A stretch of DNA of 64,000 bases, from NCBI RefSeq assembly GCF_041080625.1, contig NZ_CP163518.1, forward strand, positions 1,302,001 to 1,366,000, written 5' to 3'. The translations under genes and the position numbers were made by a program. Source of the DNA: Streptomyces sp. CG1 (lineage in GTDB: Bacteria; Actinomycetota; Actinomycetes; Streptomycetales; Streptomycetaceae). The notes under the pieces are model-generated. The model had not been told where the DNA came from and did not search any database. It saw only the letters and a program-made list of their open reading frames with translations. Below are positions 1 through 64,000 of this stretch, one piece after another. How positions within the stretch are numbered: the stretch's first letter is position 1; every line of letters begins with the position of its first letter.

Positions 1-936
1 ACGTGGAACGACCAGGCACAGTCCGCCCTCGCCTTCGCCCAGCCAGTTCCGCTCCCTGTCTTCACCGCCCCTGCGGCCGGCGCGCAGACCGAAAACCGCC
101 GCCAGCCCGTCCAGGGCACAGCCGCCCCCGACGTGCAGCAGGTGCTGCTCTACGAGGATGCCAAGCAGCTGGGCACCATCCCGGTCAAGGACAGCAAGTG
201 GGAGTACACCCCGGACGCCGACTGGCCGCTCGGGCAGCACAACCTCGCCGCCATGGCCGTGCGCGACGACGTGACCTCGGGCAAGGCGTATCTGCGCTTC
301 TACACCACGCTCCCGAACCCCGTCGTGGACATCACGTCACCCAAGAGCGGCGCGGAAGTCGACACCGGAGCCTCGATCACCGGCGTCGCCTTCAACGCCG
401 ATTCAGTGAACCTCACCGAGGGCAGCACCAAGCTCGGCAGCGCCAAGGTCAACGGCCAGAACTGGTCCTTCCTCCACGAAGGCGGATGGAGCCCGGGCAG
501 CCACACCGTGACGGCGAAGGCCGTGCGCGGCAGCCAGGAATCGGAACCCGACACGGTCACCTTCACCGCGGCGAAGAAGAACCTCACAGTGGACTACAAA
601 TTCAACTCCAGCTGGCAGGACTGGGAGACCCAGAAGTACATCTACTCCTACGACATCACCATGTACGCCGGTGAATCCGACGTGAAACACTGGAACGTCG
701 GATTCGGCCAGCTTCCAGTCGGGTCGGTGCTCTACAAGGAGTTCACCAACACCTTCTGGGGAATGATCATCGAAGACGGCTCCAACGGCGACATCCTGCT
801 CGGCTCTCCCCCCGAGGGCATCCACGTCGTCCCGAAGGGCGGCAAGCTGGACATCCGCGTCCTCGTGCTCTACCCGACGCAAGACGAGGCGTACAAGCAC
901 CTCTACGCCCTCTTCGCCAAGTCCCTGTCCCAGTAG
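1..936 (+). CDS. Ig-like domain protein, 5' end outside window
   Basis: Frame 1 is open from the first base to a TAG at 934-936, so this is the last 311 codons of a longer gene. Two beta-sandwich-like stretches of about 60-90 residues can be seen, the second opening with the pattern PVVDITSPKSGAEVDTGASI that is typical of bacterial Ig-like repeats. They are followed by a roughly 115-residue C-terminal domain rich in aromatic residues that I do not recognise. The GTG at 133 is only an internal codon. Ig-like repeats fit an extracellular or virion-decoration protein, and the position just upstream of a tail module makes a phage or tailocin link possible. Nothing in the visible part proves either. 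Confidence 0.6.
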   Translation, partial: TWNDQAQSALAFAQPVPLPVFTAPAAGAQTENRRQPVQGTAAPDVQQVLLYEDAKQLGTIPVKDSKWEYTPDADWPLGQHNLAAMAVRDDVTSGKAYLRFYTTLPNPVVDITSPKSGAEVDTGASITGVAFNADSVNLTEGSTKLGSAKVNGQNWSFLHEGGWSPGSHTVTAKAVRGSQESEPDTVTFTAAKKNLTVDYKFNSSWQDWETQKYIYSYDITMYAGESDVKHWNVGFGQLPVGSVLYKEFTNTFWGMIIEDGSNGDILLGSPPEGIHVVPKGGKLDIRVLVLYPTQDEAYKHLYALFAKSLSQ

Positions 937-1067
937 CGGCGCCCGCCGCCTGGCCCGGCGACGCCCTGCGGGCACCGCCGGGCCTCCCCGCTCGAGTGCG
1001 CCCTGATTCGTGAAAGATCGTCCATCCCGACGACATCGTCAACGTATGCCCATCAGACTGTCGAGCC

Positions 1068-1679
1068 ATGGCGAGTAGCTTGATCACGACGGTCATCGCA
1101 ATCTGTGGCACCCTGCTCGGCAGTGGTCTGACAGCGTTGACGGCGGCCCGGACTGAGCGGCGCAGGAACGAAGCCCTGGAACGACAGCAGATACGTGAAG
1201 AGGCTGCGCGCGATCGCACTCAGCGTCGCGAACTGGAGGCCGAGCACCAGAAATGGCGCAGAGACCGCAGGCAAGCCGCCTACCAGAGCCTGATGGACGC
1301 TGCCCATGAGGCGCAAGGTGCTATTTGGCAGCTTGGGCGGCTCACACTGGAACCGTTCGACCAGCATCGCTACGACATCAGGCGGGGGGCCGCGATCGAT
1401 GCTGTTCGCGCGATACGCCGCGCAGCCGACGCCGTTCAGTTGGAAGGGCCGGCAGAAGTTGCCCAGGCTGCCGAGGAATACGCGAAAGCCGTAGATCGGC
1501 ATATTGCACCGCCGGTTGAAGCCCTGATGCAGCTGAGCCAGGGGCCACTGAGTGAAGAGCAGCACGAGCGTTATCGCCAAACGGCTGCCGAGACGAACGC
1601 CCTGGTAGAGAGTTGCCAGCGACGTTTCGTTCCCCTGGCTCGCCAGGCGCTGGACGAGTTGATAGAGGACATCGATTAG
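1068..1679 (+). CDS. Membrane-anchored coiled-coil protein of unknown function
   Basis: This is a 203-aa protein starting with ATG. Residues 4-26 form one hydrophobic helix containing a GTLLGSGLTALTAA stretch. A very charged Arg/Glu-rich helical region follows (about 27-75), then more helices without recognisable motifs. Small proteins of this pattern (one N-terminal membrane helix plus a cytoplasmic coiled coil) are common as hypotheticals in Streptomyces. It stands alone between the Ig-like protein and the tail genes, in the same orientation. No family can be named. The uninterrupted frame and actinomycete-like codon use support a real gene. Confidence 0.6.
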   Translation: MASSLITTVIAICGTLLGSGLTALTAARTERRRNEALERQQIREEAARDRTQRRELEAEHQKWRRDRRQAAYQSLMDAAHEAQGAIWQLGRLTLEPFDQHRYDIRRGAAIDAVRAIRRAADAVQLEGPAEVAQAAEEYAKAVDRHIAPPVEALMQLSQGPLSEEQHERYRQTAAETNALVESCQRRFVPLARQALDELIEDID

Positions 1680-1992
1680 CGCATCTTCGGCGCGCACTCA
1701 GCCGCACGTTCCCCGCTCCGGTCCTGAACAATGAGCATCCAGGACTGCATGACCTCGTGCAGCCCTGGCCGATTGTCGGCGTCCGGGGAGGGCGACGTCG
1801 AGGGCAGTATGGTGATCTACGTGCAGACACTGCGGCTCGCTGTTATCGGCTGAGCTGGGATCTGCGTCCTCACCGCGGAGGCCCGCGCGGACGCCCCACC
1901 ACCATGTGGTGTGGGCCGGTTCCCCGACACATCGTCGCGGGACGGGGCCTCCCGAGTTGCGGGGTTGCCGTCCCGGAATCGGACAGCAGACC
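1680..1992 (+). other. 313-bp region without a convincing gene
   Basis: This stretch separates the 203-aa membrane protein from the tail tube gene. In an intact siphovirus it would be occupied by head-tail connector genes, but I see no connector-like reading frame, RNA gene or strong hairpin. It may hold the promoter of the tail module. I could not identify clear -35 and -10 boxes. Confidence 0.5.
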
Positions 1993-2487
1993 TTGCAGGT
2001 AAAGAAGTTCTCTCGGCGCGGTGTGACGCGCGTCCTGTGGCTCAAGAGCGTCGCGGACGCGGGTCACGTCCCCACTCGTGCCGAGCTGACCGCAGGCACA
2101 GATCTGACTGACGCGATCGCGGCGATCGACGGCTGGACGCTGCAGAACCAGGCCATCGAAACCCCGGACCTGGGGTCGACGTTCGAGTCGAAGATCCCCG
2201 GCACAGACCAGGCCGACGATTCGTCGCTCGGCTTCTACGAGGATCGGGTGTCGGATGAGATCGAGCAGTTGCTGACGAAGGACGCCACTGGTTGGGTCGT
2301 CTTCCTTCGCAAGGGTGATGTTCCCGGCAGTCGCAGCATGGATGTCTTCCCCGTGCGGATCGGCTCGCGCTCGCCGAACTTCTCGACGGACAACGAGGCC
2401 GCGAAGTTCACCGTGAACTTCTCGATCAGCGAAAAGCCGACGCAGGACGCCGTAATCCCGCCGGCTGCGACGAAGTCCGACAAGTAG
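1993..2487 (+). CDS. Phage-type major tail tube protein
   Basis: Starting from TTG at 1993 the product has 164 aa and begins LQVKKFSRRGVTRVLWL. This matches the N-terminal pattern I recall for tail tube proteins of Streptomyces siphophages, with the later landmarks PTRAELTAGTDL, GWTLQNQAIETPDLGSTFESKI and a central DDSSLGFYEDR. The protein would stack as hexameric rings to form the tail tube. An in-frame ATG at 1906 would add 29 residues of low-complexity sequence and I rejected it; no strong ribosome binding site precedes either start. It is directly followed by the tail assembly chaperone and tape measure, the conserved order of siphovirus tail modules. The usual upstream head-tail connector genes are absent. 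Confidence 0.75.
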   Translation: MQVKKFSRRGVTRVLWLKSVADAGHVPTRAELTAGTDLTDAIAAIDGWTLQNQAIETPDLGSTFESKIPGTDQADDSSLGFYEDRVSDEIEQLLTKDATGWVVFLRKGDVPGSRSMDVFPVRIGSRSPNFSTDNEAAKFTVNFSISEKPTQDAVIPPAATKSDK

Positions 2488-2642
2488 CCCTGGTTCGGCC
2501 TCTTTGACTGCCCGGCCAGGCCGCTACGCGCAACGAGCGTTTCTCCCTTTCCTCTGTTCCGGCACTCGTGCCGTTGCCCTCGCCGGGCCCCTCCTCGTTC
2601 CCCCCTTTCCCTGTTCTTCTGTTCGTGCTGTTGGAGTTGTGA

Positions 2643-3230
2643 GTGCCCACCGATACCCGCCCCGTTTCCGAACTTCCGGCCAGGGCTGTTGCTCGTGACG
2701 CCCACTGGGCGGCCAAGCTGGCTCGGCTGCGTGCCCGCCAGCTGCCCGAGTACACGTTGGTGATCTGCGACGACCAGGAGGCGAAGCGGCGCCTGGACAA
2801 GGCCGTGCTGGAGTTCGCACGCTGCCAGATGGCCGATGCGGAGAACGGCCGCAAGCTCAGTGCAGAGACGCAGCGCGCCGAGGAGGACGTCGAAGATGCT
2901 CAGGCTGACTTCGACGCCGTTTCGCTGGAGCTCACGTTCAAGGCGCTGCCCCGCCCGATCCTGGACGGGCTGATCAAGCGGTTCCCCCCGACCGAGGCGC
3001 AGGCCGAGGACGGCGACGCGTGGAACCCCGAGACGTTCCCTGCGGCGCTGATCGCCGCCGCGCACATCGAGCGCGACGACGACGGCAACATCGTGGAAGG
3101 CATGAGCGAGCAGGACGCGCAGGACTTGCTCGACTCGTGGCCCGTGGCCGAGTCCAATGCGCTGTTCGCGGCGGCGTGGCAGGCGCAGCAGATCGTGCGT
3201 ACCTCCGCGGTGGAGCTGGGAAAAGACTGA
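2643..3230 (+). CDS. Tail assembly chaperone, short form (gpG-like)
   Basis: This 195-aa acidic helical protein starts with GTG and ends LGKD. It lies between the tail tube and tape measure genes, where siphoviruses encode the chaperone that coats the tape measure protein during tail assembly. Residues 20-40 (wAAKLARLRARQLPEYTLVI) and the helical heptads at 45-100 are typical of the actinophage form. The last codons overlap a slippery heptamer that allows a -1 shift into a second frame, giving the longer gpGT-like product annotated separately. Sequence identity in this family is low, so the assignment rests mainly on gene order and the shift site. Confidence 0.75.
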   Translation: MPTDTRPVSELPARAVARDAHWAAKLARLRARQLPEYTLVICDDQEAKRRLDKAVLEFARCQMADAENGRKLSAETQRAEEDVEDAQADFDAVSLELTFKALPRPILDGLIKRFPPTEAQAEDGDAWNPETFPAALIAAAHIERDDDGNIVEGMSEQDAQDLLDSWPVAESNALFAAAWQAQQIVRTSAVELGKD

Positions 3231-3556
3231 TCAGAGACGGGCAGCTTCGCGCCGAGCTGGAGCTGTGTGACCGCTGGGGCATCCCGCACTCGCAGTTCCT
3301 CGGCGCGGGTGACGGCCGCTGGAGCGAACTGGACCGGGTGAAGGCTCTGGCTTTCGCGGCACATCAGCGAACGGTGTGTGTTCAGTGCGGAACCCGGGCT
3401 GCAGAGTGGGACGAAGCCGCGGGTGGTGACCGGTTTGCGTACGTCACCACGACGGTGCGCTGCCCGGGCTGTGAGTTGATCGCGCACGAGCAGGACCAGG
3501 TGCCCGACGGGATGGACGGCTACGGGGTACGGATCGGTCTCGTGCCACGCACGTAG
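2643..3556 (+). CDS. Tail assembly chaperone, frameshifted long form (gpGT-like)
   Basis: If ribosomes slip back one base at the heptamer ending at 3224, translation continues as GKRLIRDGQLRAELELC and runs to a TAG at 3554-3556, giving about 304 aa. The extension of roughly 110 residues has two Cys pairs, CVQC and CPGC, spaced as in a zinc ribbon. In lambda and many actinophages the frameshifted extension binds the tape measure and recruits tail tube protein. The second frame has no convincing start and no ribosome binding site of its own, which supports expression by frameshift. The ratio of the two products cannot be judged from sequence. Confidence 0.75.
3218..3224 (+). promoter_or_regulatory. 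Programmed -1 ribosomal frameshift site (GGGAAAA)
   Basis: The zero frame reads ctG GGA AAA gac tga, an exact X XXY YYZ heptamer placed two codons before the zero-frame stop. The -1 frame then stays open for 110 codons. This is the canonical arrangement for tail assembly chaperone genes. I did not find an obvious strong pseudoknot downstream by eye. Confidence 0.85.
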
Positions 3557-3622
3557 TAGCGGTTCTGGAGCGGGTTGCGGGAGGGGATTCGAGAGGGGCG
3601 TGGGGAGTAAGGGCACCGGCAG

Positions 3623-6600
3623 GTGTCGTCCTACACGCTCAGCGTTCAGGCGCGAGCGGACTTCGCCCTCCTCCTGTCGGAGATCCGGCAGGCCTCCCGC
3701 GCGATGCGCGGGCTCGGCCGCGACACCGCCGCCCTGAACCGGCAGCTCAACCAGATCGGCTCCGGAGCTCGCGGCTCCTCGTCTGGGCTTCGCGGTCTTG
3801 GCCGTGATGCTGACCGTGCCCGCGCGGGCTTGCGCCGTGTCGGTGCGGACGGGCACACGTCGATGCGGCAGCTCCGCCACGGGCTGCTCGGCGCCCGCCA
3901 GGAGGCGCACCATCTGCGCAGCCTCCTGGTCGGCGGAGGCATCGTCGCCTCGCTTGCGGAGATCGCGAAGGAGGGCAACGAGTACCAGCTCGCCATCAAC
4001 AAGTGGGGCGCGGTCACCGGCGCGTCCGGCGTCGAGATGGTGCAGGCCGCGGCGAAGGCCCGCGAGCTCGGCTCCGACCTCAAGATCCCGGGCACCTCGG
4101 CGGCGAAGGCCGCGGACGCGATGCTGGAGCTGGCCAAGGCGGGCCAGACCTCCACCTCGAGCATCGCGAACGCCCGCGCGGCCATGCAGTTGGCGGCGGC
4201 CGACAACCTCACGGCTGCTGACGCCGCCCGGTATCTGGGTGACGTGATGGACCAGTTCGGTCTGTCATCGAACAACGCCGGCCGGGCCGCTGATGTGCTC
4301 GCCGCGTCGGCGAACGCCGCCTCCGGTGGCCTGCAGGACATCTACTACGCGATGTCCTACACCGGGCCAGTCGCCGCCCAGTTGGGTATCTCGATCGAGG
4401 ACACCTCGGCGGCGGTGGCGATGCTGGCCCGCTCCGGCATCCTCGGCTCCAAAGCAGGAACGTCCCTGCGCGGGATGCTGACGAACCTGTCGCGTCCCAC
4501 CGCCCGGATGAAGCAGGGCCTGGCCGAACTCGGCGTCGAAGCGTGGGACACGCAGGGCAACTTCAAGGGCCTGCGTACGGTGATCGAGGGCTTCGAGAAG
4601 GCCCAGCACCGCATGTCCCAGAAGGACTTCCTCAGCTCCCTCGCTGCCGTCGTCGGCAAACCTGCCCTCGCCGGCACGTCTGCGTTGGCGCATCAAGGCG
4701 TCGAGGCATTCGACCAGATGCACACGGCGATCGCGCGCACCGGCGCGGCCCAGGAGATCGCCGCCTCTCAGACCAAGGGCCTGGCAGGTGCCGTCACCCA
4801 GCTCAAGACGCAGGCCTCCAACACCGGACAGGCCCTCTACACCGCGGCCGCGCCCGGGTTGGAGAAGGTCACCCGGCTACTGACCGCCGGGATGACGGCT
4901 GCCACCCCAGGAATGGCCGCGGCCCTGGACTATGTACAAGACCTGTACACCCTGGCGGGGCCGTCGGTGTCGAAGGCCGTCTCAGCCGGTCTGGACGAGG
5001 TGGGTGATGCGCTCGGCGGGCTGGGCGGACCGCTGCGGGACGTCGCTTTCGACACTGCCGCCGCAGGGATCAACGTCCTCGTCAACGGCGGCCGCGCCCT
5101 CGCCGAGATCTTGCGCAACGTAGGCTCCGCCGCGTCCCCCGTCGCCGACGCCATCGCGGATATGGCGGACGAGGCCGATGCCGGTGGTACGGCGCTCGAC
5201 ATCGTCGTCACCGCCCTCAACCTGGCCTCCTCAGCAGCTGGAGCCGTCTCGACCACGCTGATCCCGGTCGGGCATGTGGTCGCCGGGCTGGTGCGCGGGT
5301 TCGCGGCGTTGCCGGGGCCGGTGCAGACGGCGATCGTGGCAATGCTGCTCGCGCGCCGCGCCACCCCCATCCTCATGAACCTTGGCCGCACGGTGGCGGG
5401 TCCGGTCGCGGGCGCCTACCGGTCGCTCGGCGATCAGATGCGCGTGCAAGAGCGGCTCGCTGCCGCGAACGGCCAATCGATCGGCCGTATCGGCCAGGCC
5501 CTCGCCGTCCTGGAGACCCGGGTGCCGGTGGTGGGGCGGATGGCTGCCGCATGCAGGTCCGCCAGTGGTCCCGTGTCGGGCCTGACCCGGGCCATCGGCA
5601 CGGGCCTGGGTGGAGCGGCGCGTGGGCTGATGATGGCGCTCGGCGGCCCGTGGGGTGTCGCGATCGCCGCCGCCGGAGTAGGGCTGTCGATGCTCGCCGA
5701 CCATCAGCAGAAGGCGGCGCAGGCTGCGTCCGAGCACCAGTCGCGGATCAGCACCCTCACACAGGCGCTGCGCGACTCCAACGGGGCGGTCAACGACAGT
5801 GTCCGAGCCGCTGCCGCGCAGTCGATCATGGACACGCAGGTCTTCGACGGGAAGAACCGGCTCGTCGACGTCATGTCGAAGGCCGGCGTCTCCGTCCGGC
5901 AGCTCACCGACGCCTACCTCGGGCAGGACGGCGGGCTAAACGCCCTGCAGAAGCGGCTGAACGAGACAGCCGAGGCGAACGTCGAGTGGATCGCCACCCA
6001 GGGTGGAGCGGCGAAGACGTACAACGATCAAGGCTTGGCCGCTGCGCGTGCGGCGGATGCGCTCGGCGCGGTCAAGGGCGAGATGTCGCAGGCAGTCAAG
6101 GACGCCAAGGACCTCGCCGACGCCACCGGCTCCGGCGGACGCACGGCTGCGGATGCAGTCGGCCCATTCGGGAAGTTCTCCGACGCGATGCGCCGGCTGT
6201 CCGACACCACGGCGGACGCCGACTCCCGGGCACGGGCCCTGCACGATGCGCTGAACATCCTCGCGGGCGGCTCGGTGAACCTGTCCGCGGCCGAAGCCCG
6301 CCTGAACCGGTCAGTGTCGGACGCGGCAGAGTCGTTGAAGGGCGGCGTCGACCACGCGCAGGGGTACGGCAAAGCACTGCTGAACATGGACGCCTCGCTG
6401 TCCACAGTCACCCGCAACGGACAGAAGCTCTACGACCTGCTCCAGGGCCTGTCGACGAACTCTGCGGACGCCGCCCTCGCCGCCTACCAGTACGCGGAGG
6501 CGAACGGAAAGAGCGTGCCGGAGGCGTTGAAGGCCGCCCAGGCGCAGATGGCCACCGCCCGCGAGTCCGCGATCGCCACCGCCCAGGGCTACGGCCTCAC

Positions 6601-8626
6601 CGCCGAGCAGGCCGCCAAGCTCGCCGACGCAGCCGGGCTGGTGCCCGAACAGGTCTCCATCCTGCTGCAGACGGCCGGCATGGACGAGGCGATGGCCGAA
6701 CTCATCGCCGTCCAACAGGCGCTGAAGGCCACCCCGGACAACAAGACCGTCACCATCGCCACCCTCTCCAACGAGGCGCGTGAGGACCTGGAGAAGCTCG
6801 GCTTCAAGATCAAGGACTTGAAGGACCGGCGTGTGCAGGTCACCGCGCCGACCGACATGGCACGCACCGAGCTGGATGCGCTGATCGCGAAGATCGCCCA
6901 GACCCCGGGTGGCAAGCATGTCGAGGTCACCTCTGCCACGCAGGCGACCATCAGCAGCCTGGAAGCGGTCAAGCAGAAGATCGCTGGGGTCCCGGCAGGT
7001 AAGACGATCACAGTGTCGGCGCCGACGGCTGGGGCGCGCGTCCAACTCGAGGCCCTGGGCTTCAAGATCACTGAGGTCCCTGGCAGCAAGAACGTCCACA
7101 TCTCCGCGCCGACCGGCACGCAGCGAGCGGGCGTCGATGCCCTGGCCCAGGCCATCAACAACCTGCGCAACAAGTCGGTGACCATCACCACCAACCACGT
7201 GAGCGTGCTGTCGTCGCTCGTCCGGCCGCCCTCCGACATAGCCGACGCGCTGCGTAAGCAGGCAGATGCCCAGCAAAGGCAAGCCAACCGGCACGCCGAC
7301 GGCGGTGTTGTCGACTACTTCGCCGACGGCGGCATGCGCCGTGAACAGCACGTCGCGCAGATCGCACCCGCTGGGGGGTGGAGAGTCTGGGCTGAGCCGG
7401 AGACGGGCGGGGAGAGCTACATTCCGCTCGCGCCGAGCAAGCGGACGCGCTCGCGGCGGATCGCGGAAGAGACCGTACGGCGCCTGGGCGGCGGGCCCAT
7501 CACCTGGTACGCGGACGGTGGCCTGTCGAGTTGGTCGTACGAGCCGCTCGGCAGCAGCACCTTCACCGTGTCGGATGTCGTCTCAAAGTCGCAGCGCAAG
7601 GGCAAGGGCGGCACGGAGCACTTCGACTTGCGCATGTTCGAGAAGAACCTCCGCAGGTCCGTGAAGTCTGCCCAGGGCTGGCGTGGTGATCTGGCCATCG
7701 TGGCGCAGCGCGCCGGAACCGACGTGGCCAAGGCGCTGCAGGAGATGGGCGAAGACGGTGTCGCCCTGACGCGGAAGATGGCGCACGGCTCCAGCAAGTA
7801 TGTGAAGGACATGGCCGCGCAGCTCGCCAAGCTCGCCGGCACCGCCCGCGCCTCCCTCGGTGACTACACGGCCCAGTTGCAGAACGCGGTGAAGGACAGC
7901 ACCGCCTTCCAGAACAACCTGGTCAAGCTCGCTTCCAGCGGCTTCGGTGATCTCGCTGCGCGCCTGGCCGAGCAGAACGACGCGGATGCCGAGGCGCTCG
8001 CGGCTCAGGCGGTGAAGGACAAGAAGAAGGCGAAGAAGGCCAACACCGCGGCGAAGAACGCGTCCAAGGCCTTGGGCGGGGAGCAGCTCGCCGACCTGGT
8101 GCAGATCATCGGGGCGCTCGCGAAGACCCGGGGCATCCACGACGTGGCCGATGTGACCGGTCACGACGAGGACCGGATCGTTGAGATCGCTAACCGGGCC
8201 AAGCAGCAGATCAAGAAGACCGGGCGTGCCGACCGGTTCCTGACCGACCTGGTGAAGGCGAACGCTGGGAAGGCGTACGCGAACGGCGGGATCTGGGAGC
8301 CCGGCGTCTATTCCTCCGAGGGCGGGCTGATCAAGTTCGCGGAGAAGGAGACACGGGGCGAGTCGTACATCCCGCACGCCCCGGCGAAGCGCGGCCGCGC
8401 CACCGCCGTCCTCTCGGAGACTGCCGACCGGTTCGGCTACGCGCTCACGCCCAGGGGGCTCGTCGACGCGCATGCGGGCCGCGCGCAGGTGGTCGTGGTG
8501 CATCAGGCGCCGGCGATCGGCCAGCAGACCATCCATGTCACCCGGGCCGGGGCGGGCGCGGACGACATCGCCTCCGCCGTCTCGTACCAGATGCGCCGCG
8601 CCCGCCGAGGGGGTGTCCTGCGGTGA
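3623..8626 (+). CDS. Tail tape measure protein
   Basis: This 1667-aa protein is the largest in the module. It starts with GTG preceded by GGGGAGTAAGG. Residues about 110-345 match the TP901-type tape measure core, with helices such as AAKARELGSDLKIPG, MDQFGLSSNNAGRAADVLAA and GISIEDTSAAVAMLARSGI. Several glycine/alanine-rich hydrophobic segments lie between about 450 and 700, as expected for the part that meets the membrane on ejection. Residues about 1041-1190 hold five repeats of roughly 29 residues. Long Lys/Ala-rich helices occupy the C-terminal third. The protein sets tail length; at the known approximate 0.15 nm per residue it predicts a tail near 250 nm. Its stop overlaps the next start (GTGA). 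Confidence 0.92.
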   Translation: MSSYTLSVQARADFALLLSEIRQASRAMRGLGRDTAALNRQLNQIGSGARGSSSGLRGLGRDADRARAGLRRVGADGHTSMRQLRHGLLGARQEAHHLRSLLVGGGIVASLAEIAKEGNEYQLAINKWGAVTGASGVEMVQAAAKARELGSDLKIPGTSAAKAADAMLELAKAGQTSTSSIANARAAMQLAAADNLTAADAARYLGDVMDQFGLSSNNAGRAADVLAASANAASGGLQDIYYAMSYTGPVAAQLGISIEDTSAAVAMLARSGILGSKAGTSLRGMLTNLSRPTARMKQGLAELGVEAWDTQGNFKGLRTVIEGFEKAQHRMSQKDFLSSLAAVVGKPALAGTSALAHQGVEAFDQMHTAIARTGAAQEIAASQTKGLAGAVTQLKTQASNTGQALYTAAAPGLEKVTRLLTAGMTAATPGMAAALDYVQDLYTLAGPSVSKAVSAGLDEVGDALGGLGGPLRDVAFDTAAAGINVLVNGGRALAEILRNVGSAASPVADAIADMADEADAGGTALDIVVTALNLASSAAGAVSTTLIPVGHVVAGLVRGFAALPGPVQTAIVAMLLARRATPILMNLGRTVAGPVAGAYRSLGDQMRVQERLAAANGQSIGRIGQALAVLETRVPVVGRMAAACRSASGPVSGLTRAIGTGLGGAARGLMMALGGPWGVAIAAAGVGLSMLADHQQKAAQAASEHQSRISTLTQALRDSNGAVNDSVRAAAAQSIMDTQVFDGKNRLVDVMSKAGVSVRQLTDAYLGQDGGLNALQKRLNETAEANVEWIATQGGAAKTYNDQGLAAARAADALGAVKGEMSQAVKDAKDLADATGSGGRTAADAVGPFGKFSDAMRRLSDTTADADSRARALHDALNILAGGSVNLSAAEARLNRSVSDAAESLKGGVDHAQGYGKALLNMDASLSTVTRNGQKLYDLLQGLSTNSADAALAAYQYAEANGKSVPEALKAAQAQMATARESAIATAQGYGLTAEQAAKLADAAGLVPEQVSILLQTAGMDEAMAELIAVQQALKATPDNKTVTIATLSNEAREDLEKLGFKIKDLKDRRVQVTAPTDMARTELDALIAKIAQTPGGKHVEVTSATQATISSLEAVKQKIAGVPAGKTITVSAPTAGARVQLEALGFKITEVPGSKNVHISAPTGTQRAGVDALAQAINNLRNKSVTITTNHVSVLSSLVRPPSDIADALRKQADAQQRQANRHADGGVVDYFADGGMRREQHVAQIAPAGGWRVWAEPETGGESYIPLAPSKRTRSRRIAEETVRRLGGGPITWYADGGLSSWSYEPLGSSTFTVSDVVSKSQRKGKGGTEHFDLRMFEKNLRRSVKSAQGWRGDLAIVAQRAGTDVAKALQEMGEDGVALTRKMAHGSSKYVKDMAAQLAKLAGTARASLGDYTAQLQNAVKDSTAFQNNLVKLASSGFGDLAARLAEQNDADAEALAAQAVKDKKKAKKANTAAKNASKALGGEQLADLVQIIGALAKTRGIHDVADVTGHDEDRIVEIANRAKQQIKKTGRADRFLTDLVKANAGKAYANGGIWEPGVYSSEGGLIKFAEKETRGESYIPHAPAKRGRATAVLSETADRFGYALTPRGLVDAHAGRAQVVVVHQAPAIGQQTIHVTRAGAGADDIASAVSYQMRRARRGGVLR
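6743..7195 (+). repeat. Five degenerate ~29-residue repeats inside the tape measure
   Basis: The units share the pattern K-x-V-x-[VI]-[ST]-A-P-T-x4-R-x-x-L-[ED]-A-L-x-x-K-I-x-x-[VT]-P-G and follow each other directly. Clear copies begin KTVTIATLSNEARE, RRVQVTAPTDMART, KTITVSAPTAGARV and KNVHISAPTGTQRA. A comparable region is common in actinophage tape measures. The number of units would change tail length. Confidence 0.75.
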
Positions 8627-9510
8627 GCAGTGAACTCAAGGACTTCCAGTTGGAGTTCGGAGGTGTGCAGTTCGGCCACGGCACGCAGGTTTCGATCGCT
8701 GAGATCGAGGGTCTGGCACGCCCTGGGGTGCGTGGGGAGATGGTCGAGCAGCCCGGCGCGGATGGAGCCTGGCCGGCACCCGACTGGTATGCGGCTCGCA
8801 CCCTGCGCATCGACTGCGGTATCAAAACGCCGGGCGATCCTGCCGCCGCCCGCCAGCTCCTGGCCGTCCTGCAGGAGGCGGCCGACGACCGGCGGGTGCG
8901 CACCGTGGGCGGCTCGGTGATGCCGCTGCGCATCAAATGGCCCGGCTCCCCAGTCCGCGTCCTGTTCGGCCGCCTCGTGAAGCTGGACGCGTCCTGGGAA
9001 AAGGCCGCGTTCGGCTGGATCCCGCTCGACTTGGAGTTCGTAGCCCCGGATCCGCGCTACTACGCCGATGTCCAGCAGCACGAGGAGCTGCGGCTGGGCT
9101 GGCTGTCGGGCGGTGGTTTCACCGCGCCCGTTCAGGCGCCGATCCGGGTCACCAGCGGCACCCCGTCGGGGCAGAACCGGCCGGGCTGGGTCACCAACAG
9201 CGGCACCGCCGACGCGCACCCCGTACTCACGGTGTACGGGCCGTGCGCCAACCCTGTGATCACGCACGTCGACACCGGCCGCCAGATCGAACTGTCCGTG
9301 ACGCTGGCCGCCGGACAGTGGGCACGCGTCGACACCCGGCCCGGCCGCCTGACGGCCCTGCGGGACAACGGCGGCCCCGTGGCCACCACGTCCCGACTGG
9401 ACACCTTCGTACTGCCGCCGGGCCGCAGCGAGATCCGCTGGACCGCGACGGATCCGACCGCCACCGCCCGCCTCTCGGTGGCGTGGCGCGACGCCTACAT
9501 AGCCCTCTAA
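8623..9510 (+). CDS. Distal tail (Dit-like) protein
   Basis: This 295-aa product starts with a GTG that overlaps the tape measure stop (GTGA), indicating coupled translation. N-terminal residues 1-150 follow the distal-tail beta-sandwich pattern, with LDLEFVAPDPRYY near residue 140-150, a phrase I associate with phage tail family proteins. The C-terminal half, with GWVTNSGTADAHPVLTVYGP and PPGRSEIRW, is the usual second beta domain. Dit hexamers form the hub that joins the tail tube to the baseplate or adhesins. Length and position directly after the tape measure agree with this. Confidence 0.8.
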   Translation: MSSELKDFQLEFGGVQFGHGTQVSIAEIEGLARPGVRGEMVEQPGADGAWPAPDWYAARTLRIDCGIKTPGDPAAARQLLAVLQEAADDRRVRTVGGSVMPLRIKWPGSPVRVLFGRLVKLDASWEKAAFGWIPLDLEFVAPDPRYYADVQQHEELRLGWLSGGGFTAPVQAPIRVTSGTPSGQNRPGWVTNSGTADAHPVLTVYGPCANPVITHVDTGRQIELSVTLAAGQWARVDTRPGRLTALRDNGGPVATTSRLDTFVLPPGRSEIRWTATDPTATARLSVAWRDAYIAL

Positions 9511-9526
9511 GGAGATCCCGCCCTCT

Positions 9527-10459
9527 ATGACGCTCGTGCAAGCACCGCTCCTCGTCGATGGCGCCAGCCACTCGGCGCAGACCTTCCGCATGATGATCAA
9601 GGACCTCTCCCGAGGTGGCGAGGGAGTCACCGAGGCCGCGGACCTGAAGGTCACGCCGCTGCCTGTTCCCGGAGGCGGCGTCCAGGTCGCCGACGGCTCA
9701 GCGGTGATCCGCGGGAAGGCGAACGCCTGGCAGGGCTCCTACACCGCCTACAACATCGGCTCCGCCACCGTGCCGATCGCCCCGACCGGTGCGACACCAC
9801 GGTCGGATCTGGTCGTGCTGCGTGTCGCCGACCCGGAGTTCGAGGGCGGCCTGGATCCGGCGAAGGACGCGATCAACTACTTCGACGTCATTCCCAACAT
9901 CTCCCCCACGACGACCAGCGTCCCCAAGGGCGTGACGGGCATAGCGATCGCTCGCGTGGATCTTCCGGCGAATACCGGCACCGTCACCTCCGGGATGATC
10001 CGTGACCTGCGTCGAGTCGCCAACCCTCGCAGGGAGCGCACCTTGTACACGGCCTATCCGGCGAAGCTGTCGAAGGCGTTCAAGGATGACGACCAGTGGC
10101 ATGACTGGCCGCCCGAGGCCCGCTGGACGATCCCGGTGCCGGACTGGGCCACGAAGCTGATCGTCACCGTCACCATCGCCGGCCTGCGCATGGACTACGA
10201 CAGCCTCTTGGGCAAGCTTCGTCTCATTTTCGGCACCGTTCAGGGCCAGCACACGATGGTCGACGACAACCAAGGCAAGGTCGTCCGCCGCTCCACAGCC
10301 GTCATTGCCGACACCATCACCCTCCCAGCCGACTACCGGGGTACCAGCCAGGTCCTGTACCTGCAGGCGAACATGTCGAAGAACTGGAAGGGCGACCTCG
10401 GCGCCGACACGGGTACGTCGATCATCAGCGATGTGGAGTTCACGGAGGGACCGGTGTGA
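9527..10459 (+). CDS. Minor tail / baseplate protein
   Basis: This 310-aa protein starts with ATG shortly after the Dit gene, preceded by AAGGAG at 9510-9515. Residues 1-110 (PLLVDGASHSAQTFRMMI, TAYNIGSATVPIAPTGATPR) resemble the N-terminal domain of actinophage minor tail proteins that attach receptor-binding parts. Residues about 195-310 look like a compact beta domain with conserved Trp and Tyr residues. Its end overlaps the next gene (GTGA), so the two are probably made together. A role in the baseplate upper ring or fibre attachment is inferred from position; no catalytic motif is seen. Confidence 0.65.
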   Translation: MTLVQAPLLVDGASHSAQTFRMMIKDLSRGGEGVTEAADLKVTPLPVPGGGVQVADGSAVIRGKANAWQGSYTAYNIGSATVPIAPTGATPRSDLVVLRVADPEFEGGLDPAKDAINYFDVIPNISPTTTSVPKGVTGIAIARVDLPANTGTVTSGMIRDLRRVANPRRERTLYTAYPAKLSKAFKDDDQWHDWPPEARWTIPVPDWATKLIVTVTIAGLRMDYDSLLGKLRLIFGTVQGQHTMVDDNQGKVVRRSTAVIADTITLPADYRGTSQVLYLQANMSKNWKGDLGADTGTSIISDVEFTEGPV

Positions 10460-11547
10460 CGTACCGGTACCTCACCCAGGACGCGCTGACCGGCGAATGG
10501 CTCTCCCCGCACCTGCCGTTGAAGGGGGTCGAATTCGGGCCGGAACTCAATGGGCCTGGTGAGCTTCGCGGTTCGCTCTCGCCTCGCCTGTCATGGTCGC
10601 ACCCCGAACTCGCTGATCCCGGGACCACGCTGATCTACGCGGAGCGGGATGGGATACTGCGGTGGGGCGGCATCATCTGGCAGACCGAACCCGACGGCAA
10701 CACCATGACCGTGGAAGCAGCGGGCTGGTCCTCGTACTTCCACCGCCGGCACGACCTCGACGGCGAACTCGGCGGCCGCGCACCCTATGTGCGCACCGAC
10801 CCGTGCCGGATCTTCCGCGACGTCGTCGCATACGCGCAGTCGATCCCGGACGGTGACCTCGGCATCACCGTCGACGACACCACTTCCAAGGCGACCGTCG
10901 GCACGCCTGCCGAGCCGTGGCACTCCCGCTGGTGGGAGACCCCCGTGCTCGGCGACGTCCTCGATGACCTGGTGAAACCCGCCGACTCCCCCGACTACAC
11001 CTGCACCACCTGGTGGGACACAGGCCAGCGGCCCGTGCGGCGTATCCGGTTGGGCTACCCGCGACTGGGCAGCCGCCGCTCGGACATCTCCTTCTCCACC
11101 GGCGTCAACATCATCCGCTCCACCCCGGTGACGTACAGCGCGGACGAATACGCCCAGGTCGTCATCGCCACCGGTACCGGTGAGGGACGAGCACAACAGC
11201 GCGCGATCGACGCCGTACGCAACAAGCGGCTACGCCTTGAACACGTCCTCGACCTGCCCGAGGTGCGGGGCAAGGACGTCCTCGCGCAACGCGCGAAGAA
11301 AGAACGTGCCTGGCGGCAAAGCCTCGGCCACGTCGAGGAGATCACCGTCCGCGATCACCCCTCCGCGCCGATCGGCTCCTGGCAAATCGGCGACGACGTC
11401 CGCGTCGCCATCCGCGATCAGTGGACGAACTGGACCGGGTGGTGCCGCATCACCGGCTACACCATCCGCCCCGACACCGACGCCGGTGAGACCGCCACCC
11501 TCCGTCTCGACCCGGCCGCCGCCCACCAATACGCCACCGCCACCTGA
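10456..11547 (+). CDS. Tail-associated hub protein (Tal/gp27-like)
   Basis: This is a 363-aa protein whose GTG start overlaps the previous stop. The order Dit, minor tail, hub and the features WGGIIWQTEPDGNTMTVEAAGW near residue 70 and DDVRVAIRDQWTNWTGWCRI near 320 match the siphovirus ReqiPepy6 Gp37-like / Tal proteins found in Gram-positive phages. Such trimers close the tail tube and carry fibres or lysins. No lytic domain is fused here. The assignment is good at the level of baseplate hub but not exact for subfamily. Confidence 0.7.
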   Translation: MTYRYLTQDALTGEWLSPHLPLKGVEFGPELNGPGELRGSLSPRLSWSHPELADPGTTLIYAERDGILRWGGIIWQTEPDGNTMTVEAAGWSSYFHRRHDLDGELGGRAPYVRTDPCRIFRDVVAYAQSIPDGDLGITVDDTTSKATVGTPAEPWHSRWWETPVLGDVLDDLVKPADSPDYTCTTWWDTGQRPVRRIRLGYPRLGSRRSDISFSTGVNIIRSTPVTYSADEYAQVVIATGTGEGRAQQRAIDAVRNKRLRLEHVLDLPEVRGKDVLAQRAKKERAWRQSLGHVEEITVRDHPSAPIGSWQIGDDVRVAIRDQWTNWTGWCRITGYTIRPDTDAGETATLRLDPAAAHQYATAT

Positions 11548-11570
11548 CCCCGCAAGGAACACCCTCACTC

Positions 11571-13856
11571 GTGCCCGCAGACATCGGCACCCGTCTCGCC
11601 CGCCTCGAACAACTCGTCCACCGCTCCCTGCGGGCGCCCAAACTCGCCAACGCCAGCCTGGAGAACGGCACGCTCGGCGTGTACGACGAGAACGGCTCGC
11701 TGCGCGCCCTCATCGGCCAGCAAGCCGACGGCACCACCGGAGTGACCGCCGTCAACGGACCCCGGCCGCCTATCCCGTCCGCGCCACACGTGCAGCCAGC
11801 CCTTGGCGGTGTCCGTGTCACCTGGGACGGCACGTTCGTCGACGCCGACGCCGCGCCGCTGGACCTGTCCCGCGTGCAGGCGCACCTGCTCAGCTCCCAG
11901 GACGCAGAGCCGGATCCGCGGTGGCCCACCGCGACGATCGAAGCCGCTTCCGGCGCCTCCGTGACCGTCGCCGTGAACGCCTACAGCGCGATGTGGGTGC
12001 GGCTGGTCGCGGTGAACACGTCCGGCACGCCGAGCTTCGCCTCCCCCGCCGTGCGAGCCACACCGCGCCAGGCCGCGTCGGATGATCTGGGCAGTGCGAT
12101 CGTGCAACAGGGGCACGTCGCGCTCGGCGCCATCACCACCGGGCACCTCGCGGTCGGCTCCGTCACGCCCGACCACATCGCTGTCGGCCAGGGCACCAAC
12201 ATGATTCCCGACCCGGGGTTCGAAGGCGCGGCCACCGCCAACACCGTCGCGGCCAGCGGCCCAGCGTGGTCATTCGCGCCGGGCAACCGTACCGGCGTCG
12301 GCATCCGTGTCGACTGCACGGCGGACACGCCCACCTATCGCACGCTGCCGCTGGCGACCGTGCCCATGCTGGCGCACTCTCGTCTGTTCCTCGCCGTCGA
12401 CATCCTCGTCTCCGCCGACCTCGCCGCGCAGGGAGTAAAGCTCCTCGCCCGGTGGGAGACCAGCACTGGCGAGGTTCTCGGCTACGGCGTCGCCGAGACC
12501 ACCCGTCCCGAGCCCAGGGTGTGGCAGCGCATCACGGGGGAGGTCGCCGCACCGCAAGGCACGACGCGCGCAGTGCTGTGCCTGGAGGCTTCTGCTGCTA
12601 CTGCCGGCTGGGTCGTCTTCGACAATGCCGAAGCGCATGTGGTCTTCGGCGATGCCACCGGCGGTGCCCGCGCGGAGATCGGGCCGCGCGGCCTGCGCCT
12701 CTTCGACGAGGACGGAGACGAGGTCGTCTCCCTCGTCTCCGGGCAAGCCAACTACCTGACCTTGCGGGACGGCACGACCCGGGTCGCCGCGATCGGCTCC
12801 ACGGGCGACGCGAGCTTTCAGAACCTGAACGTTGCCGGACAGATATCGATTGGCGGCGACGACCTCGCCACCCTCTACAACGGCCCTCGCGGCCTGGTCG
12901 CCGTCGACTGGATGGCCACCGCGGTCAAGACCACCACGGGCACGGAGATGGGCTACGTCGAGCTCGCCTTCGATGCCGAGGACGGCCGCATGTATCGGGT
13001 CGCGTACGCGGGAACCGCAGAGTGCTCGGCAACCGGTGGCTCGCTGGTCTTGCGACTTCGGACCGGCTACAAGTCCGCGCCGCTGATCTCGTCCACCCAA
13101 CTGCAGGAGGCCCGGCATCCTCTGACCGCAACCCGACGCTCAGCAAGCCTGGAGTTCGTGTCCGCGTGTACACCCACCGGGCTGATCCGGCCCGGCCGCA
13201 ACCGGCTCCTGCTGACGTTCACCAGCGACAGCGGAGCGCCCGCCGGGCAGCAGGTGACCCTGACCGGGGCCAAGGGCCGTCTGGGACACATGACGGTGGA
13301 GGAGATCGGGGAACAGGTGCCGGAGACCGGCGTGTTCAACACCGGCGGCGCTGTTGTCCCCGACCCGCCGGTGAAGGTCACCCGGACCTACAAGGCCACC
13401 TGGTCCGGCAGCTACGCCAACCGGTCGGGCTACAACGCCTACTACAAAAACGAGATGGTCAGCGGCTACTTCTCGGCGAACAACGGCACGCAGGCCGCGC
13501 TCGTCGGCTTCGGCGGAAGCCTCGCCTCCGATCTGTCCGGGGCGAAGCTCCTCAAGGTCGAGGCGTATCTGTACGCCAGCCACTGGTACTACGCCTCCGG
13601 CGGCACCGCCGTTCTCAAAGCCCACAGCCATGCCTCCCGGCCCGGCAAGTTCTCCGCCGACCAGAGCGCATCGAAGACGATCACCAGCTGGGCTCGGGCA
13701 AGCGGCCGTTGGGTCGACATCACGTCGATCTTCGACTCGACCACGTTCCGCGGTATCGCGGTCGACCCGAACAGCACCAACCAGACCTACTACGGCAAGT
13801 TCGACGGCGTCGGCAGCGCGCATCCGCCGCAGCTGCGGGTCACCTACATCAAGTAA
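11571..13856 (+). CDS. Large minor tail / fibre protein
   Basis: This 761-aa protein starts with GTG, with AAGGAA a few bases upstream. Its N-terminus (PADIGTRLARLEQLVHR) is a short coiled coil often seen in actinophage minor tail proteins. A fibronectin-like stretch follows (about 60-165), then the repeat-like phrases ITTGHLAVGSVTPDHIAVGQ (about 190-210) that mark fibre attachment regions. A jelly-roll region lies at about 215-360. The last 130 residues end in a DNRLRE-like beta domain (SWARASGRWVDITSIF). It probably links the hub to the surface-binding tip. The following gene has a similar spacing and ribosome binding site, so they are likely one transcript. Confidence 0.7.
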   Translation: MPADIGTRLARLEQLVHRSLRAPKLANASLENGTLGVYDENGSLRALIGQQADGTTGVTAVNGPRPPIPSAPHVQPALGGVRVTWDGTFVDADAAPLDLSRVQAHLLSSQDAEPDPRWPTATIEAASGASVTVAVNAYSAMWVRLVAVNTSGTPSFASPAVRATPRQAASDDLGSAIVQQGHVALGAITTGHLAVGSVTPDHIAVGQGTNMIPDPGFEGAATANTVAASGPAWSFAPGNRTGVGIRVDCTADTPTYRTLPLATVPMLAHSRLFLAVDILVSADLAAQGVKLLARWETSTGEVLGYGVAETTRPEPRVWQRITGEVAAPQGTTRAVLCLEASAATAGWVVFDNAEAHVVFGDATGGARAEIGPRGLRLFDEDGDEVVSLVSGQANYLTLRDGTTRVAAIGSTGDASFQNLNVAGQISIGGDDLATLYNGPRGLVAVDWMATAVKTTTGTEMGYVELAFDAEDGRMYRVAYAGTAECSATGGSLVLRLRTGYKSAPLISSTQLQEARHPLTATRRSASLEFVSACTPTGLIRPGRNRLLLTFTSDSGAPAGQQVTLTGAKGRLGHMTVEEIGEQVPETGVFNTGGAVVPDPPVKVTRTYKATWSGSYANRSGYNAYYKNEMVSGYFSANNGTQAALVGFGGSLASDLSGAKLLKVEAYLYASHWYYASGGTAVLKAHSHASRPGKFSADQSASKTITSWARASGRWVDITSIFDSTTFRGIAVDPNSTNQTYYGKFDGVGSAHPPQLRVTYIK

Positions 13857-13877
13857 CCGGAAGGAACCAACACGCTC

Positions 13878-15209
13878 GTGCCCGCCCTGTACGGAGACCT
13901 CGTCACGAACGGCAGCTTCACCGCCGGCACCGCAAGCTGGTGGTCCGGCGACCCGACCATGATCACGATCAACGCACCCGGGACCGGGCTGGAAGCGACA
14001 GCGACGACCGACGCGGTCAACCTGTGGGACGCGCCGCTCGGGCAGAACGGCATCACGCTGCGCTCCGGGTGCACCTACACGCTGAGCTTCACCGCACGCG
14101 CCAGTCAGCCCGGGACGTCACTGCGCGCCCAGGTCGGCCTCGGGGCGGACCCGTGGGCCGCGACCGTGGACCAGACGGTCACTCTGTCGGCAGTTGATCG
14201 GCACTTCGTCCTGCCGTTCACCTCGAATCTCGACACGGCTCAGGCGCAGGTGAGTTTCCAGCTCGGGCAGGGCACCTCGGTCACGGTGTACCTGACCGAG
14301 GTCCGGCTCACCTGCTCCACTGCACGTGAAGGATTCTTCGTCGATCCGGACTCCAACGCGGCACAGTGGGTCGACGCGAACCCTGGTGATCCCCGCGCTG
14401 CGAAGATCAGCCAGTCACTCGCCCGCCGCCCGGCAGCCCGTTGGTTCGGCGACTGGAACAAGGACGTGCGAACCGAGGTGGACGCCTATGTGGCTGCTGC
14501 CGCCGCTGTCGGAAAGCTTCCGATTCTGACGGCCTACAATATGTTCAACCGGGACAGCGGCGGCCAGTCCAGCGGCGGCGCCACCACACCCGACGAATAC
14601 CGTGCTTGGATCGATGCGTTCGCTGCCGGCATCGGGGACCGGCCGACGATCGTGATCGTGGAGCCTGACTCGCTTGCGCAACTCGGCAACCTACCGACCG
14701 ACGCAGATCGTGCGGAGCGTACGAGCCTGGTCGCCCATGCTGCCGAGGCGCTGGCCGCCTGCCCGCTCGTGAGTGCCTACCTCGACGGGGGCAACCCCAC
14801 CTGGATCACGCCGGACTCGATGGCTGAACGCCTGTCTGCCGCTCAGGTCTCGAAAGTCCGCGGGTTCGGGGTCGGCGTCGCCAATTTCCACGCGACCGAT
14901 GTGTCGTGCACCTACGGCCACCAGGTCGCTCAGGCTCTGTCGTCGCTCGGCGTGCACGGCGCACGATTCATCATCGATACCTCCCGCAACGGCAACGGAT
15001 CCCTGGGAGCCAATGGGCAGCACGTGAGCTGGTGCAACCCGGCGGGACGACGCCTCGGTGTGCCCTCGTCCATCGGAGTCGGCGGCGCCGACTACCTGCT
15101 GTGGATCAAGGCTCCTGGAGACTCTGACGGTATGTGTGGCACTGCCCCTGACGCACCTGGGGGCAAGTTCTCGCCGTTCCTCGCAGAGGGTCTGATCGAA
15201 GGCACGTGA
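13878..15209 (+). CDS. Tail-associated protein: carbohydrate-binding domain plus GH6 glucanase
   Basis: The 443-aa product begins at GTG 13878 behind GGAAGGA and has no signal peptide. Residues 5-147 form a CBM4/9-like jelly roll (NGSFTAGTASWWSG start, YTLSFTARAS core). Residues 152-440 follow family GH6: FFVDPDSNAAQW, RWFGDWN, LTAYNMFNRDSGG with Asp226, VIVEPDSLA with Asp264 as likely proton donor, DTSRNGNG and LWIKAPGDSDG. GH6 enzymes cut beta-1,4-glucan. As the last gene of the tail module without an export signal, it is most likely a particle-borne tip enzyme rather than a secreted cellulase. Streptomyces make a beta-glucan at hyphal tips, a plausible target. The lasso pathway begins on the opposite strand 95 bp downstream. 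Confidence 0.8.
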   Translation: MPALYGDLVTNGSFTAGTASWWSGDPTMITINAPGTGLEATATTDAVNLWDAPLGQNGITLRSGCTYTLSFTARASQPGTSLRAQVGLGADPWAATVDQTVTLSAVDRHFVLPFTSNLDTAQAQVSFQLGQGTSVTVYLTEVRLTCSTAREGFFVDPDSNAAQWVDANPGDPRAAKISQSLARRPAARWFGDWNKDVRTEVDAYVAAAAAVGKLPILTAYNMFNRDSGGQSSGGATTPDEYRAWIDAFAAGIGDRPTIVIVEPDSLAQLGNLPTDADRAERTSLVAHAAEALAACPLVSAYLDGGNPTWITPDSMAERLSAAQVSKVRGFGVGVANFHATDVSCTYGHQVAQALSSLGVHGARFIIDTSRNGNGSLGANGQHVSWCNPAGRRLGVPSSIGVGGADYLLWIKAPGDSDGMCGTAPDAPGGKFSPFLAEGLIEGT

Positions 15210-15304
15210 GGTAGAGATCCGGAACAAGTCTATTGAGGCGTATTGCACGTACAGACTCCCATGGACGAGGTTGATGCCTCTTTGCCGGCCGCGGGATCTG
15301 AACG

Positions 15305-16324
15305 TCAACCGTCGAGCGACCGTGGACTGGGAGCGAACGCGAGGATGTACAGTCCCGCAGGCACCTCGGTGGTCCCCATGTGCACAAGACCGGCGGCAGT
15401 GGCCAGTTCCCGGTATCGGCTGAGAGTACGTTCCCGACCGCCCAGGAAGAGGAACATGCCGAGGTCCATCGAGGTCATCGCGTAGGGGTCGCCCTGGTCC
15501 AGCAGCCGCTCGACCACCAGTACGACGGTGTGCCGACCGGCCGCTTGGGCGCAGCCTCGCAGGATGCGCACTGCGTCGTCGTCGTTCCAGTTGTGCAGGA
15601 CGTTCACCAGTGTGTACACGTCGCCAGGTGGTAGTGGCTCGAAGAAGCTCCCGGCCAAGACCGTGAACCGGTCGCCGTGGCCGGCGGCTGTCAGCCGTTC
15701 GGTGGCCGCGTGGGCGGCGTCCGGCAGGTCGAGCAGGGTCGAGCGCAGGCGTGGGTACGTGCGCATCAGGGCGTCCAGCAGGACGCCGGTCCCGCCGCCG
15801 AGGTCCACCACGTGGCCGTCGGTGGGCCAGGGATATGCCTGGACCAACTCGCTGGCGAAGCTCTCCGCGTGGTGACCGCGGAGCCCGTCGAAGGTCACGC
15901 CGGTGGGGTGCGCGGCGAGATCCTCGTAGAACGTCTTGCCATGCAGCTCCGGGTAGGGCGGGTGGCCAGTGCGCAGCGCCTGGAGCAGACTTGTGGTCGC
16001 GGCATCGAGATGGGCGCCTATGCCGGACTGGTCGAGCCATGACCGCAGGCGCGAGGGGTGGCCGTCCAACAGGGCGGCGGAGAGGCCAGTCAGCCCGTAC
16101 ACGCCGGGCTGGGGTTCGTCGAAGACCTGGCGGCAGACGAGGAACTGCATGAGCCGCTCGAGGAGGTCTGGGTCGGCCGCAGCTCGTTCGGCGAGCGCCG
16201 AAAGATGGTCGTGGCCGGCGAGGATGTGGTCGGCCAGTCGCAGGGTCGCTGCGGCGCGCAACGCGACGGGGGCCAGTCCACTCACGGCTTCGGCGAACTG
16301 GTGGGCGGCGAGGTCGTCGTTCAC
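15305..16324 (-). CDS. SAM-dependent O-methyltransferase of the lasso cluster
   Basis: This 339-aa enzyme belongs to the plant-type/AcmB class of O-methyltransferases. It has an N-terminal dimerisation/winged-helix part (about 10-100), the SAM motif VVDLGGGTG at 172-180, and LHNWND at 243-248 with the His usually acting as base. Its start overlaps the stop of the ABC transporter (ATGA), so it is the last gene of the lasso operon. The precursor resembles lassomycin, a C-terminal methyl ester, so carboxyl O-methylation of the peptide is the natural guess. Side-chain or other modification cannot be excluded. The fold class differs from small carboxyl methyltransferases, so the assignment of substrate is inference. 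Confidence 0.8.
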   Translation of the reverse strand: MNDDLAAHQFAEAVSGLAPVALRAAATLRLADHILAGHDHLSALAERAAADPDLLERLMQFLVCRQVFDEPQPGVYGLTGLSAALLDGHPSRLRSWLDQSGIGAHLDAATTSLLQALRTGHPPYPELHGKTFYEDLAAHPTGVTFDGLRGHHAESFASELVQAYPWPTDGHVVDLGGGTGVLLDALMRTYPRLRSTLLDLPDAAHAATERLTAAGHGDRFTVLAGSFFEPLPPGDVYTLVNVLHNWNDDDAVRILRGCAQAAGRHTVVLVVERLLDQGDPYAMTSMDLGMFLFLGGRERTLSRYRELATAAGLVHMGTTEVPAGLYILAFAPSPRSLDG

Positions 16325-18150
16325 TGCGGGGCTCCGGGTGGGGTGGTGAGGGATGGCTCGCTGTCGACCCGCCCGTTGATGCGGCTGTCGGTCTGTTCGC
16401 CGAGCAGCAGGCGGTAGCGTCGGCTGGTGCGGACGAGCTCATCGTGGTCGCCGGCCGCCACCAGTCGGCCGTCGTCGACGACGAGGATCCGATCGGCGTC
16501 GCGGACGGTGGAGAGCCGGTGGGCCACCACCAGTACCGCGGTGTTTTCGGGCAGGGCGCGCAGCCCGGCCATCACGGCGATCTCGTTCTCGGTGTCGAGG
16601 CCGGAGGTGGGTTCGTCGAGCAGCAGCAGTGCGGGCCGGCTCAGTAGCGCGCGTGCGATGGCCAGACGCTGGCGCTCGCCGCCCGACAGCAGCGCGCCAT
16701 GCTCGCCGACGGGCGTGTCGATGCCCTGCGGCAGCCGGTCTACCAGTTGGTGCAGGTTCACCTGCCGCAGGGCCCTGTCCAGTGCCTCCGGCGTGACTTC
16801 GCCGCTCAGCGTGAGGTTGTCGCGCAGCGTTCCATGCAGTACGACCGGGTCCTGTTCCACCAGGGCCAGCAGCGAGCGAGACTGACGTAGCGTCAAATCT
16901 GCGTGGCCGACATAGTGGATCGACCCGTGGTCGGGTTCGTACAGTCGACAGATCAAAGACAGGATCGTGGACTTGCCCGCGCCGGATGGGCCGACCACCG
17001 CGGTCCGGGTGCCGGGCGCGAGTGCGAAGCTGATTCCGCGCAGAGCCGGTCGCTCGCCGTACGAGAAGGCAACGTCGCGAAATTCCAGCACGGGAGCACC
17101 AGCAGGGGCCCGATGCACCTTGGCCGCGGCGGCGGGCTCGGCCGGCTCGGCGTCCCAGGCGAGGCAGTCGTCGATACGCTGCAATGCGCCCATGGCCCGC
17201 TTCAGCGTGGTGAGGCCGTCCAGCAAATTACCGAGCGGCATCACCAGATAGGTGGCATACAGCAAGAGCGCGATCAGGTCGCCGAGCGCAAGGCTGCCAT
17301 CGGCCACCCTGGCGCCGCCGAGGACGAGAACCAGCAGGAAGGAGCCGCTGGCAGCGAGCTGGGTCACCGGCGCCGCCGCGGCACCGAGTCGGGCGCCGCG
17401 GATGCCAGCCCGGCGGGCGGCCTGGGCGGAGGCGACGATACCGGCGGACTCGGCCTCCTCGACGCCGCTCACCCGGATGGTGCGCACTGCCGTGAGCCCG
17501 CGCTCAAGGTCGGCGGCGAACGAACCGACAGCTGTCTGCGCCTGCTCACCTGCCGACCTGATCCGGTCGAGGGCGGCGGTGACGCCCAGCCCGGCGACCG
17601 CGAAGACCCCCAGGACGGCGAGGAAAAGCACTGGATCGATCCTGAGCATCAGGACAGTGGCGCCGCCTACCGTAAGCACGCCGACCGCGATCTCGACCAG
17701 GCTGCGGTTGACCGCGTCCCGCAGCGCGGCCGTGTCGTTGGTCGCCCGCGTGATCAGGTCGCCGATGCGGTGTCGTTCCAGGACTGTGATGCGCAGTCGC
17801 AGCAGGTGGCCGACCAGTTGTCGACGCAGCCGCAGGACGACGTTCTCCCCAGCGCGTTCCAGAAGGTAGCGGCCGAGCGTGTCAACGACCGTCTGAGCCG
17901 CGAAGAGCCCGAGCAGGACGGCCACCAGGCCGGCCAGAGCGCCGCCGGTGCGGACCCGGTCGATAACCGCGCCGGCCAGCAGCGGCTGCGCCAGTCCGAG
18001 CGCGGAGGCGGTGACGACGAGCAGGCCGGCCGTGCCGATCCCGCGGAACTCCGAGCGCATCAGCGCGAGGAGCCGGCGCAGGTCTGGCCGTGCGCCCACG
18101 CCGGTACCCTCGCCCGTACCGGAAGTAGTGGCCGAGCCGGTACTAGACAC
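16321..18150 (-). CDS. ABC exporter of the lasso peptide
   Basis: This 609-aa half transporter has about six membrane helices in residues 35-330 followed by one ATPase domain. Walker A is VVGPSGAGKST, the signature is LSGGERQRLAIARA and Walker B is LLLLDEPTSGLD. No N-terminal C39 peptidase is present, as expected because the lasso leader is removed by the separate B2 protease. The start overlaps the end of the B2 gene by 8 bp and the stop overlaps the methyltransferase start. It probably exports the mature peptide and gives self-protection. It is unrelated in detail to the second ABC protein at 21.7-23.5 kb. Confidence 0.88.
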   Translation of the reverse strand: MSSTGSATTSGTGEGTGVGARPDLRRLLALMRSEFRGIGTAGLLVVTASALGLAQPLLAGAVIDRVRTGGALAGLVAVLLGLFAAQTVVDTLGRYLLERAGENVVLRLRRQLVGHLLRLRITVLERHRIGDLITRATNDTAALRDAVNRSLVEIAVGVLTVGGATVLMLRIDPVLFLAVLGVFAVAGLGVTAALDRIRSAGEQAQTAVGSFAADLERGLTAVRTIRVSGVEEAESAGIVASAQAARRAGIRGARLGAAAAPVTQLAASGSFLLVLVLGGARVADGSLALGDLIALLLYATYLVMPLGNLLDGLTTLKRAMGALQRIDDCLAWDAEPAEPAAAAKVHRAPAGAPVLEFRDVAFSYGERPALRGISFALAPGTRTAVVGPSGAGKSTILSLICRLYEPDHGSIHYVGHADLTLRQSRSLLALVEQDPVVLHGTLRDNLTLSGEVTPEALDRALRQVNLHQLVDRLPQGIDTPVGEHGALLSGGERQRLAIARALLSRPALLLLDEPTSGLDTENEIAVMAGLRALPENTAVLVVAHRLSTVRDADRILVVDDGRLVAAGDHDELVRTSRRYRLLLGEQTDSRINGRVDSEPSLTTPPGAPQ

Positions 18151-18568
18151 GACCAGCCCTGACCCGCATCAACACCCGGTAGTCGTCGCGGCCACCAGGT
18201 TCGGCCACGATCCGCTCCTCGGCCTCCACCCAGGCGTGGGCGGCGAACGGCGGGGTGGCACGTACACCGACGCACCACTGCGGCCAGCCGCCGCGGACCC
18301 GGCAGAGCAGGCCGACCGCGATCGAGCGCGGTAGGCAGCCCTGCCAGCCCGCACAACGGGCACTGGCTCCGACGACCTCGCGGTAGTACTCCTCCGCCTG
18401 CCGGTAGGGGACGGGGCGTGCGTCGGCGGCGAGCCGTTCCAGTACCGTGCGCAGCCGCCGGGGCGACAGCCGGGAAAGGAGCAGTCCGCCGGCGACGGCC
18501 GCGCGGACGGTCACCGCGTGGCCAGGGCCGCTCCGACGGGCTGTGGGCACGGTCATGCCGACGCTCAT
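18143..18568 (-). CDS. Lasso peptide B2 leader protease
   Basis: This 141-aa transglutaminase-like protease carries the motif GWQGCLPRS with the catalytic Cys78 and PFAAHAWVE with His111, the two landmarks of lasso B2 proteins. A Glu/Asp at about 121-123 could complete the triad. It starts with ATG overlapping the stop of the RRE gene (ATGA) and ends inside the ABC gene start. Together with the RRE protein it removes the 21-residue leader of the precursor. Length is normal for stand-alone B2 proteins of actinomycetes, which lack the N-terminal part fused in McjB. Confidence 0.9.
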   Translation of the reverse strand: MSVGMTVPTARRSGPGHAVTVRAAVAGGLLLSRLSPRRLRTVLERLAADARPVPYRQAEEYYREVVGASARCAGWQGCLPRSIAVGLLCRVRGGWPQWCVGVRATPPFAAHAWVEAEERIVAEPGGRDDYRVLMRVRAGRV

Positions 18569-18822
18569 GCGCCCACCAGTCCGGCCTGGCGCAGTTGGTC
18601 GACCAGGGCCAGCAGGTCCTGTCTGGCGCGTTCCTCCGTGACGTCGTACTCGGCCGTGATCGCTGCCACGACATCTTCGGTGTCGCCCCCGGCGAGCAGG
18701 TGCTCGGCTGCCACCCGGCCTGTGGGGTTCAGCTGGAAGTAGCGGCCGACGCGCTCGTCGAGAAGGACGGCGCCGTACTCGGTGGCCACCAGGGTCACGT
18801 CGTCACGTAAGCGAAGGGGCAT
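18565..18822 (-). CDS. PqqD-like RRE protein (lasso B1)
   Basis: This is an 85-aa PqqD-family protein with the usual phrases TEYGAVLLDERVGRYFQLN and a C-terminal helix LLALVDQLRQAGLV. It is the recognition element that binds the YxxPxL motif of the leader and delivers the precursor to B2. The start lies 20 bp inside the cyclase gene and the stop overlaps the protease start, so the three enzymes are translationally coupled. Separate B1 and B2 proteins are the normal arrangement in actinomycete lasso clusters. Confidence 0.9.
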   Translation of the reverse strand: MPLRLRDDVTLVATEYGAVLLDERVGRYFQLNPTGRVAAEHLLAGGDTEDVVAAITAEYDVTEERARQDLLALVDQLRQAGLVGA

Positions 18823-20668
18823 CAGTGCGCTCCTGAAGGGTCGTTGTGCTGTCGACGGCCCGCAGCCAGAGTTCGCAGGCCACCGTGGTGAGCAGGGCGC
18901 CGTCGTCGAGCTGGGGTGCGTCGGGCTGACCGCACAGGGCGGTGAGCCGGTCCGCGTCGACCAGCCCGCGGGCGGCGAGGTGGGAGTCTTTCCAGAGGCC
19001 GACGAGGTCGGTGGCGTGCTCGCGGACTCCGAGGGCGAGGTCCAGGTCTCCGACGCCCTTGGTGGTACGGGTGAGCAGCTGCCTCGGGAGGACGTCGGCC
19101 ATGGCCCGCTGGAGCAGCGGCTTATAGACGTGCGGCTGGACCCGCTCCTCGATCCGTACCGAGAGTGCGGCCTCGATCACCCGGTCGTCCAGGAACGGGG
19201 CCGAGATCGGCAGGCCTGCGCGGCCAGTGAGGTCGGCGAGGGCGCGGACCAGCCGGGCGCCGTCGCGGATGCCGTCCAGTTCCAGGTGCCGGCCGGGAGT
19301 CGGGGCAAGGGGGTGCGCGGTGGCCGCGGCCCGGCCGATTTCACCGTGGACCAGGTTGACGGCGTACGGCGTGACCCAGTCCGGGAGCGTCGTCGGCACC
19401 CCCCAGGTGAGCAGAGGGGTGCGCCAGTCGGCGGCCGGTCCGCAGCTGACGGCACAACGGGCCAGCCACCGGCGGTAGGAGCGGCGCCGGGCCAGCTGAC
19501 GGGCGGTGTCCGGCCAGGACCAGCCGAACATGCCTCGGTAAGCGGCGATCCGGCGGACAGCGGCCCACGGGTGAGTGCGCAGCAGGTCGAGGGCGAGGGT
19601 GGGCAGCCCGACAAACAGGTGGTCTCCGCCGTGGCCGGTGAGGTGCACCTGTGAGCCGGCCCGGCGGGCGAGTTCGGTCACGGCGAGCACCCGCGAACGC
19701 TGCACGAGGGCGATGGAGGGTTCGTCAAGTCGCTCGGTCGCGGCGCCGACGAGGTCCGTGTAGGCGAGCGGGAGCCGCTCGGCGGGCAGGATCCGGTGGT
19801 CGAGGGCCGGATTCAACTGGATGGCGCGGGCAGCCCAGTCGCTGTCGTCATCGAGCGGGTCCCGGCTGTCGGCGGTGATGGCCAGTACGGCCGGGCCGCC
19901 CTGCCGGGTGCGCTCGCGCTGGGCGAGGTAACTGACCGTTGTCGAGTCGAAGCCGCCGGAGAGTTCCGTGCTGACCATCCCGCGACCCGTCATATGGAGG
20001 CGGACGGAGGATTCCATGGCCTCGTAGACCGGCCCAGCCCCGTCGGCTACCGGCCGGGTCGGGGACGGTAGCTCCCACCACCGCCGTACCGCGACGGCCT
20101 GCCGGGCGTCGATCCGCAGATAGCTGCCCGGTGGTGTCGGCGCGATGCCATGCCAGGCGGTTCGCTCGCCGAGCGGGTGCGGGACGGGTTCCAGCAGGCG
20201 CAGGGCGAGGGCGGCCTCGTCCACGGGCGCGCCGACCAGTTCGGCCAGCGTCTGTGCCCGGTCGCCAACCAGGAGGGTTTCGCCGTGCCGGGTTCGGTAG
20301 ATCTGGCGGAGGCCGGAGGCCGTGCCCTGGACCCTGATCGTGCCGCCGACGGTGGCCAGCGCATGGAAGACACCAGGGAGCCGCGCAAGGACGCGGTCCA
20401 GTTCGGCAATGTCCCGGCAGCGTCCCAGTGCTGTCCGCAGGGGATCGAGTTCGACCGGTCCTGGGCCGATGAGGACCAGCGCGTCGGCCCCGGAACGTAT
20501 GTCGGTGAGCCGGCTGTGCGGGAGATCGGCGAGGATCCAGGGGCGCCCGGACGGGTGGGGCACCAGATGGGTGGGTCGGAAGGGAAGGCACCCGGCAACA
20601 GCGGATGCCGCTTTGTGGTCCGGCAGCATGATGAAGCGGTCTATGCTGCCGCCGAGTGCCTTCGTCAC
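18803..20668 (-). CDS. Lasso cyclase (asparagine synthetase homologue)
   Basis: This 621-aa enzyme has an N-terminal glutaminase-like domain without the catalytic Cys at position 2 and a C-terminal ATP-pyrophosphatase domain with the P-loop ELSGGFDSTT (Ser237-Thr243). Lasso cyclases activate an Asp or Glu side chain with ATP and join it to the new N-terminus to thread the ring. Here the acceptor would be Asp8 of the 16-residue core. A GTG at 20668 opens the frame; an ATG 13 codons later (20629, MLPDHKAAS) is a possible start. The gene follows the precursor after 13 bp and overlaps the RRE gene by 20 bp. Confidence 0.9.
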   Translation of the reverse strand: MTKALGGSIDRFIMLPDHKAASAVAGCLPFRPTHLVPHPSGRPWILADLPHSRLTDIRSGADALVLIGPGPVELDPLRTALGRCRDIAELDRVLARLPGVFHALATVGGTIRVQGTASGLRQIYRTRHGETLLVGDRAQTLAELVGAPVDEAALALRLLEPVPHPLGERTAWHGIAPTPPGSYLRIDARQAVAVRRWWELPSPTRPVADGAGPVYEAMESSVRLHMTGRGMVSTELSGGFDSTTVSYLAQRERTRQGGPAVLAITADSRDPLDDDSDWAARAIQLNPALDHRILPAERLPLAYTDLVGAATERLDEPSIALVQRSRVLAVTELARRAGSQVHLTGHGGDHLFVGLPTLALDLLRTHPWAAVRRIAAYRGMFGWSWPDTARQLARRRSYRRWLARCAVSCGPAADWRTPLLTWGVPTTLPDWVTPYAVNLVHGEIGRAAATAHPLAPTPGRHLELDGIRDGARLVRALADLTGRAGLPISAPFLDDRVIEAALSVRIEERVQPHVYKPLLQRAMADVLPRQLLTRTTKGVGDLDLALGVREHATDLVGLWKDSHLAARGLVDADRLTALCGQPDAPQLDDGALLTTVACELWLRAVDSTTTLQERTDAPSLT

Positions 20669-20681
20669 GCTACGCGCCCTC

Positions 20682-20795
20682 TCACGGTATGAGTCGGCCG
20701 ACCAACTGGTCGGCCTTGATCCTGCCGAAACCGGCGGTGGCGGCGGCGAACGCGCCGCGTGCCGTGAGCTTCGGGGCCTGGTAGGGCTTCTTCAT
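20682..20795 (-). CDS. Lassomycin-type lasso precursor peptide
   Basis: This is a 37-aa precursor starting at ATG 20795 with AGGAGG seven to eight bases upstream. The leader contains YQAPKL, the YxxPxL motif read by the RRE protein, and has Thr20 at position -2, the residue needed for cleavage. The predicted core is GFGRIKADQLVGRLIP, with Gly1 and Asp8 for an eight-residue ring. As I recall lassomycin (GLRRLFADQLVGRRNI), nine of sixteen positions are identical, including the whole ADQLVGR block. The gene sits 13 bp before the cyclase. It is in frame with a LuxR-type HTH domain upstream without an intervening stop, discussed separately. Confidence 0.92.
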   Translation of the reverse strand: MKKPYQAPKLTARGAFAAATAGFGRIKADQLVGRLIP

Positions 20796-21131
20796 GGGAT
20801 TCACCTCCTCTTCTTGCTCGGGCCATTCGCGGTGGGAACCATCCTGCTGGGGCTTTCCTGGTTCGCCCACTGTCGTCTGCGACAATCTCTGGGTGTATGC
20901 CGCGGCTGCGAGGCAGACTTTCAAGCGGCTACTCAAACCGAGCTTCGCCTGAATGCTCACAATGTGCGCACGAACTGTTCGCTCGGTGACGAATATTTCC
21001 CCCGCGATGTCCATATTGGTCGGGCCTTCCGCCATCAGCGCGAAAACTTCTCGCTCGCGCGTGGTGAGTCGGCCCACGCGCCGCAGGGCGGTCACCCACT
21101 GCGGCGCACCCGCCGAATCCCGAGAACTCAT
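20682..21131 (-). CDS. LuxR-type HTH domain in continuous frame with the lasso precursor
   Basis: From ATG 21131, behind a GGGGGA ribosome binding site, the frame gives 149 aa. An in-frame ATG at 21149 is an alternative. Residues 21-78 form a GerE/LuxR DNA-binding domain (LTTREREVFALMAEG, NMDIAGEIFVTERTVRAHI, KLGLSSR). No receiver or autoinducer domain is present. After a linker of about 32 residues, which at DNA level is the ribosome binding region of the precursor, the frame passes without a stop into the lasso precursor (113-149). The HTH probably regulates one or both RiPP operons. It may be made only as a fusion, or ribosomes may also start internally at 20795. Confidence 0.8.
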   Translation of the reverse strand: MSSRDSAGAPQWVTALRRVGRLTTREREVFALMAEGPTNMDIAGEIFVTERTVRAHIVSIQAKLGLSSRLKVCLAAAAYTQRLSQTTVGEPGKPQQDGSHREWPEQEEEVNPMKKPYQAPKLTARGAFAAATAGFGRIKADQLVGRLIP

Positions 21132-21341
21132 CGATCCCCCTTTGCTCATCGGATTGAGCGGTACGTCGATCATGTCAGGGGGTATGCGGAATGATCGCTT
21201 CCAGGGTAATGTTTCCGTCAAGTTGCGTGCCGCTGATTTCTCGCCACACGGCCCCGTTCGCAGGCCGGTCGGGGTGATCGAGAGGTTTCAGATCGACCGA
21301 AAGTCGAATGTACAGGGAACCGGACTACGTCGCGGAAATGG

Positions 21342-21384
21342 CACGGCCGGTTTCCCGCGGGTGCTCCGCGGGAAACCGGCCGTG
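21342..21384. terminator. 19-bp perfect hairpin between the two RiPP operons
   Basis: The arms CACGGCCGGTTTCCCGCGG (21342-21360) and its exact reverse complement (21366-21384) enclose a 5-base loop. It begins six bases after the stop of the small membrane protein gene. It therefore probably ends the lanthipeptide transcript and separates it from the LuxR-lasso operon. Confidence 0.85.
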
Positions 21385-21389
21385 TCAGA

Positions 21390-21653
21390 TCAGGAACCGT
21401 CCTCGCCCGAGCGCGACCGGGCTACCCAGTACGCGCCCTGGCTGATCATCAGGATCCCGACCAGTTGCGGTACATGCCGCACGAACGAATCATTGCCGAG
21501 AGGTAACCAGCCCAGAGTCGCGGCAGCCACCAGCGCGACTCCGAAAACTGCGAGTGCCACTCCGCTCATCAGCCAGAAGCGTGGTGGGCGTTGGCCAGTG
21601 GATGGCTCCTTCGCGTCGGTACCGTCAGGCAGGTCAGGGTTTCGCGGAGTCAT
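21390..21653 (-). CDS. Small two-helix membrane protein
   Basis: This 87-aa protein has a Pro-rich charged N-terminus, a hydrophobic helix at about 27-49 (LMSGVALAVFGVALVAAATL) and a second at about 60-78 (HVPQLVGILMISQGAYWV). It starts at ATG with AGGA seven bases upstream, 39 bp after the LanT gene, and is followed at once by the strong hairpin, so it is the last gene of the lanthipeptide operon. Small membrane proteins at this place often give producer immunity. No family motif supports that here, so immunity is only a suggestion. Confidence 0.7.
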   Translation of the reverse strand: MTPRNPDLPDGTDAKEPSTGQRPPRFWLMSGVALAVFGVALVAAATLGWLPLGNDSFVRHVPQLVGILMISQGAYWVARSRSGEDGS

Positions 21654-21692
21654 GGCTCGATCCTACTTCTCTGATCAGTCGCCATTCCGGCG

Positions 21693-23528
21693 TCACTCCC
21701 GTTGGTCCGAAAAGGAATCCTCGTCGAGGTAGCCGGCTGCCTGAAGCGTGAAAAGCCGGGCGTACGCCCCGTTCTGCTCCATCAACTCCCGGTGGCTGCC
21801 CCGCTCGATCAGTGCCCCCTGTTCCAGGACCAGGATCTCGTCGGCCATCCGGACGGTGGAGAAGCGGTGGGCTATCAGGACCGCGGTCGCGCCGGCGGCG
21901 ATCTCACGGAGCTTGCCGAAGACCTCCGCCTCCGCCTCGGCATCGATCGACGCGGTGGGCTCGTCCAGCACCACCAGCGGCGCCTTGCGCATGAACGCGC
22001 GGGCCAGGGCTACCTTCTGCCACTGCCCGATCGACAGTTGCCTGCCGCCCTCGAACATCCTCCCCAGCACGGAGTCGTAGCCCTGCGGCAGGCGGCTGAG
22101 GAAATCGTCCGCGCCGCTCTGCTTGCCAGCCCGGCGTATCCGTGCGTCGTCCCCCAGTTCGGTCACAGATCCAAAACCGATGTTCTCCGCCGCCGTCATC
22201 TCGTACTGGACGAAGTCCTGGAAGATGACGCCAATGTTGGCCCGCAGGTCCGCCAGGTCGTACTCCTGGATCGGGATCCCGTCGATCAGGATCTCCCCAG
22301 AGGTCGGCTCGTAGAGCCGGCCAAGCAGCTTGACCAGGGTGGTCTTGCCGGCGCCGTTGTGCCCGACGATCGCCGTGCAGCGGCCGGCCGGGATCAAGCA
22401 GGACAGGCCGGAGAACACCGGTCGGTCCGTCCCTGGATAGGTGAAGCTGACGTCACGGAGTTCGATCCCCTGCTCCAGCTTGGCCGGGAACGGGCGGGTG
22501 CCCCCTGTGATCCGGGACTCGGGCAGGTCCAGGTACTCGAAGACGTTCCCGACGAACAGTACGTTTCGGTAGAGCTCGCCGATCCCGAACAGCACGCTGT
22601 GCGCAGACGTCTGGACGAGGTTGATCGCCTGGGTGTAGGCGGCCAGCCGACCCACCGCCGCGGCCGTCGCCGTGGTCGCCAGCGCGTACACCAGCGCACC
22701 GGAGGAGACCAGGACGCTGACCAGGCCCAGAGGGAAGGCCGCAAACGCCTGCTTCCTGGCCAGCCGCCTGTCCGTTCCGTAGAACTCCTCACTCAGTGCG
22801 CGGTACCGGCCGACCAACTCCCCGCCGAGGTCGAACAGCCGGACCTCCTTGAAAGTCCGGTCGGTGGTGGTCAGGTACTGGAGGTACTGCATCATGCGGC
22901 GCTTCGACGCGCGTTCGCGCTCCACGGTGTAGCCACGCCGCCCGTAGATCAGCGATGCCGCGATCGACGGGACGGGTGACACCAGGATGAGCAGGCCGAC
23001 CCAGATGTTCCAGGAGAGCAACACGCCCGCCACCGAGGCCAATTGAACGACGTTCTGTCCGACCTCGATGATCCCCTGGAAGATCTGGAACGGACGGCTC
23101 GCGCCCTCCCGGTTGGCCCGCTGGAGGATGTCGTAGGTGTCGGCGTTTTCGTACTGCTCCAGGTCCAGCCGGGTCGCCTTGCTCATCAGCCGCTCATTGA
23201 CGCGGTAGGTGAACTGTAGTTGGAGGAGCATCCGGGCGTACTGCTCCCAGGTGCCGAACAGGTGCGTCAGGACCGCCAGCAGGGCCAGCAGGCCACCTTT
23301 GATCAGCGCCGTCCGGGGTGTACCGCCACCGGCCCGGATCGCGTCGACGACGCTCTGCACCGCCTCCTGCGTCAGCTTGATCTGCAGCGACGGGAGAAGT
23401 CCGGTGACCAGGGTTAGCGCGAGCACCACGCAGACCGTCCGCGGGCTGAGCCGCCAGAACAGCGCGACCACCCGCACACCCGAGCGGAATCGCGGCCAGG
23501 ACTGCAGTGTCGTGTCGGCGGTACTCAT
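21693..23528 (-). CDS. Lanthipeptide ABC exporter (LanT-like, no peptidase domain)
   Basis: Starting at ATG 23528, which overlaps the LanB stop (ATGA), the protein has 611 aa. Membrane helices occupy about residues 20-330. The ATPase domain has Walker A IVGHNGAGKTTL, a signature LSIGQWQKVALARA typical of NisT-like class I exporters, and Walker B LVVLDEPTAS. There is no C39 peptidase domain, so the leader must be removed by another protease; a secreted prolyl peptidase gene lies upstream. A longer frame reaching 23720 exists but lies inside lanB and is not used. Confidence 0.88.
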   Translation of the reverse strand: MSTADTTLQSWPRFRSGVRVVALFWRLSPRTVCVVLALTLVTGLLPSLQIKLTQEAVQSVVDAIRAGGGTPRTALIKGGLLALLAVLTHLFGTWEQYARMLLQLQFTYRVNERLMSKATRLDLEQYENADTYDILQRANREGASRPFQIFQGIIEVGQNVVQLASVAGVLLSWNIWVGLLILVSPVPSIAASLIYGRRGYTVERERASKRRMMQYLQYLTTTDRTFKEVRLFDLGGELVGRYRALSEEFYGTDRRLARKQAFAAFPLGLVSVLVSSGALVYALATTATAAAVGRLAAYTQAINLVQTSAHSVLFGIGELYRNVLFVGNVFEYLDLPESRITGGTRPFPAKLEQGIELRDVSFTYPGTDRPVFSGLSCLIPAGRCTAIVGHNGAGKTTLVKLLGRLYEPTSGEILIDGIPIQEYDLADLRANIGVIFQDFVQYEMTAAENIGFGSVTELGDDARIRRAGKQSGADDFLSRLPQGYDSVLGRMFEGGRQLSIGQWQKVALARAFMRKAPLVVLDEPTASIDAEAEAEVFGKLREIAAGATAVLIAHRFSTVRMADEILVLEQGALIERGSHRELMEQNGAYARLFTLQAAGYLDEDSFSDQRE

Positions 23529-26500
23529 CGGGCCCCCGCCCTGGCTGGTACGCCCGCTGGCCTGCCCCGGATCGCGTCCAGGGCGAGGCGCCACAGCCCG
23601 TAGCAGTACTCCTCCTTCTCCCGGTCCACGCCGAGCAGCCGGTTGCTCTGCATGTGCGCAAGGCTGACCAGCACGGCCTGCTCGACGGCTGCGCCCCGTT
23701 CCCCGGGGTGGTGCCGCCATACCGCGTCTCGCATCCGGGCCACCGCCGCCCGCTGCGCCGTGAACAGCGGCGCCAGCGCCTCGCGGTGGGCCGCGGCGAG
23801 CGAGTCCGGGTGCGCCGCCCAGGGCGCCAGCAGGTTGGTGAGGTAGCGCCGGTCGCGCCGGAAGTCGTCACGCATGGCTGTGGTCAGTTCCGGTAGCAGC
23901 GGCGCCCGCTCGGGCGGCCGGCCGTACCAGTCCTGGTACAGCGCGTGGTGGGCATGGACCATCAGGTGTTCCGCGGACGGCTGACCGTTCTCTGCCCTTG
24001 CCCGCAGCAACCCGGTGACCAGGTCGCTGTTGGCGGTGAAGAGACGTTCGGCGTCCGCGATCACCTCGATGCCGCCGTAGCGTTCGATCTCCCGTTCATA
24101 GGTGTCGAGTTGCACTTGGTCTGCCGCTCCTGCCCTGGCCAGCTGGTGGCCCCAGCGAATCGCCTCAAGGAGCAAGGCCTCCCGAGTCTCCTCTTCAGCT
24201 GCGTGGAAGCGCACCCGCAGATGGGCGTCGGGGTCGGCGTACCGGACGTAGAACCATCGGTCGATCAGTTCTCGCTTCCGCAGTTCCTCGACCAGGTCGG
24301 CCAGTCGGCCCGTGATCAAGTCGTCCTCGGACGCGTCGTCGCAGTAGACCTTCAGATAGGTCCACTCACCGCCGGGCGGGAACCGTCGCCGCGGACTGCG
24401 CAGGCCGACCCGCTCCGAGGACGACTGCACCAGCCGTCGGTGCGCGGCCTCTGGGGTGCGCGGTGTCCCCGGCGCGGTGCCGGCTCCCTCCCTCAGCATG
24501 ACGGGGATCACCAGCTCGCTGACATACTGCCTGTCTTCGGTGTCCCGCAGCCACAGACCGTCCGTCGCGGGCAGCATCTCGTGCAGTTCCAGGAAGGCGG
24601 GCGAGCCCTCCCGCAGCGCCGTCAGCGCCTCCCGGTGTAGTTGCTGCCGGCCGAGCGGGCTGTCCAGGTCCACCAGCAGCCGGTTGTCCAACTGGACGAC
24701 ATACACGTACCGGTCGATCCCCCATCGTTCGCGTAGTGCGGACAGGGTCGCGTCGAAACCGTCGCCGTCGTGGTCGTCCGCGTCGGCTGCCAGCTCTCCG
24801 GGCCGCAGATTCCACTGCGCCGGCCGGAGCACCACGTTGCCTCGACATACCCGCGGCAGGAACGGCAATGTGTCCAGGTCATGCCACTGGAAGCCGACCG
24901 GCAGTGCGAAACCGTCCTGAGAGGCTTCCAGCACGAACCGGGCCGCGTTCGGCGCGGTGGTGCCCACCAGCATGTGGTTCTGGTGCGCCACCACCTCTCT
25001 GCCGAGGCGAAGTGAACGCAGGTAGAACCGCTTCGGGGTGGCGCCGACGACGAGGTCCGAGAGAGGCATCTGCCGTTCAGGCTCCACCGTCGGCAGCGCG
25101 TTGACGAGGATCTCGTAATCCCGCGCGGCCCGGTGGGTTGCCACGTTGGCCCCTACAGCGAAGGTCGGCTGGTAGTTCACCTCCGCGTGGATCGCGTCGC
25201 CGCTCCGGTACTGTGCGTCGTCCAGGTACCGGCGCAGCTCGTCGACCGCCTCCTCGTCCAGGATGCCGCCGAAGCGGCCCATCGACCGGCCGCCGAAGGT
25301 CACGCCGTCGGCCGCCACCACCAGCCGCCAGTCCCCGGCGTCGAGCGTCGCCGCGGAGTCCGCCTGCACCTGGCAGAACAGGTCGACGGCGGCCAGCGGG
25401 GGCGCGTCCGAGGTGCTCGGATCCCAGACCGTCAGCCGCGCAACGTCCTCATCGGAGAGGGTGAGTGTGCGGCTGCCCGAGCGCAGGCAGTCTGCGAGCA
25501 GCCGGGCCAGGTGGCGCTGCTGGGCGTCGGGCCGGCCGGGGTACGGCGGGATGCGTGGGGCTCGTGGCGCGGCGGGCCGCGTGTACGTCGCGGGCGCGCC
25601 CAGCCCGGTACGGGCATCCAGCAGTTCCAGCACGGGCACCTCTGTGTGGGTGCCGTACCGCTCGACGAACCGTTCGTGGTACTCGGCGAGGTGCGGCTGC
25701 CGGATGGGATGGCAGCCCAGTCGCATCAGCGTCTCGACCGCGTCGGCGGCGGCCACCCCGATCGCTTGGTTCACCGACGGCTCGCGCACACCGAGCCGGG
25801 TGTCCACGTGGAACGGCACCGCCGCATCGCCCTCGTGGATGTCACGCTGCCGGTCCGCCGCCCGCCGCAGCAAGTCGGATCTGGTTCCGGGCACGGCCCG
25901 GTCGCTCCGGTCGAGCAGCTCCCGCAGGTCCGACCAGGCAGCGGCGCTCCCGGGCCCGGCGCGCTCGGCCAGCAGCCGATGCAGATGCTCCTCGGGCCGG
26001 AACTCGGTGCGCGGCGGCCGCAGATCGGTCAGCAAGTAGCGGGACTCGTGCAGCGCCAGCAGGAAGCTATGTGCGGCCTCCCGGTACTGCGGGCCGGTCT
26101 CGGCGGCCAATGTCTCGACGAGTTCGCCGAACAAGACGGGCTGTGCGCACAGCTGGCCGATGCGGCGCAGCATCGGGGTGGCGGCGATGGTTATCGCACG
26201 GCTGTCGCTCCTGCCGTAGACGTCCGCGTAGGAAAGCAAGAAGCGGTCACCCAAGTCGGCGATCAGCGGGTTCCAAAACAGCCGAGATCGGGCCAGCAGC
26301 TCCTGGTCGGACTCCAGGACGCTGAGGCGGTCCAGCAGCCACCGCATGTCCGAGCGAGTCTGAGTGGCCGCCTCGGCCGGCGCGAGGACCGTCGTGGTCG
26401 AGGCGGCCAGCGGCACCAGGGCCACACCCGCGAACCCGCCGAACGGCGTCGGTCGACTGCTCATCCGGCCGATGTAGCGCGCCAGGCTGGACAGCAGGCG

Positions 26501-26749
26501 CTCGGTCCGTCGCCCGCGGTCGGTCTCTCCCGCCGTGTACCGATCCAGCGCCCGTACCAGGTCCGGGCTTGCGATCTGCAAAGCCTCCCGCACCTCGGGG
26601 CGACCTGCGATGTCAAGAATCCGCTCCCGGCCGCCATTCAGCTCGGTGAAGGTCTCCACGCTCTGCATCGGCGCCCTCAGCAGGGCGAAGCCTGCTGGCT
26701 CGTACAGGCCGTGCGCCACCGTTCTCATCCTCCTTCGTTCCTCAGCCAT
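23525..26749 (-). CDS. Class I lanthipeptide dehydratase (LanB)
   Basis: The 1074-aa protein is a full-length LanB: an N-terminal glutamylation domain (about 1-730) and a C-terminal SpaB_C elimination domain. The latter starts near GGEWTYLKVYC and holds the conserved stretch IDRWFYVRYADPDAHLRVRF. LanB enzymes use glutamyl-tRNA to dehydrate Ser and Thr to Dha and Dhb. The gene starts 8 bp inside lanC and its stop overlaps the exporter start, so lanC-lanB-lanT form one coupled unit behind the precursor. No truncation or frameshift is seen. It is a complete rather than a split dehydratase. Confidence 0.93.
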   Translation of the reverse strand: MAEERRRMRTVAHGLYEPAGFALLRAPMQSVETFTELNGGRERILDIAGRPEVREALQIASPDLVRALDRYTAGETDRGRRTERLLSSLARYIGRMSSRPTPFGGFAGVALVPLAASTTTVLAPAEAATQTRSDMRWLLDRLSVLESDQELLARSRLFWNPLIADLGDRFLLSYADVYGRSDSRAITIAATPMLRRIGQLCAQPVLFGELVETLAAETGPQYREAAHSFLLALHESRYLLTDLRPPRTEFRPEEHLHRLLAERAGPGSAAAWSDLRELLDRSDRAVPGTRSDLLRRAADRQRDIHEGDAAVPFHVDTRLGVREPSVNQAIGVAAADAVETLMRLGCHPIRQPHLAEYHERFVERYGTHTEVPVLELLDARTGLGAPATYTRPAAPRAPRIPPYPGRPDAQQRHLARLLADCLRSGSRTLTLSDEDVARLTVWDPSTSDAPPLAAVDLFCQVQADSAATLDAGDWRLVVAADGVTFGGRSMGRFGGILDEEAVDELRRYLDDAQYRSGDAIHAEVNYQPTFAVGANVATHRAARDYEILVNALPTVEPERQMPLSDLVVGATPKRFYLRSLRLGREVVAHQNHMLVGTTAPNAARFVLEASQDGFALPVGFQWHDLDTLPFLPRVCRGNVVLRPAQWNLRPGELAADADDHDGDGFDATLSALRERWGIDRYVYVVQLDNRLLVDLDSPLGRQQLHREALTALREGSPAFLELHEMLPATDGLWLRDTEDRQYVSELVIPVMLREGAGTAPGTPRTPEAAHRRLVQSSSERVGLRSPRRRFPPGGEWTYLKVYCDDASEDDLITGRLADLVEELRKRELIDRWFYVRYADPDAHLRVRFHAAEEETREALLLEAIRWGHQLARAGAADQVQLDTYEREIERYGGIEVIADAERLFTANSDLVTGLLRARAENGQPSAEHLMVHAHHALYQDWYGRPPERAPLLPELTTAMRDDFRRDRRYLTNLLAPWAAHPDSLAAAHREALAPLFTAQRAAVARMRDAVWRHHPGERGAAVEQAVLVSLAHMQSNRLLGVDREKEEYCYGLWRLALDAIRGRPAGVPARAGAR

Positions 26750-28115
26750 GGAGCATCAGCCCGTTCCACCACGACTGCCGTCCGCCGCCTGCGGCCAGCA
26801 GGCTCAGGCCCACTCCGGCCGCGCCGGTCAGGAAGCTCGGATCGTCGACGAGGTTCCCCGTCGACTCCTCGTCCCGGACGACCAGCAGCTGCTCCGGGTC
26901 GCACTGCGACAGCAGTTGCTCGGTGAGCCACCGGACGTCATCCCTCGCAGTCGCGTCACCGGTCTGCTCCACGACGAAGGCGGCCACGCAGAGCAGACCC
27001 GCCACGCCGTGACAGATCGTCGGCGAGGACACCGACTCGGGCATCGCACGGACGCGGGCCATCGCCGCGCGATGGGCGGCGACCGCGGTCGACCGCAAGT
27101 CGGTGTCGGCCAACGCCGTGCCCGCTTGTAACAGTGCGACCGCGACTCCGGGCGTGCCGTAGCACCAGGCGGTCCGGGTCGGCACTGACCCGGCCGGGTC
27201 CGGCGCTCCGGACTCAGTCAGCGGTATTCCGGCGGGCCAGTCGGGCCCCAACCGGTCCGGCGTCGACCACTCAAGCAGTCGGTCTGCCAGCCGGAGCAGG
27301 GCGGCGCGGACCTCGGGCCTGTCGTGCCCAGCGCGATAGGCGGCGGCGAGGGCCGACAGCACACCGGGGATGCCGTGGGAGAGGCCGGTGTTGTAGTAGC
27401 CGAAGGGGTAGTGCTCGCGGTACTCGTCCAATGGGAACAGTTCCGGCGGCACCCGGCAGGCCAGATCCTTCTCGTCCGAGGTACCGACCACCTTCAGGAG
27501 ATAGCACACCAGGACGTCGACGGCGTCCCGGTGCTCGGAGAGCGTGGCCTCGGGGGCGGAGAGCAGTGCCACGAGCACACCGGCCGCGCCATAGATCACG
27601 TCGTAGTCGGTGGCCGCGTAGCCCTTTTCGCGGACCGGCCACGGGTGTTCCCGGACCTGATCGGCCACCTGCCGCCAGAGCTGGCGGGCACTCGGCGCGT
27701 AGCGGTCATCGACCTGCCGGAACTCCTCGACGGCCAGGGCCAGGCCGGAACTGCCCAGCAGCAGCGAGGCGGTGGGGAGCGGATGGGTGTGGGTGCTGCC
27801 GACCGCACTCTGGAGCTGGGCCTGTGCTCGGGCGAGCCATTCGTGGCGTGACTGGTCGGACGTCGCGGTGTCGGCCGAACGTTCCGCGCTGTCCGCGTGG
27901 CTCGCCAGGGCGAGTTGGAGCAGGGCCACGCCCGTGTGCCCCTTGCCCAGCGACGCGCCGCCCCACTCGAAGGGGTTCCTCGCCCGTGTGGCGGCCCGTT
28001 CCACCGCGTCGGCCACCAGCCGTTCCTGGGAGAGACGCTCCCCGATCAGGGTGGCATGGGCGTGCGCAGCGGCATACGGGTCGGGGGGATCTGCGGAAAT
28101 CCGATGGTTCGACAT
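26742..28115 (-). CDS. Lanthionine synthetase C (LanC)
   Basis: Starting at ATG 28115 this is a 457-aa cyclase. The zinc-binding motifs of the LanC family are present: WCYGTPG near residue 318 and ICHGVAG near 367, giving Cys, Cys and His ligands. Gly-rich repeats such as GYYNTGLSHGIPG and GAAGVGLSLLAAGGG mark the alpha-toroid fold. It adds Cys thiols to the dehydrated residues made by LanB. It is the first enzyme gene after the precursor, separated from it by a 13-bp stem hairpin that would let the precursor transcript outnumber the enzyme transcript. Confidence 0.93.
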   Translation of the reverse strand: MSNHRISADPPDPYAAAHAHATLIGERLSQERLVADAVERAATRARNPFEWGGASLGKGHTGVALLQLALASHADSAERSADTATSDQSRHEWLARAQAQLQSAVGSTHTHPLPTASLLLGSSGLALAVEEFRQVDDRYAPSARQLWRQVADQVREHPWPVREKGYAATDYDVIYGAAGVLVALLSAPEATLSEHRDAVDVLVCYLLKVVGTSDEKDLACRVPPELFPLDEYREHYPFGYYNTGLSHGIPGVLSALAAAYRAGHDRPEVRAALLRLADRLLEWSTPDRLGPDWPAGIPLTESGAPDPAGSVPTRTAWCYGTPGVAVALLQAGTALADTDLRSTAVAAHRAAMARVRAMPESVSSPTICHGVAGLLCVAAFVVEQTGDATARDDVRWLTEQLLSQCDPEQLLVVRDEESTGNLVDDPSFLTGAAGVGLSLLAAGGGRQSWWNGLMLHG

Positions 28116-28163
28116 GGCCACCCGTTTTCTGGTGCGTGTTCCTTGTTCCGGAGGTCGACACAC

Positions 28164-28198
28164 GCGTGCCGGCCGCCCCGAGGGAGCGGCCGGCACGC
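28164..28198 (-). terminator. Hairpin between lanA and lanC (attenuator)
   Basis: The arms GCGTGCCGGCCGC (28164-28176) and its perfect reverse complement (28186-28198) flank a 9-base loop, starting just after the precursor stop. A partial terminator here is the usual way to keep precursor mRNA abundant relative to the enzymes. Confidence 0.8.
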
Positions 28199-28210
28199 TT
28201 CGGCGGTTCG

Positions 28211-28396
28211 TCAGCAGCCGACCGGGCACTGCGTGAGACAGCTGAGCACGGTGCAGGTGGCCTTGACCGACGGGCACTTGGTGGTGCAGCCGAGGCAGGT
28301 GGCCGTCGGGAACGGCTCTGCGGCGGTCTCGCCCTGCGAGGTCACCTTGACATCGAGCACGAAGGGGTCGGCGACGGCATTGGCAGTTGCAGACAT
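28211..28396 (-). CDS. Class I lanthipeptide precursor (LanA), seven Cys
   Basis: This 61-aa peptide starts with ATG behind GAGAGGA. The leader has PFVLDV at 11-16, which fits the F-x-L-D recognition box of class I leaders. The presumed core from about Thr31 holds Cys at 34, 37, 41, 48, 53, 57 and 61, and nine Ser/Thr (31, 33, 38, 39, 43, 47, 49, 52, 55), enough for up to seven thioether rings. Cys is the last residue. Just before the core lies EPFP (27-30), a good site for a prolyl peptidase. I do not recognise the core as a known lantibiotic. LanC, LanB and LanT follow in the same direction. Confidence 0.9.
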   Translation of the reverse strand: MSATANAVADPFVLDVKVTSQGETAAEPFPTATCLGCTTKCPSVKATCTVLSCLTQCPVGC

Positions 28397-28415
28397 GGTG
28401 CGGTTCCTCTCCGAG

Positions 28416-28430
28416 AAAAAAAAGGGGGGG
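28416..28430 (-). repeat. Homopolymer pair (A8 G7) upstream of lanA
   Basis: Eight A are followed directly by seven G on the + strand, which in the lanA transcript reads as seven C then eight U, about 20 bases before the start codon. Such runs are rare in this GC-rich DNA. They could vary in length by slippage and alter the leader region. Confidence 0.6.
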
Positions 28431-28567
28431 ACGTTCGATGCTGCTGCCGGACACCCGAAAACTAAGTCGATGGACGTTTCCGAATCAACCGATCGACGTA
28501 CTGGGACGGAGAATTGAGAAACTCGCCATATGCCGCTTTCGACAATAGACCGGGGACTGGCGCCGTG

Positions 28568-29944
28568 TTAACGCGAAGCCGCACGGTCGGCCCAGCGAGC
28601 CAGCATCGCCCTTGCCTTGGCTGATTCAGGCGCGGACAGTGCGGCGAGTGACGTCGTGCCGTGGGTGGCACCGGGCGCGGTGAACTCGGCCGAGTCCCGG
28701 GTGCACGGACCCACGGTGAACCGCTCGGCGCCCCACGGGTCCTCCTGCCCGTAGACGAACATCAGTCGCTTGCCGTCGCGGTCGATCCAGTTCTGGACGT
28801 CGCGCATCGCGTCGCGGTCGAAGGGCTGGTTCCGCAGCTCGGGGGGCAGGAAGTTCCGGATCCGGTATACGTCCGGGTAGCGGCGCAGGTCCGCCAGCCA
28901 GGGGAACGCCGGTGATGGGCTGCCGAGTTGGGTGGCCGCCTGGTAGTAGTAGCCGACGTGCGCGGAGATCCGCTGGTCGGTGTAGCCGTCGAGGCCGTTG
29001 AGGCTGAAGTTCAGCCAGCCCCATAGGGTATCGACGGTGGCGTTCGGCACCGGCACCAGGCCGCATTCCCGGTCGCCCCATAGCATCCAGAACGAGAACA
29101 CCGACTCCATGGCCAGGTACTCCACCGCCCGGTCGGTCGTCCTGAACGTCCGGGAAAAGGTGTCCCCCTGGGCGCGCGCCCAGGCATCCAGCCGGGCCGC
29201 CAATTCGGCACGGTGCTGGAGCAACTGGCGACTCACCCGCTCCACACCGGCCCGGCAGGCTGGCTCCCCGACCGTGGCGAGGAACCGGTCGTAGGCACTG
29301 TCGTCGGAATCGTCCACGTCGTTCGGAGCGACGTAGGCGACGGTGCCCGCCACGTCATGCGGGTAGAAGCGGCGGTGGTAAACGGACGCCATGCCGCCCT
29401 TGCTCCATCCGGTGCTGATCCAGCTGCCCCGGTACACCCGCTTCAGCGCCGACACTACCGCGTGGTAGTCGTCCGCCGACTGCCTGATGGTGAGCGTGCT
29501 CCAGTCCTGGGGGCTCGGCGTCGAGGACCCGAAGAAGCGGTGCTCGATCTTGAGTTCGTTGCCGTCCAGCAGCTTGGTCGGCTCGCTCAGTGCCTGGCTC
29601 TTGTCGAGTTCGTAGCCGGTGGAGTAGAGGACGGTCGGTGCGGCCAGCGAGCGATGGATGAGGTTTAGCCGCTGCTGGAACATCCCCTTCCTATGGTCGC
29701 GGTGGTCGACCCACTGCCGGAACTCCATCAGATACTGCCGACGGCCGCCGCCGTCCGTCTCATGTTGCTCCCGTACGGTCAGGCCGGGCACCTTCGCGAG
29801 CAGGGGCGCGATGTCGGACTGCATCCGGTGAGCCACAGCCGCGTCGGTGGCCGGGGCCGGCACGGCGCCGACGAGTTGCACCGCGGCCAGTAATAAGCCG
29901 ATCACCGTGGAGATCAGCTGGGTTCTGGTTCTGGTTCGCGCCAA
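28568..29944 (-). CDS. Secreted S37-family prolyl tri/tetrapeptidyl aminopeptidase
   Basis: This 458-aa protein has a Sec signal peptide (twin-Arg-free, hydrophobic 11-27, likely cut after AVPAPA). The nucleophile motif GWSKGGM near residue 180, and the pairs YVYGQEDPWG and GATHG near the C-terminus for the Asp and His, match the Streptomyces PS-10/S37 family. Such enzymes release peptides ending in Pro from free N-termini, as known for maturation of transglutaminase in S. mobaraensis. It is in the same direction as and 171 bp upstream of lanA, whose leader ends in EPFP. A role in trimming the lanthipeptide outside the cell is a reasonable inference; a general degradative role is the alternative. 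Confidence 0.8.
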   Translation of the reverse strand: MARTRTRTQLISTVIGLLLAAVQLVGAVPAPATDAAVAHRMQSDIAPLLAKVPGLTVREQHETDGGGRRQYLMEFRQWVDHRDHRKGMFQQRLNLIHRSLAAPTVLYSTGYELDKSQALSEPTKLLDGNELKIEHRFFGSSTPSPQDWSTLTIRQSADDYHAVVSALKRVYRGSWISTGWSKGGMASVYHRRFYPHDVAGTVAYVAPNDVDDSDDSAYDRFLATVGEPACRAGVERVSRQLLQHRAELAARLDAWARAQGDTFSRTFRTTDRAVEYLAMESVFSFWMLWGDRECGLVPVPNATVDTLWGWLNFSLNGLDGYTDQRISAHVGYYYQAATQLGSPSPAFPWLADLRRYPDVYRIRNFLPPELRNQPFDRDAMRDVQNWIDRDGKRLMFVYGQEDPWGAERFTVGPCTRDSAEFTAPGATHGTTSLAALSAPESAKARAMLARWADRAASR

Positions 29945-30040
29945 AGTCTTCCTCCTGTTGGAATTGACACCGGCGGGAATGAGGTTCCAGCTCTGTGAAA
30001 TGGGCTGCAGCCGGTGCGTTCTGGCTCCGACGTCACCTTA

Positions 30041-30059
30041 GAGGCTGTCTCACGTGGTG
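30041..30059 (+). repeat. Left terminal inverted repeat of the IS element
   Basis: GAGGCTGTCTCACGTGGTG, exact inverse of 31407-31425, preceded by TTA. Confidence 0.92.
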
Positions 30060-30065
30060 CTGCAG

Positions 30066-30500
30066 CTACTCGACCGTGCTCGTGAGAAACGTGTGGAACT
30101 CAGCGGCGAGGTTTCGCATCTCCTCGCCGGCCGCGTGCACGGTGGTGGCCTCGAAGTGCCACTCCTCGGACGGAGGCCGGTCATGGATGCCCCACGTCAG
30201 GTGGACGTAGCCGCCTGGGCGGTGTTCTGCCGAGACCGTCAGGTCGCGTTCCAGGGAGCGCCAGGCGCGCGCTCCTTCCCAGCCGCGGAAGTCCTCGGCC
30301 AGCGAGGCGAGGAAGGTGTCGAGGCCATCGCCGTCCCAGGTCCGCACCAGGGTCTCGACGCTCACCCATTGCCCGCGAGCTTTCACGAGGAAGTCGAGCA
30401 TGGGGTCGTCCCCGAATGGTCTTGCCGGCTTGGAGAAGAGCAGGTGGACCGGTCTTGGCCCGGGTTCTCCCACGCGTACCGCGGGATTATCTTCGATCAT
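30066..30500 (-). CDS. DUF6228-like passenger gene inside the IS element
   Basis: This 144-aa acidic protein has the pattern LVRTWDGDGLDTFLASLAEDFRGWEGARAW followed by SLERDLTV and a terminal helix GEEMRNLAAEFHTFL. I recall this as the DUF6228 family common in Streptomyces; its function is unknown. Its stop codon is seven bases inside the left inverted repeat, and it reads away from the transposase from a start at 30500, 98 bp from the transposase start. Because both terminal repeats and the target duplication enclose it, it travels with the element. The likely alternative, capture of a neighbouring host gene by use of a distant end, would have the same outcome. Confidence 0.7.
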   Translation of the reverse strand: MIEDNPAVRVGEPGPRPVHLLFSKPARPFGDDPMLDFLVKARGQWVSVETLVRTWDGDGLDTFLASLAEDFRGWEGARAWRSLERDLTVSAEHRPGGYVHLTWGIHDRPPSEEWHFEATTVHAAGEEMRNLAAEFHTFLTSTVE

Positions 30501-30598
30501 TTGAGCAGGTTAGAAGTCATGAGCCTCGATGACCAACTGCCATCCTCACAGTGCCCGGGCACGGGCCGCAGGCGCCGCTTGGAGCGTGATCGTCCACT

Positions 30599-31416
30599 AT
30601 GGCTGTGGATCTTGCGCGGGAACTGGTACCCGATGGGCTGTGGAAGATCGCCGCGCCGCTGATACCGCCGTTCCGGCCCAGGCAGCAGGGTGGCGGGACG
30701 GCGCCGGTGGCGGACCGGAAGGTGTTCACGGCGGTGGTGTACGTGCTGACCAGCGGTTGCGCCTGGCGCTACCTGCCGCCGACGTTCGGCACCTCGCCTG
30801 CCACTGCGCACCGCAGGTTCACGACGTGGACCAAGGCCGGACTGTGGCGCCGGCTACACCGGGCCGTCCTGGACGAACTCGGTGCCAAGGGCGAGCTGGA
30901 CTGGACCTCAGCGATCACCGACGCCGCGTCCGTCCGTGCGAAAAGGGGGGCGCGCTGACCGGACCGAACCCGGTCGATCGCGGCAAGAAGGGCAGCAAAC
31001 TGCATGTGCTGTCCGAAGCCCAGGGCATCCCGCTTGCCGTCGCGGTCTCCGGCGCGAACGTGCACGACAGCCAGGCGTTCAAGCCGCTGCTCCTGGGCCT
31101 TCCCGCCATTCGCTCTCGGCGCGGGCCACGACGACGGCGACCGGTCAAGGTCCGCGCTGACAAGGCGTACTTCTCCGCCGAACACCTCGCCTGGCTCCGC
31201 GCACGAGGGCTCATCCCGCGTATCGCGCGCCCGGGTGTCGAGTCCAGCGAGCGGCTCGGCCGACACCGCTGGAAGATCGAGAGATCGATCGCCTGGCTGT
31301 TCGGCTACCGCCGTCTCACCGTCCGCTATGAACGCAAGGGCAGCCACTTCCTCGCCTTCCTGGGCCTCGCCGCAGCTCTCACCTGCTACAAGAAACTCGC
31401 GAAACTCACCACGTGA
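30599..31416 (+). CDS. IS5-family transposase, two frames joined by -1 frameshift
   Basis: The first frame (30599-30958) codes 119 aa with VLTSGCAWRYLPPTFG and the first catalytic Asp (ITDAAS). It stops just after the run A4G6 at 30941-30950. A -1 shift there joins it to GGALTGPNPVDRGKKGSK, and the second frame runs to TGA 31414-31416 with the second Asp (KVRADKAYFS) and the Glu (RWKIERSIAW). The DDE set is complete and no other lesion is seen, so the element may be active if the shift occurs. The stop lies inside the right terminal repeat. Confidence 0.85.
30941..30950 (+). promoter_or_regulatory. Transposase frameshift tract (AAAAGGGGGG)
   Basis: Four A and six G lie three codons before the stop of the first transposase frame. 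A one-base backward shift here enters the second frame. Homopolymer slippage is the usual mechanism in this IS group. Confidence 0.7.
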
Positions 31417-31425
31417 GACAGCCTC
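31407..31425 (-). repeat. Right terminal inverted repeat of the IS element
   Basis: CACCACGTGAGACAGCCTC, exact inverse of the left end. It contains the transposase stop codon and is followed by the TTA duplication. Confidence 0.92.
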
Positions 31426-31428
31426 TTA

Positions 31429-31827
31429 GACGGGAACCGACGAGTGGGAGGGGAGTGGAGAATTCTGCGACCGAAATACTGCCCCGTGGAGACCGGGTGG
31501 CGATGAGTTCGGCTGCGCAACCAACGACGATCTCGGGGGGCAGGTTCCGGTGCGCCGGAAGAGGGCGCCTTGCCCGATGTACGGCTGGTTCGCGGCCCAC
31601 CCAGGGTGTCGGTACACGTGGAGTCGACCTTCGCAGGTCGCCCGAACGCCTCGCTCTTCTCTCTGTTCGACGAGGAAAGACCTGGCCGCCCTCACCCATG
31701 ACATCCGGGAGGAAGAGCTTCCGCAGCACAGCGTCTCCGTCCGTCGAGGCGCATCTCGTCAGTCCTCGTGTGCTGTCTTGACCCCCGTACGATCACCAGT
31801 GGGGCGGGGCCGCCGGGAGTGATTGCG
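31429..31827 (+). other. About 400 bp without a convincing gene
   Basis: This lies between the IS element and the lysis cassette. Short open frames occur on both strands but none has a ribosome binding site together with plausible protein sequence. It may hold the lysis promoter, or remains of the junction where the RiPP genes entered the tail locus. Confidence 0.5.
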
Positions 31828-32187
31828 GTGACTGTGCCGCCGAGCGCCGAACCCACGCTGTGGGAACTGCACCGCGCCGTGTCACAGTTGCGCGAGGACC
31901 TGCGTGGCGATCTCGCTCAACTGGCCGCCCGTCTGGATCAGGTGGTCACGCAGGACGTGTACCGCGCGGATCAGCGTGCCGTCGATCAACGCATCAGCCA
32001 GATCGAGTCGGGGCTTGCGGCACTGCGTGGAGAGCATGATCAGTCGATTGAGCGTGCTGAGCAGCTGCGGCGCGAGGACCAGGCCCAGGCGGCAGCCACT
32101 CGCCGGCTCGTGATCAGTGCGTTCGTTTCACCGCTCCTGGTCCTGGCAGTGCAGGTGTGGCTGGCTTCGAAGGGCGCTGCGCCGTAG
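31828..32187 (+). CDS. Coiled-coil membrane protein of the lysis cassette
   Basis: Starting at GTG 31828 with GGGAG eight bases upstream, this is a 119-aa protein. Residues 10-90 are a charged helical coiled coil (LHRAVSQLREDLRGDLAQL). Residues about 95-114 form a membrane helix (LVISAFVSPLLVLAVQVWLA). Proteins of this form commonly precede endolysins in Streptomyces phages and prophages, and may act as a holin, antiholin or spanin-like factor. The exact role is not determined. It is 59 bp upstream of the amidase and reads the same way. Confidence 0.65.
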   Translation: MTVPPSAEPTLWELHRAVSQLREDLRGDLAQLAARLDQVVTQDVYRADQRAVDQRISQIESGLAALRGEHDQSIERAEQLRREDQAQAAATRRLVISAFVSPLLVLAVQVWLASKGAAP

Positions 32188-32246
32188 CCCCTGTGCGGTG
32201 GGGGTTCATCGAAAGTCTAGGCGCGGGGAGATAGAGAGCGCCGATT

Positions 32247-33131
32247 TTGGCGACGCCCATCAGTCCCGACCGTCTCATCGCGGTTTTGCGCGCCGAAGGC
32301 GTGCGTGTCGTGGAGCAGCCCGGTTGGAAGACGCACAATCGGAATCACAAGGGTTCGTGGGGGCCGGTCCACGGGGTGATGATCCATCACACGGTGACGT
32401 CCGGCACGAGCAACACCGTCAGCATCTGTGAACGCGGCTACGAGGGCCTCCCGGGACCGCTGTGCCACGGTGTGATTGCCAAGGACGGCACTGTGTACCT
32501 CGTCGGCAACGGCAGGGCCAATCACGCTGGTCTCGGAGACGGCGACGTGCTGAGTGCAGTGATCGGAGAACGCTCGCTGCCGCGCGCCGACGAGGCCAAT
32601 ACGGACGGCAACCGGCACTTCTACGGGTTCGAGTGCGAGAACCTCGGCAACGGCAAGGACCCTTGGCCGGCGGCCCAACTGGAGGCAATCGAACGTGTCG
32701 CGGCAGCATTGTGCCGTGTCCACGGATGGGGCTCGGCCAGCGTTATCGGCCACCGGGAGTGGCAGCCAGGCAAGATCGATCCGCTTGGCTTCACCATGGG
32801 TGGGCTGCGAGATCGGGTGTCCGCCCGGCTGAAGGGCAGGCCGAAGAGCCCGTCGCAGTCGACCTCAGGGGTCTACGCGCCGCCGCCGTTTCCGAAAGGT
32901 CTTGCTCCGGGTCGCTCGACACCGTCTGCGAAGGTTCTTCAGCAGGCGCTGAAGGACACCGGCTGGTTGGACCGATCGGTACCGCTCGCGGACAGTTACG
33001 GGCCGCAGACCCAGAAGGCTGTCGCCAGCTTCAACCGCAAGCACAACCTCTACACCACCGGGCACCCCTACGACCCGGCCATCGGCCGACGTGGATGGGA
33101 CCTCCTGCACCGACTCGCCTACGGGAACTGA
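32247..33131 (+). CDS. Endolysin: PGRP-type amidase with peptidoglycan-binding domain
   Basis: This 294-aa protein has a TTG start, with the purine-rich GGGGAGATAGAGAG upstream. Residues 38-185 form an amidase_2/PGRP domain with MIHHTV (His47), GHREW (His169) and KIDP (Asp178) as zinc ligands. It cuts the bond between N-acetylmuramic acid and L-Ala. Residues about 225-290 (KVLQQALKDTGW, YGPQTQKAVASF) are a peptidoglycan-binding domain. There is no signal peptide, as in phage lysins that need a holin. The membrane protein genes on both sides fit a lysis cassette for the tail module. Confidence 0.88.
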   Translation: MATPISPDRLIAVLRAEGVRVVEQPGWKTHNRNHKGSWGPVHGVMIHHTVTSGTSNTVSICERGYEGLPGPLCHGVIAKDGTVYLVGNGRANHAGLGDGDVLSAVIGERSLPRADEANTDGNRHFYGFECENLGNGKDPWPAAQLEAIERVAAALCRVHGWGSASVIGHREWQPGKIDPLGFTMGGLRDRVSARLKGRPKSPSQSTSGVYAPPPFPKGLAPGRSTPSAKVLQQALKDTGWLDRSVPLADSYGPQTQKAVASFNRKHNLYTTGHPYDPAIGRRGWDLLHRLAYGN

Positions 33132-33133
33132 TC

Positions 33134-33361
33134 TTGCTCCAGACTCTCGCCGATTTCGTCCGCACGCACAGCACCCGTCTGTACGCCATTGCTACCGCAG
33201 CCCTGTCGTTGATCGCCTACTACGTTCAGGACCTGCCCACCGGGCTGATCCTTGCGCTGATCGCCGCAGGCCTTGGTACCGGTGAGGCCGTCCAGCGTGT
33301 GGAGGACAGGAAGACCGCGAAGGCGCTGATGCAGGAACCTTCGCAGGTGCCCGACCTCTGA
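33134..33361 (+). CDS. Holin-like small membrane protein
   Basis: The TTG at 33134, only two bases after the lysin stop, opens a 75-aa protein. A hydrophobic region at 15-47 (YAIATAALSLIAYYVQDL, LILALIAAGLGTG) would form one or two membrane helices. It is followed by a charged tail (RVEDRKTAKALMQ). Size, position and topology are those of a phage holin. No stronger start is available in this frame. Confidence 0.75.
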   Translation: MLQTLADFVRTHSTRLYAIATAALSLIAYYVQDLPTGLILALIAAGLGTGEAVQRVEDRKTAKALMQEPSQVPDL

Positions 33362-33435
33362 TCCGCTGTTGCGGTTTCGACCGTAGCCTCCTCCTCTCGA
33401 TGCCGTGATCAACGTCAAGAGGAGGAGGCTTCACC

Positions 33436-34023
33436 ATGCTGACGGTCACCATGTGCACGGGGAACGAGGGCAAGTTCCGCACGGCCCAGGAGCATCTCGC
33501 ACCGTGGGGCGTCGAAGTGGAGCAGACGGTACTGGAACTCGATGAAATCCAGACGACTTCCGTGGCGGTAATCGCACAGCACAAGGCCCGGCAGGCTTTT
33601 GAACTGCTCCGGCGTCCGCTGTTCGTTGAAGACTCCGGGTTCTTCATCGACGAGTTCAAGGGCTGGCCCGGACCGATGGTTAAGCATGCGCTCGAGGCCT
33701 TCGGTCCTGACGGTCTCACGCACCTCGCGGCGCTCACGAGGACGCGCTCTTGCCGCTTCGCCAGTGCTGCCGTCTACGTGGATGCGGACGGCGAGTTGCA
33801 CACGTTCGCGGACGACACGCGCAGCCCGGGGACCATTGCGCCCGTGCCGGACCGAGGAGACGGGCCTCGATCGTGGTCGGATCTGTGGTCGATCTTCATT
33901 CCAGATGGCGCGTCAACGACGCTCGCTGCTCTCCCTGCGGAGGAGCAGCATCGAGTCTTCAATGAGTGGAAAAGAGGTTCGGTTGTCGCGACGATGGGCG
34001 AATGGCTGGCCCAGTCTCAGTGA
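33436..34023 (+). CDS. HAM1/RdgB-like non-canonical NTP pyrophosphatase
   Basis: This 195-aa protein starts with ATG behind GAGGAGG. Its N-terminus CTGNEGKFRTAQE matches the family's TGNxxKxxE motif. LFVEDSGFFIDEFKGWPGP corresponds to the acidic metal site, and DTRSPGTIAPVPDRG with WSDLWSIFIPDG to the later conserved block. Such enzymes hydrolyse XTP, dITP or related nucleotides to monophosphates. The copy is divergent from the housekeeping RdgB and may belong to the mobile region. It is separated from the holin by 74 bp, so it may or may not share a transcript with the lysis genes. Confidence 0.75.
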   Translation: MLTVTMCTGNEGKFRTAQEHLAPWGVEVEQTVLELDEIQTTSVAVIAQHKARQAFELLRRPLFVEDSGFFIDEFKGWPGPMVKHALEAFGPDGLTHLAALTRTRSCRFASAAVYVDADGELHTFADDTRSPGTIAPVPDRGDGPRSWSDLWSIFIPDGASTTLAALPAEEQHRVFNEWKRGSVVATMGEWLAQSQ

Positions 34024-34216
34024 CATCTCGGTCGTGATATCACCGCAGCGATAGGGGCTTGGGCGTTGGATGGTCCATGGTGGTCATCCGCCGCTGCCGG
34101 GATTTACGGGATGTACTGGTTCCCCCGCGGGGCTGCTCGGGAAGTCGGCGAGCGATCCGTTCAGCAACCGGAGATCGCGCTTACGCCAAAGCCGCTGCCC
34201 GTCGAGAGGTCCAGCC

Positions 34217-34864
34217 ATGTCGCGCCGGCCCGAAGAATCGTCCTACGCGTTCACCGTCTCGCCGCTGGAGGAGGCGGTGCCCGTCGCACGGAGCCGCGTG
34301 GCGCATCGCGCTCAAGAACTCGGGTTTTCCTTGGATTCCCCCTTGTTCGATGACTTGAAGTTGCTGACGACGGAAGTGGTAACGAACTCGATCAGGCACA
34401 CGCAGGCCTCCTGTGTCGTGTGCGTGCGCTGGACCGGCGAGCGGCTGCGCGTGGAAGTCACTGATGTCGAGCCCTCGTTGGTGAGCCCGTCTTGCGCCGA
34501 ACTCATGGACGAGAGCGGGCGCGGTCTACTCCTCCTGGAGGCGTTGGCGGCAGCGTGGGGCTGCCAGCCCTGCCCCGCGGGGAAGACGACATGGTTCGAG
34601 TTGGCGGTGCCCACTGTGGGGAGGCGTCCGCGAGCACGGCGCTCTCACACACTCTGGAGGGAGTTCACCGCGGGACCGGCTCCCTTGACGCCCCTGCTCC
34701 CGCTGCGGCTGAGCCACAGGTCATCGTGCACGCGCCAGCGAAGCTGGAACACCAAGCTGCTTGAGTCCGGCCGGCTCTGGTTGTTCGTCTCCGTGCTGCT
34801 GAGGTCCTGTGGTCGAAATGGGCACAGGATGCAACGTTCAAGAGGGTGGTCGGTAGATCGATGA
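34217..34864 (+). CDS. Anti-sigma-factor-type ATPase (HATPase_c_2), C-terminus shifted
   Basis: From ATG 34217, with GAGAGGT upstream, the protein has 215 aa. Residues 5-135 form an RsbW-like ATPase domain with LTTEVVTNSIRHT (N box), VEVTDVEPS and ESGRGLLLLEALA, and end in KTTWFELAVPTV. Compared with the partial second copy at 55.4 kb it lacks one base near 34614, so the last 80 residues are in a different frame from the copy. The original protein probably ended at 34764. The enzymatic domain is unaffected. Such proteins are numerous in Streptomyces and bind sigma factors or antisigma antagonists; the partner here is unknown. Confidence 0.75.
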   Translation: MSRRPEESSYAFTVSPLEEAVPVARSRVAHRAQELGFSLDSPLFDDLKLLTTEVVTNSIRHTQASCVVCVRWTGERLRVEVTDVEPSLVSPSCAELMDESGRGLLLLEALAAAWGCQPCPAGKTTWFELAVPTVGRRPRARRSHTLWREFTAGPAPLTPLLPLRLSHRSSCTRQRSWNTKLLESGRLWLFVSVLLRSCGRNGHRMQRSRGWSVDR

Positions 34865-34897
34865 GCCCTCAGCGCGGCAGCTCCGGTGTGGGCAGCC
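34483..34897 (+). repeat. Direct repeat, left copy (ATPase 3' part plus downstream DNA)
   Basis: About 415 bp, matching 55413-55829 in the same orientation. The coding part is diverged. The last 92 bp (34806-34897) differ from 55738-55829 at a single base (34862 T against C). The pair flanks 20.5 kb of toxin, immunity and hydrolase genes. Confidence 0.85.
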
Positions 34898-35009
34898 CTC
34901 CCCCGTAGAACTGGAATCAGAATGAGGTCTCTGGGGCTCGGGAATGACGGCACGCCCTATGGAAGCTGGACTCCGGACCAGGCATCGACTTCGCACTGTC
35001 TGTCGGCAT

Positions 35010-35200
35010 CCGGGGTTCGGGAGGGCATCGAGCCGCCGGGCGAGCGCCCTGGTGATCACGTCGGTCCAGGGCCAGTGGTTCTCCAGTCGGAGAATGCGGC
35101 GGCGGCAGGTGGTGACGAGCTCGGCGGCGGTGGAGAACAGCCGCAGTCGCAGACGACGGGGCTCCCAAAGCCTGGAGTCTGCGGAGAGGGCGAGCATGGC
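35010..35200 (-). pseudogene. Transposase remnant (IS1380-like C-terminus)
   Basis: On the minus strand the sequence WEPRRLRLRLFSTAAE, CRRRILRL and HWPWTDVITRALARRLDALP is recognisable as the C-terminal part of an IS1380-type transposase. No catalytic region or terminal repeats remain, and the rest of 34.9-35.35 kb holds no intact gene. It marks past IS activity next to the direct repeat. Confidence 0.55.
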
Positions 35201-35346
35201 CGCCGACGGGTAGCGGGGGCTGGCCGCACCCCGCACCGTTCGCACCGAAGTACGCGATTGAGTCTGGCAGTTGGCCGGTGAAGCGCCAGACGCCAGCCGT
35301 GCGCCCGCTTCCTGGTCAAGAGGCTGCGCCTGGTTGCGGGTGAGGT

Positions 35347-35925
35347 TCAAGCGTCCGGCCAAGGGTTGATGCCGAGCCCACGCAGACGGGCCTCTTCCCT
35401 GCGATGCACGAATCTGGGACGGGTGACACCGCCCAGGAATCCCTCGTTGAAGGGATACGGCTGTTCTTCACTGAAGATCCGAAGCAGCAACTCCGCCATG
35501 CCGCAGTCGAACTCGATGAATGCCTCGCCGTCGAGACCGCCGGAGTCCCAGACGACGACCGGCCACTTATCCGGATCACTGCCGCGGGTGGACCAGCACA
35601 GAACGTTCTGGTTCGAATCCTCCCCCCAGCAGATCAGACTTCCCGCTGCCGGCCAGGTCGGATACGGCGCCGAAACGTCCTCCAGCCAGTCCGGGGACGA
35701 GACGAACCAGACGTCATGGGGCCCGTCACCCGGGGCGCCCTCGTTCTGGCGGGAGATGGCGAGGCCGTCCTCGATCACGCCTGATCCGTAGACGGACATG
35801 AAGTCCCGGAAATCGGAGGGGAAGTCGCAGCCCCATACTTCGCGCGTCTGGCGCCAGTCGATGACGTCACCCGCACCATCGTGCGGAGGCATCAAGGTCA
35901 TGAGCTTGCGGATGTTCTCGTTCAC
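35347..35925 (-). CDS. SUKH (SMI1/KNR4) family immunity protein
   Basis: GTG at 35925 behind GGAGGAGG opens a 192-aa protein. The SUKH pattern is clear: WGCDFPSDFRDFMSVYGSGVI near residues 30-50, GSLICWGEDSNQNVLCWSTRG and DKWPVVVWDSGG near 110-135, then an acidic C-terminal part. SUKH proteins neutralise polymorphic toxins of contact-dependent or Rhs systems. It lies furthest from the Rhs gene in a row of related genes, so it is best read as an orphan immunity gene against a toxin tip no longer encoded here. It appears intact. Confidence 0.82.
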   Translation of the reverse strand: MNENIRKLMTLMPPHDGAGDVIDWRQTREVWGCDFPSDFRDFMSVYGSGVIEDGLAISRQNEGAPGDGPHDVWFVSSPDWLEDVSAPYPTWPAAGSLICWGEDSNQNVLCWSTRGSDPDKWPVVVWDSGGLDGEAFIEFDCGMAELLLRIFSEEQPYPFNEGFLGGVTRPRFVHRREEARLRGLGINPWPDA

Positions 35926-36038
35926 TTCTCCTCCTCCTCGGTGCCGCGCAGGTTCACCTCCTACGCGGCACCCGGCCGGGCGGGTTCGGCACGTCCTACG
36001 TACTGCGGCGTGTCCCCGACCGGAACCTCGTCCCCGGC

Positions 36039-36326
36039 TCACGGGCCGCGCAAGAACTCCAGATCTGCTGGACGGAGCGATGGGTTCAACCCATCCAGCA
36101 GATCGCCATAGGCTGACTCCGCAACCGGCGGGGTGCTCACCGAAAGGTACTCATCGATTTCCCCCCCGTCATAGACCTCGACAAAGGCACGGTAGTCCTC
36201 GGGCAACCGCAGACCCGACTCCTCGAACAGCGCATCCCAGTCGACGTGGTCACCACCGATCGGAGGCGCTTCGAGTACCTGGCCAAGGCTCAGGATCGCG
36301 GGGTGACTCATAGCCGGGTGGCCCAT
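36039..36326 (-). CDS. Truncated SUKH family protein
   Basis: This 95-aa frame starts with ATG 36326 after AGGGAGGA. It holds only the first half of a SUKH domain (WDALFEESGLRLPEDYRAFVEVYDGGEIDEYLSV, then LLDGLNPSLRPADLEFL) and stops with no homologous continuation in other frames that I can see. Family members have 130-190 residues. It may be a nonfunctional remnant in the immunity array, though a short expressed protein is possible because the start signals are good. Confidence 0.6.
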   Translation of the reverse strand: MGHPAMSHPAILSLGQVLEAPPIGGDHVDWDALFEESGLRLPEDYRAFVEVYDGGEIDEYLSVSTPPVAESAYGDLLDGLNPSLRPADLEFLRGP

Positions 36327-36811
36327 GTACGAGTCCTCCCTCGTAGAACATCCACTGCGCTACTGGCCGGCGACGGGGGTGTCGGCGGCGGTTCGACTGT
36401 CCTGGTACTGATGGAAGTCCCGGCTGGTGGCGGCTTACACGCCCACCGGCTAGGCGTCGGGCTCGCCGACGGTACGCCAGTAAAAGCCCTCGCTGTGGGA
36501 CGAGTTGCCCCAGGAGATCGGCCCACAGGGTGCCGGAAATGGAGGAACGGAGTGGATTCGGTGTCCCCCTGCCCTCGGCCGGAAGTCTCTGGCCCCGGAT
36601 CAGGTTGCGTCGACGTCCCCCGCAGGGTTCGCCACGCCGGGCACGAGGAGCGAGAAGTACGGGACGAACTCCCCCGGCCAGAAGTATCCCGCCAGTTCCT
36701 TGTAGTCCACGGCAGCGCAGTACCGAGGTCCGACTCGATCAGCTTCCGGTCGACCGTGAAACGCCGGGACCGGAGCAGCCCAACGATGCGGGTGTCATAC
36801 ACCTGGCTCAT
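36308..36811 (-). pseudogene. Decayed SUKH immunity gene
   Basis: The frame starts MSQVYDTRIVGLLRSRRF and KLIESDLGTALP. The family pattern then continues in another frame (VDYKELAGYFWPGEFVPYF, LLVPGVANPAGD), and again further on as ISWGNSSHSEGFYWRTVGEPDA followed by TAG where the family has Trp. At least one frameshift and one nonsense codon are therefore present. The single long frame that spans the region is low-complexity sequence and not a real product beyond its first 33 residues. Confidence 0.7.
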
Positions 36812-36946
36812 GCCATTACTCCGTTACTGCGGGATAGTCCAACTCCCCATCCCTCACCGCCCTGGCGGCAGCAACAGCCGACTGCAGTACCCGCGTTTCC
36901 AGGATCCCGGGGGATCGTATTCGATCAGTGACCACGCTAAAGGAGC

Positions 36947-37444
36947 TCAGTCAACGAGTTCTAGGGGGTATGGCCGCGAAGGCCACTCCGGCATCCAGTC
37001 GGTCTCGATCGCTCCCGAGAGCATCGCCGGAAACCATTCTTCGAAACTGAGATCGGAGTCGTACCAGTCGTGCCAGTTCCTGCGGAAGGCAGAGACGGTC
37101 CATCGACCGGATTCGCGGGGAATAAGGAACAGTTGGTCACCTTCGACGGTATTTCCCCAAAGGAGTACTCCCTGCGCCGAGGGCAGGACACGGCATGGCA
37201 CCGTCGACGACTTCTCCATTCGACGCCCCATTCGCTCAGCATAGGAGCGGATCTTCCGGGCACCGCAAAGGAAGATGTAGTCGCAGATGACTGTGTCCCC
37301 GTACGCCCCGGCAACTTCAACGAAGGCCAGTGGAAACTGCACACCCCACTCTGCTTCCGCCTCTCTCAGCTGTTCCTCTTCTCCGTGGCGAACAGGACCG
37401 CCGAGAAGAGGCAGGAGAGCGTCGACAATTTTTGTGGAACTCAT
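36947..37444 (-). CDS. SUKH family immunity protein
   Basis: ATG 37444 gives 165 aa (TTG and GTG codons lie three and six bases upstream). The pattern EAEAEWGVQFPLAFVEVAGAYGDTVI is the N-terminal SUKH motif. GVLLWGNTVEGDQLFLI with RWTVSAFRRNWHDWYD is the central part, and SFEEWFPAML the terminal helix. It is intact and, like its neighbours, reads away from the Rhs gene. It probably protects against a different Rhs or CDI tip, since two other genes are coupled more closely to the Rhs toxin here. Confidence 0.82.
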   Translation of the reverse strand: MSSTKIVDALLPLLGGPVRHGEEEQLREAEAEWGVQFPLAFVEVAGAYGDTVICDYIFLCGARKIRSYAERMGRRMEKSSTVPCRVLPSAQGVLLWGNTVEGDQLFLIPRESGRWTVSAFRRNWHDWYDSDLSFEEWFPAMLSGAIETDWMPEWPSRPYPLELVD

Positions 37445-37814
37445 CACCAAATCCCGTGACTGCAGTAGCTACCTGATGCCGTTGCGTTGTTTTGGACAAC
37501 GCACTCCTCTTGGGTGGCATCGCTAGTGAAATAGTCTACTGCCGTCGGCACAGGGGAGTTCTCATTTCCATCTCCCCATGCGCCGCGAAAGTCCCAAGGT
37601 CGGGCCACCAGAGTCGACGGCACCCACGGCTCGCAACGCTTCGGTAGCCATAGAGGAAGATCGGAGAGGCGCGACCGCGCCGTCTCCTCGATCAGGTAAC
37701 CGGCCCGTCCCTTTCCGCCGCGACGAACAGGGACGGGCACTGCCACATGGGGATCAGCCAAGGGCACGGCTCACGTATGGGGAGCCGCCGCTCCCTTGGC
37801 GTCAGCCCGCCGCC
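37445..37814 (-). other. 370-bp region without a convincing gene
   Basis: A 107-codon open frame runs through it on the minus strand, but its protein sequence (Pro-rich start, then CEPWVPSTLVARPWDFRG) matches no family I know. It could be a remnant of a displaced toxin tip. Nothing else is visible. Confidence 0.4.
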
Positions 37815-38438
37815 TCAGAGATTTTCAGAGAGCGCATGCACACGGGAAAGCACAGCTGTTACCCGCGAATATCCCGATTCGTTGAGGGCACGAAGTTGGT
37901 CGTCACCGGCCCCTCGTCGAAGGAGTTCCAGTGTGGTCACTTGGTCCCGCAACTCCAGTGCCTCCATGGGTGTCAGTTCGGGTTGCTCGGGGGCCGGATA
38001 GAAAATGGTTGCCTGGTCCTCTCTGGGATACAGCAGGGCGTCGACTTCTTGATGAATATCCAAAATCAGGGACGAGCACCACCGTGCCCACTCTCCGACT
38101 CGGAAGTCGTTCACGAAAGCTCTCAGGACCATTTCCTCGGCCATGGAGAAGACTTCGCCCAATTCCTCGTGGAAGCTTTCCACCAGCGGCCGCTCGACAT
38201 TTTCGCGCAGCGGCTCCAGCACCTCGGCCAGGGATTCCTGTTCCACTTCCAGCGCACGCAGTGGCTCGGTGACCCGCTCGTCGAGCCGGTGACCGGAACG
38301 GGCCTCGATGAGCGGCACGATCTTGAAGAGACACATCGAGGCGAAGCGGATGAGGGAGTCTTGCTGTGCTGTACGCAGAGCCTGGGCCAGTGACGCGTGG
38401 GACACGTCCAGAGGTACGTGGTTCACCGGAGGAAGCAC
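37815..38438 (-). CDS. Unknown acidic protein, possible immunity gene
   Basis: This 207-aa, mostly helical, Glu-rich protein shows no membrane helix or signal peptide (KIVPLIEARSGHRLDERVTEPL, LEPLRENVERPLVESFHEEL). The start overlaps the end of the preceding gene by 16 bp, and that gene in turn overlaps the Rhs toxin stop, so all three are translationally linked. I do not recognise a family. The linkage suggests that it is part of the immunity unit of this Rhs toxin, or a partner of the first immunity protein. Confidence 0.65.
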   Translation of the reverse strand: MLPPVNHVPLDVSHASLAQALRTAQQDSLIRFASMCLFKIVPLIEARSGHRLDERVTEPLRALEVEQESLAEVLEPLRENVERPLVESFHEELGEVFSMAEEMVLRAFVNDFRVGEWARWCSSLILDIHQEVDALLYPREDQATIFYPAPEQPELTPMEALELRDQVTTLELLRRGAGDDQLRALNESGYSRVTAVLSRVHALSENL

Positions 38439-39049
38439 TCACGAAGATCGCTAGCGACGTTACCGGCGAAGCCTTCGGTCTCCTCCCGAAGTCGCATCGT
38501 GATTGCCTGAGCCGCATCTCCCTGCCCCAGCCCCATGAGTAGGTCATAGGTCCGGGCACGCTCGCGCCTTTCCCGCGCGACCCGGCTGTCCGCAGGGCTC
38601 CGTTCCTGAAGGGCCAACAGCTCGTCCAGGAACGTCGCAACCTCCTCGGCGGCATCCAGGCATCGAAGAACATGGTCGTTCTGGCGGTCAAGCAGCATTT
38701 CTCCTGCGTTGAGAGTGGCCACAACGCCATCCAGCACGACCGTCTCTATGGCGCTGCCTTCCAATTCCTCCAAAAGCGAGGAGCTTAGGACCGGGAACGA
38801 GTCGATGGTTGAAACGCGAGCTGGAAGATCATCCGACGGCGCTCCCGCCGCCCACGACCAGAGGTCCTCGTTGAAGGATCTCAGCAACTCTTGCTGCACT
38901 CCCCACGAATCCGGAACAGGAAGCTCCAACACCGCAGGGAGTACACGGGAGGACGCCGCGATCGCCAGGATCTCGGGTCCGCCACTCGGTAGCGCATCGA
39001 GGGCCGGCGCAAGGGTCCGTTTCAGCAAGGGGCCCGAAAGTGGATTCAT
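38423..39049 (-). CDS. Unknown protein coupled to the Rhs toxin, likely cognate immunity
   Basis: ATG 39049 overlaps the Rhs stop codon (ATGA), giving a 208-aa cytoplasmic helical protein (MNPLSGPLLKRTLAPAL start). In polymorphic toxin loci the gene directly after the toxin is normally its specific antidote, so this is the best candidate. It is not SUKH and matches no immunity family I can recall. The similarity in size and helical content to the following gene raises the possibility of an old duplication, but no clear residue match is seen by eye. Confidence 0.7.
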   Translation of the reverse strand: MNPLSGPLLKRTLAPALDALPSGGPEILAIAASSRVLPAVLELPVPDSWGVQQELLRSFNEDLWSWAAGAPSDDLPARVSTIDSFPVLSSSLLEELEGSAIETVVLDGVVATLNAGEMLLDRQNDHVLRCLDAAEEVATFLDELLALQERSPADSRVARERRERARTYDLLMGLGQGDAAQAITMRLREETEGFAGNVASDLRECFLR

Positions 39050-42000
39050 TGACCGGCCGCCCACGTCAGCCATTTATTCCAGTCCTCCCACATGAACATA
39101 CGCTGACCGATCGCCCAACGAGGACCTTCTTGGAAGGGGCCCGTCATGGTGGCGCCAGTTTCATTCAGCAGAGGGTAGCACCTACCTGGGCACGAGTTCT
39201 TGTCCACAGCCCCTGCCAGCGGCAGCCACCCCATCGACGCTATGAAGTTCAATCCGTCGCTCTCAGCATGTTCATCGGGACGATTCGGAGCAATATCGAG
39301 CCCCCAATCCTCCGCCTGTGCAGCCTGCGCCGGGCTGAGCCGTTGGCTGGCGGCCAGCACAAGGTGGTAAGCGTCATCACCGGTCACACTCGGATCGAGA
39401 GCCCAAATGACGCTGGAACTTCTGGCCTTCGCGGCGCGACGATCGAGAATCCCGCCATGGATGGCGTCTACGATCTCACGGGCCGACTCTGCCTCCGAAA
39501 ATGTCCCGCCGACATCCGAATGGAGAACCTGGCCAGTCTGCAATTGGGCGGGGAACGAAGTCGTAAGCCCCGCTCCTGCGGAAAGGTCGACCGGTGTGAT
39601 GGTACTGGACCCTGCCCCCGCGGAGGCATCGACCGGCGTAACCAAAGTCGTCCCCGCTCCCGCGGACGCAGCAACCGGTGTGACCAGAGTCGTGCCCAGC
39701 CCCGCAGAAGGATCAACAGGAAGGGTGGTTCCGAGTCCGCCCGACGGTTCGCCGGCCGCCATGATCGCGGTGCCCCCGTTGGATACGGGAACGTGGGCCG
39801 TGGCAGTAGTACCCCTGCCGTGGAGCTTGACGGGTGCAGTGTCGGAGGGCCCTGTCGCCGCGGTCTTGGTGCCGACCTCGGCGTGGGTGCCCGGGCCGGT
39901 GGCCTGCCCGGTCGGGGCGGGGCCGGGGTTCTCTCGCAGGCCCATCTGGGCTGTCGGTGGCGGGGGCGGGGGCGGGGCCTGGCCGACGGTGTCGCAGCTG
40001 CCGTAGCCAGCGAAGAGGGCACCCGCAGCAATGCCGCCCAGCCAATCGCCGAGGGCGCCACCGCCGTAATAAGTCCCTAGTCCGCCCAGAATGCCAGAGC
40101 CGCCTTCGGAGACCCAAGAGTTACCGGAGTATCCGTCGCTGTGGCCGTAGGTGTTGTTGAACTGGGAGATATAGCCGTTGGCGGGGTCGTACTGGTAGTC
40201 GGAGGAGCTGCTGCTGTCGTCCATCTGGCCCGGATTGTTCGGGTCGGATGTGGCGGGGTTCCAACCGTTTGCGATGTTCTGCCAGTAGAACTCGTTGTAG
40301 TCGTACGGGGATGAGTAGTCGGGGCTGTAGTCCGAGGTGTACGAGTAGCCGCTCCCGTCGCCGCCCCCGCCGCCTGTGGAGCAGGCGTTGTTGCCGCTGG
40401 GATCGGTGTTGGCCAGGGGGTCGGCGTTGCCGTAGGCGTAGGGGTTGCCGGCGGGCGAGGGGATGGGTGCCTGGGTGCTCGCGTCGTGGCTGGTGAAGTT
40501 GCCGGTGCCAGGGTCGTACCAGCGGCTGGCGGTGGCCACACGATGCGTGCCGGGGTCGGTCCAGCCGCCTTGGTAGCCGAGATGGTGTTGGGTTCCTGCG
40601 CTGGCGGTGGTCTTGCCGAACGCGTCGTAAGCGGTGGATCCGGTCAGGGTGGTGCCGGTGGCGGTGAAGGTGGCGGTCAGGTCGCCGTGTTGGTTGGTGT
40701 AGGCCAGCGTTGCACCCGATCCGCCGCTGACGCTGATGAGTTGACCGTCGGGGGTGCGGCCGTAGGTTTCGGTTCCGTCAGCGACGATGGCGTTGTCTGT
40801 ACCGTTGTAGGTGAAGGTGGCGGCTCCGGCGGTGGCCAGACGGCCGAGGCTGTCGTGGGTGTAGGCGGTGGTGCCGTCGTTGGCCAGTTGGTCGAAGGCG
40901 TCGTGGGTGAGGTTTTCAGTGCTGCCGTTGGTGACGGAGGCCAGGGTTCCGCGGGCTGTGTAGGCGTAGCTGGTGGTGGCTGCGCCGGTGGTGGCGGTGA
41001 GCCGGTCGCGGGCGTTGTAGGTGGCGTTGGTGGTGGTGGTCCCGGTGGTGGTGCTGGTGCGGTTGCTGGCCGCGTCGTAGCCGTAGCTGGTGGTCGTGGA
41101 GCCGTTGGTAGCCGAGGTCAGGCGTCCTGCTTGGTCGTAGCCATAAGTGCTGGACGCGGCTCCGGCTGTGCCGGTGGTGGTCTGGGAGGTGATGTGGCCG
41201 GCTGGGTCGTAGCCGTAGGCGGTCGAGGCTTCGCTGGCTCCGCCGGGGGCGGTGAGGGTCTGGCCGGTCAACCGGTGCTGGGCGTCGTAGCTGAGTGCCT
41301 GGCTGGCAGTGCCGCTGCTGCCGTAGGCGATGTTGGTGACCTGTCCGATGGTGTTGCGGGTGTAGGTCAGAACAGCGCCGGTGAGTGGGTCGGAAGCGGT
41401 GGCCAGGCGGCCTGCGGCGTCGTAGGTGTAGGCGGCGGTGCCGGCCTTGTCGGTGCGGGAGGACGTCTGGCCGTTGGCGTTGTAGGTGTAGCTGGCGCTG
41501 CCGGAGGGGCCGGCGGCTGACAGGAGCTTGCCGCGGTCGTCGTAGGTGTAGGTGTTGGTGCCGTTCGGGGCGCTGGCTGAGGTGAGGCGGCCGTCGGTGT
41601 CGTAGCCGAACGAGCGGGCGGTAGTTGTGGCTTCGGCTCCGCTGCCGGTCTGGCCGGTGAGATGACCGTCGGCGTCGTAGGTGCTGGTCTGGGTGACGTT
41701 GCCAGGTCTGGTGAGGGTGACCGGATGGCCGTCGGCGTCGTAGGCGATGGTGGTCGTGCGGTCCGAGGCGTTGAGGAAGTCCGACGTGGATGGTTCGATG
41801 GTCGATTCGGGCGCACCGAGGGGGTTGTAGGTGGTGATGGTGGCGTTGTTGTTGCCGTCGGTGTAGCGGGTGGGCAGCCCTGCGGCGTCGTGGCCGAAGC
41901 CGGTGGTGATGGTGGCGGAGGCTGAGACCGGTTCGGTCTGCTGCACCAGGTTGTTCGACGCGTCGTAGGCGTAGGTCGTGGTGTTGCTGTCCGCGTTGGT

Positions 42001-45000
42001 GACCGAGGTGGCGTTGCCGGCCGGGTCGTAGGCGTAGGCGCTGGTGGCCAGGGTTTTGCCGGAGCTGTCCAGACTCGTCGTTGCGGTCAGTCGCCGGGCC
42101 AGGTCGTAGCCGTAGGTGGTGGCGGTGTTGTCGGGCAAGGCCGTCTTGGTGACCTGGCCGTCGAGGTTGTAGCTGTAAGTGGTGGTGCGGCTGAGGGGGT
42201 CGGTGGTGGTGAGTCGGTCCCCGGCGGCGTCGTAGGTGGCGTTGCTTCGCTGGCCCCCGGGCATCGTGACCGAGGTGCTGTTGTTGGCTTCGTCGTAGCC
42301 GAAGCTGGTGGTGTTCGTGGTGGTGGACGGCTGGCGGACGACGTCGCTGACGGTCAGGATCCGGCCGAGGTCGTCGTACGTGGCATCACTGGCGGCGCCG
42401 GTTGGGTCAGTGACCGAGAGTCGTTCGCCGTCGGTGTCGTAGGTCTTGTGCGTGGTGGGCGACGTGCCACCGACGGCGGGCTGGACGGTCTGGGCAAGAT
42501 CCCCGAGCTGGTCGTAGGTGAAGTTGGTGGTGTTGCCGAGCCCGTCGGTGCTGCCGGTGATCCGGCCGTTCGCGTCGTAGGCGGCCGTAGTGGTCGGCGT
42601 GATCGCGGTGGCGGACCCGGGCGGGGTGTAGGCGGGCGCGGAGGCCGCTATCTGTTCGGAGTCCTTGTCGAAGGTGTAGGTGGTGATGTTGCCGTCGGGA
42701 TTGTCGGCCGAGGTCTTGTCGCCGAAGGTGTCGTAGCCGTACAGCGTGATCGGGTGGACCTGTTGCGGCGCGCTCCCGTTCGCCTCGGCATTGACCACGG
42801 GGGCGGTGATCTGGGTGAGCCGGCCGGCTGGGTCGTGGAGGTAACTGGTGGTGTAGGCGGCTGCGTTGGCTCCGGTGACGTTGCCGCGCGGGTCAGTGGT
42901 GGACGTCTGGTAGCCGCGCTCGTCGTACGTGGAGGTGGTGACCAGGTTCGTCGAGCCGTTGTGCACGGTCTTCGAGGTCTGGTCGCCGATGGCGTCGTAG
43001 GCGTAGTCGGTCTGCTCGGTGACCCCGCCGCCGGTCTGTGATTGGGAGGTGAGGTTGCCGTCCGCGTCGTAGCTGTAGGAGGCGGTGCGGTGCAGGCCGT
43101 AGGGGTCGAAGGTCGAGGCCGTGGTGAGACCGGCGGGATCGACGGTGTAGTCGGTTTCGACTCCGGCGTTGGTGTCCTGCTGCTCGGTCAGGTTGCCTGC
43201 GCCGTCGTGGGCGTAGGCGTGCAGGATCTTGGTGGTGGTGGAACCGTCAGGCTTGTGGAAGTTGCTCAGGTAGCTCTCGATGAGCTGGTGGTTCCAGTTG
43301 TAGTAGTAGCCGGTGGTCCTCCCCATGGAGTCGGTGTCGGAGGCGAGCAGGCCGGACGGGTCGTAGGCGCGTGAGTCGACCACCAGTGATGTCGGCGAGG
43401 TCGGGTTGACCGGGTCGCCGGTGAAGTTGGTCAGGGTGGTGGTGAGCAGTTCCCCGGTCGGCGAGTAGGCGTAGGCGTATGAGGTGCCGTCCGGGTGGTT
43501 CTGCGCGGTGCGGTTGCCGTAGGCGTCGTAGCCGTAGGAGGTGGCTCGGTTGGCCGGGTCGGTGGCGGAGGCGAGCTGGTCGTAGGAGTTGTACGTCCAG
43601 CTGCTGGTGCGGGTGGCATCCCCACCGGTGGTGTCCGCGACCGCCTGGGAGGTGGTGTTGCCGTCCGCGTCGTAGGCGTACGTGATCTGCGGGGTGTGGG
43701 TGGTGCCGGCGACGGCGTCGGTGGTGGCCGGGCCGGTCCGGGTGATGAGGCGGTCTTGGCCGTCGTAGGTGTAGCTGCTGGTGACGCCTGCCGGGTAGGT
43801 GTCGGAGACCTCGGTCTGGGTCAGGCGGTCGCCGAGGTTGTCGTAGGTGTAGGTGGTCTTCAGCCCCGATGGTGAGGTGACCTGGGCTAGGTCGCCGGCG
43901 CTGTCGTAGGCGTAGGTGGTCGTCTCGCCCCTGGGATCCTTGGAGGTGGCCGGCAGGCCGGCGGGTTCGGTGCCGCCGCCGATGGCGGACTCGGTGCCGG
44001 CTGTGTAGGTGCTGGTGGTGACGTGGCCGTCGGGATCGGTGGTGGTCAGGGGGTCGCCGGCTGTGGAGTAGGTGTGGGTGGTGGCGTTGGTGGTGTCGGT
44101 GGGGCCGGAGGAGCGGCCGTCCGCGGTGGAGGTGGCTTCGTCGTTGCGCGGATCGGTTGCGGCGTAGGTGCCGGTCGCCGGATAGGTGGCGTAGCTGGTG
44201 GTCGAGTCACCGTGCATGTCGCTGTTGGTGCTCGACAGGACGTCGCCGCGGGTGTTGTGGGTGGTGGCGGTAAAGTTGCCGTCCGGGTCGGTGAGGTTGG
44301 AGACGAAGCCGCCGGTGTCGTAGCCGTACGAGGTGGTGTAGCCGAGCGCGTTGGTGGTGGAAACCAGGCGGCCGCTGTTGCCGGGGTCGTAGCGGTAGGT
44401 CAGGGTCTTGCTGCCGGGGTCGGTGACCGACGCGGTGGTGACCGGGGTGGCACCGGTGGAGGCGCCCCGGGCCGCGTACTGGTTGGCGATGGTGGTGGCG
44501 TCCAGGGCGCGGTTGAAGGTCGCTACTTCGGCGATGGAGCCGTTGAAGTATCCCTGGGCGTTGTTGGACGGCAGGGCGGGCCAGGAGCCGGAGAGGTAGC
44601 CTGCGCCGATGGAGACGTAGGGCTCGCCGGTGAAGTCGAGCTGACTGCCGGTGCGGGTGTCTGCCTGCTGGCCGTCGAGGCTGAGGGTCTGCTTTCCGCT
44701 GGTGTTGGCGGTGAGTACGACCTGGTGCCACTGGCCGTCGTTGACCGTGGCGGAGGACTGCATCGGCGAGAGGTGGCCGTCCCACCACTGACCGTAGAGG
44801 TACCCGTCGGATCCGATGTACAGCGCGGGGGTGTAGTTGGCGCTCAGTGTGGTGCCGATGACGCCGCTTTGGTAGCTGAACAGCGTCTCCCCGGCGGTGC
44901 TGGTCTTGAACCACAGCCCGATGGAGAAGTTCGCCGTGACCTTGCCGCTGTAGACGGTGGTGGACGGCAGACTCAGGTAGGAGCTGGTGCCGTTGAAGCC

Positions 45001-48000
45001 CGCCGAGGTCTCCGTGCCGCCGGTGAACAGCCCAGGTTTGCCCAAGGTGACGTTGTTGTAGGTGGCGGCACCGCTGGACCACCAGTTGGAGGCGGTGGTG
45101 CCGGGGACCTCATTGGCGGCCTGGGTTCCCGATGAGTCCGACAGCCGCCAGTAGTTGGGTGGGGCCGAGTTGACCACCGCGTCGCGGTAGTAGGCGCCGG
45201 AGCCGGTGGTGGCCGGCATGCCCAGCTTCCAGGTGCCGCCGACTGCGTCGGTGATCTGGCTGGCCCGGTCGTGAACCGCGTCGTAGGCAGCCTGCAGGCG
45301 GGTCTTGCCCGACGGCAGGGTGATGCCGGTCAGTTCGCTGGCCGCGTGGGTGCCGGCCGAGTACTGCTGCTGGATCGCAGGCAAGCCGAGGGCGTGGGTG
45401 TAGAACGCGGCTTCGGCAATCTGACCGGAGAAGTAGGTCGGGTAGCCGGTGTTGTTGCTGGTGCTGTAGTGCGACTGGTCGGGCCAGGAGCCGCCGAGGA
45501 AACCGGCGCCGATGGCATCCACCGGCTGACCGGAGACCTGGACCTGGCCGGACAAGGTGCCCACCAGCGCGCCGTCCAGGTACAGCGACTGGGTGGTACC
45601 GGCCGCCGACAGTGCGGCGTAGTGCCACTTTCCGTCAGCCACCGAGGCTGAGGTGGCCATCGGGGCGACGCTGTTGTTCCACAGTTCGCCGTAGAGCTTG
45701 CCGGAGGTACCCACGTACAGGGCCGGGGTATAGGAGCCGGGGGTGCTGGTCTTGCTGAGCGCGTCGGCCTGGTAGGAGAAGAGCACGCCGGAGCTGGTCG
45801 TCTTGAACCACATCCCCACCGCCGCATACGAGGCCGATGTCAGCAGGCTGTTGGGCAGGGCCACATACCCGCTGGTGCCGTTGAACGACGCGGAGGTCGT
45901 CGGTGAACCGGGCAGGAATCCGGCCGATCCGGGGGTGACACCGCCGGTGTACGTGCCGTTGTCGTTGCCCTCATTGACCCCGATCTCGCTGGCCGCCGTG
46001 GTAGTGCCCGAGGGCTCCCCCAGCCGCCAGTAAGAGGAGGGGTTGGCATCCAGGACACTGGACCGGTAGTGGGAGCCGGAAGCGGAGCCGGAGGTGTAGG
46101 CGTAGGTGGTGCAGGCAGTCGACGAGGTCGGCGGGCAGACCCCGGTCAGCTGATCCCCGCTGTAGCTGTAGCTCCAGGTCTCGGCCGCGCCGCCGCTGGT
46201 GACCGCATCGGTAGCGACCTGGTTGACGTGGCCGCCACCCCAGGCGAAGTGCAAGGAGCGGTTGCTGGCGGTGTTGGTGACCGTGGCCAGGGTGCCGTCG
46301 GCGTTGTAGGTCAGCGTCTCGCTGCGCCCGTCCCGGTCGGTGACCTTGGTCAACTTCCAGGCGCTGCCGACCTGGCGGCCGAGTGTATAGAGCGTGCCCG
46401 TCTTGTCGGTGAGTGTGTACCCGCCGCCGCTGATGCTGGCGAAGGTGGCGTAGGTGCCCTGCGGCGGGGCATAGGTGCTGCCGTCAGCGTTGAGCCCGAA
46501 GCGGACCGCGTGCCCGTCCGCCTCGGTGACCACCACCGCGCTGGAACCGTCGCCGTCCGGCACCGCGAACACGTCATACGGCGTGGACCACCCCGCGCCG
46601 AACAACGTCGTCGTGCGGGAGTCAAGGGAGTTGTAGGAGCGGGTGATCGCCAGCTTCGGGCCCACCACCGACACGCTCGCATCAGTAGCGCCGGTGGTGT
46701 AATCACCGACCTGTGGATCGAAGGCCCGCCCGCTGGCGCTCAGCGCCGCGGCCCCCAGGTGAGAGGTGACCAGAGGCTGCGGAACCGTGGTGGAGAAGTA
46801 CGACGGGTACGACCACGCGCTCGAGGACAGAGTGTCGTTGTTGGAGACCACCCAGTAGTAGGGCTGATTCCACGCCAGTTTCCCGGACGGCACCACCCAG
46901 TGCGTGGCGCTGATCGAGCCGGAGTCGACAACCAGCGACGGCGACCCCGGTGTGGGGTTGGAATAGACCTTGAAGTCGTAGGTGAGGCCCTTGCCTGGAT
47001 AGTTGTCCGGATCGTGTCCGCCGGCGAACAACTCCGGAGTCAAGGAGCCGAGGACCGCGTTCGAGGGCGGTTGAGTGGAGTCGATCTGTGGAGGAGTATC
47101 GACAGAGGTGATCTCTGCACACGTGGTGGGCACGCCGTAGGTGAAGTAGAACGAGGTGTTCCCGTTCAGGTACATGTCCCAGCACACGTAGTACTGGCCC
47201 GGGGCGATCGAACCGATCGAACCGGTCATCGTCACCGAGGAGTTCGGGTTCACGGTGGATGGCACCGCGATCCTCGGTGAGTTCGCTCCCTGGATCTGGC
47301 TCCAGGAGGTGGTGTACATGTCCGTGGACAGCGTCATGTTGGACGTAGTCCAGGCCGTCGTGCCCCGGTTGGTGACCTTCACCTGCATCGAGCCGTTGGT
47401 GTTGGCCGTCGGCGGCGTGTAGGTCTGCGAGGGAAGAGAGTAGTCGGCGCCATAGGTGCTATAGGTGACCGACAGGTACGGCGGGTAGGAGGAGTTGACG
47501 GAGGCGAACTGCTTCCACGCAGCGACCTGCGAGGTGTCCGCGTCGAGCGCCAGGCCCAGGTTGTTCCCGCCGTGGGCCCAGCCCTCGATCAGCTTCACGC
47601 CAGCCGCCGACGGGTTGTCGCCGATGTCGATGCCGTGCCAGGACGAGCCGCCGCAACTGGCGCCGGCTTCGAAACTGCTGGTGCCGATCGTGGACCCGTA
47701 GGATAGGCCCGGGTAGTCAGCGATCTGGCTGACGCCCCAGGAACTGGTGATCGCGTGTACGTTGACCGGCTCGGCGGTGCAGCCGCCGGACCAGACGTCA
47801 TCGAGGTACAGCGAGGCTTTTTCGATGTAGTCGTTCTGGAAGGTCGAACCCGCCGACCAGAACAGCAGGTAGCTGTTGGCCGAGTGGGTGCCTCCGTCAT
47901 AGGAGCCGACCTTCAACACCGAGTCGGTGGAGAAGTTGACGTCGTACGGGGTCTCGACGTAGGTGCTGGAGGACGCGTTGAGGCTGGTCGGGTCGACCTT

Positions 48001-49152
48001 GACCGGGAAGGCCCGGGAGGAGTCGTGCAGCCATGCCGCATCCAGCGAGACGCGCAGCGCCGGGGTGCCGTCCGAGGCCGCGGTCAGGCTGTAGGTGACG
48101 CCAGTGGAGATGGCGCCCTCGCCGGAGACCTTGCCGCGGTTGGCGTCCTCCATGTACCCGTGCGGAATCGTTTCCTTCACCGCGCCGTGGGCATCGGTGA
48201 ACTCCACATTGCCGTTGGCCGCCACTCGCGGTGTCAGGCCGGTCAGGTGTAGGGGGAAGACCCAGGTGGTCGGGGCCGAGGCATCGTGCAGAAGAAGGGT
48301 TTCCTTCACGCCGGATGAGGTGGCGGCATACGTCAGATCCGAGGAAGTGGCGATGTTCGGGTAGGTGACCGTGTTGCCCGAAGCCTGGGCCACCGCCGAT
48401 GCGGCGCCCTGCAGCCCGTAGGTCACACGCTCGCTGGCGTTGGGGCCGTAGGAGACCAGCTGCGGATCATCGCCACTGGTGGCGAAGCTCGCTGACGGTG
48501 CATCGGCACGCTCGGCCCAGCGGCCGTCGGAGCCCTGCTTCAAGGTGGTGTCGATGTCCGCCCACGTGCCGTCGGCGGCCCGGTAGTGCACAGCACGGCT
48601 GTAGACCCGGGCGGTCAGCGTGCCGTCGGCATTGCGGAACACCGAGGTGTTCGCCGTCCGGTCACCAGGCACCTCCACACCGGTCGCACCTGGCCCGGGT
48701 AGGTGAGCGTCACCGGTTGCCTGCTTCCCGTCCGCAGCAGGCGCCGTCTTTGATGTCGATCGCTGACGGGCCTTCAGTATCGCGTCGCGCACCGACTTCG
48801 GCGGCATCACCGGCTTCGCGGTCCACTGCGCCTTGGGCTGAAAGGAAGCGCGCTCAGTCGCGCCGGACGTATGCGTCTTCGTGGCCGGAAGCGCGCCATG
48901 CGGCGTTACCGCCGACCGGCTGGAAGCTTGTTTGCCGTCCTTGCCCCGTGTCACAGACGCCCGGACCTGATGCGGCAACCCAGCCGCTGACCCGGTGCGC
49001 TGATGCGGCAGCACCGAACCAGATCCGGACGCCAAGGACGGCAGGACCGCCTCGGCCGACTGCGTGCTCAGCACTACCAGCAAAACTCCGCTGACAACCG
49101 CAGCGATCCACTGCAGGCTGCGGCGCCGGTCCCGGCGGCTTCCCCCATGCAT
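39046..49152 (-). CDS. Rhs/YD-repeat polymorphic toxin with deaminase-like tip
   Basis: ATG 49152 gives 3368 aa with a signal peptide (RRSLQWIAAVVSGVLLVVLS, cut after AEA). Then follow an N-terminal region, a DNRLRE domain (about 400-590), an Ig-like NBR1-type domain, a DUF6531-type start of the Rhs cage, two LamG domains, about a thousand residues of YD repeats, and the Rhs core end (NPYAYGNADPLANTDPSG). After about 390 variable residues the tip ends with HAE at 3295-3297 and CPGRC at 3321-3325, a zinc-dependent deaminase-type pattern. The gene stop overlaps the immunity gene. Longer starts up to TTG 49290 are possible. Export is by Sec, followed by release of the tip. Confidence 0.88.
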   Translation of the reverse strand: MHGGSRRDRRRSLQWIAAVVSGVLLVVLSTQSAEAVLPSLASGSGSVLPHQRTGSAAGLPHQVRASVTRGKDGKQASSRSAVTPHGALPATKTHTSGATERASFQPKAQWTAKPVMPPKSVRDAILKARQRSTSKTAPAADGKQATGDAHLPGPGATGVEVPGDRTANTSVFRNADGTLTARVYSRAVHYRAADGTWADIDTTLKQGSDGRWAERADAPSASFATSGDDPQLVSYGPNASERVTYGLQGAASAVAQASGNTVTYPNIATSSDLTYAATSSGVKETLLLHDASAPTTWVFPLHLTGLTPRVAANGNVEFTDAHGAVKETIPHGYMEDANRGKVSGEGAISTGVTYSLTAASDGTPALRVSLDAAWLHDSSRAFPVKVDPTSLNASSSTYVETPYDVNFSTDSVLKVGSYDGGTHSANSYLLFWSAGSTFQNDYIEKASLYLDDVWSGGCTAEPVNVHAITSSWGVSQIADYPGLSYGSTIGTSSFEAGASCGGSSWHGIDIGDNPSAAGVKLIEGWAHGGNNLGLALDADTSQVAAWKQFASVNSSYPPYLSVTYSTYGADYSLPSQTYTPPTANTNGSMQVKVTNRGTTAWTTSNMTLSTDMYTTSWSQIQGANSPRIAVPSTVNPNSSVTMTGSIGSIAPGQYYVCWDMYLNGNTSFYFTYGVPTTCAEITSVDTPPQIDSTQPPSNAVLGSLTPELFAGGHDPDNYPGKGLTYDFKVYSNPTPGSPSLVVDSGSISATHWVVPSGKLAWNQPYYWVVSNNDTLSSSAWSYPSYFSTTVPQPLVTSHLGAAALSASGRAFDPQVGDYTTGATDASVSVVGPKLAITRSYNSLDSRTTTLFGAGWSTPYDVFAVPDGDGSSAVVVTEADGHAVRFGLNADGSTYAPPQGTYATFASISGGGYTLTDKTGTLYTLGRQVGSAWKLTKVTDRDGRSETLTYNADGTLATVTNTASNRSLHFAWGGGHVNQVATDAVTSGGAAETWSYSYSGDQLTGVCPPTSSTACTTYAYTSGSASGSHYRSSVLDANPSSYWRLGEPSGTTTAASEIGVNEGNDNGTYTGGVTPGSAGFLPGSPTTSASFNGTSGYVALPNSLLTSASYAAVGMWFKTTSSGVLFSYQADALSKTSTPGSYTPALYVGTSGKLYGELWNNSVAPMATSASVADGKWHYAALSAAGTTQSLYLDGALVGTLSGQVQVSGQPVDAIGAGFLGGSWPDQSHYSTSNNTGYPTYFSGQIAEAAFYTHALGLPAIQQQYSAGTHAASELTGITLPSGKTRLQAAYDAVHDRASQITDAVGGTWKLGMPATTGSGAYYRDAVVNSAPPNYWRLSDSSGTQAANEVPGTTASNWWSSGAATYNNVTLGKPGLFTGGTETSAGFNGTSSYLSLPSTTVYSGKVTANFSIGLWFKTSTAGETLFSYQSGVIGTTLSANYTPALYIGSDGYLYGQWWDGHLSPMQSSATVNDGQWHQVVLTANTSGKQTLSLDGQQADTRTGSQLDFTGEPYVSIGAGYLSGSWPALPSNNAQGYFNGSIAEVATFNRALDATTIANQYAARGASTGATPVTTASVTDPGSKTLTYRYDPGNSGRLVSTTNALGYTTSYGYDTGGFVSNLTDPDGNFTATTHNTRGDVLSSTNSDMHGDSTTSYATYPATGTYAATDPRNDEATSTADGRSSGPTDTTNATTHTYSTAGDPLTTTDPDGHVTTSTYTAGTESAIGGGTEPAGLPATSKDPRGETTTYAYDSAGDLAQVTSPSGLKTTYTYDNLGDRLTQTEVSDTYPAGVTSSYTYDGQDRLITRTGPATTDAVAGTTHTPQITYAYDADGNTTSQAVADTTGGDATRTSSWTYNSYDQLASATDPANRATSYGYDAYGNRTAQNHPDGTSYAYAYSPTGELLTTTLTNFTGDPVNPTSPTSLVVDSRAYDPSGLLASDTDSMGRTTGYYYNWNHQLIESYLSNFHKPDGSTTTKILHAYAHDGAGNLTEQQDTNAGVETDYTVDPAGLTTASTFDPYGLHRTASYSYDADGNLTSQSQTGGGVTEQTDYAYDAIGDQTSKTVHNGSTNLVTTSTYDERGYQTSTTDPRGNVTGANAAAYTTSYLHDPAGRLTQITAPVVNAEANGSAPQQVHPITLYGYDTFGDKTSADNPDGNITTYTFDKDSEQIAASAPAYTPPGSATAITPTTTAAYDANGRITGSTDGLGNTTNFTYDQLGDLAQTVQPAVGGTSPTTHKTYDTDGERLSVTDPTGAASDATYDDLGRILTVSDVVRQPSTTTNTTSFGYDEANNSTSVTMPGGQRSNATYDAAGDRLTTTDPLSRTTTYSYNLDGQVTKTALPDNTATTYGYDLARRLTATTSLDSSGKTLATSAYAYDPAGNATSVTNADSNTTTYAYDASNNLVQQTEPVSASATITTGFGHDAAGLPTRYTDGNNNATITTYNPLGAPESTIEPSTSDFLNASDRTTTIAYDADGHPVTLTRPGNVTQTSTYDADGHLTGQTGSGAEATTTARSFGYDTDGRLTSASAPNGTNTYTYDDRGKLLSAAGPSGSASYTYNANGQTSSRTDKAGTAAYTYDAAGRLATASDPLTGAVLTYTRNTIGQVTNIAYGSSGTASQALSYDAQHRLTGQTLTAPGGASEASTAYGYDPAGHITSQTTTGTAGAASSTYGYDQAGRLTSATNGSTTTSYGYDAASNRTSTTTGTTTTNATYNARDRLTATTGAATTSYAYTARGTLASVTNGSTENLTHDAFDQLANDGTTAYTHDSLGRLATAGAATFTYNGTDNAIVADGTETYGRTPDGQLISVSGGSGATLAYTNQHGDLTATFTATGTTLTGSTAYDAFGKTTASAGTQHHLGYQGGWTDPGTHRVATASRWYDPGTGNFTSHDASTQAPIPSPAGNPYAYGNADPLANTDPSGNNACSTGGGGGDGSGYSYTSDYSPDYSSPYDYNEFYWQNIANGWNPATSDPNNPGQMDDSSSSSDYQYDPANGYISQFNNTYGHSDGYSGNSWVSEGGSGILGGLGTYYGGGALGDWLGGIAAGALFAGYGSCDTVGQAPPPPPPPTAQMGLRENPGPAPTGQATGPGTHAEVGTKTAATGPSDTAPVKLHGRGTTATAHVPVSNGGTAIMAAGEPSGGLGTTLPVDPSAGLGTTLVTPVAASAGAGTTLVTPVDASAGAGSSTITPVDLSAGAGLTTSFPAQLQTGQVLHSDVGGTFSEAESAREIVDAIHGGILDRRAAKARSSSVIWALDPSVTGDDAYHLVLAASQRLSPAQAAQAEDWGLDIAPNRPDEHAESDGLNFIASMGWLPLAGAVDKNSCPGRCYPLLNETGATMTGPFQEGPRWAIGQRMFMWEDWNKWLTWAAGQ

Positions 49153-49690
49153 CACGCCACCGATCACGGCCGACCAGATCGTCACAGCCCAGCGCCCCAC
49201 GAAGGACCCCCACGCGAAAAGACGCCTCACCTGACGGAGGCGCAGCCGCGCAAGTTGTACCCGCACCGTGAAGATCCAGCAACGGAACAACTGCAGGCCG
49301 CACGATCGGAATTGGGGATATTCACATGCTCTTCATCCCTTTTGAACAGCAACTCCTTTGCTGTTCCATAGCGATTCACTAAGCGAATCCGAACGATCAC
49401 CCGACGGAGAAGAATCCGAAAGTCAACACTATTCGATGACATGGATGTTTTGCGATGTTGCCGCGTCTATCAGCTGTTTGGGGAGATTTGATACTGCTCC
49501 TGGTTCTACGAAGGGCGCAGCCAGTGGAGCCGCACGGACCTGCTGACAGCCCGTGATCTGCCGACATTCCTGTGGTAGAACCGTGACGGCTCCGTACGTC
49601 CCCCACCGCTACGTGCCCCGCGGCCCGCGGAAAGCGGCCCTGCCGCCGAGCCACGAGCAATGCCCGTACGGGTACGGACAAGGAGCCGCC
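49153..49690. other. Divergent intergenic region of rhs and mycosin genes
   Basis: About 540 bp separate the two diverging genes, so promoters for both must lie here. The stretch 49300-49480 is clearly AT-richer than its surroundings (runs such as GAACAGCAACTCCTTTGC), as often seen for horizontally acquired control regions. I cannot fix -35/-10 boxes with confidence. Confidence 0.5.
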
Positions 49691-50995
49691 ATGCCACGCT
49701 GCATACAGCCGGACCGCTACCGCCGAACAGGCACAGTGGCAGCACTTCTCGGCACGCTCACCGTTGCCTTCGCTTCGCTGACCGCATCGCCCGCAGCCGC
49801 CGTGGTCATCCGGCAGGCCGAATGGCCGCTGGACGCCCAGCACTACCAAGCCACCCAGATCTGGCACCTCTCCCAAGGTCAGGGCGTGACCGTCGCCGTC
49901 ATAGACAGCGGAGTCGACGCCGCCCACCCCGACCTGACCGGACAGGTCCTGCCCGGCACAGGGTTCCTCGGCGATCGGACGGACAACGGCCAAACCGACA
50001 TCTCCGCCGACTCGCACGGCACCGCCATCGCCGGCATCATCGCCGGGACCGGAGCCGCCAATAACGGCTCCGGCATGATCGGCCTCGCCCCGAAAGCCAA
50101 GATCCTTCCCGTCCGCATCGCCACCCAGGGCGCCGTGGAGCCCGCTGCGCTCGCCGAAGGCGTCAAGTACGCCGCCGACCACCACGCGCAGGTCATCAAC
50201 ATCTCTCTCGCCACCCCCACCCCCGACCCGGTGCTGCGCCAGGCCATCGACTACGCGCTGGGCAAAGACGCCGTTGTGGTCGCCGCTGCCGGAAACAGCG
50301 GCCAAAGCGGCAACCCTGCGATGTATCCCGCTGCCTTCCCCGGGGTCATCGACGTCTCGGGCATCGACGCCGCCGGCCAGTTCTGGCCTATGAGCGAATC
50401 CGGCCCCCGCACCACCATCGCCGCCCCTGCCACCAACATCTACTCGGCCAACAACCGCGGCCAATACGTCAACGCCGAAGGCACCAGCTACGCCGCTGCT
50501 TATGTCTCCGCAGCCGCGGCACTGGTCCGCTCCGCCTTCCCGCACCAGAGCGCAGGACGGACCATCCAACGGCTCATCAGTACCGCGCAGCACCCCAAAG
50601 GCCACGATGGTCCCGACAACCAGTACGGCTACGGATCCCTCGATCCACTCGCCGCACTGGGCACGCACGCGGTCGCATCCGGAAACACCAACCCCCTGCT
50701 CGCCCCCCGCCCTCGGCCCGATGGCACGGGCATCGGCCTCGGCACCACCACCGTCTTCGCAGCCGTGACCACGCTCGTCCTGGCAGCCGCCACCTCCGCC
50801 ATGCTGATTCTGCGCAGGAGCCAACGCCGTTCACCACGCCAGAACAACCGCCCCGCGGAACCAGCCAGGGACAACCGTCCGGCACAGCCGGGCCGCAACA
50901 GGAGGCCGGCAGCCGGGCACAACTCTCAACGCCACGCCCCGGCCCGGGCGGCTGCCGGTAAAAAACCGACGCCAGCTAGAAAACGGACCCGATGA
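49691..50995 (+). CDS. Mycosin-like S8 serine protease, membrane anchored
   Basis: ATG 49691 follows AAGGAG, giving 434 aa with a signal peptide (hydrophobic 14-30, cut after SPAAA). The subtilase triad is complete: Asp72 in VIDSGVD, His109 in SHGTAIAG, Ser266 in GTSYAAA. A membrane helix at about 353-375 and a basic Pro/Arg/Asn-rich tail follow, the layout of type VII-associated mycosins. Here no ESX genes are near. The protease is divergent from the Rhs toxin gene and may process exported proteins such as that toxin. Its stop overlaps the next gene (ATGA). Confidence 0.85.
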   Translation: MPRCIQPDRYRRTGTVAALLGTLTVAFASLTASPAAAVVIRQAEWPLDAQHYQATQIWHLSQGQGVTVAVIDSGVDAAHPDLTGQVLPGTGFLGDRTDNGQTDISADSHGTAIAGIIAGTGAANNGSGMIGLAPKAKILPVRIATQGAVEPAALAEGVKYAADHHAQVINISLATPTPDPVLRQAIDYALGKDAVVVAAAGNSGQSGNPAMYPAAFPGVIDVSGIDAAGQFWPMSESGPRTTIAAPATNIYSANNRGQYVNAEGTSYAAAYVSAAAALVRSAFPHQSAGRTIQRLISTAQHPKGHDGPDNQYGYGSLDPLAALGTHAVASGNTNPLLAPRPRPDGTGIGLGTTTVFAAVTTLVLAAATSAMLILRRSQRRSPRQNNRPAEPARDNRPAQPGRNRRPAAGHNSQRHAPARAAAGKKPTPARKRTR

Positions 50996-51594
50996 ATCCC
51001 GCCCCCGACCCGTGTACCCCGCCGCTCCCGCCGGCCGGAACCTCTCCGGAGACCCCCATGCACCTACCGCACAGGCTCCGCTGGCGACGTCGCCTTTGGA
51101 TTCCGCTCCTCGCCTTCACATCCGCAGCCATCGGCGCTGTGATCTGGCTGGCGATGCCAACGCCTGGTCACCGCATCACCGCCAACAACATCTCACGTAA
51201 CTTCCGCGCCTGCCTGTTCACCGACCAGCGCAATGTTCAGACCGCTCAACCGGTGTGGACCGGCATGCAGGCCGCCGCACGCACCACCCCTGTCAATGCC
51301 CAGCGCATCGTGGCGCCCAACGGCACCACCAACGACCTGCTGCCGTACGCCAATAGCCTCGTTCAACGCAAGTGCGGACTCATCCTGGCCATCGGAGCAG
51401 ACCTCCACGACACCGTCAGAACCGCTGCCCAACACAATCCACACCAGCACTTCCTCTACACCGGAAAGCCCATCCCGCTGAGCAACGTCCAGCAACTGGG
51501 CAAACCCACCGCAGACACAGCGAAAAGCCTCGTGACAGCCCAAGCGCAGAAACAACAAAGGATGAGCAGTCCGGCACCTTCCACGAAGCCCTAA
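50992..51594 (+). CDS. Membrane-anchored BMP-like ligand-binding domain
   Basis: The 200-aa product starts with an ATG overlapping the protease stop. A membrane helix lies at about 35-55 (WIPLLAFTSAAIGAVIWLAM). Then comes a short region like the first lobe of BMP/PnrA-type substrate-binding proteins (ACLFTDQRNVQTAQPVWTGM, KCGLILAIGADLHDTVRTAA). The second lobe is missing, so nucleoside binding is doubtful. Coupling to the protease gene suggests a shared membrane complex or a sensor role. The family assignment is by pattern only. Confidence 0.6.
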   Translation: MNPAPDPCTPPLPPAGTSPETPMHLPHRLRWRRRLWIPLLAFTSAAIGAVIWLAMPTPGHRITANNISRNFRACLFTDQRNVQTAQPVWTGMQAAARTTPVNAQRIVAPNGTTNDLLPYANSLVQRKCGLILAIGADLHDTVRTAAQHNPHQHFLYTGKPIPLSNVQQLGKPTADTAKSLVTAQAQKQQRMSSPAPSTKP

Positions 51595-52006
51595 GGCTCG
51601 TCCGCAACCCGCGAGAATACCCACAGCCTTTCCTGGGCAGCCCATCCATTCGCCACCATTTCGCGGGGAGTTTCCGCACGACGGGTGGCAGTACAGACCA
51701 GGCCAACGCCGCTTCCATTGAGTGACCTTGGGGCGGATAGAGTCCCGGCTTCGTGGCATGTGATCGCATGGATGTGTCATGAATTCGGGATAGCATCCGC
51801 GGTCATCGCACCAGACCTGAGATTCAGAACTCCAGGGACCTGACAGTGCCAACGGTGGTGTCGGCAGGTGCCCCATGGGTACCGACCCGAGCCCACATCA
51901 CCACGGCAACCCCGGTCCGGTGGTAACGCACACCCATTTCTCACCGAGGTCGTCCCACCCGGCGCCTACTATGCCCGAATGCCAGTCCCCCAGCGGGTGA
52001 ACGCGA
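51595..52006 (+). other. 412-bp region without a gene
   Basis: This separates the BMP-like gene from the lectin-amidase gene. No coding frame with start signals or RNA gene is visible. It presumably holds the promoter of the following gene. Confidence 0.5.
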
Positions 52007-54874
52007 ATGTCATCAGCAGAAAGACGGCGAGCATTGAGTCCAAGACGGATCAAACACCGCAGATCACACGTTCGGGTATCGCTGGGGATCGCGGGCATAC
52101 TGGCGGTCGCGGCGGCGGCCGGAATCACCGTGCTGGCGCAGGCGAACCAGTCCGGCGGGCCTCAGCCGTACGCATTGCAGCATGAATTCGCCGCGGCGGC
52201 ACAGGAGTTCCACGTTCCGCGGAGCGTTCTGATGGCGGTGGCGTATCAGGAGAGCCGGTGGGACAGCCACAACGGCATGCCGAGCACCACGGGCAACTAC
52301 AACGTGATGGGTCTGACCCAGGTCAGTCCGCAGTCGTTGAAGCGGCCTTCGGGCAAGGACCGGATGGCCGAACTGGACATGCGGGGTGACGACCGCCGGG
52401 GCAGGTTCCGCCCGGACGCGCGGGTTCTTGCGGACGTGGGCGCGGTGCGGACGTCCGCTCCGGCGCTGCACACCCTTGACCAGGCCGCGAAGCTGATCGG
52501 CCAGCCGGACAGCACGCTGCGCGCAGACATGGGCAAGAGCGTACGCGGTGGGGCCGCGTTGCTCGCGCGTTACGAGAAGGCGGCCACCGGCGCTCTTCCG
52601 GCGGACCCGGCGCAGTGGTACCCCGCGGTGGAGCGGTTCAGCCAGTCTCCGGACTCCGCGGGCGCGGTGCAGTTCGCGCGGCGGGTCTACGCCCACATCC
52701 GTACCGGGCTGAGCCGCACCACGACCGACGGAGAACAGGTCACCATGTCCGCTCAGCCGGCACTGCGGCCGCACATCACGAGTGAGGGTTACCGGCCGGC
52801 CGACTACTGGACGGAGAGCGGAACCACCACCGGGTACGCCCCGGCCGGGTACGCCGTTCCGGCGGACGGGACCACCACGCCGACACCCGAGTGCCCGTCC
52901 GGCCTGGTCTGCAACTTCGTCCCGGCCGCGTACACGCAGAACGACCCGAACGACAAGAGCAACTACGGCAACTACGACATCGCCAACCGCCCGACGGACG
53001 GCAACACGATCCGGAACATCGTCATCCACGACACCGAGTCCGACTACGCGACGACGGTCAACCAGTTCCAGGATCCGACCGCCTACGCGAGCGCCAACTA
53101 CGTGATCCGTTCCTCCGACGGGCTGGTCACCCAGATGGTGCCCGACGAGGACATCGCCTGGCACTCGGGCAACAAGTTCGTCAACATGCACTCCATCGGG
53201 ATCGAGCACGAGGGCTACGCGATCTCCGGCGCGTCCTGGTACACCGAGTCGGAGTACGAGTCCTCGGCGGCGCTGGTGAAGTACCTGACCGCCCGGTACA
53301 ACATCCCGCTCGACCGTGAACACATCTTCGGTCACGACAACGTCCCCGGCCCGCTGGACGCCTACGTCGCGGGCATGCACTGGGACCCCGGTCCCTTCTG
53401 GGACTGGACCCACTACATGCAGCTCCTGGGCGCGCCCATCGGCGCCAACCCGGTCGGCGACCCGCTGCAGGCCGGTGAACTGGTCACCATCGCCCCGCCG
53501 TTCACCACGGCCAACGAACCCCCGGTCGACAACGCCTCTGCACAGCCGGCCAATTTCGTCTACCTGCGCACCGGCCCCTCCGCCAGCGACCCGCTGATCA
53601 CCGACCCGTACCTGCACTCCTCCGGCTCCGGCACCACGACCGCTTACGACTGGGGAGACAAGGCAGTGGCCGGGCAGCGGTTCGTCGTCGCAGCCCAGCA
53701 GGGCGACTGGACAGCCATCTGGTACAGCGGCCAGAAAGCCTGGTTCGACAACCCCAGCGGCCAATGGACCATCCCGTCCGGCGACACCAGCCAGACCCTC
53801 ATCACCGCCAAGGACGGCACCGCCTCGATCCCCGTCTACGGTCGCGCCTACCCCGAGGCGGGCGCCTACCCCACCGGCGTCACCGCACAGCCGGTCACTC
53901 CCCTGTCGAAGTACACCATCGCGGCCGGTCAGCTCTACCTCGCCCAGCCCGCGGTGAAGGGCGACTTCTACAACTCCGTCAACATCGACGGCAGCGCCCC
54001 CGACGACCGCACCCTCATCACCGGAACAAGCACCTACTACCCGATCCAGTACAACGGTCGCCTCGCCTATGTCGACACCGCCGACGTCAAAACCGTCACG
54101 CCCGTCGCACCGACGGCCACCGGCACCACAATGCAGCCGGGCCAGTTCCTCACCCCCGGACACAGCCTGTCCAGCGCCGGCATGACGCTGACCATGCAGA
54201 ACGACGGCAACCTCGTCGCCTACCTCAAGACCGGCGGCACAGGCAACGGCCCGGCGGTATGGAGCAGCGGCACCAACGGGCACACCGGTGCCTACGCCTA
54301 CATGCAGAGCGACGGCAACCTCGTGGTCTACAAGAGCGGCGGCGGCCCGAACACCGGCGGCACACTCTGGTCCACAGGCACCTCGGGCCACACCGGCGCC
54401 TACGCCACCCTGCAAAACGACGGCAACTTCGTCGTCTACAACAGCGGCGGCGGCCCGAGCACCGGCGGCGCACTGTGGTCGACCCACACCTACAAGCGCG
54501 GGCAGACCATCGCCTCCGGCCAGAAACTCTGGGCCGGCTCGTGGACCCAGGCCCAGTACACCCGGCTGGTCATGCAGCCCGACGGCAACGTGGTGATCTA
54601 CCGCAACAGCGACGGCACGGCCATCTGGTCCAGCCACACCTCGGGCCACCCCGGTGCCTACTGCTATATGCAGAGCGACGGCAACCTGGTGGTCTACAAG
54701 AGCGGCGGCGGCCCAAGCACCGGCGGCGCACTCTGGTCCACCGGCACTTCGGGCCACACTGGTGCCTACGCGATCACGCAGAACGACGGCAACTTCGTCG
54801 TCTACAAGAACACCGGAGGCCCGGGCATGGGCGGCGCCCTGTGGGCCACCGGCACCACCACAACCGCACGATGA
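52007..54874 (+). CDS. Secreted transglycosylase/amidase with bulb-type lectin repeats
   Basis: This 955-aa protein has an N-terminal membrane or signal helix at about 26-46. Residues 50-230 resemble an SLT/goose-lysozyme domain (SVLMAVAYQESRWDSH). Residues about 335-480 are an amidase_2 domain with VIHDTESD, HIFGHDNV and MHWDPG as zinc sites. SH3-like parts follow. Residues about 706-950 contain six B-lectin motifs (QNDGNLVAY, QSDGNLVVY, QNDGNFVVY, QPDGNVVIY and two more) in two groups. Such repeats bind mannose-type sugars and form the lectin bacteriocins. The protein is a cell-wall hydrolase for its own wall or for competitors. It is intact. Confidence 0.85.
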   Translation: MSSAERRRALSPRRIKHRRSHVRVSLGIAGILAVAAAAGITVLAQANQSGGPQPYALQHEFAAAAQEFHVPRSVLMAVAYQESRWDSHNGMPSTTGNYNVMGLTQVSPQSLKRPSGKDRMAELDMRGDDRRGRFRPDARVLADVGAVRTSAPALHTLDQAAKLIGQPDSTLRADMGKSVRGGAALLARYEKAATGALPADPAQWYPAVERFSQSPDSAGAVQFARRVYAHIRTGLSRTTTDGEQVTMSAQPALRPHITSEGYRPADYWTESGTTTGYAPAGYAVPADGTTTPTPECPSGLVCNFVPAAYTQNDPNDKSNYGNYDIANRPTDGNTIRNIVIHDTESDYATTVNQFQDPTAYASANYVIRSSDGLVTQMVPDEDIAWHSGNKFVNMHSIGIEHEGYAISGASWYTESEYESSAALVKYLTARYNIPLDREHIFGHDNVPGPLDAYVAGMHWDPGPFWDWTHYMQLLGAPIGANPVGDPLQAGELVTIAPPFTTANEPPVDNASAQPANFVYLRTGPSASDPLITDPYLHSSGSGTTTAYDWGDKAVAGQRFVVAAQQGDWTAIWYSGQKAWFDNPSGQWTIPSGDTSQTLITAKDGTASIPVYGRAYPEAGAYPTGVTAQPVTPLSKYTIAAGQLYLAQPAVKGDFYNSVNIDGSAPDDRTLITGTSTYYPIQYNGRLAYVDTADVKTVTPVAPTATGTTMQPGQFLTPGHSLSSAGMTLTMQNDGNLVAYLKTGGTGNGPAVWSSGTNGHTGAYAYMQSDGNLVVYKSGGGPNTGGTLWSTGTSGHTGAYATLQNDGNFVVYNSGGGPSTGGALWSTHTYKRGQTIASGQKLWAGSWTQAQYTRLVMQPDGNVVIYRNSDGTAIWSSHTSGHPGAYCYMQSDGNLVVYKSGGGPSTGGALWSTGTSGHTGAYAITQNDGNFVVYKNTGGPGMGGALWATGTTTTAR

Positions 54875-54972
54875 CCAGGCCCTGACCGCTGCCATGCGCA
54901 ACAGGGGGACGCGCACACCGCGGCCCCCTATAAACTCCCGCTGCACGTGTTCCACGTCAAAGGGGGATTCCT

Positions 54973-55242
54973 TTGCGCGTACGTCTTGCGGCCTCGGCCG
55001 TGGCTGTAGCCCTCGCCGGTGTCTTCTTTAGCGCCCCGGTGGCGTCTGCAGCGACCTTGCCGTCCACCAATACCGCCCACCACTGCATCCATCACACCAC
55101 TGGGCTGTGCGGTTGGACGCACCACCAAAAGCCCAAGGACAAGTACGAGACCGCGAAGTGCACGGACTCTTCCCTGTCGTACTCGCGGCACTCGCAGGGC
55201 ACCTGCTCACACCACCACGGCGTCCGCTACTGGTTCAAGTAG
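54973..55242 (+). CDS. Small secreted DUF3761-like protein
   Basis: TTG 54973 after AAAGGGGGA gives 89 aa. A signal peptide covers residues 1-26 (AASAVAVALAGVFFSAPVASA). The C-terminal part CTDSSLSYSRHSQGTCSHHHGVRYWF matches the DUF3761 pattern of small secreted actinomycete proteins with two conserved Cys and a His pair. A His/Cys-rich middle (HHCIHHTTGLCGW) may bind metal. A hairpin terminator follows directly. Confidence 0.8.
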   Translation: MRVRLAASAVAVALAGVFFSAPVASAATLPSTNTAHHCIHHTTGLCGWTHHQKPKDKYETAKCTDSSLSYSRHSQGTCSHHHGVRYWFK

Positions 55243-55255
55243 CCCGGCCACAGCG

Positions 55256-55293
55256 GCAGGGTGCCTCCCCCACGTTCGGAGGAGGCACCCTGC
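55256..55293 (+). terminator. Hairpin after the DUF3761 gene
   Basis: GCAGGGTGCCTCC (55256-55268) pairs perfectly with 55281-55293 across a 12-base loop, 13 bases after the stop codon. No U-run follows, as is usual in Streptomyces. Confidence 0.8.
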
Positions 55294-55412
55294 GTGTTCT
55301 TGGCGCCAGCTTACGATCCGCGTCAGCTACCGCCAGCTGGGGTGTCAGTGCCAGTGTCCGCCGCAGTGGTCGCGGTCGTGGCCCCAGGCAACAGCGTCGA
55401 CGGTCGGATGCC

Positions 55413-55734
55413 GAGCCCGTCTTGTGCCGAACTCATGGATGAGTGCGGGCGCGGTCTGCTCCTCGTGGACACGTTGGCGACAGCACGGGGTAGCCAGTCC
55501 TGCCCCGCGGGGAAGACGACATGGTTTGAGTTGGCGGTGCCCACCGTTGAGGAGGCGTCTAGGAGTACGGCGCTCTCGCACACTCTGGAGGGGGACCACT
55601 GTGCGACCGGCTGTTCTGGCGGCGTAGTTCCCCGCCTCGGCTTCGCCCCACGTCATCGTGCACGCGCGAGCAAAGCTGGAACATCAGGCTGCTTGAGTCC
55701 GGCCGGTCCTGGTTGTTCGTCTCCGCACTGCTGA
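55413..55734 (+). pseudogene. 3' fragment of an anti-sigma-type ATPase gene
   Basis: The sequence codes SCAELMDECGRGLLLVDTLA and KTTWFELAVPTVEEASRSTA, the end of the same ATPase family as the gene at 34.2 kb, and stops at 55734. The N-terminal two thirds, including the N box, are missing, so the protein cannot bind ATP. Its C-terminus shows the original frame that the left copy has lost by a one-base deletion. Confidence 0.75.
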
Positions 55735-55829
55735 GTCCCTGTGGTCGAAATGGGCACAGGATGCAACGTTCAAGAGGGTGGTCGGTAGATCGACGAGCCC
55801 TCAGCGCGGCAGCTCCGGTGTGGGCAGCC
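55413..55829 (+). repeat. Direct repeat, right copy
   Basis: Counterpart of 34483-34897. Its near-identical 92-bp end (55738-55829) joins straight into a truncated GH16 gene. Confidence 0.85.
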
Positions 55830-55837
55830 GTCCCTCT

Positions 55838-56272
55838 TACAGCTTCACCGCGAACATGCCGGGCGGCCAGGGCCTCCTGCCTGCGGTATGGGCGGCCTAC
55901 CTGAATCCGTGGCTGCCCGAGTTCGACGCCGCCGAAATCGTCGGCCAGAACCCGAACACCGTCTACCAGACCTCCCACGACTCCAACAACGCCCAGACCC
56001 AGTTCTCGAAGACGAATTCTGCGGGCTGGACCAACGCGTACCACACGTACTCGTTCACCTGGTGGCCCGATCACATCGACTTCGCCGTGGACGGCACCAT
56101 CACCGGCAGCAAGTGGTACACCACCGCCCCGGGTGTCGGGATGCACTTCATCGTCAACACCGCCGTCGGCGGCGACTGGCCGGGCAACCCCAACGACTCG
56201 ACATGGGCCACAGCAGACGGCGCGAGGTACCTGAAATTCTCCTCGATCACGTATACCCCGTACCAACCGTGA
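55838..56272 (+). pseudogene. C-terminal fragment of a GH16 glucanase
   Basis: From YSFTANMPGGQGLLPAVWAA the frame carries the GH16 catalytic motif EFDAAE (family E-x-D-x-x-E), HTYSFTWWPDHIDFAVDG and GMHFIVNTAVGGDWPG. All of the N-terminal half and the signal peptide are lost, and the frame is joined to the repeat DNA on its left. Any product would lack half of the beta-sandwich, so this is most likely a dead gene cut by recombination. GH16 enzymes act on beta-1,3 or mixed glucans. Confidence 0.8.
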
Positions 56273-56417
56273 GTGTTCCGCTTCAGGACTCGAGCTCGGA
56301 GGATGGCCTGTCGCTGGTCGAACTGGCCTCTGGAGTGGCCTTCTTGGAGGTCCTCGAGTGCACCGGGCCAGGTGCGGATGGCGTTGTGAGCGGCGGCCGT
56401 CCCGTCGACAGCCCATG

Positions 56418-56460
56418 CGCGATACCGCGAGGGCCCTCTCGGCGGCCTCGCGGTATCGCG
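56418..56460. terminator. 15-bp stem hairpin downstream of GH16 remnant
   Basis: CGCGATACCGCGAGG (56418-56432) and its exact reverse complement (56446-56460) surround a 13-base loop. It lies between converging genes (GH16 remnant to the left, surface protein to the right) and would end transcripts from both. Confidence 0.75.
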
Positions 56461-56593
56461 CAAGTGCCTCAGTGATGACAGTGCCTCCAGGAGCGGTGGC
56501 GGGGCGCGGGTATCCCGCGGGGGCGAGTCCTCCCGCGATATGCCCACGAGGCCACTCACGAGGGCCGCTGGCAGGGGTAAGAGGATGTGCCGC

Positions 56594-58009
56594 TCACTCG
56601 GCGGCGCGGGCCGACCGGCGCCGGATGACGGCAGAGAGCCCGCCGCCGACCGCGAGCAGGACCGCGGCGGCCCCGGCGATGGCCAGCGGGTCACCGGCAC
56701 CTGTCCGCGCGAGAGCCCCGGACGGTGAAGGGTCCGTACCCTGCGCGGATGAACCGTTCGCACCAGCGCCGCTGGTGCTGGTCGAACCGCCGGCGGAGGT
56801 GCCCGTGCTGCTGCCGCCCGTCGAGCCGCTGCCGGTCGTACCACCGGTGGTGCTGCCGCCCGTCGAGCCGCTGTTGGTGGAACCGCCGGTGGTGCTGCCA
56901 CCGGTCGAGCCACCGGTGCCCTGGCCGTTGCCGCCCTGGTAGCCGTCGTTCGTGAACAGCAGGCCCTTGGGGCTGCTCAGCTGCAGGAACGTGCTGATCC
57001 GACCGGACTTCAGGTCCAGGCTGCCGAGCACGCCCTTGAGGGAGTCCGAGTCGCCCGGGACGGAGGTGAAGGCCTGGCCCGGGGCGAAGTGACCCGTGAT
57101 GGCGAGGATTTTGTTCGCCTTGCTGTCGACGACGTAGAGGGTGCCGGTCGTGGTGGTGGCGAAGGCGGTGTCGTCGACCTGGGTGTTGAGGTTCAGCACC
57201 GAGGGGACGTGGCCCCGGCCGATGTAGATCTGCTGCTTGTCGCCCTGGCTGTCGAGGAGGAGGTCGCCGCCGGCGCCGGGGACGACCGCCGGCACCTTCT
57301 CGCTGGAGTCGGGGTCGGAGAGGTTGAGCTTGCTGCTCTTGCCCGTCACGCGGTCGGCGGCGGTGGAGTTGTCGTTCAGCACCGGGGTCAGGGCGATCGT
57401 TCCCTCCTTGCCCGCGGCGCCCTGCGTGAACCTGCCGGTGTAGAGGGCGGGCTTGCTGTAGGTGGTGCCGTTGGCGTCGGCCGCGGGGGCTGAGGCCGTG
57501 AAGTAGATCTTGCCGTCGGCCGCGAGGACGCTGTCGGTGCCACCGCCGTGGGTGAGCCCGGTGTAGGCGTAGTGGTGCACCTGCTCGGCGGCCGAGCGGG
57601 ACGGCGCGATGGTGTAGGCGCTGGAGTTCCCGTCCTCGTTGACCGTGGCGATGACGCGGTCACCTTCGGGGTCCGCGCCCAGGCCGTCGACCTTGCCGGT
57701 CAGCGGCCAGGAGGCGACGACCTGGCCGGAGAGTGTGTACTCGTAGACCGTGCTCTTGGTGGCACCGCTCGGCGCGGGCTTGCCGTCGGAGCCCACGCCG
57801 TTCTGGTACGCGACGAAGAGGTGCTTGCCGAGACGGGCGATGTCGTCCGGGCTGCTCTGGCCCGACGGCCCGGTCACGAACTGGTGGACAGTGAAGCCGG
57901 AAGGAGCTGAGGCCTGCGGGGTAGCAGGCGCCGCGTATGCGGGCAGCGGGCCCGCCATTCCGGCGGCGGCCAGGGTGGCGGATATGGCGAGGGCACGACG
58001 AATGGACAT
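56594..58009 (-). CDS. Sortase-anchored surface protein with propeller-like domain
   Basis: ATG 58009 gives 471 aa with a signal peptide (RRALAISATLAAAGMAG, cut after AYA). Residues 35-335 have repeated beta strands and Gly/Asp turns (DSVLAADGKIYFTA, GTLYVVDSKANKILAI) typical of a beta-propeller. A Gly/Ser/Thr linker of about 85 residues follows. The end is LARTG, a hydrophobic helix and RRRSARAAE, a LAxTG-type sorting signal used by class E sortases of Streptomyces. The protein is displayed on the wall; its ligand or substrate is unknown. It stands alone, with no sortase gene in view. Confidence 0.82.
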   Translation of the reverse strand: MSIRRALAISATLAAAGMAGPLPAYAAPATPQASAPSGFTVHQFVTGPSGQSSPDDIARLGKHLFVAYQNGVGSDGKPAPSGATKSTVYEYTLSGQVVASWPLTGKVDGLGADPEGDRVIATVNEDGNSSAYTIAPSRSAAEQVHHYAYTGLTHGGGTDSVLAADGKIYFTASAPAADANGTTYSKPALYTGRFTQGAAGKEGTIALTPVLNDNSTAADRVTGKSSKLNLSDPDSSEKVPAVVPGAGGDLLLDSQGDKQQIYIGRGHVPSVLNLNTQVDDTAFATTTTGTLYVVDSKANKILAITGHFAPGQAFTSVPGDSDSLKGVLGSLDLKSGRISTFLQLSSPKGLLFTNDGYQGGNGQGTGGSTGGSTTGGSTNSGSTGGSTTGGTTGSGSTGGSSTGTSAGGSTSTSGAGANGSSAQGTDPSPSGALARTGAGDPLAIAGAAAVLLAVGGGLSAVIRRRSARAAE

Positions 58010-58189
58010 GTAGACGTTCCTAGGGCTGGCCGGAATCGAGCCTTCGCAGTCTCCGTGCGCGCTGTGGCGCCCAGGCAACCGCTCGGCGAACAGTGAGTGC
58101 CTCAAGGAAGAGCCGACCGCGCTCCGGCCGTGCGGTTCCAAGCGGCGGGCAGCGGCGTCCCGTCGCCTCAGGCGCATCCCGGCCGTATT

Positions 58190-58570
58190 CGCTCGTCGAG
58201 GCGGTGGTAGACCGGCCGCAGGTCGAGGGGGATTTCATCGTGCGGAAGGCGCGTTCGGCTTCCAGCAAGTTCTTGTAACCGAGCGCGACGTCCTCGGCGG
58301 ACGGGTCCGGGGCGCTGGTGGCCAGCAGGTACTTGCCGTCGAGGCGGTTCTCGGCGGTGGCCTTGGCGGCGTCGATGGACAGCCGCCCGGTGGTCGGGTG
58401 CTGCTTGAGTCAGCGACCGAGGGCAGGATGGTCGCGCAGCGCGTACTCGGCCTTGCGGTGCGGGGTGTCCGAAGGGGCCGCGGGGCGTTTGCCGGTCTTG
58501 GCCGCCTTGGCCTTCGCCCTGGCCGTGCCGGCCTCCCGGGCGGTCTTGATGCGCGTCAGCGGCGCCGGCC
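58190..58570 (-). pseudogene. IS1634-type transposase remnant
   Basis: Minus-strand sequence reads RKAEYALRDHPALGR, a TGA at 58410-58412 where the family has Trp, then LKQHPTTGRLSIDAAKA, ENRLDGKYLLATSAPDPSAE and DVALGYKNLLEAERAFRTMK. After a one-base frameshift comes LDLRPVYHRLDERIR. This is the C-terminal half of an IS1634 transposase with at least two lesions. It sits between two secreted-protein genes. Confidence 0.75.
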
Positions 58571-58629
58571 CCCGGACGGATTCCGGGGGGCCGGTTCATG
58601 CCGTGGGGCGGGGCCGCTCGGCCCGGGGG

Positions 58630-59694
58630 TCAGCCGATCTGCGCGCCGTATGCCGCAAGGGCGGCCGGGACGGGCTGGAAGAAGGTCTGGCCGCCGTTGG
58701 TGCAGTCGCCGCTGCCGCCGGAGGTGAGGCCGAGGGCGCTCTCGCCGTCGAAGAGGGCGCCGCCGCTGTCGCCGGGCTCGGCGCAGACGTCGGTCTGGAT
58801 CAGTCCGCTGACGGTGCCTTCCTGGTAGTTGATGCTGGCGTTCAGTGCGGTGACGGTGCCGTCGTGGACCTGGGTGGTGCTGCCGCTGCGCTGCACCTTC
58901 TCGCCGACAACGGCGTCCGCGGCCTTGGTGATCTTCTGGGTGCTGCCGTTGTAGAGGTCGACCTCGCTGGGGTGGTCGGTGTTGCCCGTGTACTTGGCGA
59001 TCGAGTAGTCGTTGCCCGGGAACGTGGACTGCTCGGTGGTCGCGATCGTCTGGCCGCCTTGCTGGTCGGACCAGTCCTTGACGTCGTTGCCGCAGTGGCC
59101 GGCGGTCAGGAAGTACGGCTGGCCGTCCTTGACGACGTTGAAGCCGAGCGAGCAGCGGGCGCTGCTGCCCCAGATCGCGTCGCCGCCGGCGATGAGGGGC
59201 TTGAACTCACTCTTGGTGTAGTGGATTTCGACGGTGTCGCCGAGGCTCTTGGCGACCTTGGTGAGCCGGTCCAGCTTGGCGCCGGTGACCGTGCGGTCGG
59301 CTGTCACCACGACCTTGTTGGCCCTGGGGTCCATGGCCCAGGCGGTGCCGGGGATGGTCGCCTGGGCCTTCAGGGTCTGCCGGGCCGCGTCGAGCTGCGC
59401 CATCGAGTGCCGGACGATCCTGGCCTGGGCGCCCTTGGCCCGGACGGCTGCCGCGGACGTCTCGTCCACGACGTTGACGACCAGTTTCTGGGCCCTGGCG
59501 TCGTAGAACGCGCCGACCGCACCAGTCGTGAGCTGGGACGCCAGGGTGGTCGCGGCGGCCGGGGAGAGCCTGGTGGCCGAGGACGTGGGGGCGGCCTGGG
59601 CGTTGGTGAGGGTGAGGCTCGCGGTGGCAGCGAGCGCGAGTGCGCCCGCGCCGGCCAGCATCGTACGGCGGTGGCGTATGCGGTTGTGCTTCAA
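58630..59694 (-). CDS. Streptogrisin-type S1 serine protease, with prodomain
   Basis: This 354-aa preproprotein has a signal peptide at 1-35 (MLAGAGALALAATASL, cut after AQA). A prodomain of about 130 residues follows, and the mature protease starts near IAGGDAIWG (168). The chymotrypsin-type triad is His200 in TAGHCG, Asp229 in GNDYSIAKY and Ser310 in GDSGGALF. Three Cys pairs are plausible (181/201, 304/331). It is a secreted alkaline-type protease typical of Streptomyces and is intact. It is transcribed alone from the minus strand. Confidence 0.92.
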   Translation of the reverse strand: MKHNRIRHRRTMLAGAGALALAATASLTLTNAQAAPTSSATRLSPAAATTLASQLTTGAVGAFYDARAQKLVVNVVDETSAAAVRAKGAQARIVRHSMAQLDAARQTLKAQATIPGTAWAMDPRANKVVVTADRTVTGAKLDRLTKVAKSLGDTVEIHYTKSEFKPLIAGGDAIWGSSARCSLGFNVVKDGQPYFLTAGHCGNDVKDWSDQQGGQTIATTEQSTFPGNDYSIAKYTGNTDHPSEVDLYNGSTQKITKAADAVVGEKVQRSGSTTQVHDGTVTALNASINYQEGTVSGLIQTDVCAEPGDSGGALFDGESALGLTSGGSGDCTNGGQTFFQPVPAALAAYGAQIG

Positions 59695-60180
59695 GTGACT
59701 GCCTCTCGTGGGGGGTTAAGCCCTGCCTGTGGGGAGCCGTGCGGGCCCGGGAGGGAGGTGTGACATGCCTGGCACGAACGAGTCAACACAGAATGAATGT
59801 CACGTCCATGCCAAGTATGCCCTCAGTATTCGCACCCGTCCCGTCCGTGCACAAGGCCGGACTGCCGCCCCATACACAGAAGTTCACGCTTGAAACACAC
59901 GTCATTCACACCGCTGTCCGCCCATCCCGATCCGGAGTCCGGGCACCGGAGGATGCCTGGCGAGGCCGGTGCACGCAGGGCGAGATCCCGTCCGCGCCAA
60001 AGGCCCCCTGTACGCCGGAGGCGGAACCGGACGGAGCCGAAACCGCCAGGTTCTGACGTCGAACCGCCGTCCGGAGCCGGGCCGGGCGGCAGCCCCTGCA
60101 ACTGCGCGACGGGGTCCAGGAGTCGGTCGGTGACAGTGAGACGATCAGGGCACCTGAGATGGCCCTGTGAACTCTCGGGA

Positions 60181-60357
60181 ACCCGCAGGGCGTCGCGGTC
60201 GGCAATCCCGTCGACGCCACTGCGGCCGTCGCGGAGGAACAGCTCGCGGACTGCCTGGACCGGCTGACGCTCCACCCGGGCCTTGACGCCATCCTGGTGG
60301 CGCTCGTACCCACGGCGGTCGCCGCGGTGGCCGGTGACGACCTGATCCGGGCTGTTA
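60181..60357 (+). pseudogene. Acyl-CoA synthetase (ADP-forming type) fragment
   Basis: The frame reads NPQGVAVGNPVDATAAVAEE, QLADCLDRLTLHPGLDAILV and ALVPTAVAAVAGDDLIRAV, which matches the middle domain of ADP-forming acetate-CoA ligases and the related protein acyltransferases of Streptomyces. Nothing before or after matches, so only about 60 residues survive. The surrounding 59.7-60.45 kb shows no intact gene. Confidence 0.6.
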
Positions 60358-60456
60358 ATCGGGGCGCTTCGGCAGGACACGACCGGCGAGAATGTCACCT
60401 CATCGCACCGTTTGTCGTTGTCCCACAAGCCCTTTGAAGGCAGGGCTGATGCGTTC

Positions 60457-61613
60457 TCAGGTTTCGAGATCGAGTAGTTGGAGTGCGTGGTCGCCTCGTG
60501 ACCGGTAGTGGTCGGTGGCGGCAGTGATGTTCGTCCAGCCGGCCTGGCGGATGAGGCCAATGGCGAGGTTGCGGAGGGTCGCCATCGCTCGGGGTGCGGT
60601 GCCGGTACGGATGCGGGAGGCGTCCTCGGCAAAGGTCATGTCTCTCACGTGATGCAGGGCCTCGACCTGCCAATGCCCGCGGATCAGTTGTGCGAGTTGG
60701 GCCGGGGTGGCCTGGGTGGGGGTAAGGCTGGTGATCGCGTAGATCGTCTTGACGGTCGTCTTGCGGTCTTGCGGTTCGTGCGACGGCGCTTGACCTCAAT
60801 GGCCTGGACAGCGTGCGGGAAGAGCAGGCCGGGCTGGACGGTGCAGACCTTCAGGCGGCGGATCTCGCGGCGGCCGTGGTCCTTGTCCCGGGTGCGGTGC
60901 TGGAGCGGAATCTCGCGCCACGGCAGTCGCCTCAGTTGTCGATGGAGCTTCCTTTGATTCCCTTTCACGACCAGGATGTAGTGGGCGCCCTGGGCGGCGA
61001 TCTGCTCGGCGTGATCGGTCTGCGTGTGCATCGCTTCGGCAGTGATGACGTGCCCACGCAGGTCAAGCCGTTCCAGCAGCGGGGCGAAGGCGGGGATCTC
61101 GTTGCTCTTCACGGCGATCTGCCGCTGTGAGATCACCGCCTGGTTCTCATGCAGGACAGCGGCGAGCAGGTGGATGGCGCTCTTGCCGCCGTCGCGGCTG
61201 CCGCGCACGGCTTTGCCATCGACGGCCAGTCCCCTCAACTCGGGCGGATAGGTTTCGACGGGATCACGGGAGTGCCGGGCAAGCCAGGCGCCCACGGCGT
61301 CATCAAAGGCGTCGCCGTCGATGCGGGACAGAAGGCGGCCCAGGGTGGTGGCGCGCGGAAGACGGTCCAGCCCGATCCGTTTGCGAAGCTCAGGGGTGGA
61401 GTCGATGGCGAACCGTGCGATGCCAGCCAGCGTGGTGGCCCCGCCGAGGACCGCGAGTAGGCACAGGGCAAGCAGAGTGCCCAGCCGGTAGCGACGGCCT
61501 CTTACACGCCGCGGATCGGGAAGCCGGTCCAGGACCGTCGACAACGAGGTCAGGTCGGGCAGTTCGGAGGGGGCAGGACAAGTCGATGTCCAGTCGGTGG
61601 CGTTGCAGGACAC
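60457..61613 (-). pseudogene. ISAs1-family transposase broken by an 8-bp tandem duplication
   Basis: Codons from 61613 give LPDPRRVRGRRYRLGTLLAL, AVDGKAVRGSRDGGKSAIHL, SNEIPAFAPLLERLDLRG and VVKGNQRKLHRQLR, an ISAs1-type transposase. At 60758-60773 the octamer GTCTTGCG is present twice in tandem. With one copy removed the frame continues as [36 protein letters not shown], to the normal end at 60457. The present frame instead runs on to 60684. A degenerate end pair may exist near 60443 and 61640, but I cannot confirm it. Confidence 0.8.
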
Positions 61614-61708
61614 CGATCAGAGAGGATGACACGCGAACGCAACCCTCGTTCGCGATCAAAGGCTTCGACAACCTGGGTCGCGTCGCCTCCAGTTGGTGGT
61701 CTCGGGTT

Positions 61709-62461
61709 TCAGAGGGTGAGTTGTTTGGTGATCCTCAGGAGTTCGGCTTCGTGGAGGTTCCGATCCGTGGTGTTCACGATGATTGTGTAGGTCCCGTTCG
61801 TCCATGTCACGGTGTTATTGGAGTCCGGGGAGAGCCCACCGACCCACCCATGGATAGACTCTGGAATGCCTGCGGCACTCACTGTGAGTTTTCCGGCGAT
61901 TTGCGTGATGCTCAGAGACGCCTTGTCCGAGGCGCGGTGGTAGAAACGGGTCCAGGCGGGGCCCGAGCTCTGGGTCCGGATGAATGGTGGCAGCAGGTCA
62001 TGCTGGCTGGAGTCGCTCCACTGCACGTGAGTGGCCGGTGAATAGCCAGGCGGGAGATATCGTGGGTTGGCCAGCCGCTTCTGGTCGAAGGGGGCAATGG
62101 TCCAGCCGTTCCCGGCGTCTACCAGACGTCGTGTCCCTAGCGGTGACTGCAGCGTCGTGGTGATCTGCTCGTCGATCCTGTTGCACTGAGGACGGAGATC
62201 GACATCGCTTTCCTGCAGTTCCAAGGTGACGGAATCGCGGGATTCGCTCGCCACCAGGCGGGGCGAGTCCTGCTGGCATGGGGCCCGGCTGTTCAGGGTG
62301 GTGATGGTGCGGCCGTCACCACTCACCAGTACCTCACCCAAGGCCCCCTCCCCATGCCTGCGGTCCTTCATGATCGATACAGTGACGGCAATGGCGAGAG
62401 CAGCCCCTACGGCAACGGCCAACATAATGAGTAGCGTGCGGTGGCGCCTTTTCGGGTTCAC
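61709..62461 (-). CDS. Membrane-anchored protein of unknown function
   Basis: GTG 62461, with GGAG eight bases upstream, gives 250 aa. A basic N-terminus and a membrane helix (about 9-29, LLIMLAVAVGAALAIAVTVSI) are followed by an extracytoplasmic domain without known motif; Cys at about 57 and 87 may pair. The start overlaps the stop of the preceding small gene (GTGA), so it is the fourth gene of a tight operon. No function can be assigned. Confidence 0.65.
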   Translation of the reverse strand: MNPKRRHRTLLIMLAVAVGAALAIAVTVSIMKDRRHGEGALGEVLVSGDGRTITTLNSRAPCQQDSPRLVASESRDSVTLELQESDVDLRPQCNRIDEQITTTLQSPLGTRRLVDAGNGWTIAPFDQKRLANPRYLPPGYSPATHVQWSDSSQHDLLPPFIRTQSSGPAWTRFYHRASDKASLSITQIAGKLTVSAAGIPESIHGWVGGLSPDSNNTVTWTNGTYTIIVNTTDRNLHEAELLRITKQLTL

Positions 62462-62694
62462 GGTCGTGCTCCAAGGTGGGCGAGCCAGCTCCCTGGCTTC
62501 ATTCGATAGGTCGTGTAGCCATCGGGGTGACACCCCCTCATCTTGTACTCTCCGCCCCATAGCTTCGGGGCCACCGCTGGGCCGTCCTGGGCGTACCACG
62601 GCCGACAGAGAACGACGGCCCGGCGGTCCCTTCTGCCCGACCTGATGCCCTGCCCGAGTCTGGCGGCAGAATCCTGCTGGCACAGGGCTGCCAT
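62458..62694 (-). CDS. Small unknown protein
   Basis: This 78-aa frame starts at ATG 62694, directly overlapping the stop of the upstream gene (TGATG), and ends overlapping the next start (GTGA). Trp, Tyr and Gly residues cluster in the second half (PWYAQDG, KLWGGEYKMRGCHPDGY). It has no signal or membrane helix. The exact end-to-end overlaps on both sides are the main support for it being a gene. Confidence 0.5.
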   Translation of the reverse strand: MAALCQQDSAARLGQGIRSGRRDRRAVVLCRPWYAQDGPAVAPKLWGGEYKMRGCHPDGYTTYRMKPGSWLAHLGARP

Positions 62695-63038
62695 CACCCA
62701 GCCGGGGGTTCTACGGCGACGACCTGAATCCGGTCACCGAATTTTGCGCCTAGCTCGCGCTTGGCCCGCTCCAGGTCGCCGTTAACACCGACCTCCACGA
62801 CCCCACGGGTGAATGCGAGCTCATCCCCTCCGCTGCTGACTCTGATGATGCGGTAACCGGTGGTGCTTCCTACAAGTGGCACCAGGTGGTCGTGCGTGGC
62901 CCGCATCTCTTTCCTGGACCGCGGTGCGTTCTGGAGATCGACGTGCACACCGAGCCCGAGCCCGGACAGGGCAGCATCGAAGCGGGAGTCCGTTCTGCGG
63001 TAGACGATGAGGCGGTCACCGGCAGTGTCTACCTCCAC
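62694..63038 (-). CDS. Small unknown protein, perhaps the C-terminal part of a split lipoprotein
   Basis: GTG 63038 gives 114 aa beginning VEVDTAGDRLIVYRRTD. It overlaps the upstream lipoprotein frame by 10 bp. A -1 shift at GGGG (63037-63040) would join the two as FPDTYTG-VEVDTAGDRL, which reads like one continuous protein. Either a base was lost in the G run or the two are translated separately. No known domain is visible. Confidence 0.55.
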   Translation of the reverse strand: MEVDTAGDRLIVYRRTDSRFDAALSGLGLGVHVDLQNAPRSRKEMRATHDHLVPLVGSTTGYRIIRVSSGGDELAFTRGVVEVGVNGDLERAKRELGAKFGDRIQVVAVEPPAG

Positions 63039-63328
63039 CCCGTATAGGTGTCCGGGAACGAACTCCCCAGTTGTTCGATCGAGTCCGCGGCCCGGTGGAG
63101 TGCCGCCTCGTTAGCTGGCCCGGATTTACCCATGGAGGGGTGGGCGACGGGGCTCGAGCCAGTAGACGGGGTGCCGGTCCGCGGAAGTTCGGACGGTGTG
63201 GCGGACACCATGCCCGCGGATGGGCCGACGGACTGCCGACTATGCTGCCCGCAGGCAGCCGTGAGCAGGACAGCCGTCGCGGCCAGACCTATTCCGATCG
63301 CGCGCACGGACGCATGGGTGTGTGGCAT
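63029..63328 (-). CDS. Small lipoprotein
   Basis: This 99-aa protein has a lipoprotein signal: hydrophobic GIGLAATAVLLTAAC with the lipobox LTAAC and Cys26. A Ser/Pro/Thr-rich stretch (27-70) and a short helix (LHRAADSIEQLGS) follow, and the frame stops soon after. It is the first gene of the four-gene operon and would be anchored on the outer face of the membrane. It may be the N-terminal part of a protein whose remainder is the next frame. Confidence 0.65.
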   Translation of the reverse strand: MPHTHASVRAIGIGLAATAVLLTAACGQHSRQSVGPSAGMVSATPSELPRTGTPSTGSSPVAHPSMGKSGPANEAALHRAADSIEQLGSSFPDTYTGWR

Positions 63329-64000
63329 GGGCGGGCCCTTACTTCAACAGGTCAGGGAATAGCTGATTGACGCCGGGAGTTGTGGGATGTCACCGCGCTT
63401 CCGGAGGCACCCGGATCGATGGCGAGGCGAAGATTTCGGCGATCGTACCCTTCGGCCCATCTGCTGGTCGCACGCTCCTCATCCGTCAAGGTGGCCAAAA
63501 GCCCCAACTCGGGGCGGGGAGGCGCCGACACGGTCGAGCAGAGCAGCGGTGACGACAGACCCCCGCAATGATCCACCGCGATCAGTGCACATACCTTGAT
63601 CGCCCGCGCCACGAACGCTACCGGCATAAAGCAGCTCCGCGCCCTCACAGCTTCAACGAGAGCGAATCATCCGCGGGTGGGGATCCCCGGGAACGGCCGG
63701 CTCCATGCGAATAGCGGCGTTTCTGACCCGCCGCATCGCGTCCGCCGTGACCCATGGTGCCAGCGATTACCTATCGACTCAGCTCCACGTTGGAGTAGCC
63801 CTCTTGCCTTCGCCCTCGCCGAGCGGCGAGGCGGTGCTGATGCATCCCAGCCCGCCAAGGTCAGCAAGTAGGGGACGAGTAGGACGATGAGTTCGGCCAG
63901 GGTACGAGCAGATTGATCACCACGGCAGTTTCTTCCAACTGGCCGATGTCCGCATCTAAGTCTCTGGTTCACGGCGGTAATTAGCCAGCAAGCCGCTATG
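63329..64000. other. Right end of window, no convincing gene in 670 bp
   Basis: Several short frames exist on both strands but none combines a good start with recognisable sequence. One minus-strand frame (63667-63972) has a hydrophobic stretch LAELIVLLVPYLLTLAG near its start region and could be a small membrane protein or a remnant. The region presumably contains the promoter of the lipoprotein operon. Confidence 0.4.

Follow-up and report, generated by a model that had tools for sequence, protein, structure and literature searches.

Two peptide antibiotic pathways and an insertion sequence are located between phage tail genes and lysis genes in the 64,000-nucleotide stretch of Streptomyces sp. 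CG1 DNA analysed here (the window), which raises the question of whether the flanking phage genes constitute a single locus and, if so, how the intervening genes came to reside there. The preliminary description placed the end of a tail module with its tip enzyme at 15209 and the first of the lysis genes at 31828, both on the + strand, and comparison with Pfam and PHROGs, together with a reading of the sequence, confirmed this arrangement. The lasso and lanthipeptide pathways on the - strand and the IS5-type element that it recognised between these points were likewise confirmed, the lanthipeptide pathway being of class I.

The tail module comprises, all on the + strand, genes encoding a tail tube protein (1906..2487; PF25595; E 3.9e-47), a phrog_19248 protein of unknown function (2643..3230), which is present in all eleven other loci compared, a 1667 aa tape measure protein (3623..8626; PF10145; E 3.6e-44), a distal tail (Dit-like) protein (8623..9510; phrog_5577, phrog_33), a minor tail protein (9527..10459; phrog_25212), a tail-associated/hub-like minor tail protein (Tal; 10456..11547; phrog_1885, phrog_177) and a tail fibre/tip protein (11571..13856; phrog_38009; 97% in the related genome G388). 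The module ends with a tail-tip CBM4_9 and GH6 enzyme (13878..15209; PF01341; E 2.8e-56; PF02018), which retains the NRD and DTSRNG motifs when compared with the GH6 structure 6fao. The downstream + strand gene at 31828..32187 (phrog_38457, of unknown function) is present in all eleven other loci compared, some of which were retrieved through this gene itself, and its translation and sequence indicate 31828 as the likely start. Its C-terminal TM-like stretch and its position suggest that the product may be a holin. It is followed by a gene for an endolysin-like amidase (Amidase_2) with a peptidoglycan-binding domain (32247..33131, + strand; PF01510; E 1e-23; PF01471).

The genes of the lasso pathway, all on the - strand, encode an O-methyltransferase (15305..16324; PF00891; E 1.5e-34), an ABC exporter (lasD, 16321..18150; PF00664/PF00005), the leader peptidase B2 (18143..18568; NF033537; 103.9 bits, cut-off 33), the PqqD-like RRE protein B1 (18565..18822; NF033530; 99.5 bits, cut-off 70) and an Asn-synthetase-like cyclase (lasC, 18803..20668). 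The latter exceeds the cut-off of PF00733 (E 3.2e-40), scores 250.8 against a cut-off of 300 with the narrower NCBIfam cyclase model NF033561, and has a 96% homologue in Streptomyces sp. NPDC002506. A 60% homologue of the O-methyltransferase adjoins lasso genes in G677, and the enzyme probably has a tailoring role. The precursor gene lasA (20682..20795), with an ATG preceded by an SD-like stretch, has a predicted 16 aa core, GFGRIKADQLVGRLIP, with Asp at position 8 as the ring acceptor. Its product scores 19.3 bits with the lasso leader model NF033521 (cut-off 19) when taken alone and 16.1 within the long ORF, in which a LuxR-type HTH reads through in frame into lasA (20682..21221; PF00196; E 8.3e-15), and this single frame recurs in the thirteen homologues listed and in G677. 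A gene for a small membrane-like protein with no family match is situated at 21390..21653. With B1 and B2, a cyclase and a precursor with leader and acceptor, the region is, as judged from sequence, a lasso peptide gene cluster.

The second pathway, also on the - strand, includes a full LanB dehydratase with N and C domains (open frame 23525..26749, coding start approximate; PF04738, E 3.1e-153; PF14028, E 2.9e-54) and a LanC cyclase (26742..28115; PF05147; E 1.2e-42), the combination that marks class I lanthipeptide systems. The lanC start probably lies near 28115; the open frame extends to 28454, across lanA. The putative LanA precursor (28211..28396) has a sequence that fits an FxLD leader (FVLD box) and a Cys/Ser/Thr core rich in Cys and Thr, and scores 17.9 bits with NF038155 (cut-off 20). 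An ABC exporter (21693..23720; PF00005), of which a 54% homologue occurs in a dual cluster in G062, and an S37 peptidase (28568..29944; PF05576; E 4.3e-104), possibly the leader protease, accompany these genes. A search of IMG/VR with LanB gave two stretches, with no relative among them. Beyond the pathway lie a DUF6228 gene (30066..30500, - strand; PF19739; E 2.2e-40) and, on the + strand, an IS5-type transposase in two overlapping frames, assigned by its Pfam DUF4096 (30599-30958) and DDE_Tnp_1 (30529-31416) domains. Other copies of this transposase in genome G000 are diverged or partial, and no convincing pair of terminal ends was found for the element, while Rfam and tRNA scans yielded nothing informative.

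Comparison with G388, the closest relative, bears directly on the unity of the flanks. Positions 1776-15217 align at 95%; beyond 15217 the similarity is lost until 31767, and 32 bases stand in place of the 16.5 kb block at 15218..31766. In G388, 42 bp separate the tail-tip gene from the holin-like gene, and the arrangement is therefore more than chance. Among 31 loci the gap between these two genes ranges from 25 to 16,559 bp (≤300 bp in nine, longer in 22 and ≥4 kb in five), so that the scenario in which tail and lysis genes are never adjacent in relatives, named in the preliminary description as contrary to its view, was not encountered. The neighbouring gaps are steady, at -3 to 23 bp on either side of the Dit-like gene and mostly <130 bp elsewhere in the tail. 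The empty site in G388 and the variable gap between steady neighbours indicate that the flanks form one locus, into which the RiPP block was inserted as previously supposed, and that the junction is a cargo site, with the constant flanks, variable content and empty sites of a cargo hotspot. Cargo at this junction in other loci includes Tox-REase-2 with WXG100, NucA/NucB, RHS/HINT, SUKH and AAA/HNH defence-like genes, as well as genes without the look of a weapon or defence, such as kinase-like (one of them in L005), Lsr2 and glyoxalase genes. RiPP genes were found in none of ten other loci, save for generic ABC and IS matches. Since such cargo was seen in only one of the 31 loci, no particular association of RiPPs with this site is demonstrated. 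Neither insertion machinery nor a target duplication was found at the junctions.

The loci were picked by similarity to the window and, where the upstream DNA was analysed, by the length of their contigs, and are not a random sample. Of the 44 rows of the gap survey, 33 were measured, of which L083 and L085 were left out as likely duplicates of G388 and G097, with the same gaps. The gap is unmeasured in the remaining eleven (G069, L009, G220, G007, G085, G035, G312, G190, G379, G224 and G025) because they have no holin homologue; an amidase homologue lies nearby in L009, G025 and G379, while none was seen in the stretch read of S. muensis (L008/G220), G007 and G069. Adjacency of the tail to these very lysis genes is thus not general. 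In G024, G279 and G228, the holin-amidase gap is 548-1,753 bp and only diverged amidase matches occur. The tail is also broken elsewhere, by 932 bp between two tail genes in G262 and by a GH6 gene in two pieces in G069, and odd gap values (-782, -2111 and some between the tail tube and tape measure genes) stem from repeated or partial matches. From a set of seven loci, Actinopolymorpha pittospori (L011) was left out as sharing only the GH6 domain, and S. muensis L008 is the same as G220.

The tail module also forms part of a larger gene set. Comparison of the upstream DNA with proteins of G069 and ZL12 revealed terminase, portal-like and capsid genes, up to 64 kb away and sharing the strand of the tail; the terminase, capsid (capsid E) and cas genes were identified by Pfam, and the portal, which has no Pfam match, is labelled by position and similarity. 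Terminase, portal-like, capsid, connector, tail and lysis genes follow phage order on one strand over 97 kb, or 134 kb if the set is extended to two conserved genes located at +68 and +69 kb. Further cargo occupies junctions other than that of tip and holin. Here, a CRISPR-Cas system, with a 24-base repeat word in 25 exact copies mostly 61 bp apart, separates terminase and portal. The capsid gene is 12.5-60 kb from the connectors in eleven of twelve loci examined, against 2.1 kb in the compact G069 contig and 2.2 kb in phage ZL12, while in G090 the ~63 kb of DNA read ahead of the connectors yielded no head gene. The terminase was found in eight of the twelve and the portal-like gene in ten, partly because the DNA fetched ended, and the span from terminase to the last matched lysis gene is 38-108 kb in the eight loci with both ends read. 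A PDB search for DndC-like and DpdA-like proteins gave nothing useful. Ka/Ks values of ten genes against each of three genomes are 0.05-0.31, some of them rough since synonymous differences are large, up to 0.67 per site.

We conclude that region 15218-31766 is probably cargo inserted at a site, between tip and holin genes, that repeatedly takes up insertions in a conserved virion gene set of Streptomyces, dispersed along the chromosome. Cargo would arrive by insertion between modules, and homologous recombination within the tip and lysis genes on either side would reshuffle it between strains. In G388, identity falls within the GH6 gene from ~14275 (from 92-98% to 79-89%), and the lysis genes match at 72-89%. 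Transcription of the two RiPP pathways would start from promoters of their own, on the other strand and independently of particle production, and each pathway would yield and export a competitive peptide. Host selection would preserve the virion genes because of a benefit from the particle, which would be a domesticated phage and perhaps GTA-like, or from its cargo.

Gene transfer agents (GTAs) are encoded by virion genes that a chromosome retains under selection. A more specific version of the cargo explanation, which we consider plausible without favouring it, is that particles are still produced from the dispersed genes and are filled with host DNA instead of the locus itself, and that cargo accumulates because the locus is permanent in the chromosome. 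The full virion set including terminase and capsid, its dispersal, the purifying selection and the position of the locus, which is shared by G388, where both flanks are collinear, are consistent with this, as is the absence of a match to the ZL12 integrase in eleven loci; however, that integrase was the sole probe, and G388 is the only pair tested for position. The locus appears to resemble GTAs in its selected chromosomal virion genes and in the lack, so far, of an integrase, and differs in the large weapon and defence cargo between modules. No Streptomyces GTA came up in a full-text literature search.

That the locus is a decaying prophage, with random insertions into dead DNA whose order and site have no function, appears unlikely. 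Insertions at many junctions, IS and transposase pieces and the high prevalence of cryptic prophages in actinobacteria stated in the survey text of PMC10023795 accord with decay, but the Ka/Ks values, terminase and capsid matches that remain near full-length even at 48-67% identity and the few insertions between neighbouring tail genes argue against it. It is similarly improbable that the locus is a functional temperate phage or phage-plasmid relative, rich in morons and still able to excise and infect. The full virion gene set in phage order (the portal by similarity and position) fits a temperate phage, the tail resembles those of ZL12 and G069 and the structural frames are near full-length, but the set is not contiguous, with capsid and connectors split in the eleven measurable loci, and the ZL12 integrase, the one probe used, has no match in eleven loci.

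F-type (flexible) tailocins combine a siphovirus-type tail with holin-like and amidase genes in loci without head genes. The present locus shares these components but retains terminase and capsid E genes upstream on the same strand, on which account a headless tailocin was rejected and the stand-alone bactericidal tail of the preliminary description is unsupported. Joint mobility and induction of RiPPs and tail, as it also envisaged, are not supported either, since the RiPP block has no counterpart in G388, its genes run opposite to those for tail and lysis, and among the relatives listed the nearest to lasC and to LanB come from different strains; a cassette moving as a whole was rejected because G388 has the same locus without the block. 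SOS co-control through LexA-like boxes was discarded as well, near matches to the consensus showing no excess (five in the window against 3.35 expected; one against 1.02 in L003). Although the RiPPs are flanked by tail and lysis genes, with RHS, toxin-like and immunity genes nearby, it is therefore very improbable that they and a tailocin-like tail form one weapon cassette.

More broadly, we tentatively suggest that the pulled-apart, selected virion set may be a widespread Streptomyces scaffold with module junctions that dock CRISPR-Cas, Dnd, preQ0-type DNA modification, polymorphic toxins and RiPPs, and that GTA-like particles may spread cargo or exchange it between strains by recombination in conserved virion genes. 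If so, a conserved but spread-out virion locus is maintained in Streptomyces chromosomes and gathers offence and defence genes at set junctions. This would be a new source in which to look for antibiotics and defence systems and a concrete GTA candidate in the main antibiotic-producing genus, and would allow the movement of antibiotic pathways between strains to be tested directly.

Prophages carrying biosynthetic gene clusters have reportedly been described by Dragos and colleagues in 2021. In PMC10023795, small putative clusters were reported in 0.6% (13/2112) of prophage sequences, several of them class I lanthipeptides in Streptomyces. As in that survey, peptide antibiotic pathways lie here within phage-derived DNA. 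Judged against its text rather than the 13 individual cases, the present locus differs in combining a lasso with a lanthipeptide pathway at a defined junction, for which a relative has the empty site, and in a dispersed virion set that also holds CRISPR-Cas. In phage ZL12 (GQ919031), the tail module is homologous and identically ordered (Tal 61%), and a gene noted as peptidoglycan-binding-domain-like lies ~1.4 kb after the fibre gene; the phage differs in being compact, with an annotated integrase, no RiPP annotation and no holin-like homologue in the 29 kb read. The co-localised RiPP clusters of Bacilli, as presented in PMC13381572, likewise place two pathways side by side, one of them lasso; the partner there is a linear phosphorylated peptide in Bacillota, whereas here it is a class I lanthipeptide in Streptomyces.

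The tail genes of Streptomyces sp. CG1 (genome size: 11.1 Mb) are located on the plus strand and encode a tail tube, tape measure, Dit-like (distal tail) protein, two additional minor tail proteins, a fibre protein and a tail tip protein with CBM4_9 and GH6 domains, the last of which ends at position 15209 (Pfam, PHROGs). A holin-like gene and an amidase gene follow on the same strand at about 31828-33131 (Pfam). Family matches bear out the preliminary description in that two RiPP pathways on the minus strand and an IS5-type transposase lie between the tail and lysis genes. The intervening block (15218-31766) harbors a lasso set (methyltransferase, ABC exporter, leader peptidase B2, RRE protein B1, cyclase and precursor), a class I lanthipeptide set (ABC exporter, LanB, LanC and LanA), and S37 peptidase and DUF6228 genes, all on the minus strand, with the transposase gene on the plus strand. 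The GH6 domain can be aligned to solved GH6 cellulases and retains the NRD and DTSRNG motifs, which we take to be catalytic; the target of the tip, we assume, may be β-glucan at hyphal surfaces. Further downstream, the window contains SUKH-type genes (35347-36326), a gene for a 3,414 amino acid RHS-repeat/LamG protein (39046-49290, minus strand) and a further transposase gene (DDE_Tnp_1_assoc and DDE_Tnp_1; 60684-61613, minus strand).

The suggestion that relatives might carry the tail genes directly followed by the lysis genes holds for the closest relative, G388, where the two are joined and 32 bases replace the RiPP block. Its tail module shares 95% identity with window positions 1776-15217, and the similarity resumes at position 31767. 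A DNA search of the G388 genome revealed no counterpart of the RiPP block, only IS copies (66-86% identity) and, elsewhere, diverged fragments (64-86%) of up to about 710 bases; the lasC (lasso cyclase) relatives of G388 itself share 37-40% identity and are likewise located elsewhere. Between the two strains, GH6 identity is 92-98%, dropping to 79-89% from about position 14275, and the lysis genes share 72-89% identity, suggesting recombination close to the cargo. In five of seven loci from named genomes (Streptomyces sp. S.PB5, S. regalis, S. alanosinicus, S. flaveus and Streptomyces sp. MBT65), the tail genes are followed by a small gap of differing content and an amidase homologue, with no holin homologue found in the S. 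flaveus locus. S. muensis carries the fibre and GH6 genes, and neither a holin nor an amidase homologue was found in the stretch read; the GH6 domain is the sole part shared with Actinopolymorpha pittospori.

The tip-holin junction is a cargo site. Matches to the fibre and holin-like proteins occur in 50/392 and 38/392 Streptomyces genomes, respectively (both counts including CG1), and part of these genomes, together with six IMG/VR loci, gave 44 survey rows, of which 33 had a measurable tip-holin gap and 31 remained after two likely duplicates were dropped. The gap is ≤300 bp in nine of the 31 loci, >300 bp in 22 and ≥4 kb in five, and is largest in the window (16,559 bp). As a control in the same rows, the tape measure-Dit gap and the gap from Dit to the next gene range from -3 to 23 bp, with other tail gaps below 130 bp, except for G262 (932 bp), G069 (4,640 bp at GH6) and repeated-match artefacts. 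The holin-amidase gap is 49-63 bp, widening to 548-1,753 bp in three loci where the sole amidase match is a diverged one. Cargo at the tip-holin site, identified by Pfam, includes Tox-REase-2 with WXG100 (G253), a NucA/NucB nuclease (IMG/VR locus L088), RHS/HINT and LamG proteins (G218), SUKH (G276), part of a nitroreductase alongside an MFS pump (G259), AAA_21 (G011, and G226 with additional defence-effector-like matches), Lsr2 (S. alanosinicus) and a glyoxalase (G366); the remainder consists of kinase-like or unknown genes. The G315 gap may contain tail or lysis genes instead of cargo. The G218 LamG and RHS/HINT proteins are ~26% alike to the RHS-repeat/LamG protein of the window (39046-49290). 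RiPPs occupy this site in one of the 31 loci. Picked coding sequence in filled gaps amounts to 33.6 kb on the minus strand versus 25.0 kb on the plus strand, 15.0 kb of the former coming from the window itself, and the minus orientation of the cargo is therefore not a rule. A further variable junction lies between the connectors and the tail tube (-1166 to 1906; 0.03-5.9 kb in 12 loci); in the window it holds a gene (133-936) with weak Big-domain matches under the cut-off.

The preliminary description envisaged a bactericidal tail; a headless tail is not borne out, as a terminase, a portal-like gene and a capsid are located upstream on the same strand. With proteins from phage ZL12 and from G069, a compact, phage-like contig, as queries, we identified a terminase (-63954 to -62395; Pfam Terminase_6N/6C), a portal-like gene (about -44528 to -42744; by similarity, with no Pfam match), a capsid (-40376 to -39327; Pfam Phage_cap_E) and connectors (-3152 to -1166; by similarity), in phage order and all on the strand of the tail genes. 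The terminase-portal gap contains cas3, cse1, CT1975/cas7, cas5, cas2 and cas1, presumably a type I-E set, and a 24-base word in 25 exact copies, mostly 61 bp apart. This CRISPR-Cas stretch with its repeat arrays extends from -57690 to -44600 (L211), and in G218 CRISPR-Cas homologues (32-42%) precede the portal-like gene. The capsid-connector stretch is 36 kb long, and its genes include one for a class II tRNA synthetase (L002:3146-4537), homologues of which occur in the loci of G388, G097, G284, G280 and G218. Pfam matches in this same stretch, upstream of the connectors, include an RNase A-like toxin protein and Imm49 (L003:183-4969), as well as a SUKH protein preceded by a ricin-lectin/LHH nuclease protein (L003:10913-16077).

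This dispersal was followed across the upstream DNA of 12 loci, including CG1, which were selected for long contigs. The capsid lies upstream of the connectors on the same strand, 12.5-60.1 kb apart, in 11 of the 12; the roughly 63 kb read upstream in G090 yielded no capsid. The corresponding gap is 2.1 kb in G069 and 2.2 kb in ZL12. Where both genes were matched in the fetched DNA, the terminase-portal gap is 1.1-17.9 kb (eight loci) and the portal-capsid gap 1.4-28.6 kb (ten loci). Cargo at these other junctions varies between genomes. The G097 terminase-portal gap encodes a protein with a DndA as its top PDB match (E 1.3e-195) and a DndE-like protein (PDB match E 2.6e-5), and the adjoining genes read like dndB-D (L223:1299-7484), with no PDB match for the putative dndC product. 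The 28.6 kb portal-capsid gap of G388 includes QueC and QueD homologues (L214:3109-5809) and reads like a 7-deazaguanine DNA-modification set, with no PDB match for a DpdA-like candidate. Forty-three of 152 CG1 genes tested recur in at least two of the 11 other loci; most virion genes recur in 6-11 of these and the fibre and GH6 genes in two, and CG1 genes at +68.1 kb and +69.1 kb recur in nine and eight, respectively. Ka/Ks values of ten virion genes, calculated for CG1 against G388, G097 and G036, are 0.05-0.31. In CG1 and G388, the one pair compared, the DNA flanking the locus is collinear on either side (from -100.0 to -94.8 kb and from +68.2 to +91.6 kb), and the locus therefore occupies the same chromosomal place in both. 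Our leading guess is that the particle is GTA-like (gene transfer agent). The related compact phage-type head and tail set of G069 lies on a 152-kb contig (G069:C2; L048-L049), where a transposase-like gene sits between the two pieces of a split GH6 gene, which are ~4.2 kb apart.

The site, gene order, strands, conservation and empty counterpart of the cargo locus are direct observations. The RiPP genes would be transcribed independently, via a LuxR-type regulator, and their products would leave the cell through their own ABC proteins. The holin-like gene presumably retains a conserved stretch upstream of it. Among actinobacterial prophages, 0.6% (13/2112) are reported to carry small putative biosynthetic gene clusters (BGCs), several of them class I lanthipeptides from Streptomyces (PMC10023795); the words lasso and tailocin are absent from the main text of that article. 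Lasso clusters adjoining another RiPP are described in Bacilli (PMC13381572), and defence genes are reported near class II lanthipeptide clusters more often than expected (PMC12715929). Among the open-licence papers listed on Streptomyces tailocins and GTAs, on BGCs within prophages or tailocins, on LuxR/methyltransferase lasso clusters and fused precursors, and on lasso-lanthipeptide hybrids, none has a title or abstract opening that matches the present arrangement.

The searches for lasC and LanB relatives each covered about 8,000 scored candidates. The best lasC relatives among these belong to Streptomyces sp. NPDC002506 (96%), an ENA contig (80%) and Kitasatospora sp. NPDC093806 (78%), and the best LanB relatives to Streptomyces sp. 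NPDC048111 (81%) and Kitasatospora sp. NPDC051170 (78%). As the top relatives sit in different strains, there is a hint that the two pathways move separately. In the genus sample, the top matches outside CG1 share 49% (lasC; matches at E 1e-60 in 130/392 genomes, CG1 counted) and 42% identity (LanB; E 1e-150, 3/199, CG1 counted), and the family sample yielded one further lasC (59%; E 1e-140, 2/375, CG1 counted). No LanB relative was found in IMG/VR, and RiPP matches in the plasmid collection were all <60%. The lasso-lanthipeptide pairing recurs at least once, since G062 (L082, G062:C89) holds adjoining lasso and class I lanthipeptide clusters on one strand, in an order unlike that of the window and separated by a LuxR HTH gene; the 20 kb read around this dual cluster contains no recognisable tail gene.

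The predicted lasso core is GFGRIKADQLVGRLIP, with a computed mass minus water of 1721.01 Da (+14.016 with methylation). The precursor gene lasA lies in frame, without an intervening stop, behind a LuxR-type HTH ORF (20682-21221, minus strand). A single HTH-lasA frame also occurs in G677 and in 13 homologues among the matches listed, with a linker of variable sequence and length; the HTH start is missing in one of these 13. A Shine-Dalgarno-like stretch precedes the internal lasA ATG in both the window and G677, suggesting that lasA may additionally be made as a separate product. One HTH-lasA homologue is named as a keywimysin-related RiPP.
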